Assembly: GCA_902526075.1 (NCBI GenBank)
Contig: CABZJM010000004.1
Coordinates: forward strand, 1-64,000
Origin: an uncultured Bacteroidota bacterium
GTDB taxonomy: Bacteria; Bacteroidota; Bacteroidia; Flavobacteriales; Flavobacteriaceae
Direction of reading: 5' to 3'
Length of the DNA: 64,000 bases
In this document: positions 1 through 64,000 of the stretch, piece by piece
How positions within the stretch are numbered: position 1 is the first letter of the stretch
How the letters are laid out: each line of letters begins with the position of its first letter
Made by a program: the position numbers and the translations under genes
Notes under the pieces: generated by a model
Told to the model about the DNA's origin: nothing
Databases searched by the model: none
What the model saw: the letters and a program-made list of their open reading frames with translations, nothing else

Positions 1-28
1 AATAAAAGTGTAAGTAGTATAAGTTTTT

Positions 29-880
29 TCATAAATCAAGCACAGTTAATTTTTCATTTAGCCGAATTCCACGATCCGTTTTTTTAAGCAAGCATAGCTC
101 CACAAACGCATCGTGTTCGAAGAATAAAAATACGTTATTTTCATGGCAAAAATTTAAGAACAATTCTTTTTCTTTTAAGGAAATCAGCGGTCTAATATCA
201 TAGCCAGGAATATAAGGCAAGGGCACATGGCCGTGGGTGGGAACAAGGTCAGCAGCAAAGGCAATTTTTTGTCCTTTATAGCTCACAACCGGAATCATTT
301 GTTTTTCAGTATGACCATCCACAAAGAGCACCTCAAAGCCAAGATCAGACTTAGTTAAATAATTCTCTCCATCCCTCTCCAAATAATGCAATTGACCTGA
401 CTCTTCTATTGGCAGAATGTTTTCTTTTAAGAAAGAGGCGCTTTCTCTTTTGTTTGGATCCGTTGCCCAGTTCCAATGACTCTTATTGCTCCAATATTTT
501 GCGTTTTTAAAAGTAGTTTTAAAAGAGCTTTCCCCAAAGCGAATCACCCCGCCCCCACAATGATCAAAATGTAAGTGAGTTAGAAAAACATCGGTAATAT
601 CATCAGTATGAAATCCGTATTTTTTTAATGAGGACTCCAGCGAATCTTCCCCCCACCTATAATAATAACCAAAGAACTTTTCACTTTGCTTATCACCCAT
701 TCCCGTATCAATTAAAACAAGCCGATCACCATCTTCAATAAGCAAACAGCGTGCAGCAATTTTTACCATATTGTTATTGTCCGCAGGGTTTGTTTTTTGC
801 CAAATAGACTTCGGAACAACACCAAACATGGCGCCTCCATCAAGCATAAAATTACCAGCAATAATGGGGTATAAATTCAA
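29..880 (-). CDS. MBL-fold metallohydrolase
   Basis: Metallo-beta-lactamase-fold hydrolase of about 283 residues. The zinc-binding motif THLHFDHCGG is intact and further metal ligands are visible in DGHTEKQ and AADLVPTHGH. The family hydrolyses ester, thioester or lactone bonds; the substrate here is unknown. The ORF track begins at an ATG 24 codons upstream, but that would overlap the divergent permease gene and adds a lysine/phenylalanine-rich stretch foreign to the family. I prefer the TTG at 878-880, which gives a start reading MNLYPIIAGNF, the usual N-terminus of flavobacterial members. The gap to the divergent permease is then 44 bp, so both promoters must lie within or just outside that spacer. 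Family confident, substrate not assigned. Confidence 0.85.
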   Translation of the reverse strand: MNLYPIIAGNFMLDGGAMFGVVPKSIWQKTNPADNNNMVKIAARCLLIEDGDRLVLIDTGMGDKQSEKFFGYYYRWGEDSLESSLKKYGFHTDDITDVFLTHLHFDHCGGGVIRFGESSFKTTFKNAKYWSNKSHWNWATDPNKRESASFLKENILPIEESGQLHYLERDGENYLTKSDLGFEVLFVDGHTEKQMIPVVSYKGQKIAFAADLVPTHGHVPLPYIPGYDIRPLISLKEKELFLNFCHENNVFLFFEHDAFVELCLLKKTDRGIRLNEKLTVLDL

Positions 881-924
881 TTGAAATATATATTTAGTAT
901 TTTTAATAAATATAAAACAATAAT

Positions 925-3093
925 TTGAAGAAGTTAGAAAGAACATTGTCATTACCAGGAGCTATTGCCGTCAGTATTGGCGGAATGCTTAGTGGGATAT
1001 TTGTTCTTCCCGGTTTAGCCGTAGGGATTACTGGTTCATCAGTATGGTTGGCGTTCTTAGTGGCAGCACTATGTATACTTCCTGCGGTTCTTTCAAAGTC
1101 AGAGCTGGGAACAGCCATGCCGAAATCAGGCGGGACTTATGTATATATAGAAAGAGCATTTGGCCCACTTTTCGGAACCATTGCAGGAATTGGCCTTTGG
1201 CTTTCGCTCCTCCTAAAAAGTGCTTTTTCTTTGGTTGGACTAAGCGCATACTTGTATGTGGTTGTAAACATTGATGAATCGTATACAAAAGCAATTGCCC
1301 TTTTAGCACTTCTACTAATATTTTTACTAAACGTATTCGGCTTAAAGAAAGTTGAAAAGACCCAATTGTTTATCGTCTCTATCAGTATAATTTCACTAAT
1401 TGTAATCGTTGCTTTAGGGTTTAGCTCTTATGATACCAAGCTCACCGAGCCAGTCTTCACTGACGGCACAAACGGGTTTATTGCTGGGGTTGCTTTTTTA
1501 TATATTTCTTATGCAGGTGTTACAAAAATTGCTGCCATCGCAGGAGAGATTAAAAACCCAGCCAAGAATCTTCCACTCACAATGATCATTTCATTGTTTT
1601 TGATTACCACCATCTATTGTTTGGTGGCACTTGTTTTAGTGGGGAACGTAGAGGCCTCAATTTTAGCCACAGACATCAAACCCATACACACGCTCTTCCA
1701 AACTATTGGAGGAGACACCTTTGGTTTAATTGCCGGAGTTGTTGGTGTATTAACACTGCTTTCAATGGTAAATTCAGGCGTTTTAGCCTCGTCAAGATTT
1801 CCTTTCGCCATGTCCAAAGATGGACTACTCCCAAGCTATTTGGCTGGGATTAACTCAAAATTTATGACTCCGGTGTCAGCGATTCTTACTACATCTATAT
1901 TAATCGCACTAGCAATTATTTTTTTAGATGTGGTAAAGATTGCAAAACTTGCGAGTGCATTCAAAGTCTTAATGTTTATCTTCAATGAGCTTACTGTAAT
2001 TGTTTTAAGAGAAACAAATGCACAGTGGTACAAGCCAACATTTAAATCCCCTTTGTATCCATGGGTTCAAGGTTTTGGTATAGTAAGCGGAATAGTTCTT
2101 TTAGCATTTCTTGGAACTATGCCTGTTGTTTCTGTATTAGGGGTGGTTGTCCTGGGCTTTTTAATCTTTCTTTTTTATGGTAGAAAATCAGAAAGAAGTG
2201 GTATAGCATCAAGCTATGGAATATTCTCATCTTTTTTTAAAGGTGCTTCAAAAATTAGAGAATACTCTGAAGATATTGACGATGCACAAGAAGTTATTAC
2301 TACTGACGCCGAGGTAGTCGTTCCACTACTTGGAGAAGAAGAGTCACCTGAGATGCTTGTAGAAATGGCTTCAGCACTAAATAATAAAAATTCCGTTCAA
2401 GCTTTTGATATTACTGAGGTTCCAAACCAAACAGACTCCTCTGTTTTTATGCAAGATTCACCTGCGTCGACATCATTGAAAAGAAGAATAAAAAGACTGT
2501 CTAACTCAAAAAACTTGTCGGTTGGCTTTGACGCAGTAGTAACATATGAGTTATCACAAACAATAAATAGACTCAGCTCCCAAGAAACATGTAAATGGCT
2601 TGTCATGGGCTGGCGTGCAAGACCAAATTCAGGTATTTTTATCAGCAACCCCATAGGCTGGCTACTTGCAAATATAAATTCAAACCTGGCGTTATATAAA
2701 GACAACGGTGTGAGATATATTGGCAAGGTGGTCTTAGCCCTAAGACCAGGCAGAAAGGATAAAAACTTTATCGGAATAGCAAACAATGTCTGTAAGCACT
2801 TTGGGGCAACCCTAACACTTCTTCACGTTACTCCGGAGAGGAGCAGAAAAACAGAAACCATTAAACATAGATCTGAAGAAAAACTAAAACAATCAAAAGT
2901 AAAAGCTACTGTTGAGGTTGTAAAAAGCGACAGCCCTGTTGAAACAATTTCAGAAATATCTGCTAGTTACGACTTATTAATTCTAGGTACACCCGAAAAA
3001 GATAATTGGATTAAGGTCTTATTTGGAGGAGGAAAAGATAAGTTCACAGAGAGAGCAGCTTGCTCAGTTTTAAGAATCACCCTCAAAGACTAG
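925..3093 (+). CDS. APC-family amino acid permease with C-terminal tandem Usp domains
   Basis: Inner-membrane amino-acid/polyamine permease (APC superfamily), 722 residues. Residues about 1-420 hold roughly 12 hydrophobic segments, beginning with the [15 protein letters not shown] stretch typical of helix 1. Residues about 478-600 and 605-722 look like two universal stress protein (UspA-like) domains in tandem; the second ends with [13 protein letters not shown] and a CSVLRITL strand as Usp folds do. Such fusions are known among cation/amino-acid transporters, where the cytosolic domain is thought to bind nucleotide and regulate transport. The start is TTG at 925. The stop overlaps the convergent lepA stop in the shared tetranucleotide CTAG. 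The transported substrate cannot be read from the sequence. Confidence 0.85.
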
Positions 3094-4886
3094 TCGTTTA
3101 ATTTTAATACAGCCATAAAAGCCTCTTGAGGAATTTCAACACTTCCAACCTGACGCATTCTTTTCTTTCCTTTTTTCTGGTTTTCTAAAAGTTTTCTCTT
3201 TCTGGTTATATCCCCACCATAACACTTTGCAGTTACATCTTTTCGAACAGCCTTGATAGTTTCTCTAGCGATAATCTTTGTTCCAATAGCCGCTTGGATT
3301 GGAACGTCAAATTGTTGTCTAGGAATCAACTCCTTAAGCTTTTCACAGATTTTTTTACCCATCCTGTATGCATTGTCGGTGTGTATAAGGGCTGACAAAG
3401 CGTCAATGGGTTTTGCGTTTAAAAGTATATCAACCCTAACAAGTTTCGATTGTTGAAGTCCAATAGGAGAGTAGTCAAACGAAGCATAGCCTTTAGAGAC
3501 GGTTTTTAATCGATCATAGAAATCAAAAACAATTTCTGCTAATGGCATATCAAAAATTAACTCAACCCTTGTAGTGGTTAAATACGTTTGACTTTTTATA
3601 ACTCCTCTTTTTTCAATACACAAAGACATAACATTTCCAATGAAATCAGATTTTGTAATAACAGCAGCTTTAATAAAAGGTTCTTCAACCCTATCAAGAG
3701 AAGATGGGTCGGGTAAATCAGAAGGATTATTAACAAGGATGATTTCTTCGGGATATTTTTTTGAAAAAGCATGATAAGAAACATTAGGGACCGTGGTTAT
3801 AACAGTCATTCCAAACTCTCTTTCAAGTCTTTCTTGAACAATTTCCATATGCAACATTCCAAGAAAACCACACCTGAAACCAAAGCCTAATGCAGCAGAG
3901 CTTTCAGGGACAAAAACCAATGAAGCGTCGTTAAGCTGAAGCTTTTCCATGGCACCTCGAAGCTCTTCGTAGTCATCGGTGTCAACGGGATATATGCCTG
4001 CAAAAACCATTGGCTTTACATCCTCAAAACCAGAGATGGCCTCATTAGTTGGTTTTTCAAAATCTGTAATAGTGTCTCCAACCTTTACTTCTTTTGCTTC
4101 TTTAATTCCGGTAATTAGATATCCAACATCGCCTGCAAAAATTTCTGTTTTCGGTTTTTGCTTAAGGTTTAGTGTTCCAACTTCGTCTGCCCCGTAAGAT
4201 TTACCGGTAGCAAGAAATTTAATTTTTTGATTTTTTTTGATTGACCCGTTAATCACACGAAAATATGTTTCAATTCCTCTAAAAGGATTGTATACTGAAT
4301 CAAAAATAAGCGCCTGCAAGGGTTTTGCTGGGTCACCTGATGGTGAAGGAATTCTCTTTATAATTGCAGACAAAATATTTTCAATTCCGAGACCTGTTTT
4401 TGCACTTGCGGGAATCACATCTTCAGCCTTACATCCAAGTAGATCAACGATGTCATCAGTAACTTCCTGAGGGTTTGCGCTTGGAAGATCTACCTTGTTC
4501 AAAATAGGAATTATTTCCAAATCGTTTTCTAAAGCAAGATAAAGATTAGAAATAGTTTGAGCCTGAATACTTTGTGCTGCATCAACAACTAGAAGCGCCC
4601 CTTCACAAGCAGCTATTGACCTAGACACCTCGTACGAGAAATCAACATGACCAGGGGTGTCTATTAGATTTAGTACAAAATCTTCTTCGCCATGCTTATG
4701 GTACATTTGAATTGCATGAGATTTTATTGTAATACCTCTTTCCCTTTCAAGATCCATATTGTCTAATAGTTGGTCTTGTTTTTCACGATCAGTAATCGCA
4801 CCAGTAAATTCTAAAAGCCTGTCAGCCAATGTACTTTTCCCATGATCTATATGAGCAATAATGCAAAAATTTCTTATGTTTTTCAT
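3090..4886 (-). CDS. lepA: Translation factor LepA (elongation factor 4)
   Basis: LepA/EF4, a ribosome-associated translational GTPase that acts on stalled or mistranslocated ribosomes and in ribosome assembly. The 598-residue length is normal. The GTPase domain has the P-loop AHIDHGKST, the switch region [17 protein letters not shown] (G3) and NKVDLP (G4). Domain II, the EF-G-like domains III/V and the LepA-specific C-terminal domain ([14 protein letters not shown]) follow. The start ATG at 4886 is exactly where the family begins ([16 protein letters not shown]). A -7 element lies about 18 bp upstream. The gene is monocistronic and convergent with the permease. Confidence 0.98.
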
Positions 4887-4903
4887 CGGATATTCTGAGT
4901 GAA

Positions 4904-4911
4904 CAAAAGTA
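4904..4911 (-). promoter_or_regulatory. Putative lepA promoter -7 element
   Basis: On the minus strand this reads TACTTTTG, a perfect match to the Bacteroidota -7 consensus TAnnTTTG. It predicts a short leader of roughly 10-15 nt before the lepA ATG. No clear TTG-type -33 box stands about 20 bp upstream, so the call rests on the -7 element and its position. Confidence 0.5.
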
Positions 4912-4951
4912 AGTAAAAATTATTGTTATCAGACTATATTAAAGACTTGGT

Positions 4952-4959
4952 TATCTTTG
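4952..4959 (+). promoter_or_regulatory. Putative dus promoter -7 element
   Basis: TATCTTTG matches TAnnTTTG. It lies 20 bp before the TTG start of the dihydrouridine synthase gene and predicts a leader of about 14 nt. The only TTG upstream (4923-4925) is too far away for a standard -33 box. It forms a divergent pair with the lepA -7 element about 40 bp away. Confidence 0.5.
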
Positions 4960-4978
4960 CAAAAACAAAAGTATAGAT

Positions 4979-5968
4979 TTGGTAAAGATCGGAAATATAG
5001 ATTTAGGAGACTTTCCTTTGTTGCTTGCCCCAATGGAAGACGTTAGTGATCCTCCATTTAGAGCCTTGTGCAAAGAAAATGGAGCTGATGTGGTTTACAC
5101 TGAGTTTATTTCTTCAGAAGGCCTAATAAGAGACGCCGCAAAAAGCGTAATCAAACTTGATATATATGAGAAAGAGCGACCAGTAGGTATACAAATATTT
5201 GGGGCAAACCTCGATTCCATGCTACAAGCGGTTGATATTGTTGAAAAATCAAATCCTGACATAATAGATATCAACTATGGCTGTCCGGTGAAAAAAGTTG
5301 TTTCCAAGGGAGCGGGAGCAGGGATACTAAAAGACATATGTTTAATGGAAAGCCTAACCAAAGCGATTGTTGAAAGAACAAGCTTGCCTGTCACAGTCAA
5401 GACAAGACTTGGGTGGGATCATGATTCGATTAAAATAGTTGAAGTAGCAGAAAGACTGCAGGATATTGGTTGTAAGGCGATTGCCATTCACGGAAGAACA
5501 CGCGCCCAGATGTATAAAGGCGACGCAGACTGGAGTTATATAGAGAAAGTAAAAAACAATGCAAGAATGCACATTCCTGTTTTTGCAAACGGAGATATAA
5601 ACACACCTGAGAGAGCTATGCATATTAGAGACAATTTAGGTTTAGATGGAGCTATGATTGGCAGGGCCTCGATTGGAAACCCTTGGTTTTTTAACGAGGT
5701 TAAACATTATTTTGAAACAGGTCTTCATAAACAACCAGCTTCAATAAAGGAGAGGGCAACTGTTGCAAAACGCCACCTAGAAATGTCGGTAGCATGGAAA
5801 GGAGAAAGGCTTGGTGTTTATGAAACAAGAAGACACTACTCTAATTATTTTAAAGGGATTGAAAACTTTAAGCCATATAGACAAAAACTAGTAACAACAC
5901 AATCTTCAAATGAGATATATGAGATTCTAGATTCTATTTCTGAGAAATTTGCGGAATACTCATTTTAA
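4979..5968 (+). CDS. dusB: tRNA-dihydrouridine synthase (DusB-like)
   Basis: FMN-dependent enzyme that reduces uridines in the tRNA D-loop; 329 residues, a normal length. The TIM-barrel start (PLLLAPMEDVSDPPFR) and the catalytic cysteine motif NYGCPVKKV are present, and the FMN-phosphate region GLDGAMIGRASIGNP follows. The assignment to the DusB branch rests on GCPVKKVV and is moderately sure. The start is TTG at 4979, supported by the nearby -7 element and by lack of an in-frame ATG before the conserved core. The last 35 bp overlap the convergent ABC-permease gene, so both C-termini are encoded antisense to each other. Confidence 0.93.
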   Translation: MVKIGNIDLGDFPLLLAPMEDVSDPPFRALCKENGADVVYTEFISSEGLIRDAAKSVIKLDIYEKERPVGIQIFGANLDSMLQAVDIVEKSNPDIIDINYGCPVKKVVSKGAGAGILKDICLMESLTKAIVERTSLPVTVKTRLGWDHDSIKIVEVAERLQDIGCKAIAIHGRTRAQMYKGDADWSYIEKVKNNARMHIPVFANGDINTPERAMHIRDNLGLDGAMIGRASIGNPWFFNEVKHYFETGLHKQPASIKERATVAKRHLEMSVAWKGERLGVYETRRHYSNYFKGIENFKPYRQKLVTTQSSNEIYEILDSISEKFAEYSF

Positions 5969-7121
5969 CATAATGAGACACTAAAGCAGAGGCAATAAAA
6001 CCTAAAATAACCACAACAAAGAAGACAAACAAGAAGTTGTTTAGCTCAAAAACAATAGGATAGGCAAGTGTAGATGTGATCATAAAAATTGACAGTTTTT
6101 GTTGTAAGATAAGAAGTAAACCGCCAAACAACATTCCTATAAAGCAGCCTGAAACAGAAATCATCAACCCTTGGTAAAAGAATATTTTACCAACCTGACT
6201 TATGGACCCTCCCAAAACCAGTAGAGTTTGAAGGTTTTTTCTTTTTTCAACCCCCATCATTATTAGCGCACTAAACACATTAAATAAAGCAACAACAATG
6301 ATTAAAGAAAAAATCAGGTAAATGGCAAACTGCTCAGTGTTAAGCATCTTGTAAACAGTAGTGTTTTGTTGTATTCGGTTTTTAATCACAAAATCAGAAC
6401 CAAAAAAAGCTTCTATTTTTTCTGTCGACTCTACTTTGCTATAAATGTCAATAGACCCAACAGCCTGCTCTTGAAGATTAAACAGCTTTCTGGCAAGCTC
6501 AAGATCATAAAAAATAAGGCTGTTGTTTAACTCTTCGTTTAAAGAAAAAACACCAGAGGTTAAAACACGACGAGAATTCATAACATCTTTTTCAGACAAA
6601 ACCTGACCTTTTCCTGCCTTTGGAACATATATCACAACAGGATTTATAACATCCATAGTGCTAATACCTAAATCATAAGCAGCACCCCACCCAACAACAA
6701 TTTCATTTTCCCCCATATTAAACCATCTTCCCTGATACAATATTGAGTCAATATTTTTGTTTGGAAAACCATGGTCAACACCCATTACCCTCACTATCCT
6801 GTTGTTTTCGTTTATTGAAATCAAAGCCTTGTCTTCATAAGACAAGCCATATTTCATGTTTTCTTTTTCTAAAAAGGATTTTGTTTCTGGGGTAAACTCA
6901 AAGGTCTTGCCTTTTGCTGCAGAAATCTTTAATTCCGGAGATATAGATGATATAAACTCAAGACTGTAACTTTTCAAACCACTAAAACCAGACAGAACGA
7001 TAAGCATTGCAGCTGAACTTATTATAACCCCTACTATTGCAAGAATTGACATGTAGTTTACAGCGGTATTTTTACTTCTTGTAAAAAAATACCGTAACGA
7101 TATGTATCTAGAAAAACTCAA
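5934..7121 (-). CDS. FtsX-like ABC transporter permease (LolC/LolE type)
   Basis: Inner-membrane permease of the MacB/FtsX family, 395 residues. It has one N-terminal membrane segment (residues about 20-45), a large extracytoplasmic domain (about 50-265), and three C-terminal segments (about 268-385), which is the LolC/LolE layout of the lipoprotein-releasing complex. The N-terminal FFTRSKNTAVNYMSIL stretch matches that group. In Flavobacteria such genes commonly follow rbfA, as here: it starts 3 bp after the rbfA stop and is probably cotranscribed. The partner ATPase (LolD type) is not in the window. Lipoprotein release is the likely role; other FtsX-family roles are not excluded. Confidence 0.85.
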   Translation of the reverse strand: MSFSRYISLRYFFTRSKNTAVNYMSILAIVGVIISSAAMLIVLSGFSGLKSYSLEFISSISPELKISAAKGKTFEFTPETKSFLEKENMKYGLSYEDKALISINENNRIVRVMGVDHGFPNKNIDSILYQGRWFNMGENEIVVGWGAAYDLGISTMDVINPVVIYVPKAGKGQVLSEKDVMNSRRVLTSGVFSLNEELNNSLIFYDLELARKLFNLQEQAVGSIDIYSKVESTEKIEAFFGSDFVIKNRIQQNTTVYKMLNTEQFAIYLIFSLIIVVALFNVFSALIMMGVEKRKNLQTLLVLGGSISQVGKIFFYQGLMISVSGCFIGMLFGGLLLILQQKLSIFMITSTLAYPIVFELNNFLFVFFVVVILGFIASALVSHYVKMSIPQISQK

Positions 7122-7124
7122 AAC

Positions 7125-7487
7125 CTATTTTTTTAAGGGATTGTCAAGCCCCTTTAAAGAGTCTTCAATTTTTTCAATATAATCTAGAGAGTCGTCTAGA
7201 AAAAATAATAGTTCAGGAACTTTTCTAAGCTGTTTTTTTGCTCTTTGTGCCACTTCATGCCTAATTCTGCTTGACATTTTTGATACTTCACTCATGATTT
7301 GTTGAGACGTTTCTGAGGGAAACACACTCAAAAAGATTTTTGCAACAGAAAAATCAACAGTAACTGAAACCTTTGTAATCGATACTAAGACCCCGTACCT
7401 GCCCTGTTTTTTGAGTTTGTTTTGTAAAATTTCTGCAATATCATTTTGAAGAAGTTTTGAAACTTTTTTCTGTCTTTTTGTTTCCAT
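7125..7487 (-). CDS. rbfA: 30S ribosome-binding factor RbfA
   Basis: RbfA, a KH-domain assembly factor for the 30S subunit needed for 16S rRNA 5'-end maturation and cold adaptation. It is 120 residues long. The N-terminus METKRQKKVSKLLQNDIAEIL and the terminal FFLDDSLDYIEKIEDSL segment are family signatures. It is the first gene of a two-gene operon with the FtsX-like permease. A -7 element (TATTTTTG on the minus strand) lies about 37 bp upstream. Confidence 0.96.
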   Translation of the reverse strand: METKRQKKVSKLLQNDIAEILQNKLKKQGRYGVLVSITKVSVTVDFSVAKIFLSVFPSETSQQIMSEVSKMSSRIRHEVAQRAKKQLRKVPELLFFLDDSLDYIEKIEDSLKGLDNPLKK

Positions 7488-7523
7488 TTGTTAAAATTAG
7501 AACATTTACCTGTTTAATTTAAA

Positions 7524-7531
7524 CAAAAATA
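7524..7531 (-). promoter_or_regulatory. Putative rbfA promoter -7 element
   Basis: Minus-strand TATTTTTG fits TAnnTTTG and would give a leader of about 30 nt. The matching -33 region would fall on the start of the divergent epimerase gene, so the two promoters overlap physically. Confidence 0.45.
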
Positions 7532-7540
7532 AAATTAAAC

Positions 7541-7548
7541 TAAATTTG
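7541..7548 (+). promoter_or_regulatory. Putative mce promoter -7 element
   Basis: TAAATTTG matches TAnnTTTG and ends only 4 bp before the GTG start of the epimerase gene. If used, transcription would begin at or next to the start codon, giving an essentially leaderless message. No obvious -33 box. Confidence 0.45.
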
Positions 7549-7552
7549 TATT

Positions 7553-7954
7553 GTGATTAAAAAAATTGAGCATATTGGAATTGCGGTAGAAGACCTTGAA
7601 AAATCAGAGGAGCTTTTCGAAAAATTATTAGAAAAAAAACCTTACAAGAAAGAAAAGGTAAAGGAAGAGGGAGTTATAACATCCTTTTTCAAAATCGCAG
7701 ATCAAAAGCTTGAGCTTCTTCATGCAACAAGAGTAGACTCACCAATAAAAAAATTTATTGATAACCGTAAAGAAGGTATTCATCACATTGCGCTTTATGT
7801 GGACAGTATTGAAAAAGAGGTTGTTAGGCTAGAAAAATTAGGTTTTGAATTTATATCACCAACCCCAAAAAAAGGTGCTGACAACAAGATGATAGTTTTC
7901 TTGCACCCTAAAACCACCAATGGGGTTCTTGTTGAGCTTTGTGAAGAAATTTAA
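7553..7954 (+). CDS. mce: Methylmalonyl-CoA epimerase
   Basis: VOC-fold (glyoxalase-like) epimerase interconverting R- and S-methylmalonyl-CoA, 133 residues. Metal ligands are visible at the start of each beta-alpha-beta-beta-beta module (EHIGIAV and HHIALYV) and in the terminal VELCEE. It links propionyl-CoA or branched-chain/odd-chain catabolism to succinyl-CoA through methylmalonyl-CoA mutase, which is not in this window. The start is GTG at 7553; the conserved core begins at the fourth residue, so a later start is not possible. Divergent from rbfA and immediately upstream of the tRNA gene. Confidence 0.93.
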   Translation: MIKKIEHIGIAVEDLEKSEELFEKLLEKKPYKKEKVKEEGVITSFFKIADQKLELLHATRVDSPIKKFIDNRKEGIHHIALYVDSIEKEVVRLEKLGFEFISPTPKKGADNKMIVFLHPKTTNGVLVELCEEI

Positions 7955-8000
7955 GATGTTTTGTGATTAACAAAACATTCATTAATATTGCAAACCGTTT

Positions 8001-8074
8001 GGTCCTATAGCTCAGTTGGTTAGAGTAGATGACTCATAATCATTTGGTCCCTGGTTCGAGCCCAGGTGGGACCA
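8001..8074 (+). tRNA. tRNA with CAU anticodon (elongator Met or lysidine-modified Ile2)
   Basis: Full cloverleaf: acceptor GGTCCTA pairs with TGGGACC, D-arm GCTC/GAGT, anticodon stem GATGA/TCATT around loop CTCATAA (anticodon CAT), and T-arm CCTGG/CCAGG with loop TTCGAGC. The 3' CCA is not encoded. The anticodon stem lacks the three G-C pairs of initiator tRNA, so it is not tRNA-fMet. The sequence TTTGGTC plus the T-arm and GGGACCA end resemble bacterial tRNA-Ile2, which uses CAU modified by TilS, at least as much as elongator tRNA-Met; I cannot separate the two by eye. Confidence 0.95.
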
Positions 8075-8075
8075 C

Positions 8076-8103
8076 AAAAAACCCCTCAATTGAGGGGTTT
8101 TTC
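8076..8103. terminator. Bidirectional intrinsic terminator
   Basis: The palindrome ACCCCTCAATTGAGGGGT (8081-8098) is flanked by A-run on the left and T-run on the right, so it terminates on both strands. It ends the tRNA transcript on + and the convergent yceI gene on -. Confidence 0.9.
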
Positions 8104-8124
8104 ATTGGACTAATTCTAAAATTA

Positions 8125-8685
8125 TTACATCATAACTAGAGTTGCCTCTAGCTCAATGTCATCAAGAATTAATTTGTCTCCTAGGTTTTCAAAAAAGCTT
8201 CCTGATCCGTAGCGAACATCATATTTGGACCTGTCAAAAACTAGTTTGGCCTTCATGTTTCTTGAACCATCTTCTTTGTGGAAAGAAACTTCTGCTTTGT
8301 GTGTATACCCTTTAATTGTTAGGTCACCTGTGGCATTATATTTATTCTCTGAAACCATATTCACAGCATTTAGTTTTAGCTCAGAATAATTAAAGTCATT
8401 AACAGAGAAAAAATCATCAGCTTTTAAGTGCCCCTCGAGCGAAGTTTTGCCTCTGCCGGTTAAATCGTCAACTGAAAGCGATTTCATATCAACCACAAAG
8501 TTACCACCAATTAATTTTTCATTGCTAAAACTCAAATCAGCAGACTTAAATGAAAGTGTACCATAATGTGATTTTCCTGAAAGCTGCACTCCTGTCCACT
8601 TTACAGAGCTTTCTTCCAAATTTACTTGATTTTGAGAAAAGCTAAAAAAGCAGCTTAAGCTTAAAAAGTATATTAATTTTTTCAT
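8125..8685 (-). CDS. YceI-family lipid-binding periplasmic protein
   Basis: YceI-like protein, about 186 residues, a secreted beta-barrel (lipocalin-like) fold that binds polyisoprenoids or other amphiphiles. Typical motifs: VKWTGVQLSGKSHYGTL, the ADDFFSVNDF segment, and GDLTIKGYTHKAEV. The track starts at an ATG 14 codons upstream; I chose the ATG at 8683-8685 because it opens a clean signal peptide (MKKLIYFLSLSCFFSFSQ). It shares the bidirectional terminator with the tRNA gene and is divergent from the DoxX gene. The ligand is unknown. Confidence 0.88.
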   Translation of the reverse strand: MKKLIYFLSLSCFFSFSQNQVNLEESSVKWTGVQLSGKSHYGTLSFKSADLSFSNEKLIGGNFVVDMKSLSVDDLTGRGKTSLEGHLKADDFFSVNDFNYSELKLNAVNMVSENKYNATGDLTIKGYTHKAEVSFHKEDGSRNMKAKLVFDRSKYDVRYGSGSFFENLGDKLILDDIELEATLVMM

Positions 8686-8743
8686 GATTTTTATAATCAT
8701 CACATAAAAAATCATGCCACAAGACAAATTATGATCTAAACAC

Positions 8744-8751
8744 TATATTTG
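8744..8751 (+). promoter_or_regulatory. Putative doxX promoter -7 element
   Basis: TATATTTG fits TAnnTTTG. It predicts transcription from about 8757 and a leader of about 45 nt for the DoxX-family gene. No clear -33 box. Confidence 0.4.
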
Positions 8752-8801
8752 ATGCAAATCAAAAACTGAAGACTTTCGAAAACTAAACCGATTACAGACA
8801 A

Positions 8802-9269
8802 ATGTTAAACCGAGAAAACAGCTTAATTAAAAACTATAAATTAATAACTGTCTTTGTGATTAGTTTCATGTACGTGTTTATTGGAGTCAAGCATTTTATA
8901 GATCCCCAATATTTTATAAATATAACCCCGCCACAAATAGAATATAAAAGCTTTGCAGTTTACTTTACTGGAGTTTTAGAGGTGCTAGGAGGGCTATTAA
9001 TTTTAAACAAAAAGACAAGAAAAACTGGAGCATATCTGATTATTTTTCTTCTCATCATTGTTTTTCCAGCAAACATATACCTGTACCTTTATGAAACTCC
9101 ACAGCAACTATTAGGCATATCTAAAACACAAGCTCTGATAAGGATGCCCTTCCAGGCGCCATTAATACTTCTCGCATATTGGCATTCAAAAGAAAAACAC
9201 TCTAAATGGATGGATTACTTTTCTGCAATAGTTTTTGTACCGACAATAATTTATTTTGTTTCAATATAA
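8802..9269 (+). CDS. DoxX-family membrane protein
   Basis: Integral membrane protein of 155 residues with four predicted hydrophobic segments. Helix 1 contains MYVFIGVKHFIDPQYF and helix 2 the YFTGVLEVLGGLLIL pattern of the DoxX/DoxD superfamily. Family members are associated with quinone or thiosulfate redox chemistry in some organisms, but most are uncharacterised; no function is assigned here. The stop codon abuts the stop of the convergent M1 peptidase gene with no spacer. Confidence 0.82.
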   Translation: MLNRENSLIKNYKLITVFVISFMYVFIGVKHFIDPQYFINITPPQIEYKSFAVYFTGVLEVLGGLLILNKKTRKTGAYLIIFLLIIVFPANIYLYLYETPQQLLGISKTQALIRMPFQAPLILLAYWHSKEKHSKWMDYFSAIVFVPTIIYFVSI

Positions 9270-11255
9270 CTATTCGGACTTATACCAGTAATTATTTCGT
9301 GGGTTAACATCGGGGTATTCAAAGTCAGGATCAACTACAACCTTCTCAAATGCTTCCGTGGTTTCTAACACAAATTTCCAGTCAACATTGTTTTTCCAAA
9401 TTTCAACCGGTAGGCTTTTTCTGATCTTTTTGCCGCTTACCGTAGTAATTTCTAAATTAAGCGGCATTGGAATTTCCTTCAGGTTTTTTACAGTAATGTA
9501 TGCTCCTTTGCTCGGGTCTCCTAATACATATTGTACATTTGTAATTGCCTGATCAACACTCCAATTGTTCAAAATCCAACTTCTCCAGAACCAACTTAAG
9601 TCCTCCCCAGAAACATCCTCCATAGTTCTGAAAAAATCATCTGGAGCAGGGTGCTTATAGGCCCAACGGTGTATGTATTCTTTAAATGCGTCATCAAATC
9701 TTTTTTCCCCAAGAACATTATCCCTTAAAAGCCACAAAACCATAGCCGTTTTTCTATATTGCAAACCCATATTGTCCTCAATCAAGTTGTCCGGAGCAGT
9801 AATCGTCGGTTCAACTTTGTCTGAATAAAAACCATATCTTATAGCTCTTCTGTGCTGATTTGGCTTGCCGGGATAATATTCGCCATTGTTAAATTCTTTG
9901 GTTGCAATATCATTTATAAAAGAGTTAAAACCCTCATCCATCCAGCCGTATAATCGCTCGTTTGAGCCAACAATCATTGGAAACCAGTTGTGGCCAAATT
10001 CATGATCAGTGACACCCCATAACCTTTCTCCCTTCGATAGATGGTAGCAAAAAGATACACCAGGGTACTCCATTCCTTTAACATTTCCAGCGACATTAAT
10101 AGCGGTAGGGTATGGGTACTCAAACCACCTTTCTGAGTAGTGTTCAACAGAGAATTTAGTATACTCAGTTGACCTTTCCCAGGCGTTATTTCCATAACTC
10201 TCAATCGGATAAGCAGAAATTGCCATCGAGTTTTTTCCACTGGGAAGATTTATCCTAGCAGCATCAACAATAAATGCTGAAGAAGACGCCCAAGCAACAT
10301 CTCTGGCATTATCAATTCTAAATCTCCAAGTTATCATTTCTCTTCCTAAAGGTCTTGAACTTGGATCGTTAATTTCTTCAGGCGCTCTTATCATTACTGT
10401 TTCATCGCTTGCCTCAGCCCTAGCCCATCTGTCGAGCTGATCAAGCGTATAAGTTTCAATAGGGTTAAGCAGCTCACCAGAACATACAACAATATGATCA
10501 GCAGGCGCCGTTATATTAACATTAAAATCTCCATATTCTAAATAAAACTCACCTTGACCAGTATAAGGTAAAATATTCCAACCTCTTAAATCATCATAAA
10601 CACACATTCTCGGATACCATTGAGCAACAGTATAAACTTTACCGTTATCGGTTCTAAGAATTCCCATACGGTCTGAGCCATAGTCTGGGGATAAAAATGA
10701 AAAATCAATTTTTAATGAGAGTTTTCCGCCATTTGCCTTTAATGGCTCTGGTAAAACAACTTTCATTCGAGTATCATAAACCTCATATTTTATGTCAATT
10801 ATTGAGCGACTCTTACTTCCTCTTTCAGGGATAACTTGAACAGCAGAGATTTTAAAACCACCATCAAGTTTTTGGCCTTTAGACCCATTTCTGCTACCTC
10901 TTAGAGGTATAATTGCATTTCCTCTTGAGTTTTCCATAAAAAGATTTTGATCCATTTGAAGCCATAAAAAATCCAATTCATCGGGGCTATTGTTGGTATA
11001 TCGAATTATTTCTTTTCCCATTACTATGTCTGAAAGAGTGTCTAATTCAACAGTAATATTGTAATCAGCTCTGTTTTGCCAATATTTATGGCCTGGCTTA
11101 CCACTTGCAGATCTTGAGTCAGTTGAAGGACTCGAATAAAAAGCTGTTTTAAAGGCCCTAACATAATCATAGATTGATTCTTTGTTTTGGGTGTTTGCGG
11201 GTTCAAATACGAAGCTAGAAGCTAAGATTACTAATATTACTTTTTTCATTTTCAT
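9270..11255 (-). CDS. Secreted M1-family zinc metallopeptidase
   Basis: Gluzincin peptidase of 661 residues with an N-terminal signal peptide (MKMKKVILVILASSFVF). The zinc site is complete: HEFGH at about residues 418-422 and the third ligand Glu441 18 residues later in WMDEGFN. The exopeptidase motif is GMEYPG rather than the classical GAMEN, so strict aminopeptidase activity is uncertain. The N-terminal half is the beta-sandwich domain of M1 enzymes. It is exported to the periplasm or outer surface; no T9SS sorting domain is visible at the C-terminus. Probable role: peptide degradation. It sits downstream of the BNR/VPS10-like gene on the same strand but behind a likely terminator and with its own -7 element. 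Confidence 0.9.
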   Translation of the reverse strand: MKMKKVILVILASSFVFEPANTQNKESIYDYVRAFKTAFYSSPSTDSRSASGKPGHKYWQNRADYNITVELDTLSDIVMGKEIIRYTNNSPDELDFLWLQMDQNLFMENSRGNAIIPLRGSRNGSKGQKLDGGFKISAVQVIPERGSKSRSIIDIKYEVYDTRMKVVLPEPLKANGGKLSLKIDFSFLSPDYGSDRMGILRTDNGKVYTVAQWYPRMCVYDDLRGWNILPYTGQGEFYLEYGDFNVNITAPADHIVVCSGELLNPIETYTLDQLDRWARAEASDETVMIRAPEEINDPSSRPLGREMITWRFRIDNARDVAWASSSAFIVDAARINLPSGKNSMAISAYPIESYGNNAWERSTEYTKFSVEHYSERWFEYPYPTAINVAGNVKGMEYPGVSFCYHLSKGERLWGVTDHEFGHNWFPMIVGSNERLYGWMDEGFNSFINDIATKEFNNGEYYPGKPNQHRRAIRYGFYSDKVEPTITAPDNLIEDNMGLQYRKTAMVLWLLRDNVLGEKRFDDAFKEYIHRWAYKHPAPDDFFRTMEDVSGEDLSWFWRSWILNNWSVDQAITNVQYVLGDPSKGAYITVKNLKEIPMPLNLEITTVSGKKIRKSLPVEIWKNNVDWKFVLETTEAFEKVVVDPDFEYPDVNPRNNYWYKSE

Positions 11256-11265
11256 TTTTTAATAC

Positions 11266-11273
11266 CAAACTTA
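11266..11273 (-). promoter_or_regulatory. Putative M1 peptidase promoter -7 element
   Basis: Minus-strand TAAGTTTG fits TAnnTTTG and lies about 10 bp upstream of the ATG, giving a very short leader. The sequence between it and the upstream terminator is short, so it is the natural promoter for the peptidase gene. Confidence 0.4.
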
Positions 11274-11314
11274 TAATCAATTCTCATGCCCTATATGGAA
11301 CGCATGCTTAAAGA

Positions 11315-11343
11315 AAGCCCCCGCTTGATTAGGGCGAGGGCTT
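11315..11343 (-). terminator. Probable terminator after the BNR/VPS10-like gene
   Basis: The minus strand has GC-rich arms AAGCCCTCGC and GCGGGGGCTT with a single mismatch and a loop of about 9 nt, followed by TTTCTTT. It lies 20 bp past the stop of the BNR/VPS10-like gene. Confidence 0.65.
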
Positions 11344-11363
11344 ACATTAACTAAAAACTTGAT

Positions 11364-14300
11364 TTAGTCCAGCACTATTGGAGCACCGGCCTCCTCCAAG
11401 ATCTTTCCTACTTTCATTACATTTTCAAAGTAGGCGTCCATTTCAGGTTTTACCCTATTGAACATTTCTTTTGCAATATCAAAGCTTCGCATGTGCGTTT
11501 CTGTTGGGCCGTATGAATTTGGATACCACCCACCTCTAGCAGTAGAAAGCCTATCACTTATGGTTAAAAAGTCTTTTTCACCAATTTCTCCTTTTGCATC
11601 ACTACCACCAACCATTCTGTCTAAAGCGTTCATTGTTTCGGTTAAGTCATAAAGCATTCTGCTTGCCTCAGGAATATTAGTTGTTATTTGCATTAACATC
11701 CCTTGGTATGTAGAAACCCTCGCTTTTGACTTTTCAAATTTATGTTGGTATGATGCGACAACACCCGAAAAGTCAGCCAAGCTTGCATAATATTTATCAT
11801 GCTGCTCTTTCATTGGGTTTGTTAACGTTCCAGATCTAATTTTTTCAACTTCAAGCTCAACAGGTCCAGCAATTTGGCTAACCTCGCCATTTACTCTTTT
11901 CATTAAAAATAAGTCGTATTTTCCTGGGTCCACTTGAGTAGTAATTCCGCCTCCAGAACCTCTCCAACCTCTCCTTGAGCTTCTAGATGTAGCCCTGACA
12001 GTTGTTGGGATAGAGCTTGTAAGGTTCCAATTTACCCGGGAAACACCTTTTCTTAAGGGTCCAGGTATCTTTGATATAATTTCCCCATCCTTATTTTTTA
12101 CAACAAGAATTACTTGGTTTTGCTGCTCAGTCATCTCATCGTCCAAAGCGTCCCAACCAGGGAAAGGAATATCTCCATCTTTTTTAGCCCTTTCAGACTT
12201 TTTTCTTTTGGCCTTCATTGATTCAGGGGCATCTTTTACATAATATGTGATGCTTGCTCCATATTGAGGGTTTTTAGCATAATATGTTTGACCACCATCA
12301 CTACTGGTGCCACCATAAATCTGGTTAAACTGAAGAGCTTTTCTTGGCTCAAAAATAACACCATCATTGGTTAAGTTCTCTTGAGTCATATCCCTTAATG
12401 GACTGTAATCATCAAGTACATAAAAGCTTCTACCGAAAGTAGCTAGCACTAAATCGTTCTCTCTTTTTTGAATGGCTAAGTCTCTTACTGGAATTGTTGG
12501 AAGACCATTAGAAAATTTATGCCAGTTATCACCTTGGTCAAGACTGACGTAGACACCATATTCTGTTCCTAAGAACAATAAATTAGGGTTAACATGATCC
12601 TGAACAATTCTCCAAAGAAGTGTGCCATCAGGGATTCCTTTAGTTATAGAAACCCACTTCTTCCCACCATTTGTTGTCTTGTACATGTATGGTTTATAAT
12701 CTCCAAACTTGTGGTTGTCTAATAAAACATACGCAGTTTCCGTATCATGCAAATCGGCTTTTATATCATTGACAAAAGCACTTGATGGAGTACCAGGAAA
12801 GTTGTCAACTGTCATTTTAGTCCAGTTTTTGCCACCATCCCTGGTGTATTGAATTATTCCGTCATCGGTTCCAGCAAAAAGAATGTTTTCATCAATTCTT
12901 GATTCAGACAATGAGGTTACAGTGTTATATGTTGACATTGCATAAACATCCCACGCATTATCAAAACTTTGCACTCTACCCATGATTGGTAGAGACAATC
13001 TTTCCTCATTTTTTGTAAGATCCCCAGAAACAGCTGTCCAGCTATCACCTCTATTTTCTGATCTCCAAACTCTTTGCGTTCCGAAGTATAATCTTTTAGG
13101 GTCATGATAACTAACTAAAATAGGAGAATCCCAGTTGAACCTTTCATATGGCTCATCGATACCCTCCTGAGGTCTAATACTTACAGCCTCTCCATTGGTC
13201 ATGTCGATTCTGTTTATATATCCTTGTTGAGATTGAGCATAGATAATATCTGGATTTCCAGGCTCAGTAGCAGGCTGGTGTCCATCACCACCTAGTACTA
13301 CAAACCAGTGAGAATTCGAAATTCCGCTGTACTCAAATGTTCTTGATGGCCCTCCCTGAGTGTTATTGTCCTGAGTACCACCATAAATATTATAAAAAGG
13401 CTCAGCATCATCAACAGCTAACTTATAAAATTGAGTCAAAGGAAGGTTTCCTACAAACTTCCAGCTGGCAGAGTCGTCAAATGATTCATAAATACCACCA
13501 TCAGTACCGATTAACATGTAATTCGGATCATTTGCCTTAAAGGTAAGTGAATGATTGTCAGAGTGTTTTTGTCTTTCAGTCATAGTGTAAAAATTCTTTC
13601 CTCCATCATCAGAAACTAACACTCGAACATTCATTAAATAAATTTTATCAAACACATGAGGTGAAGCCACTAATTCTTGATAGTAGTGAGGTCCAGTTCC
13701 GCCAGAAACAGTGTCAGACATTTTTTTCCAGCTTCCACCACTATTATCTGACCTGTATACGGCACCAGCTCTTTTATCAAGCTCTACGGCAGCATAAAGA
13801 ACATTTGGCTTCATCGGAGAAATCGCAAGTCCAATTTTTCCTTTGTTAGACCTTGGAAGTCCTTTATCAATTTTCGACCAATTATCACCACCGTCAACAC
13901 TCTTGTAAAGAGAAGTTCCGGGACCACCACCAATAAGCGCAGCAACATTTCTGTGTTTTTGCCAGCTGGCAGCATAGAGTACATTAGGGTTAGTGGGGTC
14001 AATCACTAGGTCAGTTACACCTGTCCATTCATTTATATCTAAAGTGTTTTTCCAGTTTTTACCACCGTCGATTGTTTTGAATAAACCTCTTTCGCCCCCA
14101 GGACTCCAAAGCGGTCCTTGTGATGCAACCCAAACAGTATTGGGATCATCCGGATGTACTATTATTTTTGAAATATGTTCAGACTTTTTCAAACCCATGT
14201 CCTTCCATGATTTTCCGCCATCCTTACTGTGATATACTCCATGTCCAATACCAACATGTCGCCCACCAACATTTTCACCTGTACCTAACCAAATAGACGC

Positions 14301-14630
14301 ATTATTATGTGGGTCAATAGTGATACATCCTGTAGAGTAAAAAGGCATGTTGTCAGCTAAAGGTGTCCATGTAGTTCCTGAGTTTTCAGTTTTCCAAACA
14401 CCACCAGACCCAACAGCCACGTACCATACATTCTCGTTTTTTGGATCAATTGCAATATCTGCAATTCTTCCTGACATAAATGCAGGCCCAATGCTTCTAA
14501 ATTTAAATGCGTTAAGCGCAGATTTAATAGGGTTTTTATCGTTTTTACCATCTTTAGATCCTTGCCCCATAGTAAAATTGTGAGAGAAAAGGATTGCTAA
14601 AGAAACCAATAATAGTTTCAAATATTTCAT
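11364..14630 (-). CDS. Exported BNR/VPS10-like beta-propeller protein
   Basis: Large exported protein of about 1088 residues, signal peptide MKYLKLLLVSLAILFS. The first two thirds contain many Asp-box/BNR repeats (for example DGGKSW, DGGKNW, DQGDNW), the pattern of sortilin-like (VPS10) and sialidase-type propellers. The last quarter is a separate beta-rich plus helical region including a Gly/Arg-rich loop (RSSRRGWRGSGGG). In databases such proteins are often called glycosyl hydrolases, but Asp boxes alone do not show catalysis; binding or protein sorting is equally possible. The track start is an ATG 32 codons upstream; the ATG at 14628-14630 fits the signal peptide. It may be cotranscribed with the amidohydrolase-DUF2911-ribE genes upstream. 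Confidence 0.82.
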   Translation of the reverse strand: MKYLKLLLVSLAILFSHNFTMGQGSKDGKNDKNPIKSALNAFKFRSIGPAFMSGRIADIAIDPKNENVWYVAVGSGGVWKTENSGTTWTPLADNMPFYSTGCITIDPHNNASIWLGTGENVGGRHVGIGHGVYHSKDGGKSWKDMGLKKSEHISKIIVHPDDPNTVWVASQGPLWSPGGERGLFKTIDGGKNWKNTLDINEWTGVTDLVIDPTNPNVLYAASWQKHRNVAALIGGGPGTSLYKSVDGGDNWSKIDKGLPRSNKGKIGLAISPMKPNVLYAAVELDKRAGAVYRSDNSGGSWKKMSDTVSGGTGPHYYQELVASPHVFDKIYLMNVRVLVSDDGGKNFYTMTERQKHSDNHSLTFKANDPNYMLIGTDGGIYESFDDSASWKFVGNLPLTQFYKLAVDDAEPFYNIYGGTQDNNTQGGPSRTFEYSGISNSHWFVVLGGDGHQPATEPGNPDIIYAQSQQGYINRIDMTNGEAVSIRPQEGIDEPYERFNWDSPILVSYHDPKRLYFGTQRVWRSENRGDSWTAVSGDLTKNEERLSLPIMGRVQSFDNAWDVYAMSTYNTVTSLSESRIDENILFAGTDDGIIQYTRDGGKNWTKMTVDNFPGTPSSAFVNDIKADLHDTETAYVLLDNHKFGDYKPYMYKTTNGGKKWVSITKGIPDGTLLWRIVQDHVNPNLLFLGTEYGVYVSLDQGDNWHKFSNGLPTIPVRDLAIQKRENDLVLATFGRSFYVLDDYSPLRDMTQENLTNDGVIFEPRKALQFNQIYGGTSSDGGQTYYAKNPQYGASITYYVKDAPESMKAKRKKSERAKKDGDIPFPGWDALDDEMTEQQNQVILVVKNKDGEIISKIPGPLRKGVSRVNWNLTSSIPTTVRATSRSSRRGWRGSGGGITTQVDPGKYDLFLMKRVNGEVSQIAGPVELEVEKIRSGTLTNPMKEQHDKYYASLADFSGVVASYQHKFEKSKARVSTYQGMLMQITTNIPEASRMLYDLTETMNALDRMVGGSDAKGEIGEKDFLTISDRLSTARGGWYPNSYGPTETHMRSFDIAKEMFNRVKPEMDAYFENVMKVGKILEEAGAPIVLD

Positions 14631-14740
14631 GTAATTAATTTTTTGTTTTGTCCACTTAAGTCTTACACTGTTTGCAAGACGGCTTGCTAAAATACGAATT
14701 TTTTGTAAAATTTTAAACCTGTACAAAAACCACTTAATTT

Positions 14741-15883
14741 TTATTCAAAAAGTTCTTTAGGAATCGAAGGAAATAAACGAAGAGCATTTTTGTAATATAC
14801 CTTCTTTAATACTTCATCCGGAAGGTTTAATCCGTACATTTTCCAAAAAGCATGTCGTTTTCTAAAATAGTTAAAGTATTCATCATCAGACTCTAGAACC
14901 CTAAAGTACGTGTAAAACTCCTCCTTGTTGTAAGAGTCTTTCCCGAACATAATTCTGTCCTGGTAATCAATGAAAAATTGACGAGCAGTCTTTGGCTGTC
15001 TACCCAGCTCTGCTATAACAGCCCCAAACTCTGTGACAACATTTGGGAATTTATCTAGGTGATCACCAAGTCTTTTCAAATCATTACCCATCCAGCCAAA
15101 ATGTGCGTTGATAAATATGGTATTTTTGTGGCTTTCAAAAACTGTATGCTGCTCTTTAATAATATCCTCAAAAGGCGGTATAAAATCGGAGTCACCGTAA
15201 AATCTGTTAGGTTTTTCTTTTAACTCAAACCATCTTTCGTTTTGATTATTCTTAGGCAGCCAAAACTGAAACGGATCAGCAGAGTGGATTAACACTGGAA
15301 TGCCTAACTCACCACAAACATCCCATATTGGCCCTAACCTTTTGTCATCAACTCTGACTCTTTTTCCTTTGGAATCTTTATTGGTTAGGCCCAATCCTTT
15401 ATATACTTTCAATCCGATAGCGCCTTTGGCAACAGCTCTTCTTATTGCATTTACTTGAGCTTCGACATGAGCAGCTTTATCTGCATTGTCAAAATCAACA
15501 TTTACAAATAAGCCTATTCGACCAGGCTGATTCTCTGCTATGTTTTTTATTGACTCGTCAAAATACAGGTCTTTAGCTGCTTGAGGTCCAAACCCGGAAC
15601 CACTAAGGTTAACAATGTAACCCATATTTATTTCATCCATTTCCGCCACAAGCTCGTTAAGATCCATTACAGGCATATTCCACAAGTGACTATGAACATC
15701 TATAAATGTGTATTTTGACTTTTTAATCACTTCACCCTCTACAATTAAAGATGAGGGTGGGTCGTAGTCTTCAAAGCTCATTATGTTTTGTTTGTTGTGT
15801 ATTATATCAATTGCAAAGTAAATAGCAAAAGTTACAATAAGAATAAATGATATAATTTTAAAAAGGTTTTTTAGGCTAAACAT
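14741..15883 (-). CDS. Membrane-anchored amidohydrolase (amidohydrolase_2 family)
   Basis: TIM-barrel amidohydrolase of 380 residues with an N-terminal membrane segment (about residues 8-27) and no lipobox, so it is probably anchored facing the periplasm. Metal-binding signs: DVHSHLW near residue 63, the PVLIHSADP strand, and FINAHFGWMG; the FGKDSY region carries a late Asp. This family includes decarboxylases and lactone hydrolases such as 2-pyrone-4,6-dicarboxylate hydrolase; the substrate here is unknown. It begins 4 bp after the DUF2911 stop, so the two are cotranscribed. Confidence 0.82.
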   Translation of the reverse strand: MFSLKNLFKIISFILIVTFAIYFAIDIIHNKQNIMSFEDYDPPSSLIVEGEVIKKSKYTFIDVHSHLWNMPVMDLNELVAEMDEINMGYIVNLSGSGFGPQAAKDLYFDESIKNIAENQPGRIGLFVNVDFDNADKAAHVEAQVNAIRRAVAKGAIGLKVYKGLGLTNKDSKGKRVRVDDKRLGPIWDVCGELGIPVLIHSADPFQFWLPKNNQNERWFELKEKPNRFYGDSDFIPPFEDIIKEQHTVFESHKNTIFINAHFGWMGNDLKRLGDHLDKFPNVVTEFGAVIAELGRQPKTARQFFIDYQDRIMFGKDSYNKEEFYTYFRVLESDDEYFNYFRKRHAFWKMYGLNLPDEVLKKVYYKNALRLFPSIPKELFE

Positions 15884-15887
15884 AATA

Positions 15888-16424
15888 TTATTCTATGGGG
15901 ATTGAAATATTAGTTCTATCCCACATTAAACGCATGTTCACAAAACTTGAGTCTTGTAAAAAATCAACAGTTAGCTGTTCTAGTGTTTTTTCCATCGGTT
16001 TTACATTAACAGAGGTTTTGAGCACATCAAATTTTGGGTCAGGTTGTTTTATTGCAAAAAATACGTCACTTTTTGAGCTTAGGGTGACAGTCCAGCTGTT
16101 TTCATAAGGAAAGGTAAAAAGGGCATATTTACCCGCCTTTAACTTCTCCCCATTAAATAAAACATCAGAGGAGGTTTCGAATGTTGTCGCAGCATTAGCC
16201 CCAGTTCTCCAGTATTTTCCATAAGGTACTAAAGCCCCATCTTCTTCTAAACCAAAGATTAGTCTGTCTTTTTTGTATGGGCGACTGTAAACTACCTCAA
16301 AGCTCGCATCATCTGAATTGTAAACAACAGTATCCTTAGGGCTTACAGGGTTGACCAGAATATATACTACATAACCAATAAAAGCCAAAACTAACACTAC
16401 AACTATTTTTAATACATTTTTCAT
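15888..16424 (-). CDS. DUF2911 family protein, membrane-anchored
   Basis: Protein of 178 residues with an N-terminal hydrophobic anchor followed by a DUF2911 domain. Conserved stretches typical of the family are LVPYGKYWRTGANAAT and LKAGKYALFTFP. The function of the family is unknown. It lies between riboflavin synthase (11 bp upstream) and the amidohydrolase (4 bp downstream) on the same strand, so an operon is likely, but the shared role is not evident. Confidence 0.85.
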   Translation of the reverse strand: MKNVLKIVVVLVLAFIGYVVYILVNPVSPKDTVVYNSDDASFEVVYSRPYKKDRLIFGLEEDGALVPYGKYWRTGANAATTFETSSDVLFNGEKLKAGKYALFTFPYENSWTVTLSSKSDVFFAIKQPDPKFDVLKTSVNVKPMEKTLEQLTVDFLQDSSFVNMRLMWDRTNISIPIE

Positions 16425-16435
16425 TTTATATTATT

Positions 16436-17023
16436 TTAATTTTTTTTATTGAATCTAGCAAGATACTTGCCAATCATATCAAACTCTATATTAACTATAT
16501 CTCCTTCTCTAAGTTCTTTAAAAGAGGTGTTTTCATAAGTGTATGGTATAATTGTGACCTTAAAAGTATTTTTTACGACATCAAAAACCGTAAGGCTAAC
16601 TCCGTTAATGCAGATTGACCCCTTTTCGATTAACAGCATTTCATTTTTAATATCAAATTCAAATTTGTAAATCCAGCTTCCATCATTAACAGAGACCTTT
16701 ATGCATTTTGCAACCCCATCTACATGACCTTGGACAAGATGACCGTCCAGCCTTTCGCCAAGTTTCATTGCACGTTCAAGATTTATCAGATTGTCAACTG
16801 AAAAATTTTTGAGAGATGATTTATCTAATGTTTCTTTAACTGCTGTTACCGTGTGGGTATTGTCGCTTTTTTCAGTCACGGTTAAACAAACCCCATTGTG
16901 AGAGACGCTTTGATCAATTTTAAGTTCTTTACTTATTTCGCTCTCAATTGTGAAATCAATGTTTCCACGATCAGCTTTAACACTTGTAATTTTTCCTAAA
17001 CTTTCTATGATTCCTGTAAACAT
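16436..17023 (-). CDS. ribE: Riboflavin synthase, alpha chain
   Basis: Catalyses dismutation of two 6,7-dimethyl-8-ribityllumazine molecules to riboflavin. Length is 195 residues, with two lumazine-binding repeats: the first begins MFTGIIESLG and carries SVSHNGVCLTV, the second carries GSICINGVSLTV. The trimer-forming C-terminal helix is present. It heads a minus-strand operon with DUF2911 and the amidohydrolase and is divergent from pdxA with a 56 bp spacer. Confidence 0.96.
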   Translation of the reverse strand: MFTGIIESLGKITSVKADRGNIDFTIESEISKELKIDQSVSHNGVCLTVTEKSDNTHTVTAVKETLDKSSLKNFSVDNLINLERAMKLGERLDGHLVQGHVDGVAKCIKVSVNDGSWIYKFEFDIKNEMLLIEKGSICINGVSLTVFDVVKNTFKVTIIPYTYENTSFKELREGDIVNIEFDMIGKYLARFNKKN

Positions 17024-17079
17024 TATGTCTCTTTATTTTGATAAATTTACAGAAATATTAGGATATAGCTAAAATCAAA

Positions 17080-18120
17080 TTGAAAGATAAAAAAAAGCAT
17101 ATAAAAGTAGGGTTTACAACAGGCGATATGAATGGAGTTGGGCCTGAAATTCTTTTGAATTCTCTTCGTAACACTGAGCTGCTATCTTTTTGTATCCCAG
17201 TTATATACGGCCCACTTAAAAGCTTAAACCACACTTTGACCCATCTAGGATTTGACATGTCATTTAAAAGAATAAGTTCTGCTAAACAATCTAAAGAAGG
17301 TAAAATCAATGTAGTTGATTGTTTTAATAATATTCCTCAAATTACATTTGGAGCTTTAAACAAAGAAGTTGGATATGCTGCTTTTGAGTCGATTAAAATG
17401 GGGGTTAAGGATTTGAAAGAGGGTAAAATTGATGTTTTGGTCACCCCCCCTATTAATAAAGAGGCCATACACTCAGATGATTTTCCGTTTATGGGTCACA
17501 CAGATTATATTGATAGTGAGATTGAGGGTCGCTCAACTATGATGATGGTTTCAAATGAGTTGCGAGTTGCATTATTGACCGAACATATTCCACTATCCAG
17601 GGTTACAGATTTAATTACAACTGAACTTGTTGAAAATAAAGTTAATGCCTTGAACGAAACACTGATGAGAGACTTTCAAATAGAGCGACCAAAAATTGCG
17701 ATTCTTTCAATTGACCCCCATGTGGGCGACGGAGGTGTAATTGCAGAAAATGATAAAAAATTAGTTATTCCCGCCATTAAGAAAACACATGACTCTGGGG
17801 TTCTGGTTTACGGCCCTTTTTCTGCTGATAGTTTTTTTGGATCAGGTGAGTATAAGAAATACGATTTAACTATTGCAGCATTTCACGATCAAGGCCTTAT
17901 TCCCTTTAAAACCCTTTCTTTTGGAGTGGGTGTAAATTACACATCTGGTTTAGAAAAAATTAGAACATCTCCAGATCACGGAACAGCATATTCAATCGCT
18001 GGAAAAGGTATCGCATCTATAGATTCATTTTTATCATCAATTTATCTTGCAGTTGATATTTACAGAAGAAGAAAGATTTATGATGAGTTTTTTGAAAACA
18101 AAATAGAAACATCACATTAA
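17080..18120 (+). CDS. pdxA: 4-hydroxythreonine-4-phosphate dehydrogenase
   Basis: PdxA oxidises 4-phosphohydroxy-L-threonine in the DXP-dependent pyridoxal phosphate pathway. At 346 residues it has normal length. The three metal-binding histidines are in GHTDYI, AFHDQGLIP and SPDHGTAY; GDMNGVGPEI is the N-terminal signature. The start is TTG at 17080, and no in-frame ATG precedes the conserved core. It leads a plus-strand run into DUF177 and rpmF, but those two have their own strong promoter. Confidence 0.95.
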   Translation: MKDKKKHIKVGFTTGDMNGVGPEILLNSLRNTELLSFCIPVIYGPLKSLNHTLTHLGFDMSFKRISSAKQSKEGKINVVDCFNNIPQITFGALNKEVGYAAFESIKMGVKDLKEGKIDVLVTPPINKEAIHSDDFPFMGHTDYIDSEIEGRSTMMMVSNELRVALLTEHIPLSRVTDLITTELVENKVNALNETLMRDFQIERPKIAILSIDPHVGDGGVIAENDKKLVIPAIKKTHDSGVLVYGPFSADSFFGSGEYKKYDLTIAAFHDQGLIPFKTLSFGVGVNYTSGLEKIRTSPDHGTAYSIAGKGIASIDSFLSSIYLAVDIYRRRKIYDEFFENKIETSH

Positions 18121-18137
18121 CTTAAATCAGGATTTTC

Positions 18138-18169
18138 TTGTTGACTTTTTAAGAAAATTTATATATTTG
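18138..18169 (+). promoter_or_regulatory. Promoter of the DUF177-rpmF operon
   Basis: This is the best Bacteroidota-type promoter in the window. The -7 element TATATTTG is at 18162-18169, with a TTG at 18138-18140 (21 bp spacer) and another at 18141-18143 (18 bp spacer) as -33 candidates. It predicts a leader of about 15 nt before the ATG at 18190. Confidence 0.75.
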
Positions 18170-18189
18170 CTCGCTTTAAAATTTTAGAG

Positions 18190-18708
18190 ATGAAGCCAAA
18201 CAGCAAATATAAAATTGATTTTGCAGGTTTAAAGATTGGAAACCATCATTTTAATTTTAATGCAGACAAAAAGTTCTTTGATAGATTTAATTTTTCTGAT
18301 TTTAATGATGTTTCCGCAAATATTGACATTGACTTAGCAAAAAAATCAACATTACTTGAATTGGGGCTTGTCTTAAAAGGGGTTGTAAATGTAAACTGTG
18401 ATTTAACTAATGAGCCTTTTGATTTCGAAATAAAACACAAAGCATCTCTTGTGGTGAAGTTTGGTCAAGAATATAACGATGAGGATGACGAAATACTTGT
18501 TTTACCTCATGGGGAGCATAAGCTTTACGTTGATCAGTACATATTTGAATTGATTGTATTATCTTTACCGCCTAAGAGGATTCATCCTGGTGTTGAAGAT
18601 GGAAGCTTAAAGTCAGAAATATTAGAGATATTGGAAGATCTTAAACCAAAAGAAAATAGTAATTTAGCAGATCCCAGATGGGAACAGTTAAAAAGTTTAA
18701 AAAAATAA
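18190..18708 (+). CDS. DUF177 (YceD) family protein
   Basis: Protein of 172 residues, member of the DUF177/YceD family, which is encoded beside rpmF in most bacteria and is linked to 23S rRNA accumulation in E. coli and plants. The mid-region NVNCDLTNEPFDFEI and the segment LPPKRIHPG correspond to the conserved core, though the usual double-cysteine motif is reduced to a single Cys here. It is the first gene of an operon with rpmF, 11 bp apart. Confidence 0.9.
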   Translation: MKPNSKYKIDFAGLKIGNHHFNFNADKKFFDRFNFSDFNDVSANIDIDLAKKSTLLELGLVLKGVVNVNCDLTNEPFDFEIKHKASLVVKFGQEYNDEDDEILVLPHGEHKLYVDQYIFELIVLSLPPKRIHPGVEDGSLKSEILEILEDLKPKENSNLADPRWEQLKSLKK

Positions 18709-18719
18709 AATAGTTTACA

Positions 18720-18920
18720 ATGGCACATCCAAAAAGAAAAACATCAAAAACTAGAAGAAATAAAAGAAGAACCCATTATAAGGCTGAGATGCCACAGGTT
18801 GCTGTTTGCTCTAAAACTGGTGAAAGTCATTTATACCACAGAGCTTACTGGCATGAAGGTAAACTATATTACAGAGGTAAGGTTCTGTTAGATAACGCTG
18901 TAGATCCTGTAGATCAATAG
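18720..18920 (+). CDS. rpmF: 50S ribosomal protein L32
   Basis: L32, 66 residues, starting [19 protein letters not shown], a clear family signature. The zinc-ribbon cysteines are mostly absent (only VCSKTGESH remains), so this is a zinc-independent (C-minus) form. It is cotranscribed with DUF177. In other Flavobacteria fabH usually follows; here an inverted ABC/M1 module follows instead. Confidence 0.96.
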
Positions 18921-18959
18921 CCAATCATAATCTTTAAAATTCAAACATAATTTTGTAAT

Positions 18960-21900
18960 CTATATTTTTACTCTGTTATCGTCGGAGTTTGTGTCGATTA
19001 ACTTATTGTATGGATCAACACCAACTTCCACGGGTTTTTTATCAAGGATAATTGAAAGCTTATTATTAATTGATGTTATTTTATGTTTTTTTAAATAAAG
19101 CTCATTGTCATCATTTTCTCCAAAAACTCCCACATCAATATAGTCCTCCAGGTAAACCGAATACTGAGGTTTTTTCATTTCTTCTGACTGGAAGTAAATT
19201 GAGTCTATTTCCCTATCCCCGTAAAACATTTTCCCTTTTTCATCATTTCTGTACTTACTAACGTTAAACTCTAAATCAAGTTGAAACTTTCCATTTTCCA
19301 GTTCTTTGGATTTAGCAGAAATAACCTTGTTTTCATACAAAGTTATTGTTTCAAACATGTCTTTAATTACATAACTAAGTGAATCAGGAGTTACCTTTTT
19401 TAACTCATTTACAAGTTCGATAGATGTTGTATATGGTGGCTCCTGAAACGCGGTTTTTTTAACATATGTAGAAAGAGCTTGGTTGAGGGTATTTTCGCCA
19501 ATATAATCACTTAGTGCATAAAATATAAGAGAGCCCTTTTGATAATGGATATATCCTTGTCCGTCATTATACATTAATGCATTCTCTCGTTTTCTTTCAA
19601 AAGTCCTGTCAGTAAGATACGTGTCTAGTGATCGCTTTAAAAACTTTCTCATTTTGTTTTTTCCATTTACACTTTCTATTATTTTAAGTGAAACATATTC
19701 GGATAAACTCTCAGACAGCATTGTTGACCCCAGCACGTCAGCCCCAATTACTTGGTGGGCCCACCATTGGTGAGCAATTTCATGCGCGGTTACATAAAAT
19801 GGGTAATCATTACCACCTTCTTCGGAATCATCAACATCTGCAATAAATCCTATAGTTTCGGAAAAAGGAATTGTATTTGGAAATGACTGTGCAAATGTTC
19901 CTGCTGTTCTTGGAAATTCAATAATTCTTGCCTGTTTGTGTTGATATGGGCTGAAGTTTTCTGAACAATACTCTAGAGCGGCCTTCATGCCTTTCATCAT
20001 TCTGTCGAGGTTATATTCGTGTCCTTTATGATAATAAATTTCAAGATTCACATCTCTCCACTTGTCTTTTAGAACCTCATATCTTGCAGAATTAAATGCG
20101 TAAAAATTTAAAATTTTACTATCCATCTTGTAATGAAAATATCTTCTGTCATTTTCTATCCACTCTTTTTGAAGGTAGCCAGGAGCGATTGCAATTTGAT
20201 CTTTAGAGGTGCTTACAACAGCCTCAAAGTCAATCCAGTCAGAATCTCTAGAAATGTATGTGTTGCCTAGTGCTGTAGAATCTGATGGATGAGGCTTTAG
20301 TTCATTGGGTGGAAGGCCGTATTTTTCCCTTGTCTTATCATCTCTCAACTCGCCTCCACTATATCCAAGGGAAGGAAATAATGTAAAATTGTTAATGAAA
20401 GTACCATTATAAACAACAGAAGAGTTATTTCGTAGTGTCGTGTTAGGCTTGTTTTTCACAGTAAAAGCTAAGCTCAGTGAATCTCCAGGTTTTAGAGGTT
20501 TTTCTAACTTATAAATATCAAAATTATAGACAGTGTCTTCTAAAACCAGTGTATTGGCATTATCAAACTTAAATGTATTAATTGCGCTGTTATGATCTAA
20601 GAATATACTGTCAATCGATTTCGAGCTTTTGTTTACCATGGTGTATTTTCCGGAGGCACTAATGTCCCTTGTGTTTGGGAAAATATCAACATTAACATTT
20701 ACAGAGACAATTCTTGGTTGGGCATAATTTTCAAATTTCTTATATTTTTTCTCCCATTCAACAGTCTCAATTTCACTTTCTTTAGATGACTTTCGAATAT
20801 TTAAAATATTATTTACATAATAAATATATCCACCGATTGAAATAAAAAGAATTGTAAAAACAGAGATAAAAAAAGGAATAACACCTCTGAACCTGTTTTT
20901 AGCAATTTTGAATTTTTCAACTGCGCTTGAAACATACCCACGATTATAAAATAAAAGAGTAAGAATGTAGAACACAACACCTAAGCACAACCAATAAAAC
21001 TTATATATGTAGTATCTGTTTAAGCCAGAACCATATCCATTCATATCAGAATATGAAAAACCAGGACCTTGACTGTATTTAAAAATTGCCTGTTCAATTC
21101 CTGCTAAGTTTGTAAGAGGAATCCCTATGAAAAGAACAATCATTACAAACAGTCCCAGGAATGGGTTTGGTATTAAAGCTTGTATCAGGAAAGATAAAAG
21201 CGCCCAAATTATATAATAGATAAGGTTAAGTGCAATTAGCTCATGTAGATATAAGCCTATTTGAAAGTCATAGTATCCTTGAAAGGTTTGAAAAATGACA
21301 CCTGAAACCATGACAAGGGATAATAACACTATTTGCATTTTCACTATGGCTAAAAACTTTGACCCATACAAAACCCAAATAGGGGCAGGAGTAGTATCAA
21401 TAAGCTGGCTAATGTTTGATATTCTTGACCTGTGAATTAAAAGGCCTGCGTATAAAAAGGTACAAATGTTTATTGCTAGAGTGAATGAGTTTCCCACCTG
21501 TAATATTCTCCAGGTTCTTGGCAGTGTTGCAGTTCCAAAAATATTACCAAGCTCAAAAAGACCTATTAGCTGAATTAATAATCCAACTAAAACAATTGAA
21601 ATAAATGGCCAGCTTTTAATTATATACAAGAAGTCAACGTTTGAGAGCTTCCATAATAAGCTTAGTTTCGTACTCTTGGAAAAACTCAGATTGACTTTGG
21701 GAAGCAATATTTTGGTTATTCCACCAAAATTAGACTTGATAAATCTAGTTGAATTTTTTTTACCAAATGAAAACGAAAATGCGTTTTGACTAAACGAAAA
21801 CAATTTATATATGCCAGCAAAAATAAAGGATGCAATACTCATCCAGATGAGCCTGTTGTAGACTACAATTTCTTTAATTGGAATATATAACTCGTTTTGT

Positions 21901-22592
21901 TCAGCTACTGTCCAATACCTTGTATAGTAATCTAAGGCCATATCTCCAAAAGGATCTAGTAGTGCAGAAATAAGCCTGTTCTCCTGCTCTTGACCAAAGC
22001 TGACTAGGAACCCTTGAAGAATTAAGATTATAATTACAAATATAAATCCTGCAGAAATATTTCTTGTGAATGTAACAATTCCAAAGACAATTGCTCCGGT
22101 GAAAATCATGTTTGGAATTATATATATTACATATATGTCAAGGTATGGCTTTAGCTCAAATTCTGTTAACAGGTCAGGGTTAACCCCTGGTAAATTAAAC
22201 CCACAAGCAATTCCCAAACCAATTGTAAAAACAATAATATTAACTATCAGTAATCCGCTTAAAAACTTAGCCAATAAGTATTCTAGCTTTGTAAAGGGAT
22301 ACGAATATAATATGCTGTACATATTGCTCTTAAAGTCTCTATACACAGAAACCCCTATAATTGAAGGGTATAAGAAAATAACCAGAGTACTAACGGCACC
22401 AAACAAGCCACCTAATGCATATGGTGAGTTCACTATAAGTGAAGATCCAACTGTTACAGTAACCGCGTCAAATATACCAGCTGCGGACCCCGAAATCATA
22501 AGGGAGATGAAGAAGAAAATAAGGCAGTAAATATAAAATGCAGGCCTGTAAATCCAATACCTTATCTCATTAATAAAAATATTTTTAAACAT
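18960..22592 (-). CDS. ABC-2 type permease fused to M1 peptidase domain
   Basis: Protein of 1210 residues in one uninterrupted frame. Residues about 1-590 contain two sets of roughly six membrane segments, as in ABC-2 permeases. From about 640 onward is an exposed M1 peptidase module with HEIAHQWWAH and the downstream SESLSEY; the third ligand Glu lies 19 residues after the second His, one more than the canonical 18. The partner ATPase starts 8 bp upstream on the same strand, so the two form one operon and one transporter. Such permease/M1 fusions occur in Bacteroidota, but their substrate is unknown. A peptide export or processing role is inference. Confidence 0.88.
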   Translation of the reverse strand: MFKNIFINEIRYWIYRPAFYIYCLIFFFISLMISGSAAGIFDAVTVTVGSSLIVNSPYALGGLFGAVSTLVIFLYPSIIGVSVYRDFKSNMYSILYSYPFTKLEYLLAKFLSGLLIVNIIVFTIGLGIACGFNLPGVNPDLLTEFELKPYLDIYVIYIIPNMIFTGAIVFGIVTFTRNISAGFIFVIIILILQGFLVSFGQEQENRLISALLDPFGDMALDYYTRYWTVAEQNELYIPIKEIVVYNRLIWMSIASFIFAGIYKLFSFSQNAFSFSFGKKNSTRFIKSNFGGITKILLPKVNLSFSKSTKLSLLWKLSNVDFLYIIKSWPFISIVLVGLLIQLIGLFELGNIFGTATLPRTWRILQVGNSFTLAINICTFLYAGLLIHRSRISNISQLIDTTPAPIWVLYGSKFLAIVKMQIVLLSLVMVSGVIFQTFQGYYDFQIGLYLHELIALNLIYYIIWALLSFLIQALIPNPFLGLFVMIVLFIGIPLTNLAGIEQAIFKYSQGPGFSYSDMNGYGSGLNRYYIYKFYWLCLGVVFYILTLLFYNRGYVSSAVEKFKIAKNRFRGVIPFFISVFTILFISIGGYIYYVNNILNIRKSSKESEIETVEWEKKYKKFENYAQPRIVSVNVNVDIFPNTRDISASGKYTMVNKSSKSIDSIFLDHNSAINTFKFDNANTLVLEDTVYNFDIYKLEKPLKPGDSLSLAFTVKNKPNTTLRNNSSVVYNGTFINNFTLFPSLGYSGGELRDDKTREKYGLPPNELKPHPSDSTALGNTYISRDSDWIDFEAVVSTSKDQIAIAPGYLQKEWIENDRRYFHYKMDSKILNFYAFNSARYEVLKDKWRDVNLEIYYHKGHEYNLDRMMKGMKAALEYCSENFSPYQHKQARIIEFPRTAGTFAQSFPNTIPFSETIGFIADVDDSEEGGNDYPFYVTAHEIAHQWWAHQVIGADVLGSTMLSESLSEYVSLKIIESVNGKNKMRKFLKRSLDTYLTDRTFERKRENALMYNDGQGYIHYQKGSLIFYALSDYIGENTLNQALSTYVKKTAFQEPPYTTSIELVNELKKVTPDSLSYVIKDMFETITLYENKVISAKSKELENGKFQLDLEFNVSKYRNDEKGKMFYGDREIDSIYFQSEEMKKPQYSVYLEDYIDVGVFGENDDNELYLKKHKITSINNKLSIILDKKPVEVGVDPYNKLIDTNSDDNRVKI

Positions 22593-22599
22593 GAGTAGA

Positions 22600-23481
22600 T
22601 TAATTAGTATTATCTTCTTTTAGTGCAATAAAATAAACATCGTCTAGCTGAGGCTCTGCTTTTTTGAACCCAACAGCTGGTCTTTTTTCAGAAAAAACCC
22701 TAACATTAATGGAGTTATCCACATTATAATTAGATGAAAGAACATTATATTTTTTCTCAAACTTTTCTAAATCACTTCTTTTAACAGATTTAGTCCATAT
22801 TTTACCAACAATCTCTTTAGTTGACTTTGCAGGTTTAACATGCCTTAATATCTTTCCGCCATTCATTATCGCCATATCATTACAAAGCTCCTTTACATCT
22901 TCAACTATATGCGTAGAAAAAATAACTGTACAATTTGTCCCAACCTCTCTAAGAACATTTAAAAACCTTTGCCTTTCAGCAGGGTCTAACCCAGCTGTAG
23001 GTTCATCCACAATTATAAGTTTAGGGTTGTTTAGTAATAGTTGAGCAATTCCAAACCTTTGCTTCATACCACCAGAGTATCCGTCTACATTTTTATTCCT
23101 TACATCATAAAGATTTGTTATTTCTAGTAGTTCTTGAACCAACGCCTTTCTTTCTTCTTTATTTTGAATCCCTTTTAATGAAGCTAAGTAATTCAGAAGC
23201 TGTTCAGCAGACATCTTAGGATAAACACCAAAAGATTGTGGAAGATATCCTAGCACCTTTCTTAGTGACAGTTTATCATTAAGAACATCAATTTCATTAA
23301 AATGTATTTTACCTTCGTCAGGGGATTGTATCGTGGCAATTGTTCTCATTAAGGTGGATTTTCCTGCACCATTTGGTCCCAGTAAGCCAAACATTCCGAC
23401 ACCAATTCTTAAGTTAACATTGTCAAGAGCTTTTACTTTGTTAGAATATGTTTTTGTTAGGTTTTTTACAATTAATTCCAT
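22600..23481 (-). CDS. ABC transporter ATP-binding protein
   Basis: ATPase subunit of 293 residues for the neighbouring permease/M1 fusion. It has Walker A GPNGAGKST, a Q-loop (LGYLPQSFG), the signature YSGGMKQRFG, Walker B LIIVDEPTAGLD and the H-loop in FSTHIVEDV. An extra C-terminal domain of about 80 residues follows, as in drug- or peptide-type ABC-2 ATPases. First gene of the operon; the upstream 460 bp gap is extremely AT-rich and must hold its promoter. Confidence 0.93.
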   Translation of the reverse strand: MELIVKNLTKTYSNKVKALDNVNLRIGVGMFGLLGPNGAGKSTLMRTIATIQSPDEGKIHFNEIDVLNDKLSLRKVLGYLPQSFGVYPKMSAEQLLNYLASLKGIQNKEERKALVQELLEITNLYDVRNKNVDGYSGGMKQRFGIAQLLLNNPKLIIVDEPTAGLDPAERQRFLNVLREVGTNCTVIFSTHIVEDVKELCNDMAIMNGGKILRHVKPAKSTKEIVGKIWTKSVKRSDLEKFEKKYNVLSSNYNVDNSINVRVFSEKRPAVGFKKAEPQLDDVYFIALKEDNTN

Positions 23482-23941
23482 AAAAGATTATTTATAAGAC
23501 AAACAATTTAATTAATTAGTTCTTAAAGTTTAACTTTTTTATTTTTTTTAACACATTTGTGCATTCCTGCTAAATGAGATAGTTAATGCTAAAAGCATAA
23601 GTATTTTTTAATAATTTATTAAATAAATAGTTAATTTTATAAGAATATAATATAAATTAATATTCATATAAGCAAGTCATTTTTTCTAAAAATTATTAAT
23701 TTTTCTCTATTTTTTTATTAAAATTGATGAAAAAAACATCAAAATTGGTTAAAAATGATCTTTTTTATTTAAAAATACTTAATTATTGAATTCATAATTT
23801 TTATATAAATTATTATTAGTAAATTTTAAGTATTTTTATCACATTTTTTAATCATTTTGAGTATATTTTATTCAATTTTAGTAGTTTTTTGTTGTTTTTT
23901 GGCTAAAAAGTCATCAATTTTGATATTATTAAATATTTAAT
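23482..23941. other. 460 bp extremely AT-rich divergent spacer
   Basis: Only gap above 300 bp in the window. It lies between the inverted ABC module and accB, is composed almost entirely of A and T, and has no ORF with coding character on either strand. It must carry divergent promoters for the ATPase and for accB-accC, but no exact TAnnTTTG element with good spacing stands out. It contains a spaced inverted repeat (separate entry). No DnaA-box cluster was seen. Confidence 0.7.
23771..23837. repeat. 12-bp inverted repeat in AT-rich spacer
   Basis: Arms AAAAATACTTAA (23771-23782) and TTAAGTATTTTT (23826-23837) are perfectly complementary, 43 bp apart. It could be an operator-like site, but in such AT-rich sequence chance is a serious alternative. 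Confidence 0.4.
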
Positions 23942-24415
23942 ATGAAGTTAAAAGAAATTCAAAATCTAATTAAATTTGTTGCAAAATCTGGTGCTAATGA
24001 AGTTAGCGTAGAGATGGAGGATGTAAAAATTACTATTAAAACATCCTCTGAAACACCCCCAATTGTTGTGCAAGAGCCAATTGTTGTTCCCCAACAACCT
24101 ATCTCGCCAGTTTCTATTCCAACACACGATACTATTGACCCAACACCTAAAACCCAAGCAGATGATGTATCTAATCTTATTACTATTACATCTCCAATAA
24201 TAGGAACATTTTACAGAAAACCTTCACCTGACAAACCTACATTCGTCGAAGTAGGAGATACAATTTCCGAAGGCACCGTACTATGTGTTATAGAAGCCAT
24301 GAAATTATTTAATGATATTGAGTCTGAGATCTCAGGTAAAATTGTAAAAATTTTAGTTGATGACTCAAGCCCTGTTGAATTTGATCAACCTCTTTTTTTA
24401 GTTGACCCCTCTTAA
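23942..24415 (+). CDS. accB: Acetyl-CoA carboxylase biotin carboxyl carrier protein
   Basis: BCCP subunit of acetyl-CoA carboxylase, 157 residues. The N-terminal dimerisation part (LKEIQNLIKFVAKSGANEV) is joined by a Pro-rich linker to the biotinyl domain, whose biotinylated Lys is in EAMKLFND. It carries the carboxyl group from AccC to the carboxyltransferase for malonyl-CoA formation. It begins an operon with accC 14 bp downstream. Confidence 0.95.
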   Translation: MKLKEIQNLIKFVAKSGANEVSVEMEDVKITIKTSSETPPIVVQEPIVVPQQPISPVSIPTHDTIDPTPKTQADDVSNLITITSPIIGTFYRKPSPDKPTFVEVGDTISEGTVLCVIEAMKLFNDIESEISGKIVKILVDDSSPVEFDQPLFLVDPS

Positions 24416-24429
24416 ATAAATAACCCAAT

Positions 24430-25770
24430 ATGTTTAAAAAGATTTTAATAGCCAACAGAGGTGAAATTGCTTTACGTGTCATAAGAACCTGTAAAGAGAT
24501 GGGTATTCAAACAGTTGCTGTTTATTCAACGGCAGACGCTGAAAGTATTCATGTCAAATTTGCAGATGAAGCCGTTTGTATTGGGCCTGCCCCAAGTTCT
24601 GAATCTTATCTTCGGATTTCAAATATAATTGCAGCAGCAGAAATCACAAATGCCGATGCTATTCATCCAGGCTATGGGTTTCTTTCAGAAAATGCTAAGT
24701 TTTCTAAGATTTGTGAAGAACATAATATAAAGTTTATAGGTGCTTCTCCCAGTATGATTAACAAAATGGGTGATAAAGCTACTGCTAAAGCAACTATGAT
24801 AGAGGCTGGTGTTCCTTGTGTACCCGGAAGTGAAGGAATTATTGAATCATTCAATCATTGTACGAAGCTTGCTAAGAAAGTTGGATACCCGGTTATGTTG
24901 AAAGCTAGTGCAGGTGGAGGAGGAAAAGGAATGCGTGCTGTTTGGAAAGAAGATCAGCTTGAAGATGCTTGGAATTCTGCTCGAGTTGAGTCCAAGGCAG
25001 CATTTGCAAATGATGATATGTACATGGAAAAACTAATTGAAGAGCCCCGTCATATTGAAATCCAGATTGTTGGTGACTCTAAGGGAAAGGCCTGTCATTT
25101 ATCCGAAAGAGATTGCTCAATTCAAAGAAGACATCAAAAATTAACTGAGGAAGTTCCGTCTCCATTTATGACAGATAAATTAAGGGAAAAAATGGGCGCA
25201 GCTGCTGTTAAGGCTGCAGAATATATAAAATATGAAGGAGTAGGTACAGTGGAGTTTTTGGTTGATAAAAATAGAAAGTTTTATTTCATGGAAATGAATA
25301 CTAGAATTCAAGTAGAACACCCGATTACTGAACAGGTTATTGATTATGATTTAATAAGAGAACAAATTATGGTGGCTTCTGGAGAAAAAATTTCTGGTAA
25401 AAATTACATACCCAAATTACACTCAATCGAGTGTAGAATAAACGCAGAAGATCCACATCATGATTTTAGACCATCTCCAGGTAAGATTACAAACCTTCAT
25501 TTACCAGGTGGGCATGGAGTAAGAATTGATACCCATGTTTATTCTGGTTATACAATTCCGCCAAATTACGATTCTATGATCGCTAAATTAATTACAACCG
25601 CACAGACGAGAGAAGAGGCCATAAATAAAATGAAAAGAGCACTTGATGAGTTTGTTATTGAAGGAATAAAAACCACAATTCCATTTCACAGAAAATTAAT
25701 GGATAGTCAGCCTTATATCGAAGGCAACTACACTACTATGTTTATGGAAGATTTTTCAATGGAAGATTGA
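24430..25770 (+). CDS. accC: Acetyl-CoA carboxylase biotin carboxylase subunit
   Basis: Biotin carboxylase, 446 residues, ATP-grasp enzyme that carboxylates BCCP-bound biotin. It has the N-terminal [15 protein letters not shown], the ATP-binding glycine-rich [12 protein letters not shown], the [13 protein letters not shown] stretch and the [13 protein letters not shown] catalytic region. It is cotranscribed with accB, and the FAD oxidoreductase follows after 1 bp. Confidence 0.97.
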
Positions 25771-25771
25771 T

Positions 25772-27307
25772 ATGAAGAAAATAGTTGTTGTTGGTTCAGG
25801 AATAAATGGTTTGGTGGCAGCTAATTACTTGGCCAAAAACAATTTTCATGTTACAATAATTGAAAAGAAAAATACAGTTGGTGGAGCTTGCGTTAAAGAT
25901 ACTGCTGTAATTAACGGAAAAGACATCAATTACGCCCATGGTGCTACCGTACTTGGGATGATGCAAAAATTTGTTTTCGAAGAAACAGGGCTAGCTAACC
26001 ATGTAAAAACGTATTTTCCAAAAGAACCAAAAATTGTGTATTTCAATGATTCAGACAGCGCTACAAGAATTTTTCAAGACACGAACGATTTATGTTCTGA
26101 ATTAGAAGAAAAGTGGAATGAAAAAGGAAACGTCAGATTATTTAGAGCTGATGAAAATAAAGTAATAGATTATTTGCAGGGTCTTTACAGAAACGGCTTA
26201 ACACCTAGTCTTGAGTCAGCAAGGGAATACTTAGGAGATTATTTAACCAAGCTTTGGGTAGAGGGGTCAGCCTATGATCTGTTGAATCACTATTTTACTT
26301 CTGAAAAAACAAAATTATACATGGGAATGACAGTGATTGAAAGTGGGCCAACTTCATTATATGAACAAGGTTCAGCCATTAACATCCCACTGATGGATTC
26401 AGGATCAATTTTCAATGGCTATTGGGGTTTTGTTAAAGAAGGGATTTGGAAAATTACTGAGAAACTCTCAAAAATAAATTTAGATGTTGGAGTTGATTTG
26501 ATGCTATCAACTGAAATCAAACAAATTGATACTTCAAACAATTTAATCTATTATGTAAAGGATAAAAACGAAAAGAAAATACATTACGATTACATCTTCT
26601 TTGCCACTGATCCGATCACCCCTTCAAAGATTTTAGAAGACAATTCACTTACAATTGGACTTGAAAAAAAAGATTGGATCGGAACAAGTGGAAAAATCAC
26701 CTTATTTTTTAAAAAGCCTCTCAAATGGAAGTATACTGACAAAAAAAACAATTATGATACATCATTCAGATTTATATTTTCTAATCAAAGCTTAAAAGAA
26801 TTTGAAAAAAACAGTCAAGACTCTAAAAAAGGGCTTAAAGATTATATTCCAGGCTATATTCAAATTTATCCTGAAGGAGCAGCACAAAGAAAAATGGGTA
26901 ATGTTGAAAAATTTGACAAAGTAATTTTATTTACAAAGAATTTTTCATTTGAAAATAGAAGTGAAGATCTTAATGATATAAAAAATAATATTATTTCAAG
27001 TTTTTTAAAATTTATTAAAAACCCTGAAGACCTAATTGACTCAAAATTTATAACTCCAAAAGATCTAAATGAAATTTTTCTATTTCCAAAGGGAAACATT
27101 GACCATCTGTCGCTTTCAACTAATCAAAACTTTGATAAGCGTAGCTTATCCAGCGAACCTAATGACAAATTTTATAGATACTCGGATTATAACAATATAT
27201 ATTATTGCGGAGCTGGGTCTTTCCCTTGCGGAAGTGTAGCGGGTACACCAGGCTATATGTCCACTAAGCAGTTTTTAAATGAAGAGCCAAAAGCGACTAA
27301 TGCATAA
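25772..27307 (+). CDS. FAD-dependent oxidoreductase of the CrtI/PYROXD2-like group
   Basis: Flavoprotein of 511 residues with an N-terminal Rossmann dinucleotide motif (VVVGSGINGLVAANYLA) followed by EKKNTVGGAC, and a C-terminal FAD-binding region ending NIYYCGAGSFPCGSVAG, where the GAG..P.G motif of phytoene-desaturase-like oxidases is seen. Members act on isoprenoid, amino-oxidase-type or unknown substrates; no carotenoid genes neighbour it, so a carotenoid role is not supported. It starts 1 bp after the accC stop and is probably translationally coupled. Confidence 0.82.
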   Translation: MKKIVVVGSGINGLVAANYLAKNNFHVTIIEKKNTVGGACVKDTAVINGKDINYAHGATVLGMMQKFVFEETGLANHVKTYFPKEPKIVYFNDSDSATRIFQDTNDLCSELEEKWNEKGNVRLFRADENKVIDYLQGLYRNGLTPSLESAREYLGDYLTKLWVEGSAYDLLNHYFTSEKTKLYMGMTVIESGPTSLYEQGSAINIPLMDSGSIFNGYWGFVKEGIWKITEKLSKINLDVGVDLMLSTEIKQIDTSNNLIYYVKDKNEKKIHYDYIFFATDPITPSKILEDNSLTIGLEKKDWIGTSGKITLFFKKPLKWKYTDKKNNYDTSFRFIFSNQSLKEFEKNSQDSKKGLKDYIPGYIQIYPEGAAQRKMGNVEKFDKVILFTKNFSFENRSEDLNDIKNNIISSFLKFIKNPEDLIDSKFITPKDLNEIFLFPKGNIDHLSLSTNQNFDKRSLSSEPNDKFYRYSDYNNIYYCGAGSFPCGSVAGTPGYMSTKQFLNEEPKATNA

Positions 27308-27326
27308 AAGTTTTTATATTGACAGC

Positions 27327-27851
27327 ATGAAAAAAAAATTAATTCCAGCTCTTCTGTTTTTTTTACTATTTTTTTCAGAAGAACTTTTAATTGCCCAGAC
27401 AGACGGAGCATCTTTTACCATTTATTTAATTAGACACTCAGAAAAAGACCTTTTGTCTGAAAATCAATTGGACCCACCTCTAACAACATGTGGAATAGAA
27501 AGATCTGAGCATTTGGCCTCATATTTTGAAGACATGAATATTAAAAACGTTTACAGTACAAATTATTTAAGAACAATAAAAACAGCCACGCCAACAGCTT
27601 CTTCAAAAAAAGTAACCATACAATATTATGACTCAAGTAATTTAAAGCTTTTTTCTGAACAACTTTTAAATTCAAAACAAAACAGCATAGTTGTTGGTCA
27701 TAGTAATACAACCCCAATATTAGCTGGATTATTAACCGGAAAGGATATGAAACCTTTCAATGAAAACATATACAACAGGATATACAAAGTTATTATTAGT
27801 CAAAATAATAAGAAACTATTTGTATTTAAGACATCTTTTGATTGTAATTAA
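27327..27851 (+). CDS. Secreted histidine phosphatase (phosphoglycerate mutase-like)
   Basis: Protein of about 174 residues with a signal peptide (MKKKLIPALLFFLLFFSEE) and a SixA/phosphoglycerate-mutase-like fold. The phosphorylated His is in LIRHSEKD; the second catalytic His is in VVGHSNTTP. The track start is 16 codons upstream and would overlap the preceding gene; the ATG at 27327 opens the signal peptide. Likely a periplasmic phosphatase; substrate unknown. The next gene follows 21 bp later. Confidence 0.85.
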   Translation: MKKKLIPALLFFLLFFSEELLIAQTDGASFTIYLIRHSEKDLLSENQLDPPLTTCGIERSEHLASYFEDMNIKNVYSTNYLRTIKTATPTASSKKVTIQYYDSSNLKLFSEQLLNSKQNSIVVGHSNTTPILAGLLTGKDMKPFNENIYNRIYKVIISQNNKKLFVFKTSFDCN

Positions 27852-27872
27852 TAATATATTGTATTCACCTTT

Positions 27873-30800
27873 ATGAGAATGAGAAATTTTATATTAATAT
27901 CAATTTTTTTGTTTCTTTTTCAAAACCTCGGCTTTGCTCAATTTGTTACTATTGACAATTACTCGGTTAATAATCTTGGTCAAGCTCAATTATCCATTCA
28001 GGGGCAGCAAGGCAAATACTATATTCTTCACGCACAACACAACTCGGAATTTAATTGGGCGACGTCACTTACCATTGGCTTAAATGGCACTATGATTATT
28101 TCGGAATCATCACAGGCCTATCCGCTAGAAAACTATTCTATAACAGAGCACGATATCGACAACCCTGATGATTATGATGGGGACGGAATTGATGATATCA
28201 CAGAATTTAATAACATGCCAACTGATTCACCCTTCAATTATGCGCCAGCGATTGATTTTATAGATGGATCAACGTCAATACCTGATGCTGAGACATTTAT
28301 GGAGCTGGCCACTGTTAATAATGTAAGTTGGGCCCCCTTTTTAGATGATCAGCTTTATGTTAAGTTTGGAATATTAGACAGAGACACACCTAATCCGAAA
28401 GTTTATTTTATTAACAGTAATACATATACAATTCACGCCAGCTTTTGGAATGGCATAGGTGCTTCAGTTATTGGAGATGACGCATCTGGTGAAATCGTTT
28501 TTAATCCAAATACAATATTGCCAACAGGGATAATTGGAACGTATTCTTTTAATTTCTCTTTTGGTGACGCTTATAATTTTGAGGACACCCAAAGAACTTA
28601 TGAATTATTAGTAGCAAGCATGCCATTTCTGCAAAACAATATGAACCATTTTATAGGACAGGCAGATGAAAATGACCACTTAAACAATCACGCTGATGAA
28701 TTTCTAGATTCAAGATTTGATGTGGTTTTGGAGACTGATGTTTTTGCTGAAGTGAACTATATACCCTTTCATTTAGCCGAAGGATATGGATATTTTAGAC
28801 ACATGCAAAATCTAAATGAGACCCCCGGAAGTAGAGATATCGTTCTTTATGATGCCTTGCCAAATTCATTGCCCAGGGTTGGAGGTATCATAACATCTGT
28901 TATTCAAACACCGCTATCTCATGTAAACCTTAGGGCAATTCAGGATAATGTTCCCAACGCATATATAGCTGATCCCCTTTCTATAAACGAAATAGCAAGC
29001 TTACTAAACGGCTACATATATTATAAGGTTGAAAATGAAAGCTATGAAATAAGAGAAGCTACATTAGATGAGGTTAATGACTGGTATGAAAATATTAGAC
29101 CATCTGAACCACAGTTTCCAATACGTGATTTGAGTATCACTGAAATACTACCTCTTTCGGATATTGATTTCGAAATGTCAACCGCATTTGGTGCAAAATG
29201 TGCAAATGTTGCAACGATGAGGACATTCCAATTTCCAGATGGTACTATTCCAGACGGATTCGGTATTCCATTTTATTATTATGATGAATTTATGCAGTTT
29301 AACAACTTTTATGAGGAAGTCCAAATAATGATTGACAACCCTAGTTTCCAATATGATATAAATTTTAGGGTCGATCGGCTTCAAACCCTACGTACAGCAA
29401 TTAAAGACGCGCCTATGCCTCAGTGGATGTTAGACGACCTTCAAGCCATGCATGATGCTTTTCCAGAAGGTACGGCTGTTCGAGTTAGATCCAGTACCAA
29501 CAATGAAGATCTTCCTGGATTTAGCGGAGCCGGACTATATACATCTAAGACCCAATATTCTGATGAGGGCCATATTTCAAAATCTGTAAAGCAAGTTTTT
29601 GCCAGTATGTGGAATTTTAGGGCTTACGAAGAAAGAGATTTTTATAGAATTGATCATTTCTCAGCAGCTATGGGACTACTCTGCCATCCGAACTATCAGC
29701 AAGAACAATCGAATGGTGTGGGAATAAGTATTGACCCAATTTATGAAACCGAGGATACGTTTTATCTAAACACCCAAGTTGGTGAATCATTGATAACTAA
29801 CCCAGATCCAAATTCTGTTCCTGAGGAAATTTTACTATACAGAGATCCTACACAGTCAGGCGGCTATTTAGTTTTAAGGCTTTCAAACTTAGTAAATGCA
29901 GGAGAGCTTATAATGGATGACGAATACCTAAATCAAATGCGAGACTATTTGACTGTAATTCATGATGAATTTGCCATACTTTACGATGTTGCCGGTCAAG
30001 AGGACTTTGCTATGGATATTGAATATAAAGTCACAGCCCAAAACCAACTAGCCATCAAACAAGCTAGGCCATGGGTATCCTTCTGGGCAGACATTAACGG
30101 CGACTATGATTTGGCCGTTGATGCAATAATAAACCCTGAGACATCGTCAAGCTTAGGAGATGATGAACTTGTAATGGTTACTATTGCAAATTATGGATTA
30201 AACGAGATAAGTAATTTTGAAATTCAACTTGTTTTTGGTGATGAAATAGTTGAAACGATTACGATAACTGAGATTATCGAGCCTTTTGAAGAATCAAATT
30301 TTCAATTTACAATTCCAATAGATTTATCAAACAGTGGTGATTATGAAATTACGGTTAATCTTAGTCATCCTGATGATGTATATGAGAATAACGATTCATT
30401 AACAACCACGGTAAGTAACATACTACATTATGATGCTTCACTAGAAATAGATGCCCTTAGAGTTTTATGTGGCGATGTAGTTGAAGTAGATTTGACGATT
30501 TCTAATTTAGGAGATACAACAATTAACGAAATTGAAATTGAGACCTTGGTAAATGGAGTTTCAACATCCGTTAATTACGGGTCTTTCGATATTGCATATT
30601 TAGAACAGGAAAATATTACGCTGGTTTTGGATCAAAATCTTCAAGGATCAAATGATATCTTATTAGATATAATCTCTCTTAACAATCAAAATGATGAAAA
30701 CACTGCAAATGACATTGTCACAACTACAACAACACTAGAATCATCATATAATATTGTTACTTTCATTATTAATCCTGACAACTACCCCGAAGAAACTTCT

Positions 30801-32570
30801 TGGAAGTTATATGACAGTACGACAAACGAAATTGTTCACACAGGCTCATTAAATTCAGACACAGATTATTATATCGAAGACATTTGTGTAAATTTTGACT
30901 CGTGTTTTACCCTGGATTTCTTTGACTCATATGGTGATGGTATTTGTTGTGGGTATGGTGAAGGGAATTTTATGATGATTGATTTAAATGGAAATGTGAT
31001 TTTTGAGAATGATGGCATTTTTGATAATTTTACACAGGAAACATTTTGTTTAGGTGAAAATGGATGTGAAATTACAGCTGAAGTCAATGTTACAAATACA
31101 AGCTCTGAGGACATTAATGACGGACTGATTTCAATTGTTGTTTCATCAGGGGTTGGTCCATATCAGTATAGTATTGACGGAGGCTTAAATTACTCGCAAT
31201 CAAACACCTTTACAGACTTGACACCAGGCAACTACAATGTTTCAATCATTGGATCTGCAGGTACATGTGAGTTTGAACAAGATGTTGCAATTCAGTTTTG
31301 CAGCTTAACAGCCGTTGATGTACAAGCCACTGGAGTTCCATCAAGTATATCAATAGATGGAAGTATTACAATAACTCCAAATTCTGGTGTTGGCCCTTAT
31401 CAGTATAGCATCGATGGAGGACAGACCTTCTTCGATGATAACTTCTTCCCAGACTTGCCTTCTGGGCTATATAACGTTGTTGTGATTGACTCACAAAACA
31501 TATGTTCATTTGAGGATTCGGTTCGAGTTGAAATTGAATCCGTAATAATAAATGAGATTAATTATAGGTCTGGTGATGAATTTAGCCCAAATGATTGGAT
31601 AGAGTTATATAATCCGAAATCATACCCAATTGACTTATCAGATTGGCAAATTAGAGATGATAATAACAACCACATTTACTATATTCCAGAGTCAATACAA
31701 ATTGAATCTGAAGGCTTCCTTGTAATTGTTCGTGATGAGCTAGATTTTAGTAGCTCATATCCAGGAATTCCGTACATAGGTGAATTAGGTTTTGGTCTAG
31801 GTGGTTCTGATGCGGTCAGATTATTTAATTCAGCAAGTAAACTAATTGATCAGGTTGATTATGACACTGATAATTCCAATCCAAATTGCGATCATACTCT
31901 AAATATGATTGATTCTTACGGAGATGGTTGGAACGGAAATGCTGTATCGGTTGTGGTTAACGGCCAAATTGTAGTTGAGGAAGCAACATTTCAAAACGGA
32001 TATTTTGAAGATATTTTATTTGAAGCCACTCATGGAGACACAATTCAGCTAATCTGGTATTCTGGAAGTTGGTCAGAAGAAGTTTCCTTTGAAATTATCG
32101 ACGGTAACGGTAATTTAATTTCATCAGGACAGTATGGAGATACTTTAGAAGATGAAAATGTGTTAGCATTTTGTTCTGAAAATGTTTCAGATTGGGATCT
32201 ATGTGCTGACGGGACAGGCTATACATTAGAGCTAATCAGTCCAGAATTGGACAACTCAGTTGCCGAAAATTGGGACTGTATCAATGAGTTTGGAAGCCCT
32301 AATGCCCCAAATACCTCAAACTTGTCAATACCATCAGATATTCAGCTTGATAATGTAAGAATTTATCCTAATCCTGTAGATTACATTTTACAGATTAGCG
32401 GTAATCTAGAATCCTACAATGTTGAAATTTATTCCTTAACCGGTCAAAAGCTTTATACAGCATTTAATATTTCAAATGTTGATATGAGTCTATATGCAAG
32501 TGGTATTTATATTATAAAAGTTTATCATGGTAATTCAATCACAATAAAACGTATAATAAAGTCTAATTAA
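27873..32570 (+). CDS. T9SS-exported protein with PEP-synthase-like core and lamin-tail domain
   Basis: Protein of 1565 residues with signal peptide (MRMRNFILISIFLFLFQ) and a type-A T9SS sorting domain at the end (VRIYPNPVDYIL ... SIYIIKVY-like strand). Residues about 330-375 resemble the PEP-utiliser swivelling domain with candidate His350 in TPLSHVNLRA. Residues about 430-735 resemble the pyruvate phosphate dikinase ATP-grasp fold with AVRVRSSTNNEDLPGFSGAG and a terminal AIKQARPW. After that come CARDB-like beta-sandwich repeats (about 740-960), two DSYGDG-containing modules, two SprB-like repeats (GPYQYSIDGG) and a lamin-tail domain (about 1228-1330, VIINEINYRSGD). Export of an ATP-grasp enzyme is odd because substrates are cytosolic; it may be a structural or adhesive derivative. 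Confidence 0.85.
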   Translation: MRMRNFILISIFLFLFQNLGFAQFVTIDNYSVNNLGQAQLSIQGQQGKYYILHAQHNSEFNWATSLTIGLNGTMIISESSQAYPLENYSITEHDIDNPDDYDGDGIDDITEFNNMPTDSPFNYAPAIDFIDGSTSIPDAETFMELATVNNVSWAPFLDDQLYVKFGILDRDTPNPKVYFINSNTYTIHASFWNGIGASVIGDDASGEIVFNPNTILPTGIIGTYSFNFSFGDAYNFEDTQRTYELLVASMPFLQNNMNHFIGQADENDHLNNHADEFLDSRFDVVLETDVFAEVNYIPFHLAEGYGYFRHMQNLNETPGSRDIVLYDALPNSLPRVGGIITSVIQTPLSHVNLRAIQDNVPNAYIADPLSINEIASLLNGYIYYKVENESYEIREATLDEVNDWYENIRPSEPQFPIRDLSITEILPLSDIDFEMSTAFGAKCANVATMRTFQFPDGTIPDGFGIPFYYYDEFMQFNNFYEEVQIMIDNPSFQYDINFRVDRLQTLRTAIKDAPMPQWMLDDLQAMHDAFPEGTAVRVRSSTNNEDLPGFSGAGLYTSKTQYSDEGHISKSVKQVFASMWNFRAYEERDFYRIDHFSAAMGLLCHPNYQQEQSNGVGISIDPIYETEDTFYLNTQVGESLITNPDPNSVPEEILLYRDPTQSGGYLVLRLSNLVNAGELIMDDEYLNQMRDYLTVIHDEFAILYDVAGQEDFAMDIEYKVTAQNQLAIKQARPWVSFWADINGDYDLAVDAIINPETSSSLGDDELVMVTIANYGLNEISNFEIQLVFGDEIVETITITEIIEPFEESNFQFTIPIDLSNSGDYEITVNLSHPDDVYENNDSLTTTVSNILHYDASLEIDALRVLCGDVVEVDLTISNLGDTTINEIEIETLVNGVSTSVNYGSFDIAYLEQENITLVLDQNLQGSNDILLDIISLNNQNDENTANDIVTTTTTLESSYNIVTFIINPDNYPEETSWKLYDSTTNEIVHTGSLNSDTDYYIEDICVNFDSCFTLDFFDSYGDGICCGYGEGNFMMIDLNGNVIFENDGIFDNFTQETFCLGENGCEITAEVNVTNTSSEDINDGLISIVVSSGVGPYQYSIDGGLNYSQSNTFTDLTPGNYNVSIIGSAGTCEFEQDVAIQFCSLTAVDVQATGVPSSISIDGSITITPNSGVGPYQYSIDGGQTFFDDNFFPDLPSGLYNVVVIDSQNICSFEDSVRVEIESVIINEINYRSGDEFSPNDWIELYNPKSYPIDLSDWQIRDDNNNHIYYIPESIQIESEGFLVIVRDELDFSSSYPGIPYIGELGFGLGGSDAVRLFNSASKLIDQVDYDTDNSNPNCDHTLNMIDSYGDGWNGNAVSVVVNGQIVVEEATFQNGYFEDILFEATHGDTIQLIWYSGSWSEEVSFEIIDGNGNLISSGQYGDTLEDENVLAFCSENVSDWDLCADGTGYTLELISPELDNSVAENWDCINEFGSPNAPNTSNLSIPSDIQLDNVRIYPNPVDYILQISGNLESYNVEIYSLTGQKLYTAFNISNVDMSLYASGIYIIKVYHGNSITIKRIIKSN

Positions 32571-33661
32571 TTTTTATTAATAAACTTTCTCTCAATTCTT
32601 TCAGATAAATTGGTTAAAATTTCATAAGAAATAGTTCCAACAGTTTTTGCAAAATACTCAGCATTATTTTCCTTATTAAATATAATCACCTCATCTCCTT
32701 CCACAGACTTGATTCCGTTTAGGTTTACCATGAATACATCCATACAAATATTACCAATTACTTTTGCCTTTTTATTATTTATTATAACATAAGCACTTTT
32801 TGAAAATGATCTACTAATTCCGTCGGCGTGCCCTAGGGGAATTACACCAACCCTTATTTGTTTCTCACATAAAAAGGCCCTGTTATATCCGATTGAATCC
32901 CCCTTTTTTGCTTCAATTATTTGAGCAATAACAGACTTTAATGTGTGAACCGGCCTTAATTCTTTATTCAACTCATTATTATATCCATATAATCCAATTC
33001 CAGATCTCACCATATCAAATTCACACTCAGGATAATTATAAATTCCAGATGTATTTGACATATGAAGAAAAGGGTTATATGAGAGCTGGGATTTTATATT
33101 TGAGGAGATTTTTTTAAATAAATTTATCTGAGAAAATGTAAACTTTGATTCTTGAGGATCTTCAGTTGCAGCTAAATGAGAATAGATACTTACTAATTTA
33201 ATAGAATCACAATTCTTGATTTTATTTATTGCCTTTTCAGTTTCTTTTTCATTAAATCCAACTCTGTTCAGACCAGTATTTATTTTGAAATGACATGGAT
33301 AGTTTTTTGTTTTATTAGAGCTTAAATAATCTATAAAGTTTTCAAGAAAATAAAATGAATATAAGCTAGGCTCTAAATGATTTTTTATAATTTCCTTGAA
33401 GGATGCAACTTGTGGAAGCAGCACTAATATTGGAGTTTTAATTCCTGATTTTCTCAGAGCAACACCTTCGCTTGCAAATGCAACAGAAAAATAATCTACC
33501 CCTAGGGATGCTAATTTTCTAGCAACTTCTAAACTGCTAGACCCATATCCATTTGCTTTTACCACAGCCATGAATTTTGTTCGAGAACTTAGTTTGGAAG
33601 AAATTATATTAAAGTTGTGCTCAAGAGCTTTAAGATTAATTTCTAATACACTTTTTTTCAA
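32567..33661 (-). CDS. alr: Alanine racemase
   Basis: PLP-dependent enzyme producing D-alanine for peptidoglycan; 364 residues. The PLP lysine is in AVVKANGYG; the C-terminal beta-domain has VGVIPLGHADG and ICMDVFMVNL. It overlaps the tdk stop by 4 bp (ATGA), indicating translational coupling. Its stop overlaps the convergent 1565-residue gene by 4 bp. Confidence 0.96.
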   Translation of the reverse strand: MKKSVLEINLKALEHNFNIISSKLSSRTKFMAVVKANGYGSSSLEVARKLASLGVDYFSVAFASEGVALRKSGIKTPILVLLPQVASFKEIIKNHLEPSLYSFYFLENFIDYLSSNKTKNYPCHFKINTGLNRVGFNEKETEKAINKIKNCDSIKLVSIYSHLAATEDPQESKFTFSQINLFKKISSNIKSQLSYNPFLHMSNTSGIYNYPECEFDMVRSGIGLYGYNNELNKELRPVHTLKSVIAQIIEAKKGDSIGYNRAFLCEKQIRVGVIPLGHADGISRSFSKSAYVIINNKKAKVIGNICMDVFMVNLNGIKSVEGDEVIIFNKENNAEYFAKTVGTISYEILTNLSERIERKFINKN

Positions 33662-34263
33662 TCTTTATTTTTTTTCTTGAAACTTTTTTTGGTTGACTTT
33701 TTAACAAACGCTGCGCGACTCAAAGGCATGTATTCATCACCTTTTCCAAGCAGAATCCTTTTTTTACTCTTTGTTTTTCTATAACTATATTGAGCGAGAC
33801 CGCCCGTCTTTGGACATATAGCATGCACCTTGGTGACATATTCAGATGTTGCCATAAGATTAGCCATATTTTTAAATGGAACGCCCTTATAATCCATATC
33901 TAATCCAGCTACGATAACCCTTACTCCCTGATTAGCAAGCGCATTACAAACCTCAACAATACCATCATCGAAAAATTGTGCCTCATCAATTCCTATTACT
34001 TTAAAACCTTTAACTTTTTTATAAATTTCTTCAGACCTTTTGATTGTTTTGCACTCAATAACTGTATCATCATGTGACACTACAATGTTTTTTCTGTCTC
34101 TTGTATCTAGTTTTGGTTTAAAAATAATTACATTCAAGTTTGCGTATTTAGCCCTACGAATTCTTCTTATCAACTCTTCTGTTTTTCCAGAAAACATTGA
34201 TCCACAAACAACTTCGATCCATCCGGTTTGTTTGCTAAAGTTTAAAGTATTTTCAAGAAACAT
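33658..34263 (-). CDS. tdk: Thymidine kinase (type II)
   Basis: Phosphorylates thymidine in the salvage pathway; 201 residues. Walker A is VCGSMFSGKTEELIRRI and Walker B VIGIDEAQFF. The C-terminal lasso region (SYRKTKSKKRILLGKGDEY) retains only one Cys (ICPKTGG), so the usual four-cysteine zinc site is missing. First gene of the tdk-alr operon. Confidence 0.95.
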   Translation of the reverse strand: MFLENTLNFSKQTGWIEVVCGSMFSGKTEELIRRIRRAKYANLNVIIFKPKLDTRDRKNIVVSHDDTVIECKTIKRSEEIYKKVKGFKVIGIDEAQFFDDGIVEVCNALANQGVRVIVAGLDMDYKGVPFKNMANLMATSEYVTKVHAICPKTGGLAQYSYRKTKSKKRILLGKGDEYMPLSRAAFVKKSTKKSFKKKNKD

Positions 34264-34376
34264 TTCGTAAATTTAAAAAAGTTGATAGCTTAATTGATTC
34301 TTAAAATTGAATCAAATAAATTTAGTAAAAAACAAGCTGATATTAACCTAAGTTAAATTTAATTTAAAGATTTTTA

Positions 34377-35045
34377 ATGAGTAAGCTATTCATTGTACCA
34401 ACACCTATAGGTAATTTAGGTGATATTACATTTAGAGCAATTGAAACTCTTAAATCAGTTGATTTAATTTTAGCTGAAGATAGCAGAACCTCACTAAAAC
34501 TGCTGAAATACTACAATATTGAAAATAATGTTGAGTCTTATCACATGCATAATGAGCACAAAAAGTTATATTCAATGATTGAAAAGCTAAATAGTGGTCT
34601 TGAGATAGCATTAATCTCTGATGCTGGAACACCTGGTATTTCTGACCCAGGTTTTTTATTGGTTCGTGAGTGTATAAAGAATAACATTGAGGTTGAATGC
34701 CTGCCTGGGGCAACAGCTTTGATTCCAGCACTGATTAATTCAGGTTTACCTTCTGATAGATTTGTATTCGAAGGCTTTCTGCCCGTAAAAAAGGGAAGAA
34801 CAAGGAGGCTAAAGGAAATTGCCGATGAAAAGAGAACAGTTATATTTTATGAATCACCCCATAGGATTTTAAAGACATTAAATGATTTACTAACCTACCA
34901 TAGTGAAGATAGTAGCATAAGTATTTCCAGAGAACTAACAAAGATGCATGAGGAAAACTTTCACGGAACAGTTAAAGAGTCAATTGAGTATTTTCAAAAA
35001 AAGAAACCAAAAGGAGAATTTGTAATTATCCTTTCACCAAACTAA
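34377..35045 (+). CDS. rsmI: 16S rRNA (cytidine-1402-2'-O)-methyltransferase
   Basis: SAM-dependent tetrapyrrole-methylase-fold enzyme, 222 residues, that 2'-O-methylates C1402 in the 16S P site. Signatures: FIVPTPIGNLGDITFRA at the N-terminus, AEDSRTS, ISDAGTPGISDPG and the CLPGATALIPAL segment. ATG start at 34377. It leads a tightly packed plus-strand run of five genes to 37667. Confidence 0.97.
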   Translation: MSKLFIVPTPIGNLGDITFRAIETLKSVDLILAEDSRTSLKLLKYYNIENNVESYHMHNEHKKLYSMIEKLNSGLEIALISDAGTPGISDPGFLLVRECIKNNIEVECLPGATALIPALINSGLPSDRFVFEGFLPVKKGRTRRLKEIADEKRTVIFYESPHRILKTLNDLLTYHSEDSSISISRELTKMHEENFHGTVKESIEYFQKKKPKGEFVIILSPN

Positions 35046-35050
35046 AAAAT

Positions 35051-35467
35051 ATGGATACAAATACAGTTATTACAAATTGGAAAAAAGGAACGACAGAGTT
35101 TGAGTGTATTAACCCAAATGGTATTTCAACGGTTCTTGGAACTAGTTCAGATGGAGAAAAAAAAATAGCTTCACCAAAAGCAATTATGCTAGCGTCTTTG
35201 GCAGTATGCTCAGCACTAGATGTTATAGCAATTCTCAAAAAGATGCGAGTTGAATTAGATGATTTTAAAATAAATACAACTGCACGCTTAACTGACGAGC
35301 ACCCAAGATATTATGATGAAGTTACAGTGGAGTATCATTTTTTTGGAGAAGATTTAGACAAAGATAAAATAGAAAAATCTGTTGATTTATCTGTTACTAG
35401 GTATTGTGGAGTAATGGAAATGTTTAGGGGTTTTTCCAAAGTTAAAATTGAAATTAAGTACAATTAA
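35051..35467 (+). CDS. OsmC-family protein
   Basis: OsmC/Ohr fold of 138 residues; both redox cysteines are visible (AVCSALDV and TRYCGVMEM), consistent with thiol-dependent peroxide reduction. It begins 5 bp after rsmI and is cotranscribed with it. The substrate (organic peroxide or other) cannot be told. Confidence 0.88.
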   Translation: MDTNTVITNWKKGTTEFECINPNGISTVLGTSSDGEKKIASPKAIMLASLAVCSALDVIAILKKMRVELDDFKINTTARLTDEHPRYYDEVTVEYHFFGEDLDKDKIEKSVDLSVTRYCGVMEMFRGFSKVKIEIKYN

Positions 35468-35470
35468 AAA

Positions 35471-36250
35471 TTGCTAGCAGAATTTAATAGACATATAAAT
35501 GATGGCAGGGTTAGTTTTGATGAAGCTAATCACGATTATTTTGTTGATGGTAAAAAGATTAAATTTTCGGTTACTGAAATAATTGATAAGTTTTTTCCAA
35601 AATTTGATAAGGCCTACTGGGCAGAGAGAAAGGCTAAAGAAAAATTAGAACTAGACCACATTGATTATGATTCTGAAATATTAGAGTCAGTTATAAAACA
35701 AATTTTGAATGGTTGGGAAAAAAAGAGAATTGATGCAGCATCAAAAGGGACTATATTACACGAGAGGATAGAAGACTTTTACAACTCTAAACTTCACAAT
35801 GATTATCCACCAGAGTTTGAATATTTCAAAAATTTCCACAATAAATATAAAAGATTAAAACCCTATAGAACAGAATGGAGAATTTATGACAAACATCTTT
35901 CATTGGCTGGTACAGTTGATATGGTTTATGAAAAAGAAAATGGCGAACTATTTATTTTTGATTGGAAAAGAACATCAAAACTAGTAGACCAAAACAATCA
36001 GCCAGTTCTAAAGGATTTTAACTTTGGATACGATGGCTTATCTCATATAGCTGATAATAGTTTTAATAGGTATTCTCTACAACAAAATGTTTATAAATGT
36101 ATAATTGAAAAGAATTATAAAAAGAAAATTAGCTCAATGAACTTACTAGTTTTACACCCAAAGTATAATGACTTTATTCATTTAAAATTACCGGATATGA
36201 AAAAAGAGGCAGAATTTTTGATTCATCAAGCAAAAGAGTTGACCAATTAG
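35471..36250 (+). CDS. PD-(D/E)XK nuclease-superfamily protein
   Basis: Protein of 259 residues. The core GTVDMVYE followed by FIFDWKRT matches the D...(D/E)xK nuclease motif of the RecB/Cas4-type branch; a preceding GTILHERIEDFY segment provides the extra conserved His/Glu region. No helicase or recombination partner is near, so the role (DNA repair, plasmid or phage restriction) is unknown. The start is TTG at 35471, 3 bp after the OsmC stop. Confidence 0.75.
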   Translation: MLAEFNRHINDGRVSFDEANHDYFVDGKKIKFSVTEIIDKFFPKFDKAYWAERKAKEKLELDHIDYDSEILESVIKQILNGWEKKRIDAASKGTILHERIEDFYNSKLHNDYPPEFEYFKNFHNKYKRLKPYRTEWRIYDKHLSLAGTVDMVYEKENGELFIFDWKRTSKLVDQNNQPVLKDFNFGYDGLSHIADNSFNRYSLQQNVYKCIIEKNYKKKISSMNLLVLHPKYNDFIHLKLPDMKKEAEFLIHQAKELTN

Positions 36251-36251
36251 C

Positions 36252-37514
36252 GTGGAAGAAAAATTAGACCCGTACGCAGCACTTAGATTTAAGGAGTTTA
36301 ATTTTTTCCTTATTATAAGGTTTATACTTGTTTTTGGATGGTCAATGCAGTTTATTATTGTTGAATGGGAGGTGTATAGTTTAACAAAAGACCCACTTTC
36401 TTTAGGCCTAATTGGCTTGGTTGAAGTTATTCCAGCCATTTCAACAGCACTGTTTGCGGGACATATAGTTGATCAACGGGAAAAAAAGATGTTATTTGTT
36501 CAGTGTATTTTAGCATTTCTGTTAGTTGCTATTGGCTATTATTTTATAACAAGCCCATATGTTTATGATAATTATGAAAATTCTCAAATCTTAACGGGAA
36601 TATATGTTTTAGTTTTTTTGGGAGGTTTTATAAGAGCTTTTATTGGCCCTACAATTTTTTCATTAGTTGCTTTGATTGTGCCAAAACGGGTTTACCCAAA
36701 TGCAGCAACTTGGAGTAGTTCAACTTGGCAACTAGCAGTTGTACTGGGTCCTGCATTTGCAGGGTTTTCTATTGCATGGATTGGGGTTAACAACTCGATG
36801 GGGATTGTGTTATCAACCATAGTAATTGGGCTTTTATTAATCGGATTTATAAAAAAGAAACCTATTTTAAACCCCAAGATTGGCGAACCAATATTTCAAA
36901 GTTTGAAAGCAGGACTAAACTTTGTATATAAAACAAAGGCTATCTTAGTTGCATTGACTCTTGATATGGTTGCTGTTTTATTTGGAGGAGCAATAGCACT
37001 ACTACCGATTTACGCACAAGACATATTAAATGTTGGCTCAGAGGGATTTGGAATTTTAAGAGCAGCACCAGCAGTAGGGTCGGTTTTAATGATGGTTGCC
37101 TCTGCACATATCCCGCTTACAAGGAATGCTGGTAAGAAGCTACTCTTTGCCATTTTTTGTTTTGGAATTTCGATAATTGTATTTGGGGTTTCTGATATAT
37201 TCTGGTTATCGGTATTTGCACTATTTATGTATGGATTAACCGATGGTGTATCAATGATTATTAGACAAACTATTTTACAATTAAAAACACCAGATGAATT
37301 TAGAGGAAGAGTTGCTTCCGTAAATTCAATATTTGTTGGTTCATCAAACGAGCTGGGTGCATTTGAAAGTGGGGCAACAGCAAAATTAATGGGAACAGTA
37401 CCTGCTGTGGTATTTGGAGGTGTAATGACAATATTAACAGTTGTGTTTACAGCAATTAAATTCCCGAAATTTAGAAAATTAGATTTAACAAAAGATATGA
37501 ATGAAAATAAATAA
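36252..37514 (+). CDS. MFS transporter (EntS-like)
   Basis: Twelve-helix major facilitator of 420 residues. The inter-helix GHIVDQREKK stretch corresponds to the loop 2-3 signature and RGRVASVNSIFVG near helix 10 is typical of the MFS_3/EntS branch, which includes siderophore and drug exporters. GTG start at 36252, 1 bp after the nuclease-like gene. The substrate is unknown. Confidence 0.88.
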   Translation: MEEKLDPYAALRFKEFNFFLIIRFILVFGWSMQFIIVEWEVYSLTKDPLSLGLIGLVEVIPAISTALFAGHIVDQREKKMLFVQCILAFLLVAIGYYFITSPYVYDNYENSQILTGIYVLVFLGGFIRAFIGPTIFSLVALIVPKRVYPNAATWSSSTWQLAVVLGPAFAGFSIAWIGVNNSMGIVLSTIVIGLLLIGFIKKKPILNPKIGEPIFQSLKAGLNFVYKTKAILVALTLDMVAVLFGGAIALLPIYAQDILNVGSEGFGILRAAPAVGSVLMMVASAHIPLTRNAGKKLLFAIFCFGISIIVFGVSDIFWLSVFALFMYGLTDGVSMIIRQTILQLKTPDEFRGRVASVNSIFVGSSNELGAFESGATAKLMGTVPAVVFGGVMTILTVVFTAIKFPKFRKLDLTKDMNENK

Positions 37515-37517
37515 ATT

Positions 37518-37667
37518 ATGATTACAGCTATGTATATAGTAGGAGGTTGTGTATTTGCAATATATATATTTCTTCAAATATGGGATATTCACAATCAAAA
37601 AAAGAGTGATAAAGACAATGATCTTGGTTATTATTCAAGACATAATCAGCCAAAAAAATTGGACTGA
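37518..37667 (+). CDS. Small single-pass membrane protein (49 aa), not in ORF track
   Basis: The ATG at 37518 lies 3 bp after the MFS stop and the frame runs to TGA at 37665-37667. The product begins with a hydrophobic segment (ITAMYIVGGCVFAIYIFL) and ends in a charged, hydrophilic tail (IWDIHNQKKSDKDND...). It is below the ORF-track threshold. Position, tight spacing in the rsmI operon and a one-helix profile support a real gene; function unknown. It could be an accessory to the transporter. Confidence 0.6.
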   Translation: MITAMYIVGGCVFAIYIFLQIWDIHNQKKSDKDNDLGYYSRHNQPKKLD

Positions 37668-37675
37668 GAAATGAC

Positions 37676-37706
37676 TTGACAAAACCTAAACAACTTATTA
37701 TCTTAA
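37676..37706 (+). promoter_or_regulatory. Putative promoter of the S74 protein-TonB receptor operon
   Basis: TTG at 37676-37678, a 20 bp spacer and TATCTTAA at 37699-37706, which keeps the TAnnTT part of the Bacteroidota -7 element. It predicts a leader of about 15 nt before the ATG at 37723. It marks the start of a new transcription unit after the rsmI operon. Confidence 0.5.
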
Positions 37707-37722
37707 CTTAAAAATATTCAAG

Positions 37723-38730
37723 ATGAAAAATTTTTTTACGATTTTAGTATTAATTTTCCCATTTATTATGAATGCACAAATAAGCGCAAGTGGCACAAAT
37801 AATTCAGGCACCTATTCTTCAGCAGTGGGATATCAAACAACAGCAAGCGGAAATTATTCAACAGCAATGGGATACCAAACAATAGCTAGTGAAAGTTATT
37901 GTACAGCTATGGGATATGCCACTACAGCAAACGGAAGCACCTCTACATCTATGGGGGTAAGTACAATGGCAAGTGGGGATGGTTCAACGGCAATGGGAAA
38001 TCAAACAACAGCAAGTGCAAACAACTCAACAGCTATGGGTGCAAGCACAACAGCAAGTGGAAGTGCTTCTACTTCAATGGGGTTAGCTACAACAGCAAGT
38101 GGGAACAATTCGACTGCAATGGGATTAAGCACAACTGCAAGCGGAAGTGCATCTACAGCAATGGGATTTGCTGCAATGGCGAGTGGAAGTCGTTCTACAG
38201 CAATGGGAATATATACTAAAGCGAGAGATTATGGATCTTTGGTGATTGGACATTACAATTCTTCCGGATCTTCTGTTACTAATAGTGCTACATCTTTTAG
38301 CACTTCAAATACGGCTTTTGTAATTGGTAATGGCACCTCATCAGGTTTATCAGATGCATTTAAAGTGATGTTTAATGGTGATGCTACCGTAAGTAATGAC
38401 CTCACTGTATTGGGTGACATTGAAGTTCAATCTGATGCAAGATTAAAGTCAAACATTGTATCTCTTGGTTCTACCCTTCCTCAACTATTACAAATAGATG
38501 GTAAGTCCTATGAGATGAAAGGAAAACAAAAGATAGGTGTGCTTGCACAAGAGATAAAGGAAGTATTTCCTGAGCTTGTAAGTGAGGATGACAATGAAAT
38601 GTTAGCAGTAAACTATCAAGGATTAGTGCCTGTACTTATCAATGCATTGAAAGAGCAAAATAAAATTATAAAAAGCCAGGATCTTAGACTTTCAAAAATT
38701 GAAAAATTATTAGCAAATCTAAATGAGTAG
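37723..38730 (+). CDS. YadA-head-like repeat protein with S74 intramolecular chaperone
   Basis: Exported protein of 335 residues. After a signal peptide, ten 14-residue repeats of the type ASGNYSTAMGYQTT (about residues 27-166) form a left-handed beta-roll, as in YadA adhesin heads. A short beta-stalk follows. From about residue 237 (SDARLKSNI) is a peptidase S74 (chaperone of endosialidase) domain, which in known cases trimerises the passenger and then cuts itself off before the Ser. The terminal helix (NKIIKSQDLRLSKIEKLL) is a coiled-coil trimer element. Likely a trimeric surface or fibre protein. It overlaps the TonB-receptor start by 8 bp. Confidence 0.85.
   Translation: MKNFFTILVLIFPFIMNAQISASGTNNSGTYSSAVGYQTTASGNYSTAMGYQTIASESYCTAMGYATTANGSTSTSMGVSTMASGDGSTAMGNQTTASANNSTAMGASTTASGSASTSMGLATTASGNNSTAMGLSTTASGSASTAMGFAAMASGSRSTAMGIYTKARDYGSLVIGHYNSSGSSVTNSATSFSTSNTAFVIGNGTSSGLSDAFKVMFNGDATVSNDLTVLGDIEVQSDARLKSNIVSLGSTLPQLLQIDGKSYEMKGKQKIGVLAQEIKEVFPELVSEDDNEMLAVNYQGLVPVLINALKEQNKIIKSQDLRLSKIEKLLANLNE
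37801..38220 (+). repeat. Ten tandem 42-bp coding repeats (YadA-like head)
   Basis: Ten in-frame units of 42 bp each encode 14 residues with conserved ASG...STAMG. They diverge at the DNA level but share runs such as acagcaatgggat, so copy number could vary by slippage or recombination. Confidence 0.85.
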
Positions 38731-40702
38731 AATTTTAGTTTCAATTATCTTTTCACTGTTACAAATCTGTGTATTTGCCACGCAATCAGATACACTAATT
38801 TTAGACAGGGTAGTGCTTAAAAGCACTTTAATAAACCAAACCAATCCAGCATTATCGGTTTCCGAAATATCCTACAAGGAAAATGAAATTAGGCCAATTA
38901 ATTTTCAGGATGCGATTGATTTTTCACCAGGCCTTTGGATTACAAACAGTGAGAATCAAGCACAAGACAACAGAATGGCAATAAGAGGCTTTGGAGCTCG
39001 ATCAGCTTTTGGAATTAGAGGTATTAAAATTATTCTTGACGGAATTCCACTCACAACACCGGATGGTCAATCACAAGTAGATAATATCCCTTTTGAGCTG
39101 ATTGAAAATGTAGAGATTATGAAAAGCCTCTCATCCACAAGATATGGAAATGCATCGGGTGGAGTGGTTAGTATAAACACCCTTTCTAACCTTTCCAATA
39201 AATATATTATGGAGGCTGGTTATGGAAGTTATGGTTACAAAAATATTAAAGGAATATACTCAACAAACAGCCAAAAGTCATCCACTATTTTAAACATTAC
39301 TCAAGTTGAGAGTGATGGATACAGAGATCATAGTAGCTACTTAAATAAGTCTTTATTTTTCAAGCATACAAGGAAATTCCAAAATATTAATTTGAAATTC
39401 AATTTTCTTTATTTCGATAGCCCTTACGCTTTTGACCCAGGAGGATTAAGTATTGAATCAGTTGAAGAAAATAGATCACAAGCAAGAGATAGAAATGAGC
39501 TTTATAATTCGCAAGAATCAATTAAACAAATTCAAACCGGAGTAGTTTTAGACTGGGATACAAAACTAGGTGAGGTTAATTCAAACGTATATTATAGTAA
39601 TCGTGATTTTGTAGGATTACTGCCATTTACAAATGGAGGTTATGTTGAATTAGACAGAGATTTCTCTGGTGCAGAAATTAGTATCAAAGATAAATCTCAG
39701 AATTTTGAATGGATGGTCGGAACGTCAATTCAAGATCAAAGGGACGACAGAAAAAGATTTGAAAATAATGAAGGAGAAAAAGGGTCTATTACCCTTGATC
39801 AGATTGAGTCTTTTCAGTCTTATGGAGCTTTTGCTCTTGCTTCATACAACAAGAAAAATTATAGTATTCAATCAGGTATTAGGTTTGACCTACACGAAAT
39901 TTCTTTAGATGATAATATTGGAATCGATCAACATTATGTTGAGTATTCTAAATCACTCAAAGCGTTTTCACCTAATGTTGGATTTATTTATAACTTAAAT
40001 AATAATCATGAAGTTTACATAAATTATGGTAAATCTTATGAAACACCATCACTAAGTGAGCTCTCAGCAAATCCAAACGGCGTAGGATTCAACGGAGATT
40101 TAAGTCCAATGAATTCAAGCGGATTTGACATAGGTTTTAGGAAGAAGTCACAAAATTTATCTTACAGTATTACAGCATTTTATGTTGACACAAAGGATGA
40201 AATAGTTCGTTACGAATTAGAGGGATTTGAGGGAATGAATTTTTACAGAAATTTAGGCACCTCAAAAAGGGTCGGTGCTGAGGTGGAGGCTAGCTATAAT
40301 TTAGGAAAGTCAGGGGTGTTAAATGCATCATATACCCAAGCTAAATATAAATTTAAAAATCAACAAATTAGCGGTGATCTTGCTGGAATCCCAAAATCCA
40401 ATTTTGCCCTTGAGTGGCTTTATGGGTACAAGGATTTTGATCTAAAAATGGATTTAAAATATGTAAATTCATTATATGCGGACAATAATAATGAAGTAAA
40501 AGTTCCTTCGTATTTACTGTCAAATATTGCTCTAAAAAACGAGTTTAATTTCAGAGGGTTTTACCTGGAGGTTGGTTTACACGTAAGAAATTTATTCGAT
40601 GAAAAATATTATGATAATATTAGAACTAATGCATTTGGTAACAGGTTTTACGAACCCGCTTCACTCAGAAGCTTCATCCTTTCAATTAAAACCACTTTCT
40701 AA
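38723..40702 (+). CDS. TonB-dependent outer-membrane receptor
   Basis: Outer-membrane beta-barrel transporter of 659 residues. Signal peptide, then plug domain (residues about 45-160) with the family signatures NRMAIRGFGARSAFGIRG, LDGIPLTTPDGQ and SGGVVSINT; the barrel ends in an aromatic residue (IKTTF), as required for BAM insertion. It lacks the N-terminal carboxypeptidase-like domain of SusC proteins, so it resembles metal-chelate or vitamin receptors more than glycan receptors. Substrate unknown. It overlaps the S74 gene upstream and is joined by TAATG to the next small gene. Confidence 0.92.
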   Translation: MSRILVSIIFSLLQICVFATQSDTLILDRVVLKSTLINQTNPALSVSEISYKENEIRPINFQDAIDFSPGLWITNSENQAQDNRMAIRGFGARSAFGIRGIKIILDGIPLTTPDGQSQVDNIPFELIENVEIMKSLSSTRYGNASGGVVSINTLSNLSNKYIMEAGYGSYGYKNIKGIYSTNSQKSSTILNITQVESDGYRDHSSYLNKSLFFKHTRKFQNINLKFNFLYFDSPYAFDPGGLSIESVEENRSQARDRNELYNSQESIKQIQTGVVLDWDTKLGEVNSNVYYSNRDFVGLLPFTNGGYVELDRDFSGAEISIKDKSQNFEWMVGTSIQDQRDDRKRFENNEGEKGSITLDQIESFQSYGAFALASYNKKNYSIQSGIRFDLHEISLDDNIGIDQHYVEYSKSLKAFSPNVGFIYNLNNNHEVYINYGKSYETPSLSELSANPNGVGFNGDLSPMNSSGFDIGFRKKSQNLSYSITAFYVDTKDEIVRYELEGFEGMNFYRNLGTSKRVGAEVEASYNLGKSGVLNASYTQAKYKFKNQQISGDLAGIPKSNFALEWLYGYKDFDLKMDLKYVNSLYADNNNEVKVPSYLLSNIALKNEFNFRGFYLEVGLHVRNLFDEKYYDNIRTNAFGNRFYEPASLRSFILSIKTTF

Positions 40703-41085
40703 TGAGGCTTATTGTTTTTTTTATTTGGCTACTTACAGCACTTTCCATAGCACAAGAAAAACCAGAAATGGAGGTCTATATTAAAAATAATAATATGAAA
40801 AAAGGGTATAGAATTTTAGCAACAACCTTTACCGACTCATTAGTTTTTAAAAAAAAATATAAGGATAGTAATTTTAGCTTAGATTATGTTCTTAGATATT
40901 ACTATGCAACTGCAATAGACCTGGGATGCGATAAAAATGAATTGATAAGTATGAGTGGGCTTGTATTTCCGATTGAATCGGCAAAGCCAGATGAAATTGT
41001 GGATGAGGTTATGTCCTTAATTGGTAATATGTATTACGGAAGAAAAGAGGATAAAGATTTTAAAAGAAAGATTAAGAAAAATTAA
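40702..41085 (+). CDS. Small exported protein of unknown function
   Basis: Product of 127 residues with a signal peptide (MRLIVFFIWLLTALSIAQ) and a hydrophilic body ending in a Lys-rich tail. I do not recognise a family. The ATG overlaps the receptor stop (TAATG), so it is translationally coupled and probably serves the TonB receptor or S74 protein. Its 3' end overlaps the convergent lpxH-like gene by 4 bp. Confidence 0.7.
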   Translation: MRLIVFFIWLLTALSIAQEKPEMEVYIKNNNMKKGYRILATTFTDSLVFKKKYKDSNFSLDYVLRYYYATAIDLGCDKNELISMSGLVFPIESAKPDEIVDEVMSLIGNMYYGRKEDKDFKRKIKKN

Positions 41086-41852
41086 GCTACATACTTTTTT
41101 AGCATCAGATTTTTTCCATCAAATTCAGCATAAGAGAAATGACTAATCCAGTCCCCTAGGTTAATGTATTTAGATTCAGAACTCAGATTCAACTCAACCG
41201 GGATATGGGAATGTCCAAAGATGAAATAATTGTAATTATTTGTTTCTAGTTTTTTCCTGCAGTATTGAGTCAGCCATTGGTTTTCTATACCACTAATATC
41301 TTTTTCTGCTGACATTATTTTCTTTTCTTTTGAAAGGAATTGACCAAGTTTAACACCAATATCCGGGTGAATCCAGCTAAAGCACCATTTAAAAAACTTA
41401 TTGTTAGTCACAAACTTTTTCATCAACTTATAAGAAACATCTCTAGGCCCTAAACCATCTCCATGGCCAATTAGAAAACTTTTATCATTTATTTCAAACT
41501 CCTGAGGCTCTGTAATTACTTTTATGCCAAGCTCTTTTTGGAAGTAATCATTAACCCACATATCATGATTTCCTGTAAAGAAGTAAATGGGAATTCCAGA
41601 ATCAGAAATTTCTGCAATTTTTCCTAACACCCTAATAAAGCCTTTAGGTACAACTGTTTTATATTCAAACCAAAAGTCAAATAAATCTCCAAGAAGATAA
41701 ATTGAATGAGCATCTACTTTTATGAAATCTAGCCATTTTACAAACTTCTTTTCGCGGAGTAAACTCGATTTAGAATCGGGTAGACCTAGGTGGTTATCAG
41801 ACGCAAAATATATTTTTTTTCCTTCAGCTACTTTCATTAGTTCTTTGCTCAA
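41082..41852 (-). CDS. LpxH-like UDP-2,3-diacylglucosamine pyrophosphohydrolase
   Basis: Calcineurin-like phosphoesterase of 256 residues, with the metal-binding set FASDNHLG, LLGDLFDFW, FTGNHDMWV, LIGHGDG and FGHSHIP. The order and spacing match the LpxH group of lipid A synthesis, which removes UMP from UDP-2,3-diacylglucosamine. The gene could start at ATG 41852 or at the ATG five codons later, just before MKVAEGKKIYF; I kept the first. Next upstream on the same strand is queD. Confidence 0.87.
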   Translation of the reverse strand: MSKELMKVAEGKKIYFASDNHLGLPDSKSSLLREKKFVKWLDFIKVDAHSIYLLGDLFDFWFEYKTVVPKGFIRVLGKIAEISDSGIPIYFFTGNHDMWVNDYFQKELGIKVITEPQEFEINDKSFLIGHGDGLGPRDVSYKLMKKFVTNNKFFKWCFSWIHPDIGVKLGQFLSKEKKIMSAEKDISGIENQWLTQYCRKKLETNNYNYFIFGHSHIPVELNLSSESKYINLGDWISHFSYAEFDGKNLMLKKYVA

Positions 41853-41866
41853 AGATATGTAAAAGA

Positions 41867-42316
41867 TTAATTATCAGCAGCAAACCATTCCGAATAAGAG
41901 GTTTCAGTTTCCTCCAATCTAAGAGAGTGAAGGCTAATATTACCTGGCAGTTTTGAAGAGATTTTACTAGCAAAGTCGACTACCATTTCCTCAATTGTTG
42001 GTTGATAATCAGCCATAACTACTTTGTGGCCTTCGATTATTAAATTATTAGCAAGTTCTTTGTGGGGAGAGTTTTTATTAAAAATCACTGAGTGATCAAA
42101 TTTTTCAATTATTTCAGAATTGACTATTTTTTTTAGGTCACCAAAATCCATAACCATTCCACATTTTACATTAGAACTATCGTTGACAGGAACTCCAATT
42201 ACTGTCACAAAAAGATTGTAGTTATGACCATGAATATTTTTACATTTTCCATCATATCCGTAAAGAGCATGTGCTGCTTCAAATCTAAACTTTTTGGTAA
42301 TTCTAATATTAGGCAT
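41867..42316 (-). CDS. queD: 6-carboxytetrahydropterin synthase (QueD/PTPS family)
   Basis: Zinc enzyme of 149 residues that converts dihydroneopterin triphosphate to 6-carboxy-5,6,7,8-tetrahydropterin in queuosine synthesis. Zinc ligands are in FEAAHAL and IHGHNY; the catalytic Cys is in KCKNIHG; the TETSYSEW segment near the C-terminus carries the family Glu. PTPS-type use in biopterin synthesis is a less likely alternative. Separated from the lpxH-like gene by 14 bp. Confidence 0.92.
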   Translation of the reverse strand: MPNIRITKKFRFEAAHALYGYDGKCKNIHGHNYNLFVTVIGVPVNDSSNVKCGMVMDFGDLKKIVNSEIIEKFDHSVIFNKNSPHKELANNLIIEGHKVVMADYQPTIEEMVVDFASKISSKLPGNISLHSLRLEETETSYSEWFAADN

Positions 42317-42349
42317 TTGGTTAATTATTGAGCTCTAAATTTACATCTT

Positions 42350-43675
42350 TTATGAAAGCTTATTAAATGTTTTTCTGAATTTAATTATAAGAGGAATTGA
42401 TCTAGATAAAATCCAGAGAGTAAAAGCGTAAAAGACTCCACGCAGCCCAAGTTCATAATGGTCAAACAAAATAATAAATGGAACAAAGATTATAAAAGTT
42501 GAGAATAGTAATACGTTCCTAAGATCTTTCATCCATCCTAAACCTTTATATATTCCGTCAAAAATAAATGCAATTGAGCAAAGCGGAAGTATCACCAGAA
42601 CTATCCAAAAAATATTATAAAACTCTTGTAAGACAACAGGATCATTATTAAATATTCTTCCTAGAGTATAATAAAAAATAAAACCAATAATACACATAAT
42701 AATACCAATTTTGACTCCTATTTTTGTCAAATCATTTCCTAATTTCATCAGCACGACATATGATTTTTCACCATACAGCTTTCCGGAAAGTATTGTCCCA
42801 GCACTTGAATATCCATCAATAATGAATGCGACAAGAAACCAAAGATTAATTGCTATAGTATAAGCAGCGATAAACTCATCTCCATACTTTGTAGCAAAGG
42901 CATTACAGAAATATAATGTCACATTAAGTGAAGCAGTTCTAATAACTAAATTTCCAAACATTTGCATAAAAGATCCAATCTTGGGATTAAAAGGAAATTT
43001 TACAGTAAGCTTAATATTGGTTTTTTTGTACAGTAATATAACGGCAAGAAGTGCCATAGATATTTGCGCAACCAAGCTAGCATAAGCAGCTCCTTGAATG
43101 AACATTGGATCAATAAAGCCCTCAACTCCATAAACTAAGATTAAATCTAGCAGAATATTTAATATAGTCCCAACGATAGCAATTTTCATTGGGTAGTATG
43201 TGTTTTGCAATCCTCGAAATATCCCAAAGATACCTATGGTAAGTAAAGTAAAGGGCAGCCCCCAAACCCTAATATTAAAATATTCAACACAAAATTTTAG
43301 AAGATTACCGCTTGCATTATAAAATTTAAATAGATTCTCTGAGTTGAAGTACGTTATCAATATAATCAAAAAGCTACTGAATATAATAATCAAAATTCCT
43401 TGAGCTGGAAGATCTTTGACTTCCTCTAATTTCTTCTGACCAAGTGCTTGAGCAATAATTGATGCAATTACACTTCTTGTTTGACCAAACACCCAAATTA
43501 ACATGGAAATAAAACTACCTACAATACCAACTGCCCCAAGCGAAATAGTTGCATTTTCATCCATATTTCCAACAATAATTGTATCGGTTATTGATAAGAT
43601 GGGCTCTGCAATTCCAGAAATTAAAGCAGGTATTGCCAGTTTTTGAATGTCGGAAATTTTTACAGACTTTGTCAA
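42350..43675 (-). CDS. MATE-family efflux transporter
   Basis: Multidrug and toxic compound extrusion protein of 441 residues with twelve predicted helices in two similar halves. The first-helix region PALISGIAEPILSITDTIIVG and FGQTRSVIASIIAQALG are typical of the DinF/NorM superfamily. It overlaps the GNAT gene by 4 bp, so the two are coupled. The exported compound is unknown. Confidence 0.9.
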   Translation of the reverse strand: MTKSVKISDIQKLAIPALISGIAEPILSITDTIIVGNMDENATISLGAVGIVGSFISMLIWVFGQTRSVIASIIAQALGQKKLEEVKDLPAQGILIIIFSSFLIILITYFNSENLFKFYNASGNLLKFCVEYFNIRVWGLPFTLLTIGIFGIFRGLQNTYYPMKIAIVGTILNILLDLILVYGVEGFIDPMFIQGAAYASLVAQISMALLAVILLYKKTNIKLTVKFPFNPKIGSFMQMFGNLVIRTASLNVTLYFCNAFATKYGDEFIAAYTIAINLWFLVAFIIDGYSSAGTILSGKLYGEKSYVVLMKLGNDLTKIGVKIGIIMCIIGFIFYYTLGRIFNNDPVVLQEFYNIFWIVLVILPLCSIAFIFDGIYKGLGWMKDLRNVLLFSTFIIFVPFIILFDHYELGLRGVFYAFTLWILSRSIPLIIKFRKTFNKLS

Positions 43676-44172
43676 AGGATTAGTTCATAACAATAAAAAG
43701 GAAACTCGCTTTGTTTTGGAAAATAGATTCCTTCCAACCGCTCATAACCTCTTGATTCATAAAATTTAAGGTTTCTTTTATTCACTGAAAATGTATCTAA
43801 TCTAACAGAAACAAATTTTTTTTCTGTGGCATATTTTTCAGCGAAATCCATCAAGATTTTTCCAATACCCTTTTTTTGAAAATCAGGATGAACTGCCAAT
43901 CTATGAATATATAAATTATTATTATTTTTAGTTTTCCATTTAACAGGTAAATAAACTTTATCCATATGAATGCAAAGAGAAATACATGCAATCACCTTAC
44001 TTTTTTTGACATAAACATATAATTCTTGATTTTCTGCGTCACTAATAAAAGAGCCTCTGTCTGGATAATGTTCATTCCACTGATAGATCTCATTTTGAAT
44101 CATGTACAGTGCACATGATTTTGTAATATTTAGAATAGAATTTATGTCGGAAAGACCTCCTTTTCTTATCAT
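43672..44172 (-). CDS. GNAT-family N-acetyltransferase
   Basis: Acetyltransferase of 166 residues with the acetyl-CoA binding motif HPDFQKKGIGKILMDF and the family C-terminal LKFYESRGYERL. It is first in an operon with the MATE pump (4 bp overlap). Such pairs sometimes combine drug modification and efflux, but no substrate can be assigned. Confidence 0.9.
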   Translation of the reverse strand: MIRKGGLSDINSILNITKSCALYMIQNEIYQWNEHYPDRGSFISDAENQELYVYVKKSKVIACISLCIHMDKVYLPVKWKTKNNNNLYIHRLAVHPDFQKKGIGKILMDFAEKYATEKKFVSVRLDTFSVNKRNLKFYESRGYERLEGIYFPKQSEFPFYCYELIL

Positions 44173-44191
44173 AACTAAGTGAATAAAAAAA

Positions 44192-44199
44192 CAAATTTA
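44192..44199 (-). promoter_or_regulatory. Putative GNAT-MATE promoter -7 element
   Basis: Minus-strand TAAATTTG is an exact TAnnTTTG match about 20 bp upstream of the GNAT ATG, giving a leader of about 15 nt. No clear -33 box. Confidence 0.45.
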
Positions 44200-44262
44200 A
44201 AATTAAAAGCTTTATAAAATCATCTAATTTTAGATAATACTAATATTTGTTATGACATAATT

Positions 44263-44760
44263 ATGACTCTATTTTTATCTGCGCTTTTAATTTTTGTTTT
44301 GAGGCTTATAGATCAATCACTAACAACGGTAAGGGCTCTGGTAGTAACAAAAAATCCAGTGATTGGAGCATTCATTGGGTTGGTTGAATCAGCAATTTGG
44401 ATTCTTGCCGTTTCTCAAGTGATCAAGGACATAAATGATGCTTTTTTGATAGCGGCTTATGCTTTTGGCTTTGCAGCTGGAACTTTACTTGGAATTCAAT
44501 TAGAAAAATTTATTGGTCTTGGAAGCGCTGTTGTTAGAGTTTTTACACCTGCTAAATCAGCAAATATTAGTAAGCCACTTAGAGATAAAGGTTTTATGGT
44601 CACTGACATTAAAGCAAAGGGAAGAGATGGGGTTGTTATCATTTCTTGGTGCATTGTTCCTAGAAAAAAATTGAGCAATGTACTTGGAATAATAAAGTCG
44701 GTAAATCCTGACGCCTATGTTACCACAGACTTTGCAAATCTTACAACACTTAGAAAATAG
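44263..44760 (+). CDS. UPF0316 (DUF2179/DUF5698) membrane protein
   Basis: Protein of 165 residues: three hydrophobic helices (about residues 1-25, 35-55, 60-80) and a soluble C-terminal DUF2179-like domain of about 80 residues. RLIDQSLTTVRALVV and GFAAGTLLGIQLEKFIGLG are family signatures. The function of UPF0316 is unknown; DUF2179 domains may bind nucleotides. A near-consensus -7 (TAATATTTG, one base longer than TAnnTTTG) lies 13 bp upstream. Convergent with the small membrane gene 5 bp away. Confidence 0.88.
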   Translation: MTLFLSALLIFVLRLIDQSLTTVRALVVTKNPVIGAFIGLVESAIWILAVSQVIKDINDAFLIAAYAFGFAAGTLLGIQLEKFIGLGSAVVRVFTPAKSANISKPLRDKGFMVTDIKAKGRDGVVIISWCIVPRKKLSNVLGIIKSVNPDAYVTTDFANLTTLRK

Positions 44761-44765
44761 GAGTG

Positions 44766-44945
44766 TTAGTGAAACTTTGATTTAAAAATATTTATCAGTA
44801 TTATCAAAACAACACCAGATAAAAGTATTGAGCTACTATTTTCAGTAAGTAATTCTATAATAGAAAGAACTCCACCAAGAACAATTAAAAAAACAGCTAG
44901 ATTAAAAAGCCTACGATAATTGTATGGATTCCAAAAGTTACTCAT
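44766..44945 (-). CDS. Small two-helix membrane protein (59 aa), not in ORF track
   Basis: Start ATG at 44943-44945, stop TAA at 44766-44768. After a polar N-terminus (MSNFWNPYNYRRLFN) come two hydrophobic segments (LAVFLIVLGGVLSIIELL and SILLSGVVLIILINIF) and a basic tail. It is below the ORF-track threshold. The codon pattern and the neat helix-turn-helix membrane layout make it convincing; function unknown. Confidence 0.65.
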   Translation of the reverse strand: MSNFWNPYNYRRLFNLAVFLIVLGGVLSIIELLTENSSSILLSGVVLIILINIFKSKFH

Positions 44946-45185
44946 AAGATTATTTTTTTATCACTCGAATATAAAAAAAAATACTATGTTTATGAAGGAG
45001 TTTTTTATGAATGAATTGTACTAAATTGAAAAAATATGCTTTAAAAAATTATTAATATCTCAGAATTTGAGCTGTTAAGACAATAAAAAATCAAAAATTA
45101 AGGCTATTATTTGTAAATATCTTTTCTAAAATAACCTTTAGTGTTATATTTAGGCTATAAATTTAATAACTGAAACAAACTAATC
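44946..45185 (+). promoter_or_regulatory. Leader and promoter region of the polysaccharide locus
   Basis: 240 bp without a gene between the small membrane protein and susC. It must contain the promoter of the locus. The nearest -7-like sequence is TATATTTA at 45145-45152, about 34 bp before the ATG; no good -33 box. A longer-spaced TATTATTTG lies farther up. No regulator gene (HTCS, SusR or sigma/anti-sigma) is present on either side, so control must come from elsewhere. Confidence 0.3.
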
Positions 45186-48100
45186 ATGAAAAAATTACTA
45201 ATAGTATTTCTTCTTTTCCCAATTTTAGTTTTCTCACAAACTAAAACGATTTCGGGAACTGTTAATGACGAAAATAGCCTTCCTCTTGTGGGAGTTAACA
45301 TTACAGTTCAGAATTCAAACCTCGGAGCCTTGACAGACTTTGACGGGAATTTTTCTATTACAATTCCTACCGACAAACCTAGGGTTTTAATATTCTCTTA
45401 TTTAGGCTACACAACACAGGAGGTTGATGTTTCATCATCAGATAATATTTCCATTATGATGATACCAGATCTTGAACAACTTGAAGAAGTAGTTGTTGTT
45501 GGTTATGGTTCAGTATTAAAAAAGGATTTAACAGGTTCACTATCACAGGTTGAAGTTGATGAAGAAGTTGCCAATCAATCAAACTCTATTGATCAGTTAT
45601 TACAGGGTAGAGCTGCAGGAGTACAGGTAATTCAAAATGGAGGAACTCCAGGGGCTGGAATCAGCGTAAAAATCAGAGGTACAAATAGCTTAAGAGGAAA
45701 CAATGAGCCTCTTTATGTTGTTGATGGTGTAATTATTTCTTCAGCAGGTGAAGATGTTTTACCAGCTGGGGTTGGTAATTCTGGTCAAGAAAGTCAAAAC
45801 GGTCTCAATGGAATCAACCCAAGAGACATTGAAAGTATACAAGTTCTGAAAGATGCATCGGCTACTGCTATTTATGGATCTAGAGGTGCTAATGGAGTAG
45901 TTGTTATTACAACAAAAAAAGGAAAGAGTGGCAAGGTTAATATTGAAGCGTTTAGTAATACTTCTGTTAGGGTTATTTCAAAAAAATACGATGTTTTAGA
46001 TCCTTATGGTTTTGCTGCTTATGTTAATGAGGTACAAGCAAGTAATGGATTAAACCCAAGATATTTTATTGATGATGATTATGCAATATATGGTGTTGAG
46101 TCTGACGGTACTATTTCGGCAACACCAGCTCGTTCATATCATTGGCAAGATGAAATATATACAAGTGGAATTAGTAGAAAAGTTGGAGGCTCTGTTTCAG
46201 GCGGAACTGATAATGGAAATTATTACATTTCTGCTGGATTTGATGATCAAGCTGGTGTAGTTCCAACCTCATCATTTAAAAGCGGCGATTTAAGAATGAA
46301 TTTTAATCAGGACCTTAATGATAAGCTTATACTTGAGGCAAGAATGAGTGGATACATAAGTTCAACAAACTTTGCTGAAAGTGGTGACTTAATTGGAGGC
46401 TCAAATCAAAGTTTTATTAAAAACCTTATTTCTTTCAGACCTATTATTACTGAAGAGTTTGAGGATTTTGGTGAAGATTTAGACCTTTCAAATCCTTATT
46501 CCTGGATAAATGATTTTGAGGATATTTCAAAAGAAAGTAGATACATCGGTAACATTGGTCTTACATATAAATTACCTGTTCAAGGCCTCAGATATCAGGT
46601 TAAGGTTGGTGGAAATATTAGAAGCAAAGAAAGAAGAAGATTTTTTGGAACAACAACCTGGCTAGGTAATAATGCAAATGGAGCACTACAAATTACTGGT
46701 CTTAACAACTCTTCTTTTCAAGTAAATAATTTTTTAAGATTTAACAGAACATTAAAGCGTAAGCATAGAATTAATAGTGTTCTTGGTATAACATATGATG
46801 TTAGAAAAGTCTCAAATAATATCTATGCCGTTGAAGATTTTGTAACTACTCAGTTTACAACACAAAATCCAGCGTTTGGACAAGTTATTACTAGACCGCT
46901 TACTTATATTAAAGGTGATCAGCAAATCTTTTCATTATTAGGTAGGCTTAATTATACTTATGATAATACATATATTTTGACTGCGACTTTTAGACGAGAT
47001 GGGGTTTCAAAGTTTGCTCAAAATAATCGTTATGGATTTTTTCCCTCCTTTGCATTAGCATGGAATGTACATCAGAATAATGATTTAAAAATATTTGACG
47101 AGCTTAAGTTAAGAGCTGGTTGGGGTCAAATTGGTAATCACGGAATTGGATCTTATGGTACGTTGTCTAATTATGGAGTTTCACCAAATTTGTATGGAAA
47201 TCCAGACGGGGGCACAAATGTTCCTATTGCCTTACAAAATGTCGCAAATCCTGATCTGACTTGGGAAACTACGGAACAGTTAAATGTTGGAGCTGACTTT
47301 ACAACAACTAACGGAAAGATAAGTGGTACAATTGACATTTACGATAAAACAACAAAAGACTTATTGCAAAATGTAAATATTCCAACATCCTCTGGTTTTT
47401 CAAATATTCTTGTAAATAGAGGTGAAATTTCAAATAAAGGTCTGGAGATTTCCCTGGATACTGAGCTTGTATCTAGCAATGATTTCAATTTAACTTTTGG
47501 AGGTAATATTGGTTTTAATAAAACTAAAATTACAAATTTAGCAGCACAGCCATTAGACGAATTTTATATAGACGGTGTTGTGGAAGAAAGAAGGTTTTAT
47601 TTTGGCGCACAGGTTTCAAGAGGAAACATATTTAAATACCCGGCAAACGTTTTTGTCGAAGGGGAAGAAACAAGTTTATTTTATGGTTTAGAAACTGATG
47701 GAATATATCAAACGGGTGATGTACTTCCTAATATTTTTGGTATTGATGCTGCCCCGGGTGATGTAAAAATAGTTGATCAAAATGGAGATGGTATTATTGA
47801 TTTAAATGACAGAACCTTTATTGGAAACCCAAACCCTGATTTTATATATGGATTTAATTTCAATATAAACTATAAAAGACTATCGGCTAGCATTTTATTT
47901 AATGGCGTTTATGGAAATGATATTGCAAATGGAAACTTGCTTCAATTAGAAAATGCAGAAGGACTAACATATTTAAATATTGTACCCGACGCATACTATA
48001 ATGCATGGAGACCTGACGCTCAAACAAACACCTATCCTAGAATTGGATACACGACTAATGGTCAACCTGCAATGACTGATAGAATTATAGAAGATGGAAG

Positions 48101-48335
48101 TTACTTAAGATTAAGTAATCTTACAGTTAGCTATGACTTTGATGTAAACAACAACGATTCAATAAGTAATTTAAAATTATTTATAGCAGGACAAAACTTA
48201 CTTACATGGACTGATTATTCGGGATATGATCCTGAAATATCAAGCTTTTTATACAATGGTTTAATCAATGGGGTTGACTGGAACGGAAGAGCAAATGCTA
48301 GAACATTTATCTTGGGATTAAATGTTGGATTTTAA
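45186..48335 (+). CDS. susC: SusC-like TonB-dependent glycan transporter
   Basis: Outer-membrane oligosaccharide importer of 1049 residues. Signal peptide (MKKLLIVFLLFPILVFSQ), then a carboxypeptidase-D regulatory-like domain (about 20-105, ISGTVNDENSLPLVGVNITV), the plug with LEEVVVVGYG and SIQVLKDASATAIYGSRGANG, and a long beta-barrel ending in an aromatic strand. It forms the pedal-bin complex with the downstream SusD lipoprotein and imports oligosaccharides released by the surface enzymes. The true susD start lies 28 bp after this stop. First gene of the locus. The symbol denotes family, not starch specificity. Confidence 0.96.
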   Translation: MKKLLIVFLLFPILVFSQTKTISGTVNDENSLPLVGVNITVQNSNLGALTDFDGNFSITIPTDKPRVLIFSYLGYTTQEVDVSSSDNISIMMIPDLEQLEEVVVVGYGSVLKKDLTGSLSQVEVDEEVANQSNSIDQLLQGRAAGVQVIQNGGTPGAGISVKIRGTNSLRGNNEPLYVVDGVIISSAGEDVLPAGVGNSGQESQNGLNGINPRDIESIQVLKDASATAIYGSRGANGVVVITTKKGKSGKVNIEAFSNTSVRVISKKYDVLDPYGFAAYVNEVQASNGLNPRYFIDDDYAIYGVESDGTISATPARSYHWQDEIYTSGISRKVGGSVSGGTDNGNYYISAGFDDQAGVVPTSSFKSGDLRMNFNQDLNDKLILEARMSGYISSTNFAESGDLIGGSNQSFIKNLISFRPIITEEFEDFGEDLDLSNPYSWINDFEDISKESRYIGNIGLTYKLPVQGLRYQVKVGGNIRSKERRRFFGTTTWLGNNANGALQITGLNNSSFQVNNFLRFNRTLKRKHRINSVLGITYDVRKVSNNIYAVEDFVTTQFTTQNPAFGQVITRPLTYIKGDQQIFSLLGRLNYTYDNTYILTATFRRDGVSKFAQNNRYGFFPSFALAWNVHQNNDLKIFDELKLRAGWGQIGNHGIGSYGTLSNYGVSPNLYGNPDGGTNVPIALQNVANPDLTWETTEQLNVGADFTTTNGKISGTIDIYDKTTKDLLQNVNIPTSSGFSNILVNRGEISNKGLEISLDTELVSSNDFNLTFGGNIGFNKTKITNLAAQPLDEFYIDGVVEERRFYFGAQVSRGNIFKYPANVFVEGEETSLFYGLETDGIYQTGDVLPNIFGIDAAPGDVKIVDQNGDGIIDLNDRTFIGNPNPDFIYGFNFNINYKRLSASILFNGVYGNDIANGNLLQLENAEGLTYLNIVPDAYYNAWRPDAQTNTYPRIGYTTNGQPAMTDRIIEDGSYLRLSNLTVSYDFDVNNNDSISNLKLFIAGQNLLTWTDYSGYDPEISSFLYNGLINGVDWNGRANARTFILGLNVGF

Positions 48336-48363
48336 ACAATTAAAAAAACTAAATTCTTTAATT

Positions 48364-49887
48364 ATGAAAAATTTTAAAATAATATTATTAACTATAATTG
48401 GGTTATTGTCAATGTCATGTGACCTTGATGAAGACCCAATATTTTTAGATTCTCAAGCAGTTTATACTGATATTAATGTTGCAAAAGGTGCATTAGATGG
48501 AATTTATCAGGGATTAACTAGCTATGGAGCTCAGGAACAAAGACTTTTTGCTCTTGCAGGTTATTCGGGATTATTTGTTACAGGTAAAAACGGCGGTAAC
48601 AACGTTAATAATGTAAACAATGCAAACTTATTCTCTTTAAAACCAACCTATGATATAGATTCCGAGAATATGTGGGGAGGATTATACAGAGTTATTGCCA
48701 GGTGTAACGGTGCTATAGAAAATGTTTCAACAGTCTTGGAGCCATCATCATCTGATGAATCAGGGTTTAACGATATTGCCGGTCAAGCATACTTTGTTAG
48801 AGCATGGTCATACTTTTCTTTAACTAGATTATGGGGTGATGTACCTCTTTGGCTATCATTACCAAATAATGAAAACTTGCATTTAGCAACTTCACCTTCA
48901 AAGGATATTTATGCACAAATAATTACTGATGCCGAAATGGCAGCCTCTCTTATGAATGGCAATTTTGGAACTGGATATCCTAGGCAGTATGCTGCTAATA
49001 TGTTGCTAGCTAAGGTATATATGACTCTTGCTACTAATCCAGTTTTAAGAGCTGACGGATTAAGTGAAATGGATTACTGGCAATTAGCTTACGATCAAGC
49101 TATGCAGGCTTATGGTCAATACAGTTTAGTTGCTGATTACAGCAGTTTATTCACTGATACTAATGAAAACTCATCTGAATCTATTTGGGAATTACAAATA
49201 AGCCAAGATGCTGCAAACTCACAAATGGGAAGAAATTTTACCCCATGGAAATATAAACTAGGACAACATTTTGGATGGTTAAGGGCTAATGCAGATGTTT
49301 ATAATCATCATATATCGACCTATCCAAATGACCCAAGGCTGGAGGGAACCTACTTACATAGTTATAATAGAGCGGATAATGGAAATTTAGTTACTGTTTA
49401 TCCCTCTAACCCTAATAGACCAAACTTTTCCAAGGCACACCCATTTTTTTTCAAATTCACAGAGAAAGATACTCAGCATAGTAATCAATACGGAGATCAG
49501 AATGTAATCATTTACAGATATGGCGAATTACTAATCATGCTTGCCGAAATATCAAATGAATTAGACAATGGTCAACAATTAGGATTTATAACTGAACTAT
49601 TAAGTAGAGTTGGGATGAGTCCCCAAGCAGACTATTTTGGAACTCAAGCAGAATTTAGAGATGCAATTATGTATGAGTATAGATTTGAAGTGTTAGGTGA
49701 AGGAGAGGATGCGCATAACAACAGAAGGAGAGGATTTGATTATTTTTTAAATAAGACAATTTTATTTCACAATAATAACCCTATTCATAATCCTGCTGTA
49801 GATCTTACTTTAAGTACCGACGAGTCTCAAGTAATGTCATTGCCAATTCCGTTAATTGAAATCAACACTAACGATTTAATTGACTAA
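48364..49887 (+). CDS. susD: SusD/RagB-family glycan-binding lipoprotein
   Basis: Surface lipoprotein of about 507 residues that lids the SusC barrel and binds the glycan. The lipobox is LSMSC (Cys19) followed by DLDEDP, an acidic lipoprotein-export signal typical of surface lipoproteins of the group. TPR-type helices dominate the middle, and the family's C-terminal region includes the DAIMYEYRFEVLGEG stretch. The track start overlaps susC by 14 bp; the ATG at 48364 fits the signal peptide, so I prefer it. Followed by a terminator and then GH30. Confidence 0.95.
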   Translation: MKNFKIILLTIIGLLSMSCDLDEDPIFLDSQAVYTDINVAKGALDGIYQGLTSYGAQEQRLFALAGYSGLFVTGKNGGNNVNNVNNANLFSLKPTYDIDSENMWGGLYRVIARCNGAIENVSTVLEPSSSDESGFNDIAGQAYFVRAWSYFSLTRLWGDVPLWLSLPNNENLHLATSPSKDIYAQIITDAEMAASLMNGNFGTGYPRQYAANMLLAKVYMTLATNPVLRADGLSEMDYWQLAYDQAMQAYGQYSLVADYSSLFTDTNENSSESIWELQISQDAANSQMGRNFTPWKYKLGQHFGWLRANADVYNHHISTYPNDPRLEGTYLHSYNRADNGNLVTVYPSNPNRPNFSKAHPFFFKFTEKDTQHSNQYGDQNVIIYRYGELLIMLAEISNELDNGQQLGFITELLSRVGMSPQADYFGTQAEFRDAIMYEYRFEVLGEGEDAHNNRRRGFDYFLNKTILFHNNNPIHNPAVDLTLSTDESQVMSLPIPLIEINTNDLID

Positions 49888-49903
49888 AAATTTAAATTAA
49901 TAT

Positions 49904-49944
49904 ATGCTGCCATTAATTGTGATATTAGTGGTAGCATTTTTTTT
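49904..49944 (+). terminator. Intrinsic terminator between susD and GH30
   Basis: Arms ATGCTGCCA (49904-49912) and TGGTAGCAT (49929-49937) pair over 9 bp with one G-T wobble, loop of 16 nt, then a T-run to 49944. It stands 5 bp before the TTG start of the GH30 gene, so no promoter fits between them. It should act as a partial terminator that lowers enzyme transcription relative to susCD. Confidence 0.8.
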
Positions 49945-49949
49945 GAAAA

Positions 49950-52106
49950 TTGAGAAGTTTAATAATAACAGCTTTAATGACTTTGGTTTTGTGCCCCTTA
50001 ATTTCGCAAAATCAATTACCTCTTGCCAATGGTTTTCTAGAAGATATTGAAAATAATGAATTTCAATATTGGAGCCATCAAGCCAATGAGGGAGGAGAGG
50101 CAACATACTCAATTGAAACAAATGATTTGGTTGCGGGTAGCACAAAAGCTCTAAAATGTGAAGTGCATTCATTGGGGGCAAACGGATGGCATGTTAGTTC
50201 AAAAAGTGAATATCCTTTTCAAGTTATTGCCGGTCAAAAATATACAGTGACTTTCTTTGCTAAGGTTGAGGGAGCAGACTCAAGGCAAGTGAAACTTGTT
50301 TTTCAATCTGATGTTTCTGGTAGTTATCAGGGACAAAATATTTGGATAACTAATGAATGGCAAAGATATTCTCATACTTTTACTGTTGAACATTCTAGTG
50401 ATAACAATAGGGTGAGGTTTTGGTACATGCAATCTGACGTAACTTACTTATTGGATGAAGTGAGTATTTCCCCAGGCGATAGAATAACCTTTCAACCTGA
50501 AGAAAAACATCAAACAGTTGATGGTTTTGGAGCAGGAATTAAAAGAAGAACAGAGCAGCTCTATGTATTAAACGACTCGTTTAGAGAACAAATTGAACAA
50601 TATTGTTTTAATGACCTTGAGGTTAATATGATTAGGTTTTTTGTTTATCATGATTTAGAGCCTGAAAATGATAATGATGATCCGTACAGCTTAGACGAAT
50701 CACAACTTGATTGGACAAGATATGATAGTGATCCAACTATTTGGAGAACAAGATATGTTGGTGAAGCCTTACAAAATGCTTTTAGCCAAAGTATCAACGG
50801 ATTTGATCACATTATTGGTAACTGTAACAGCGCCCCAGCTTGGCTTAAAACAAACGGTCAACATAATGGTGGAGGCACTCTGATTAGTGGAGGAGAATCA
50901 GAATTTAGTGAGTTCCTAGTTGCTTTTTTAAACGGTATGGAATCACGATATGGAATTGAAGTAACGGCAATTTCTCCTACAAATGAACCTGACTACGAAG
51001 TTTCATATGAATCTATGAATACAACTCCTTCAGAATTATCAAGTATATTAATAAATCTTAACTCTAGATTGTCAAACTCTGGTTTAAATTATATCGATAT
51101 AGTTTCACCTGAATGTTTTAGAGTTGAATCTCAAAATTCCGGAACTTCTGCTACCAATTATATTAATACAATGTTTGAAAATTCAGCTGTTGAGGAAGCT
51201 GTGGATATTGTAGCTACTCATACTTATGCTGACCCCAATCATAATGCTAATTGGAATGCATTAAAAGTAGCGGCTAATGGTAAACCAGTATGGGTAACGG
51301 AATCTGCAAATCTCAATAGTACAGATCAATCAATGACAGATGCCGCAAATTATATTAAGTGGATAATAAGAGGATTTAACGAAGGTGGAGTTACTGCTTA
51401 CATGCTACATTTATTTTATGAGGAAGCCGATAACAATGGTTATTCTAGCTTAGTTGCATGGACTCCAATAGGTGAAATAATTTTACCAAAAAGATATCAT
51501 TCATTCAAGCATTTTACAAACTTAGTCAAGAAAGATTATAGCCTGATTAGTTCTGCTTCAAGCGATGAAAATGGAGTTTTTGTTGCTGGATTTATTTCAG
51601 ATGATGAATCTAAGGTAATAGTTCAAATATTTAATGAGGGAAATGAAAAAGACTTATCAATAGATATTCCGCTTGGTGCAATATCAGTTGAAACCTTTTT
51701 AACCACTAATAATGACTCTCAGGAGTTTTCATCCTTGGGGACATATGAAATAGATTATTATAACAGATATTTTACAACAACTCTGCCCGAATTATCTTTA
51801 ACTTCACTAGTTTTTGATATTGATGAATCTCTTTCTAACAGTGAGTTTAATTTTATAAATAATAATGATTTTCAAGTTGAGTTATTCCCTAATCCAGCAG
51901 AAGATCAACTCAATTTGATTCTACCTGATTATTCGAATTATAATGTTAAGATTTTTAATTTACAAGGTCGAAAATTAATCGATAGGTTTAGTAATAATAA
52001 AGAAGTTTTACTTGATATGTCTAAATTTCAAAAAGGAACTTACTTACTAAAGGTAAACTCTACAAGGGATAAAAGGACAGTAACTAAAAAGATAATCAAA
52101 CAATGA
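49950..52106 (+). CDS. Secreted GH30 glycoside hydrolase with N-terminal CBM and T9SS domain
   Basis: Endo-acting clan-A beta-glycosidase of 718 residues, probably a xylanase given the GH10 and CBM22-like neighbours. Signal peptide about 1-20; a CBM4/9-like beta-sandwich at about 24-175 (SDVSGSYQG, YSHTF, RFWYM); GH30 barrel at about 180-560 with acid/base Glu346 in TNEPD and nucleophile Glu451 in VTESAN; side beta-domain to about 620; T9SS type-A sorting domain from about 640 (VELFPNPAEDQL). TTG start at 49950. The CBM is paralogous to the stand-alone 178-residue protein downstream. Glucuronoxylanase, xylanase or another GH30 activity cannot be separated by eye. The next sulfatase overlaps by 4 bp. 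Confidence 0.92.
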   Translation: MRSLIITALMTLVLCPLISQNQLPLANGFLEDIENNEFQYWSHQANEGGEATYSIETNDLVAGSTKALKCEVHSLGANGWHVSSKSEYPFQVIAGQKYTVTFFAKVEGADSRQVKLVFQSDVSGSYQGQNIWITNEWQRYSHTFTVEHSSDNNRVRFWYMQSDVTYLLDEVSISPGDRITFQPEEKHQTVDGFGAGIKRRTEQLYVLNDSFREQIEQYCFNDLEVNMIRFFVYHDLEPENDNDDPYSLDESQLDWTRYDSDPTIWRTRYVGEALQNAFSQSINGFDHIIGNCNSAPAWLKTNGQHNGGGTLISGGESEFSEFLVAFLNGMESRYGIEVTAISPTNEPDYEVSYESMNTTPSELSSILINLNSRLSNSGLNYIDIVSPECFRVESQNSGTSATNYINTMFENSAVEEAVDIVATHTYADPNHNANWNALKVAANGKPVWVTESANLNSTDQSMTDAANYIKWIIRGFNEGGVTAYMLHLFYEEADNNGYSSLVAWTPIGEIILPKRYHSFKHFTNLVKKDYSLISSASSDENGVFVAGFISDDESKVIVQIFNEGNEKDLSIDIPLGAISVETFLTTNNDSQEFSSLGTYEIDYYNRYFTTTLPELSLTSLVFDIDESLSNSEFNFINNNDFQVELFPNPAEDQLNLILPDYSNYNVKIFNLQGRKLIDRFSNNKEVLLDMSKFQKGTYLLKVNSTRDKRTVTKKIIKQ

Positions 52107-53503
52107 AAATAAACGGTTCCACATATTATTTTGTGCTAATATTTTTATTGTTTTTTAATAGTTTTTATGCTCAACAAGAATCAAAGCCTACCAATATAAT
52201 ATTTTATCTTTCAGATGATCAGGATCTTTTAGATTACGGAGTTTATGGCAACCCAAAAGTTGAAACTAGTAATGTTGATCTTCTAGCAAATCAAGGGATA
52301 AAATTTACAAATTTTTATTCTGGTCAGGCCATATGTGCTCCTAGTAGATCGCAAATTTTTACTGGAATGTATCCGGTAAAAAACGGTTGCATGGCAAATC
52401 ATATTGGTGTAAAGCCAAATATAAAAAGTATTACATCGTTATTAAAGGAATCAGGATATGAAGTGGTTTTAGCGGGTAAGAGCCATGTCAAACCAAACAA
52501 AGTGTTTGATTGGACACACTATTTTCCAAAAGTTAATAACAGATATTTACCACTAGAAAAAATTGACGATTATTTAAAAAATGTCAATAAACCATTTTGC
52601 TTAATTATTGCTTCAGATTATCCTCATGGTCCGTTTCCTAAAACTGACAATTATGGTAAAGCTGATATTTTTAAATTGCCATATGATCCAAATTATGTTG
52701 GTAATCACAAGCCAGGGTATTACCAAAATATTCAAGACGATAATGATCAGCTTGGAAAAGTTTTAGAAATGGTTGATAAGCATGGTCATAGAGAAAGCTC
52801 TATGTTTATTTATGCTTCAGACCATGGTCTCAGTGGTAAGTGGAGTTTAAAAGAACAAGGACTTCGTCTTCCGTTTGTTGTCAGATGGCCTGGAAAAATT
52901 ATGCCCAACACAACCTCTCAAACATTGTTGACTCTTGTAGATGTTTTACCTACTATTTTGGAAGTATCAAAAACCAAAATTCCTAGAGAACTTGACGGGA
53001 AAAGCTTTGTTGTGTCATTAAAAGGTGATAATAAGCAAATTAATGAATATATATACGGGGTAGCTACTAGACAAAATATTAGGGAATGTAAAATTTTCCC
53101 TTCTAGAATGGTAAGAGACTCAAGGTTTAAGCTAATAAGAAATTTTAATTCCATTGAGGTTGTCAATTCAAATTTGGGTGACAATCCAATTATAAACGAA
53201 TTTGCCAAAATCGGAGCAGAATCTTTTCCAAATATTCCTTACGAAGAATTATACGACTTAGAAAAAGACCCATATCAAAAAGTAAATTTGATAAAGGATA
53301 ATAAATATAAAAAAATAAGAAACAGATTATCAATCGCTTTAGAAAACTGGATGAAAAGTCAAGAAGATTTTCTGTTGGAAGATCCAATCTCAATATTAAA
53401 ACCGACCCTTCATCCTTTAGATAAAAATTCAAAATGGAATAGGGTACCTCAAAGTTTGACCGGTAAACTAAAAAATGAAGACTATATTAAACTCCACTAT
53501 TAA
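52103..53503 (+). CDS. S1-family sulfatase (first)
   Basis: Secreted arylsulfatase-fold enzyme of 466 residues with a signal peptide (residues about 1-23). The formylglycine motif is CAPSR (Cys78), preceded by YLSDDQD, whose Asp residues bind calcium; ASDYPHGPFP and ASDHGLSG supply further active-site residues. It hydrolyses sulfate esters (or sulfamates) from glycans; the overall pattern resembles N-sulfoglucosamine sulfohydrolase-like enzymes, but the substrate is not certain. Start overlaps the GH30 stop by 4 bp. It needs a formylglycine-generating enzyme, which is not in the window. Confidence 0.93.
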   Translation: MKINGSTYYFVLIFLLFFNSFYAQQESKPTNIIFYLSDDQDLLDYGVYGNPKVETSNVDLLANQGIKFTNFYSGQAICAPSRSQIFTGMYPVKNGCMANHIGVKPNIKSITSLLKESGYEVVLAGKSHVKPNKVFDWTHYFPKVNNRYLPLEKIDDYLKNVNKPFCLIIASDYPHGPFPKTDNYGKADIFKLPYDPNYVGNHKPGYYQNIQDDNDQLGKVLEMVDKHGHRESSMFIYASDHGLSGKWSLKEQGLRLPFVVRWPGKIMPNTTSQTLLTLVDVLPTILEVSKTKIPRELDGKSFVVSLKGDNKQINEYIYGVATRQNIRECKIFPSRMVRDSRFKLIRNFNSIEVVNSNLGDNPIINEFAKIGAESFPNIPYEELYDLEKDPYQKVNLIKDNKYKKIRNRLSIALENWMKSQEDFLLEDPISILKPTLHPLDKNSKWNRVPQSLTGKLKNEDYIKLHY

Positions 53504-53504
53504 T

Positions 53505-55160
53505 ATGCTTAAGTCAAAACTTATATTACTAATTATTCCTCTGTTTTTTTCGTCCTCTGAAAATATAAGAACAACTCAAAAACCAGTTAATGTTGTATGG
53601 ATAAGTTGTGAGGATATGGGGCCTATATTAGGATCTTATGGGAATGACGTAGTTAAAACACCAAACCTTGATAAGCTTGCATCAGAAGGAGTTAGATATA
53701 CTAATGCATATTCAACTGCTGGAGTCTGTGCCCCAAGTAGATTTTCAATTATAACAGGAATGTATTCTGCTAGACTTGGAGCACACAATATGAGAACGGG
53801 AGATTATCATAATTATAAAACTCCTGAGCAGCTTACTTACAGAAAAGATATTGGTGTAATTGATAAGGCTGGGAAAAATATTCCAGAGTATGAGGTAGTT
53901 CCGCCACCCTACGTTAAACCATTTACTGAGATTTTAAGAGCTAATGGATATTATTGTGCAAATAATTTTAAATGTGATTATCAATTTAATGCCCCGTTTA
54001 CAGCATGGGATGAAGTATCATCAACCGTAAGTTTTCGGGATGCGCCAAAAGACAAACCATTCTTTTATGTTTGGAATACATTGTTAACTCACGAATCTAG
54101 AATTTGGGAAAGGAGCAATAAACCACTAACTGTTAACCCTAATGATGTGGAAATTCCGTCATATTTTCCAGACATTCCACAAGTTAGAAACGATATTGCT
54201 AGAAAGTACTCCAATATTGAAGCTATGGATGAAAAAGTAGGCGAGATAATTAGTCAGCTAAAGGAAGATGGATTATTAGAAAATACAATTATTATGTTTT
54301 GGAGCGATCACGGGGGAAACCTACTTAGACAAAAAAGAGCTGTTGGAAATAGTGGATTAAATATTCCCTTAATAATTAGATACCCAAATAAAATAGATGC
54401 TGGAAAAGTTGATGATAGAATTGTATCTCTAATGGATTTAGGCCCTACGGTTTTATCTCTTTTAAATATTGAGCCTCCAAAACATTATGATGGTAAGGCA
54501 ATAGCTGGTAAATATGAAGAAAGTCCAAGGAAATATGCATTTGGTACTGCCGATAGATTTGACGAAAGCACAGATATGCAACGATCGGTTTTGGATGGAA
54601 GGTATGTTTACATCAAAAACTTTATGCCTGAACTACCTCTTATCTACCGAAATAAATACAGAGAAAGAATTACTATGAATTCAAAACTTATTAAAATGGA
54701 TAGTTTAGACATGTTAGAAGGAGATGCAAAATATATATTTATGAAAACAAAACCTTTTGAGGAGTTTTATGATCTTGAAACTGATCCGTATGAGGTTAAC
54801 AATATTATTGATGATCCAAAATATGTTGGTAGGATAAACAATTTTAGAGATGCTTTACAAGATTGGCAAAATGAAATTAATGATCAGGGATTCATTCCTG
54901 AGAATAAAATAGTAGAATCATTTTGGCCAAATCTAATTCAGCCAAAAACAGAAAGTGTTGAGTTTCAAATGAGAGATGATGGTTTATATGAACTAACCTC
55001 AATTACAAATGGAGCCTCAATAGGCTACCAAATTGAAGACCAAATAGGAACAAATAGCTGGAGTTTATATCACAAGCCAATATTGCTTGGGGACAAACAA
55101 AAAATTGTTGCGAGAGCAATTAGACTAGGATATAAAGCATCAGAAATAACATCAAACTAA
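53505..55160 (+). CDS. S1-family sulfatase (second) with C-terminal beta domain
   Basis: Sulfatase of about 551 residues. The track start at 53475 overlaps the previous gene; the ATG at 53505, 1 bp after its stop (TAATATG), opens the signal peptide MLKSKLILLIIPLFFSS and is preferred. The formylglycine motif is CAPSR (Cys75); CEDMGP and WSDHGG supply metal ligands. From about residue 470 a beta-sandwich of about 80 residues resembles the chitobiase/hexosaminidase C-terminal domain often attached to such sulfatases. Different subgroup from the first and third sulfatases, so probably a different sulfate position. Confidence 0.92.
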   Translation: MLKSKLILLIIPLFFSSSENIRTTQKPVNVVWISCEDMGPILGSYGNDVVKTPNLDKLASEGVRYTNAYSTAGVCAPSRFSIITGMYSARLGAHNMRTGDYHNYKTPEQLTYRKDIGVIDKAGKNIPEYEVVPPPYVKPFTEILRANGYYCANNFKCDYQFNAPFTAWDEVSSTVSFRDAPKDKPFFYVWNTLLTHESRIWERSNKPLTVNPNDVEIPSYFPDIPQVRNDIARKYSNIEAMDEKVGEIISQLKEDGLLENTIIMFWSDHGGNLLRQKRAVGNSGLNIPLIIRYPNKIDAGKVDDRIVSLMDLGPTVLSLLNIEPPKHYDGKAIAGKYEESPRKYAFGTADRFDESTDMQRSVLDGRYVYIKNFMPELPLIYRNKYRERITMNSKLIKMDSLDMLEGDAKYIFMKTKPFEEFYDLETDPYEVNNIIDDPKYVGRINNFRDALQDWQNEINDQGFIPENKIVESFWPNLIQPKTESVEFQMRDDGLYELTSITNGASIGYQIEDQIGTNSWSLYHKPILLGDKQKIVARAIRLGYKASEITSN

Positions 55161-55167
55161 ATTTATA

Positions 55168-56607
55168 ATGAAAAAAATATTTGTAATCATCCTAGGAGTA
55201 TTTCTAATATCATGTAATAATCATGTTCAAAAAAAGCATAACATACTTTTTATTTCAATTGATGATCTAAGGCCAACTATGAATTCTTATAATTATGAAA
55301 ATGAGAAAATGATTACTCCTTACATGGATAAGTTGGCTTCTGAGGGCGTACAATTTAATAATGCTTTTACAAATATTGCAGTATGTGGTGCAAGTAGAGC
55401 AAGTATTATGACTGGTGTTAGACCAAGCGAGAAGAGATTTAATGATTTTTCAACTCGAGCGTCAGTTGACGCCCCAAATGCAATTCCGCTTAATCAGATT
55501 TTTAAAGAAAACGGATATGAGACTATTTCATATGGAAAGATTTACCATCACAATGATGATTTTGCAGAGTATTGGACAGAAAAAGATAATGGTGCAGCTC
55601 AAGCTGATTTTCAAGATCCAGAATCTATAAGATTACGAGATAATGCTGAAACGGGTGAGTATGGTAAGAAAAATCCAATTGTCGAATATCCTGATGTAGA
55701 TGACTTTGCATATAATGATGGAAAAATTACACTTAGGGCAATTGAAAAGTTTAAGGAATTTAGCAACAATGGAAAACCTTTTTTTATGGCAATCGGATAT
55801 GTATCTCCTCACCTACCTTTCATACAGCCTAAAAAATATTGGGATATGTATGACCATGATAAAATCAAATTAGCAGAAAACACATATCAACCTCTGAATT
55901 CACCAGACATAGCAATTGAAGCACAACATAATTCAGCGGAACTTAGAAAAAATTACCTTGGAATTCCTGCCGAAGGATTACTGGATGAGAAATTATCACG
56001 GGACCTTGTTCATGGTTATTATGCGAGTGTTTCCTATATGGATGCAATGATTGGAAAATTAATCCAAGGATTAGAAGAGGCTGGATTAAGAGATAATACA
56101 ACAATAATTTTGTGGAGTGATCACGGATACTTTTTAGGTGAACATGGCTTTTGGTGTAAGCATAGTACTTTTTACGAAGCAGTCCAAACCCCGTTAATTA
56201 TATCTTCTCCAAAATATAGTGCAAAGGATAATTCAGATTCTTTCACGGAGTTAGTTGACATATACCCCACAATTTGTGAGCTTACCGGGATAACTCCTCC
56301 GAATTATATACAAGGACAAAGCTTAACTCCCGTTCTTGAAAATCCAAAAATTATTTTAAAAGATGAGGTTTACACAAGATATAAGCAAGGCGAAGCAGTG
56401 ATAGATAAAAACTATTCTTACACTGAATTTGTATTAGGAGAAAAATATTTAGGTAATATGCTTTATGATATGCAAAACGATAAAAAGCAAAATATTGATA
56501 TTTCAAAACTCCCTGAAAATAAAGAGCTTGTTAAAAAATATAGTATTAAATTAGAAAAGATGAGAACTTATGTAAATAAGGATCCGTTTCAAAATCAATC
56601 AAATTAA
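55168..56607 (+). CDS. S1-family sulfatase (third), lipoprotein
   Basis: Sulfatase of 479 residues with a lipobox (LISC, Cys16) for outer-membrane anchoring. SIDDLRP is typical of iduronate-2-sulfatase-like enzymes. The formylglycine motif is CGASR (Cys73), with Ala in place of the usual Pro; this variant still has the Cys and Arg needed for maturation by FGE. WSDHGYFLGEHGFW supplies metal and active-site residues. Follows the second sulfatase by 7 bp and is followed by the beta-helix gene after 2 bp. Confidence 0.92.
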   Translation: MKKIFVIILGVFLISCNNHVQKKHNILFISIDDLRPTMNSYNYENEKMITPYMDKLASEGVQFNNAFTNIAVCGASRASIMTGVRPSEKRFNDFSTRASVDAPNAIPLNQIFKENGYETISYGKIYHHNDDFAEYWTEKDNGAAQADFQDPESIRLRDNAETGEYGKKNPIVEYPDVDDFAYNDGKITLRAIEKFKEFSNNGKPFFMAIGYVSPHLPFIQPKKYWDMYDHDKIKLAENTYQPLNSPDIAIEAQHNSAELRKNYLGIPAEGLLDEKLSRDLVHGYYASVSYMDAMIGKLIQGLEEAGLRDNTTIILWSDHGYFLGEHGFWCKHSTFYEAVQTPLIISSPKYSAKDNSDSFTELVDIYPTICELTGITPPNYIQGQSLTPVLENPKIILKDEVYTRYKQGEAVIDKNYSYTEFVLGEKYLGNMLYDMQNDKKQNIDISKLPENKELVKKYSIKLEKMRTYVNKDPFQNQSN

Positions 56608-56609
56608 CT

Positions 56610-59117
56610 ATGATGATTTCAAAATCTTATAAAGTATTGTGTGTATTTTTTATATTAATGTTTACAAGCAATCAGCTTATAATTGCACAGGATTTTTATG
56701 TTTCAGATTCAAACGGTTCAGATAATTATTCAGGCACCCTTGAAGCACCCTTTAAAACAATAAATAAAGGGATTGCTATGGTTAGTGCCGGAGGAACAGT
56801 TTATGTTATGGATGGTATTTACCAAAATGAAAATTATGGCACTGTGGATCCTTCAACTAATACAAACATGGATAATCCACACGTAGTTACTGTCAATAAA
56901 TCAGGTAGTGAAGGCGCATATATTACATTAAGAAATTACCCAGGACAAACACCCAAAATTCAATTTGATGGAAGAGGTGGTATAGTTATTTCAAATAACA
57001 TGAATTATATAATTATCGAGGGCTTTGAAGTTGAGGGTCCTGCACAAGATATTAATTATGAAATGGCTGAGGCGGATAGAAATTATAAAATTGAAATGGC
57101 TGAAGACGAAGATGATTCTACAAATTATAACCATTCTTATTTTGGAGGAAAAGGAATATGGGGAGGCTACGGAGCTCATCACAATATTATAATAAGAAAT
57201 AATATTGTACACGATACGTGTGGCTCTGCAATTAGATTTAATGACAGTGATCACATATTAATAGAAAACAATATAGTTTATAATTCAAACTGGTGGACTT
57301 CTTCGGCATCAAGCGCCATTGTACTAGCTGAATCCATTGCGGTTTCTGGTGATAATAGTAACGATATTAAAATGATAATTCGTGGAAATATTGTTTATAA
57401 TAATTGGAATAGAATTCGATTTTATGTGACACAACTCCCAGATAATTCAGGAAATAATAATCCAAATTATGGAACAGCAAATTTTCAATCTATATGGGAC
57501 GGCCAAGGCATTTATGTTACAAGAAGCGACCCTGAATATGCTGGAACTTTTTTATTCGAAAATAATTTGTGTTTAAATAATGGTAAAAATGGAATTAATT
57601 TTGACCATTCGCACTCAGCCTCTGCAATTTATCAAAATAATACACTTTACTATAATGGGGTCCATGAAATCATTCAGGACATATCGGAAGCTGAAGGTAA
57701 TCCAGCACACAGAGGACAAAAAGTAGGTGGTATAAAAGCCAACCACGTTCTAAATGCTACCGTTGTAAATAATATTATTATGACTCGAGATAATGAGTTT
57801 TCAGCTCTTCAATTAAATAATGTTTATGGAACTAGGGTCGCAACTGATAACATAATTGTTAATGGGACCTATGCATGGCCGGCTACTGAAAGTAATAATC
57901 TTATCAATGTTGATCCTATGTTTACTTCAGCACCTGAGACTGTGGATGGTCCACTTACTTTCGAAGGAACTAATTTTTCACTTACTGAAGGTTCTCCAGC
58001 AATAAATGCAGGAAACCCTAGTTATAGCCCTACTCATGATATTGAAGGAAATCCAAGACCAGTTTCAGCAAGTGCTATTGCGTCAACAAGTTTTGAAAAT
58101 GCAACTGGCGGATGGACAGCATTTGGCTCTACAATTGAAACATCATCCGAGCAATCATTATCGGGTGATAGAAGCTTATTTACAATGGATAGGACAGCAA
58201 ATTGGCATAGCCCAAGAATCGTATTAAACAATCTACTTGATCAAGGTGATACATATACATTTTATATTTGGGTTAAATTAGCTGATGGTGAGACTGGTAC
58301 ATCTCAGTTAACAATAAAGGATACTGATCAAAATGATTATTATAATCTAACTGATGCTATTGAGGTCTCTGATCAAGAATGGACTTTATTAACTGCAGAT
58401 TTTACACATAATATTTCAAATAATTTCTTTTTGTATGTGAAAGGACCACCTGTACAAGGTGGTGTTGGTGCCAGCTATTACATTGATGATTTTTCACTAG
58501 TTACCGAAGGCTCTGCAGCGGTTGATTTTGAAAATTCTGGTGATATAGTTGATATCGGAGCATATGAGTTTAGCACCAATGAATGTTCAAACGACACAAT
58601 ACCACCGGTAATTGAATTTTCAGATTGTGGTGGGTCAGGATGTAGTTATGAATATGAAATAAATTCAACTTTTGATATAGATGATATTGATCTTCCAACA
58701 GTAAATGACAATTGTGATAGTGACATAAGTTATGAGGTTTCTCATAATGTTGACACATCAATAATTGGAGTTTATTTTGTCACTTTTACAGCCTCTGATG
58801 ATTCAGGAAATTCTGTGAGCACTCAAGTTGAGGTAACTGTTTTTGACCCACTTTCTATTTCAGAAAATAATGTTGAAAACATGTTTGTGTATCCGAATCC
58901 TGTCAAAGACATACTTAACATTCAAAATGTTTATTCGAATTCAAAAATATCCGTGTTCGATATATTGGGTAAAAATTATGAAATAAATATTATAAATAAT
59001 TTTGAAAGTAATTCGCTTTCTATTGACACATCAGGTTTTGAAAAAGGCTTATATTTTTTAAAGCTTGAGGATATAAATACGGGACAATCAAAAATCTTTA
59101 GATTAATAAAACAATAA
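56610..59117 (+). CDS. T9SS-exported right-handed beta-helix protein with inserted CBM22-like domain
   Basis: Exported protein of 835 residues. Signal peptide about 1-26; right-handed parallel beta-helix about 28-470 starting DFYVSDSNGSDNYSGTL, the fold of polysaccharide lyases and several hydrolases. The helix-capping EGNPRPV at 479-485 and DIGAYEF at 648-654 are normally adjacent but here are split by a carbohydrate-binding domain of about 140 residues (about 493-632) with RTANWHSP, characteristic of xylan-binding CBM22. A HYR-like domain (about 660-755) and a T9SS type-A domain (MFVYPNPVKDIL) follow. Catalytic residues cannot be named; a lyase, hydrolase or binding role are all possible. 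Confidence 0.85.
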   Translation: MMISKSYKVLCVFFILMFTSNQLIIAQDFYVSDSNGSDNYSGTLEAPFKTINKGIAMVSAGGTVYVMDGIYQNENYGTVDPSTNTNMDNPHVVTVNKSGSEGAYITLRNYPGQTPKIQFDGRGGIVISNNMNYIIIEGFEVEGPAQDINYEMAEADRNYKIEMAEDEDDSTNYNHSYFGGKGIWGGYGAHHNIIIRNNIVHDTCGSAIRFNDSDHILIENNIVYNSNWWTSSASSAIVLAESIAVSGDNSNDIKMIIRGNIVYNNWNRIRFYVTQLPDNSGNNNPNYGTANFQSIWDGQGIYVTRSDPEYAGTFLFENNLCLNNGKNGINFDHSHSASAIYQNNTLYYNGVHEIIQDISEAEGNPAHRGQKVGGIKANHVLNATVVNNIIMTRDNEFSALQLNNVYGTRVATDNIIVNGTYAWPATESNNLINVDPMFTSAPETVDGPLTFEGTNFSLTEGSPAINAGNPSYSPTHDIEGNPRPVSASAIASTSFENATGGWTAFGSTIETSSEQSLSGDRSLFTMDRTANWHSPRIVLNNLLDQGDTYTFYIWVKLADGETGTSQLTIKDTDQNDYYNLTDAIEVSDQEWTLLTADFTHNISNNFFLYVKGPPVQGGVGASYYIDDFSLVTEGSAAVDFENSGDIVDIGAYEFSTNECSNDTIPPVIEFSDCGGSGCSYEYEINSTFDIDDIDLPTVNDNCDSDISYEVSHNVDTSIIGVYFVTFTASDDSGNSVSTQVEVTVFDPLSISENNVENMFVYPNPVKDILNIQNVYSNSKISVFDILGKNYEINIINNFESNSLSIDTSGFEKGLYFLKLEDINTGQSKIFRLIKQ

Positions 59118-59142
59118 TATTATATAAACAAAACAATCAGTT

Positions 59143-59679
59143 ATGAAACTTACTATTAAATTTATTTTAACACTTTTTATAGTCTTCTTTTACACTTTTT
59201 CATTTTCTCAAAAATCTTTAGAATTAAAGAATTCAGATTTGGAGAGGGTTAGTCCTGATGGTAAGTTTTGGTGGTGGAATGACGTTACGCGCAAAGGAGC
59301 TGATGCTACATTTTCTGTGGAGGATTTCGATACAAATCCGGGCAGTCAAAAGGCCCTTAAAGTACAAACTCATACGATGGGCGAAAAGGGTTATCACTTA
59401 AGTTCCCAATACAATCAAAAGTTTAAAGGAAAAGAAGGAGATGCCGTCACAATTTCTTTTCATGCCAAGAACAAAGATGGAGGAGGAAAAATGAAATTAG
59501 TGATTCAATCTGATGTTCAAGGAAGTTATCAGGGAAAGGATTTTATTCTCTCGGAAGATTGGACCAAATATTCACATACTTTTAACTTAAAATCTAATAG
59601 CTCAAATCAAGCAATAAGATTTTGGTATATGACTGAGGGAACAGAATTTTTCTTAGACGACGTATCAATATCAAAATAA
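59143..59679 (+). CDS. Secreted stand-alone carbohydrate-binding module
   Basis: Small exported protein of 178 residues: signal peptide (about 1-22) and a single CBM4/9-like beta-sandwich with no catalytic domain and no T9SS tail. It shares SDVQGSYQG, YSHTF, RFWYM and DVSIS with the N-terminal domain of the GH30 enzyme, so the two are paralogues and should bind the same ligand. Probably periplasmic or released; it may help capture or present oligosaccharide. Own short spacers on both sides, no obvious promoter. Confidence 0.82.
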   Translation: MKLTIKFILTLFIVFFYTFSFSQKSLELKNSDLERVSPDGKFWWWNDVTRKGADATFSVEDFDTNPGSQKALKVQTHTMGEKGYHLSSQYNQKFKGKEGDAVTISFHAKNKDGGGKMKLVIQSDVQGSYQGKDFILSEDWTKYSHTFNLKSNSSNQAIRFWYMTEGTEFFLDDVSISK

Positions 59680-59714
59680 ATTATTAAATTATTAATTATA
59701 AAAACAAATTAATT

Positions 59715-62700
59715 ATGAATAAACTTTACTCAATCATTGTAGCTTTATTGATGTTTTTCAATTTAAGCTTATTTGCCCAAGATAGCCCACCTTGGGATTT
59801 TAACGGAACTGATCATGGCTTTGTTGCACAAAATTATGCATCATTATTAGTGGGCGACTCTTATGTTACTTTTACCTTGACTGATGCTGATGGAGATGGA
59901 GATGCTGAGTCTGCAAACTCAAATTTCAGAAATTTAGACGCAGGAATTGACACGTCTTTAGGTGGTTTTATTGCAATCACGATGAAAAATGAAACTGCCA
60001 ACAACAAAATGCAGGCAATCATTGGTACACCAGGTGGTGGTTGTGGATGTTATGTAAATTTTGAAACGCTTACTGCTAATGACGAAGATTTTGTAACTCA
60101 TTATATAAATGTGGGTGCAAACTCAAATTGGACCGGAACAATTAGTGAAATAATTTTTAGGTTTAAAAAAGGTAATGGAGTCAACAATCAGACTTTTGCA
60201 GGAGATATTTTGATAGATCATATTGAAATTGTAGAATCAATTCCTGCTACTCCAAGAGTTGACTATACATTTGATGATACTTCCGATAGCGAAGGTTTTT
60301 CTGGAGTTAATGGTATTACACTTACACAGCCAGTAGCTGGCGAACTACATTTAGATATAGCTGCTCAGAGCCCATATCCAAAGTTGGAGCAAACAGGCCT
60401 TTACAGCGTTGATGCTGATACGTATAAATATGCGCAAGTAACATTGATAAATAATTCACCAAAGAATAAGCTAACCCTTGTTTCACCCAGTGGTGGAAAC
60501 CAGTATTCAACTAGGGATATGGTAGCAAATGATGGTGTTGTTCAAACATACGAGTTAGACCTAACTGCTTTAACAAATTGGAACGGCACTCAAGCAAATT
60601 GGTGGCTTCAACTAGTTGAAAATCCAGGGGATGGACCAGTCGCATCAGCAGGTATTATTGACATTCAGCAAATTTTATTTGCTACTGAATCTATTATGCC
60701 CCCAGTCTTAGCTTGTGATGAAACTTACTCATATACTTACGGTAACAATGAGTCTGGAACATTATTTAGTGCTTCAAACCCTGGTGGAGAAGTAACGGTA
60801 ACGGTAACTGGTTCAACAGAAAATAATTATGATGACTTAATCATGACAGATGGTGCTGGAAATGTATTGTATAGTGCTTCTGGTGATCATACTGGTCAGG
60901 CAATTACTTCTACTGATGGTACAATCTATGTAGAAATTGATTCTGACGGTTCTGTTAGTGGATTTACACTTGACTTTGCTGTCACTTGTCCTGCAGCAAC
61001 AACAAATGTTACATTCAGTGTAAATACTGAGAACATTGAAGTAGGTGCAAATGGTATCTATGTTGGTGGTGGAGTTCTTGGTGGTTCTGACGCTTACGCA
61101 TTATCAGATGATGATGGTGATGGTGTTTGGGTAACTACTATTGCTTTAGCACCTGGTACTACAGGAAACTACATATTCTTTAATAGCCCTAACGGTTCAT
61201 CTGACTGGGGAACAAAAGAAAATTTAAATGGTCAAGATTGTGCTGATCCAGCCAACTATGATGATAGAATCTTAGATCCAGTAGGAGAAGAAGATTATAC
61301 ATTATTACACTGCTTTGGAGAATGTTCAGGTAATGGTACAGGCGAATGTCCTGCTCCATCAACTACTTATGACGTTACATTCAATGTAAACATGAGTAAC
61401 TATCCTGGAGGATTAGCTGACAGTGATATCGTTTACTTAAACGGTAACTTTGTTGGATGGTGTGGAGACTGTACTCCAATGAACGACGATGATGGAGACG
61501 GAATTTGGACTGTAACAATTGCATTAGAAGATGGTGACTATGAATATAAGTTCACTATTAACGGATGGAGTGTTCAGGAAGAATTTGGATCAATCGGAGC
61601 TGTTGAAGGTTGTACAGTTACTGATGGTACATATACCAACAGAGCATTTACAGTCGCTGGTGCTGATATGACATTAGAAACAGTATTCTGGAACTTATGT
61701 CCTGGCGAAACACCTGGTCAAGTTTACAATGTAACATTTGCTGTTGATACAGCTAATATTACCGTTGGTGATAGTGGTATGTATTTAGGTGGTGGTGCAT
61801 TTGGAGACGCACAAGGTCACGCAATGTCCGATGACGACGGAGACGGAGTATATGAGGTTACACTTGAGGTTAATACAGATCAAGTTGGAGCGAATTATAT
61901 ATTCTTAAACGGACCTAATGACGGTGGTGACTGGGGAGCTAAGGAAGACTTAGCTGGCCAAGAATGTGCTGACGTAAACAACTATAATGATAGAATGCTA
62001 CCTGAATTTGATGGCGATACATACTTATTACACTGCTTCGGAGATTGCTCTGGTGATGGTGTAGGTTGTGCTGCTACTGAAGATGGTATGATGGTTCTAC
62101 AAGGTATCATTGACTTTACAGTTCCTAGTGCTGGTTCTGACGGAAAAGCGATTCATGTACTTGTTACTGAAGATATCGCTGACCTGTCTAACTATGGAAT
62201 AGGTGTTGCTAACAACGGTGGTGGTACCGATGGTGAAGAATATATCTTCCCAGAAGGTTCAGCTACTGCTGGTCAACATATATTAGTTGCTAGATCTCTG
62301 GAAGCCATGGAAGCTTATGGAATGACTGGCTTTGACCAAGTACTACAAGCAAGTAGTGATATTTCACAAAATGGTGATGATGCTATCGAGCTTTACTTTG
62401 GCGGAGGTGTTATCGAAGTATTCGGTGATGTTGATGTTGATGGTACTGGTGAAGCATGGGAATACATGGATTCTTGGGCATATAAAGTTGAAGGAGCGTG
62501 GACGTATGGTGAAGTTAACTGTACTGACGGTTCAGAAACAACATGTGATTCAGGATGTCCATATCCATTTGTAGAATGTGCTGCCCCTGTAACATTCCCA
62601 TTGTGTGAAGACTTTGAGGATGGAACTGAAGGATGGACATTTGTTGACCTAGGAGGTTTAGATTCTGATTGGCTAATTGATACTCCAGCAAATGGAGATT

Positions 62701-63314
62701 CAGCTGCTGCATTAGGTCACGGTTACTTACCTTCAACTGCTGCATATGATGACTGGGCAATTTCCCCATCATATGATACATCAGGTTTAACTGAAGGAAC
62801 AGCAACTGTATCCTACTTTGAATATCTAAACTGGTCAGCTGATGCTACTGCACACAACGTATGGTACGCAACTGATTATGCAGGTGATCCAACAACTGCT
62901 ACATGGGTATTATTAAATGATGTAATCGGTACTGATGCTGAAGATGTATTTGTACAGAGAACATTTAGTATACCAAGTGCTGAAAGTGTTGTAATTGGAT
63001 TCCAGTATAATAGTACTTATGGTGCTGATTGGAACATCGATGACATCTGTATAGATGGTACATTATCTACAAGTAATAATGAAATACTTGATATGATGAT
63101 TTATCCTAACCCAGTTGATGGTAACTATGTTACTATTGTAACTCCGGTACAAGGATCTAAGGAAATTCAAGTATTTACTGTAACTGGTAGAAAAGTAATG
63201 GATACTGTTATTAATGGAAACACACTTGATGTGAGTTCATTCAATAGTGGTTTCTATATGCTGAAAGTTACAGTTGATGGACAAAGTAAAGTATCTAAAC
63301 TAGTTGTTAGATAA
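59715..63314 (+). CDS. Large T9SS-exported multi-domain glycan-binding protein
   Basis: Exported protein of 1199 residues without a recognisable catalytic domain. Order: signal peptide; two CBM-like beta-sandwiches (about 26-175 and 180-325); a C-rich CUB-like domain (about 334-425); three related repeats (about 430-537, 551-662, 670-779), each with a DDDGDG acidic loop and ending in a Cys-rich segment, resembling starch-binding-type (CBM20/AMPK-like) sandwiches; a lamin-tail-like domain (about 790-950); a MAM/choice-of-anchor-J-like domain (about 963-1115); T9SS domain (MMIYPNPVDGN). Likely a surface glycan-binding protein of the locus. A strong terminator follows. Confidence 0.82.
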   Translation: MNKLYSIIVALLMFFNLSLFAQDSPPWDFNGTDHGFVAQNYASLLVGDSYVTFTLTDADGDGDAESANSNFRNLDAGIDTSLGGFIAITMKNETANNKMQAIIGTPGGGCGCYVNFETLTANDEDFVTHYINVGANSNWTGTISEIIFRFKKGNGVNNQTFAGDILIDHIEIVESIPATPRVDYTFDDTSDSEGFSGVNGITLTQPVAGELHLDIAAQSPYPKLEQTGLYSVDADTYKYAQVTLINNSPKNKLTLVSPSGGNQYSTRDMVANDGVVQTYELDLTALTNWNGTQANWWLQLVENPGDGPVASAGIIDIQQILFATESIMPPVLACDETYSYTYGNNESGTLFSASNPGGEVTVTVTGSTENNYDDLIMTDGAGNVLYSASGDHTGQAITSTDGTIYVEIDSDGSVSGFTLDFAVTCPAATTNVTFSVNTENIEVGANGIYVGGGVLGGSDAYALSDDDGDGVWVTTIALAPGTTGNYIFFNSPNGSSDWGTKENLNGQDCADPANYDDRILDPVGEEDYTLLHCFGECSGNGTGECPAPSTTYDVTFNVNMSNYPGGLADSDIVYLNGNFVGWCGDCTPMNDDDGDGIWTVTIALEDGDYEYKFTINGWSVQEEFGSIGAVEGCTVTDGTYTNRAFTVAGADMTLETVFWNLCPGETPGQVYNVTFAVDTANITVGDSGMYLGGGAFGDAQGHAMSDDDGDGVYEVTLEVNTDQVGANYIFLNGPNDGGDWGAKEDLAGQECADVNNYNDRMLPEFDGDTYLLHCFGDCSGDGVGCAATEDGMMVLQGIIDFTVPSAGSDGKAIHVLVTEDIADLSNYGIGVANNGGGTDGEEYIFPEGSATAGQHILVARSLEAMEAYGMTGFDQVLQASSDISQNGDDAIELYFGGGVIEVFGDVDVDGTGEAWEYMDSWAYKVEGAWTYGEVNCTDGSETTCDSGCPYPFVECAAPVTFPLCEDFEDGTEGWTFVDLGGLDSDWLIDTPANGDSAAALGHGYLPSTAAYDDWAISPSYDTSGLTEGTATVSYFEYLNWSADATAHNVWYATDYAGDPTTATWVLLNDVIGTDAEDVFVQRTFSIPSAESVVIGFQYNSTYGADWNIDDICIDGTLSTSNNEILDMMIYPNPVDGNYVTIVTPVQGSKEIQVFTVTGRKVMDTVINGNTLDVSSFNSGFYMLKVTVDGQSKVSKLVVR

Positions 63315-63336
63315 TTTATTAAGCCTATAAATAAAG

Positions 63337-63369
63337 AATGCCAGATAAATTTTTATCTGGCATTTTTTT
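63337..63369 (+). terminator. Strong intrinsic terminator before GH10
   Basis: Arms AATGCCAGATAA and TTATCTGGCATT pair perfectly over 12 bp with a 4 nt loop (ATTT), followed by TTTTT. It lies 23 bp after the 1199-residue gene and only 16 bp before the GH10 start codon, leaving no room for an intervening promoter. Confidence 0.9.
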
Positions 63370-63385
63370 AATAATTTAAACCAAT

Positions 63386-64000
63386 ATGAAAAAGATATTT
63401 ATTTTTCTCTTTGTTTCTATACCGTTCTTTGCTTGTTCGCAAGAAAAAGAAAGTTTAAAAGAAAAATTTGCAGATTATTTTTTAATTGGAGCAACTATAA
63501 ATCAAGAGGATTATCAAATTATTGATAAAGATGAAAACATTTTAAAAATTGTTTATGAAGACTTTAACTCAGTGACACCTGAAAACTCAATGAAGTGGAT
63601 GCACTCACACCCTGATTATTCAAAGTTTACATTTTCAAATGCTCAGAAAATTACAGATTTTGCCAAAGAAAATGATATGTATTTATTGGGTCACACCTTG
63701 GTGTGGCATAATCAAGTTCCTGATTATGTTTCAAAAATAGAAGACAAATCAAAATTTAACTTACATGTTAAAAACCACATATATCAATTAGTAACAAGAT
63801 TCAAAGGCAAAGTTGATATGTGGGATGTGGTTAACGAAGCATTAAATGATGATGGATCGCTAAGAGAGACTGTTTTTCTTGAAATGATGGGTGATAATTA
63901 CATAGAAAAAGCGTTTCAATATGCAAATGATACAGATCCAAATGTTGAGCTTGCATACAATGATTACAATCTATATAAGCCAAAGAAAAGACAAGGTGCA
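63386..64000 (+). CDS. GH10 endo-xylanase lipoprotein, truncated by the window edge
   Basis: The first 205 residues of a GH10 endo-1,4-beta-xylanase; the frame is open to the right edge, and about 150 more residues including the nucleophile Glu lie outside. MKKIFIFLFVSIPFFAC is a lipoprotein signal (Cys17), so the enzyme is membrane-anchored. LGHTLVWHNQVP and the acid/base Glu151 in WDVVNEALND are definitive GH10 motifs. It makes xylan the best candidate substrate for the whole locus. No CBM lies before the catalytic domain. It follows a strong terminator, so expression depends on read-through or a promoter hidden in the hairpin region. Confidence 0.95.
   Translation, partial: MKKIFIFLFVSIPFFACSQEKESLKEKFADYFLIGATINQEDYQIIDKDENILKIVYEDFNSVTPENSMKWMHSHPDYSKFTFSNAQKITDFAKENDMYLLGHTLVWHNQVPDYVSKIEDKSKFNLHVKNHIYQLVTRFKGKVDMWDVVNEALNDDGSLRETVFLEMMGDNYIEKAFQYANDTDPNVELAYNDYNLYKPKKRQGA

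Follow-up and report, generated by a model that had tools for sequence, protein, structure and literature searches.

The DNA analysed here, referred to as the window, is a stretch of 64,000 nucleotides from a small open-ocean member of the Flavobacteriaceae. Its right-hand part (45186-64000) holds consecutive genes on the + strand which encode a SusC/SusD pair, a GH30 enzyme, three different S1 sulfatases, a β-helix protein with a CBM22, a stand-alone CBM and a GH10 enzyme. A first-pass annotation had claimed GH10, GH30, CBM22 and three S1 sulfatases for this region, and all of them were located. The GH30 gene lies directly downstream of the SusC/SusD pair (TIGR04056 and SusD Pfam matches), an arrangement typical of a Bacteroidota PUL. 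The locus is cut by the end of the window, with the contig continuing for another 24 kb; when it is followed to the right, as the annotation had advised, the GH10 gene is completed (63386-64498) and the locus runs on, including a fourth sulfatase which is fused to a GH10. In total, the locus covers about 45.2-80.6 kb (up to roughly 81 kb) of the contig, which is 88 kb long. Beyond the window lie the rest of the first GH10 (GH10a), a GPH transporter, a GH43 β-xylosidase, a GH5, a second GH10 (GH10b), the 994-aa sulfatase-GH10 fusion, esterases, a symporter, a xylose isomerase, a xylulokinase and a formylglycine-generating-type enzyme.

Several genes of the window part are predicted to serve uptake and binding. 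The SusC-type TonB-dependent outer-membrane transporter (45186..48335, +) matches TIGR04056 with 831 bits at a cut-off of 368, and SusC proteins that are 53-65% identical are found near the S1-GH10 genes of several other genera. The SusD-type surface glycan-binding lipoprotein (48322..49887, +) scores above the cut-off for both PF14322 and PF07980. Further downstream, a secreted stand-alone CBM (59143..59679, +) without a Pfam match is paralogous to the CBM in the GH30 enzyme, with 38% identity to GH30 residues 4-175 over 173 aa (E 3e-39). It is followed by a large multi-domain protein (59715..63314, +) with a Por_Secre_tail indicative of T9SS export and a weak AMPK1_CBM match; its position in the locus is conserved within the genus and its product is likely a surface glycan-binding protein.

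The three sulfatases of the window score 126-142 bits against the Pfam Sulfatase family (cut-off 25). They share just 23-27% pairwise identity and therefore really belong to different subgroups, as had been claimed from the sequence alone. Sulfatase A (52103..53503, +; PF00884 138 bits; CAPSR) appears to be a distant S1_8 relative, with the S1_8A structure 9bb9 as its nearest solved match (E 3e-33) and no close characterised relative. Sulfatase B (53475..55160, +; CAPSR) is S1_8-like, its nearest solved relatives being the S1_8A/B/C enzymes 9bb9, 9bbd and 9bba (E 4e-72 to 3e-55), with the next other sulfatase at 1e-32. Sulfatase C (55168..56607, +; CGASR), a putative lipoprotein with a lipobox-like Cys 16, is S1_7-like and nearest to P18_S1_7 (6hhm, E 2e-87), which is also nearest to sulfatase D, the S1 domain of the fusion (E 1e-74). 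The formylglycine motif is intact in all four S1 enzymes of the locus. P18_S1_7 is a 2-sulfo-xylose sulfatase, and the S1_8 enzymes are 2-O-sulfatases, one of them acting on sulfo-xylose. It had been asked whether the sulfatases might be of a type specific for unrelated glycans; two of the four are nearest to the 2-sulfo-D-xylose sulfatase and one goes with S1_8, but as S1_7 also contains a κ-carrageenan 4-sulfo-galactose sulfatase and S1_8 also contains galactose-2-sulfatases, the subfamily does not fix the sugar. Maturation of these enzymes may be provided for within the locus by an FGE-like ORF at contig positions 79536-80588 (GGSFLCHDSYCASYR) in which the two-Cys motif is present. The motif GGSFLCHxSYC with its two active-site Cys is the signature of formylglycine-generating enzymes; the NCBIfam matches of this gene are to superfamily members only.

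The remaining enzymes point towards xylan. The GH30 enzyme (49950..52106, +) carries an N-terminal CBM4/9-like domain and a T9SS sorting tail (Por_Secre_tail). Its nearest solved relatives are AcXbh30A (7n6h, E 2e-18) and GH30 xylanases, although the match is weak (about 69 bits) and the score for NCBIfam XynC lies far under the cut-off. By nearest relatives it would be a xylan-type GH30 rather than one of the non-xylan group that had been considered. GH10a (63386..64000 in the window, +, holding the N-terminal 205 of 370 aa; the gene ends at contig position 64498) is a predicted endo-xylanase and putative lipoprotein with a canonical active site and canonical subsite residues retained (nearest solved relative 4k68, E 7e-91). 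The three GH10s of the locus are all the GH10s of the assembled genome, and the acid/base and nucleophile Glu are both retained in GH10a, GH10b and the GH10 of the fusion (GH10c), with Pfam scores of 332 (PF00331), 137 and 136 bits, respectively. Similarity to solved homologs marks the GH43 as a probable β-xylosidase of GH43_1 (E 4e-149; 5glk with 500 bits over 323 aa, 4mlg with 464 bits), and the GH5 resembles endoglucanases. Xylose catabolism is represented by xylA (671 bits, cut-off 533) and a xylulokinase-type kinase for which TIGR01312 is the best family, at 296 bits under its cut-off of 380; GPH and SSS transporters are encoded as well.

The β-helix protein (56610..59117, +) has a T9SS tail and corresponds to the "PL9-CBM22" of published PULs. 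Its CBM22 (residues 490-631) finds the CBM22 of a xylanase as best solved match (E 3e-16; profile E 6e-23). Its resemblance to a PL9 lyase is confined to an N-terminal stretch, and a shorter stretch, likewise near the N-terminus, matches a GH120 xylosidase; for the middle of the protein, a profile of 14 sequences gave no match to PL9. Assignment to PL9 is thus unsupported past the short N-terminal stretch. Strong homologs occur in 9 of 400 Flavobacteriaceae genomes, and a homolog search in viral contigs gave two weak matches only. The single-sequence predicted model of this protein has a mean pLDDT of 37.

In the fusion, sulfatase and GH10 are separated by an additional helical domain; its predicted model is poor (mean pLDDT 50). 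Within the genus, 5 assemblies carry single-ORF S1-GH10 fusions, as do 8 further genomes, and in about 10 more S1 and GH10 are adjacent genes; three candidates were rejected as fusions because S1 and GH10 reside on two ORFs. The reverse order, GH10-S1, exists in Pontiella. An S1 sulfatase lies within 8 kb in 22/22 loci of fusion-type GH10 relatives compared with 0/20 for other GH10s from the same family. In the clade of the fusion's GH10, W84 is changed to G or S, H85 to P, and W274 is lost with both catalytic Glu kept; the glycone-site tryptophans, otherwise conserved, are gone, and the glycone site of GH10b is altered as well. The domain trees of the fusion conflict, with the S1 domain and the GH10 grouping with different sets. 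A single origin of all S1-GH10 fusions is hence not supported, though an older fusion later undone by fission could conceivably account for the pattern. A tentative reading, somewhat short of even odds, is that this GH10 represents a distinct clade that would cleave still-sulfated xylan while joined in a single polypeptide to a 2-O-sulfo-xylose sulfatase. To our knowledge, sulfoxylan-specific activity is known from no characterised GH10; if the reading is true, such an activity would have been repeatedly fused to sulfatases.

The gene order of the locus is conserved within the genus, which speaks against placing the GH10 in a separate locus, a case the first-pass annotation had allowed for; parts of this order recur in about 20 genera. 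Of 21 genomes of the genus, 19 encode sulfatase B and 18 encode the fusion's S1 or its GH10; the locus is near-core to this small-genome marine genus.

Gene sets of this kind have already been published as putative sulfated-xylan PULs, and the kind of cluster is not new. Krueger et al. (2019) described putative PULs for sulfated xylan or xylose-rich substrates in North Sea Formosa, Aurantivirga and Polaribacter in two patterns that are sometimes combined (PMC6794258). All five elements of pattern 2 (GH30, three sulfatases, PL9 with CBM22, GH10, GH43_1) are present here in order, with the PL9 class doubtful, and of pattern 1 (sulfatase-domain GH10, GH3, two more sulfatases) the fusion and the sulfatases are present whereas GH3 was not found in the locus. 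The patterns are thus combined here too, but the fusion has the extra helical domain, and a GH5, a second remodelled GH10, xylA/xylB, transporters and the FGE-like gene belong to the same locus. By description, PUL136 of Formosa sp. Hel3_A1_48, a SusC/D PUL of the GH10/GH43 xylose-rich class which also encodes sulfatases, is similar; it was predicted for sulfated β-xylan (Kappelmann et al. 2018, PMC6298971). The ulvan pathway of Formosa agariphila has sulfatases of the two families that those of the locus resemble, S1_7 (P18_S1_7) and S1_8 (P32_S1_8), which act there on 2-sulfo-xylose, and also has a GH-sulfatase fusion (P36 GH78-S1_25), whereas the present locus has xylanases and is without ulvan lyase, rhamnosidase and uronidase. 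Among solved structures, sulfatase B is closest to the Pseudoalteromonas λ-carrageenan S1_8 sulfatases (PMC12549532). These 2-O-sulfohydrolases have galactose as their target sugar and belong to a pathway for galactan that includes GH150/GH110/GH2. Bench proof of a sulfated-xylan PUL, by activity or growth, was not found in the searched literature.

Gene content, intact catalytic motifs, the linkage with its control, conservation in the genus and the domain trees can be read directly from the sequences. Gene content, nearest relatives and the S1-GH10 linkage uphold the sulfated-xylan reading as a prediction, and the locus is probably (at a chance of about three in four) one through which a sulfated, and probably also acylated, β-1,4-type xylan of seaweed or plankton type is utilized. 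We infer the localization of the enzymes, the position of the sulfate, the order of steps and sulfated xylan as the natural polymer. The polymer would be attacked at the surface by the T9SS-exported GH30, β-helix-CBM22 protein, GH5 and binding proteins together with the lipoprotein GH10a, and sulfated fragments would be imported via SusC/SusD. In the periplasm, sulfatases of the S1_7 and S1_8 types, matured by the locus-encoded formylglycine-generating-type enzyme, would take the sulfate off xylose, most likely 2-O-sulfate, with the remodelled GH10b and the fusion GH10 cutting the sulfated or just-desulfated chain and esterases removing acyl groups. Short xylo-oligosaccharides could then enter the cytoplasm via the GPH symporter for hydrolysis by the GH43 β-xylosidase, and xylose, also imported by the SSS symporter, would pass to xylose isomerase and xylulokinase.

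In a variant of this reading, which we regard as fairly unlikely, the backbone would be a mixed-linkage β-1,3/1,4-xylan of red-algal type that carries sulfate; mixed-linkage xylan is on record in red algae (review). The CBM22 and the altered glycone sites of GH10b and GH10c would suit such an unusual chain, but the locus yielded no member of a β-1,3-xylanase family such as GH26, and no feature of the sequences settles the linkage. A sulfated xylose-containing heteropolysaccharide (ulvan-like, xylofucan, xyloglucan or xylomannan) without a xylan backbone is a quite unlikely substrate, even though the nearest characterised sulfatases belong to the ulvan pathway, sulfated xyloglucans are among the candidates of Kappelmann et al. 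(PMC6298971), and the locus includes a cellulase-like GH5 and the β-helix protein. Three GH10s, the GH43 β-xylosidase and the xylose-catabolic genes argue for xylan instead, and rhamnosidase, ulvan lyase, unsaturated-uronyl hydrolase, fucosidase and mannosidase, as well as GAG lyase, were not found in the locus, with the genome being 62% complete so that debranching genes elsewhere could be missed. It is highly improbable that an ordinary unsulfated xylan locus has come to lie beside unrelated sulfatase genes by accident: GH10a is a canonical xylanase and sulfatases are frequent in marine Flavobacteriaceae in general, yet an accidental neighbourhood is hard to reconcile with single-ORF fusions, the linkage contrast and the conserved gene order.

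If the enzymes act as predicted, they would establish sulfated xylan as a real marine carbon source and could be used as detection reagents for it. For such purposes the locus supplies compact, testable enzymes, namely a naturally occurring fusion of sulfatase and xylanase and GH10s of a sulfatase-linked clade that diagnostic residues set apart. The host genus, which has small genomes, is represented by single cells and by MAGs of Mediterranean and North Atlantic origin.

The locus that begins with the SusC gene at 45186 extends past the window (bases 1-64000) to about 80.6 kb of contig C4 (88,091 bp), which belongs to a 1.24-Mb assembly that is 62% complete. Within the window every gene of the locus lies on the + strand, in the order SusC, SusD, GH30, sulfatases A, B and C (52103-53503, 53475-55160 and 55168-56607), a beta-helix-CBM22-T9SS protein (56610-59117; the “PL9-CBM22” of published PULs), a stand-alone CBM, a 1199-aa T9SS protein (59715-63314) and the start of GH10a. 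The GH30 carries a CBM and a T9SS tail, and the stand-alone CBM is a paralog of the former (38%, E 3e-39). GH10a ends at 64498 and is followed by a GPH symporter (64502-65935), a GH43 (65944-66993), a GH5-T9SS protein (67006-68997), GH10b (69043-70257), a single-ORF fusion of sulfatase D, a helical domain and GH10c (70298-73282), a BD-FAE-type esterase (73285-74124), a second esterase-like gene (74136-74987), an SSS symporter (75001-76653), a xylose isomerase (76660-77973), a xylulokinase-type kinase (77981-79465) and an FGE-like gene (79536-80588). The GH5, GH10b, second esterase-like, SSS symporter, xylose isomerase, kinase and FGE-like genes are on the - strand. The genome as assembled encodes three GH10s and eight sulfatases; all of the former and four of the latter belong to this PUL. 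The gap that separates the 1199-aa protein from GH10a holds a self-complementary hairpin (63333-63368), a possible terminator or attenuator that would divide two transcription units. Elsewhere in the assembly, a second locus rich in sulfatases (contig C14:2087-19272) encodes three of these enzymes and has two SusC genes.

The first-pass annotation had proposed a candidate sulfated-xylan system, a reading that is right in substance and known as a prediction: both gene patterns and their combination were published as putative sulfated-xylan PULs, expressed in bloom metaproteomes (Krueger et al. 2019, PMC6794258), PUL136 of Formosa is covered by Kappelmann et al. 2018 (PMC6298971), and no biochemical proof for such a PUL was found in the open-access papers searched. 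Added here are the complete locus, its near-core status within a marine genus of small genomes, figures for the sulfatase-GH10 link, the history of the fusion's domains and a remodelled GH10 clade.

Among solved structures, sulfatases C and D are closest to P18_S1_7 (6hhm; E 2e-87 and 1e-74) and sulfatase B to the S1_8 group (E 4e-72), which sulfatase A resembles only at a distance (E 3e-33). In ulvan degradation P18_S1_7 and P32_S1_8 are both listed as 2-sulfo-D-xylose sulfatases, with conflicting accounts of which is endo and which is exo (PMC8360166; PMC9096561), and there are other S1_7/S1_8 subfamily members with galactose as substrate (PMC9096561; PMC12549532). The closest solved relatives are AcXbh30A and GH30 xylanases for the GH30, beta-xylosidases for the GH43, GH10 xylanases for GH10a and endoglucanases for the GH5. 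The beta-helix-CBM22 protein resembles a PL9 lyase only in its first ~140 residues and a GH120 xylosidase only in its first ~60, and for its middle part no close solved relative was found even with a 14-sequence profile.

The GH10 active sites are compared in S. lividans XynA numbering. The canonical glycone-site residues E43, N44, K47, H80, W84 and W274 are kept in 15/15 GH10a-type proteins, and the control GH10s keep W84 (20/20) and W274 (19/19 scored). GH10c-type domains retain both catalytic Glu, with W84 replaced by G/S and H85 by P in all 23 scored, and W274 missing; GH10b orthologs retain both Glu where scored, but their positions 84/85 are F and P and their -2 site carries an insertion. 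We infer that the remodelled glycone site accommodates sulfate. Within Flavobacteriaceae, an S1 sulfatase lies at most 8 kb away in 22/22 tested GH10c-type loci and in 0/20 control GH10 loci of other types. The GH10c-type loci come from 400 genomes of this family; they were retrieved with the fusion protein as query but chosen on their GH10 match, three genomes without a listed S1 neighbour being taken in.

One ORF of S1-helical-GH10 (~990 aa, with the ~100-aa helical domain in the middle) is found in the window's sublineage (5 assemblies), most remaining members of its genus having S1-helical without GH10. S1 and GH10 form one ORF of ~860-890 aa in eight genomes outside the genus, and they are two adjacent genes in about ten genera. 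The helical domain (residues 545-650 of the fusion, L005:8298-11282; ~100 aa) has a relative in the small secreted protein encoded at contig position 82121 (L006:121-459; 29%, E 5e-10). In domain trees the fusion's S1 has the GH10-less S1-helical proteins of its own genus as sister group and clusters with other fused S1s (100/96), whereas its GH10 clusters with unfused GH10s and that of G047, another genome compared (97/100), away from most fused GH10s; this conflict would most simply be explained by an exchange of domains or by repeated fusion. In AG-461-G08 (L013:1-1509; 84-86% identical overall) a stop codon stands between the sulfatase-helical part and GH10, and this split gene may represent an intermediate stage of the fusion. 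Pontiella sulfatireligans lies outside the Bacteroidota and encodes, in a single ORF (L022:7994-12277), a GH10 with an S1 behind it, an independent fusion in reverse order; a second ORF (L022:18905-21325) has a marginal N-terminal GH30-type domain, S1 and a CBM.

Near-identical loci, with the fusion gene at 85-96%, occur in the uncultured Bacteroidetes AG-461-C17, AG-426-N06 and AG-894-C03 and in Flavobacteriaceae MED649, which places the host among the marine Flavobacteriaceae, in a genus shared with the MED-G13 MAG. Although the 21 genomes of this genus are only 56-86% complete, 19 of them carry sulfatase B and 18 a match to the fusion, and the genes from GH10a through the FGE-like one keep their order within the genus. 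Among the 400 family genomes, only 9 have strong homologs of the beta-helix-CBM22 protein, and at least seven of these 9 also have the sulfatase or sulfatase-GH10 gene. Upstream of the locus, 37723-38730 encodes a secreted protein which by eye has YadA-head-like repeats (STAMG units) and adjoins a TonB receptor; its C-terminal domain looks, again by eye, like a self-cleaving S74-type chaperone.
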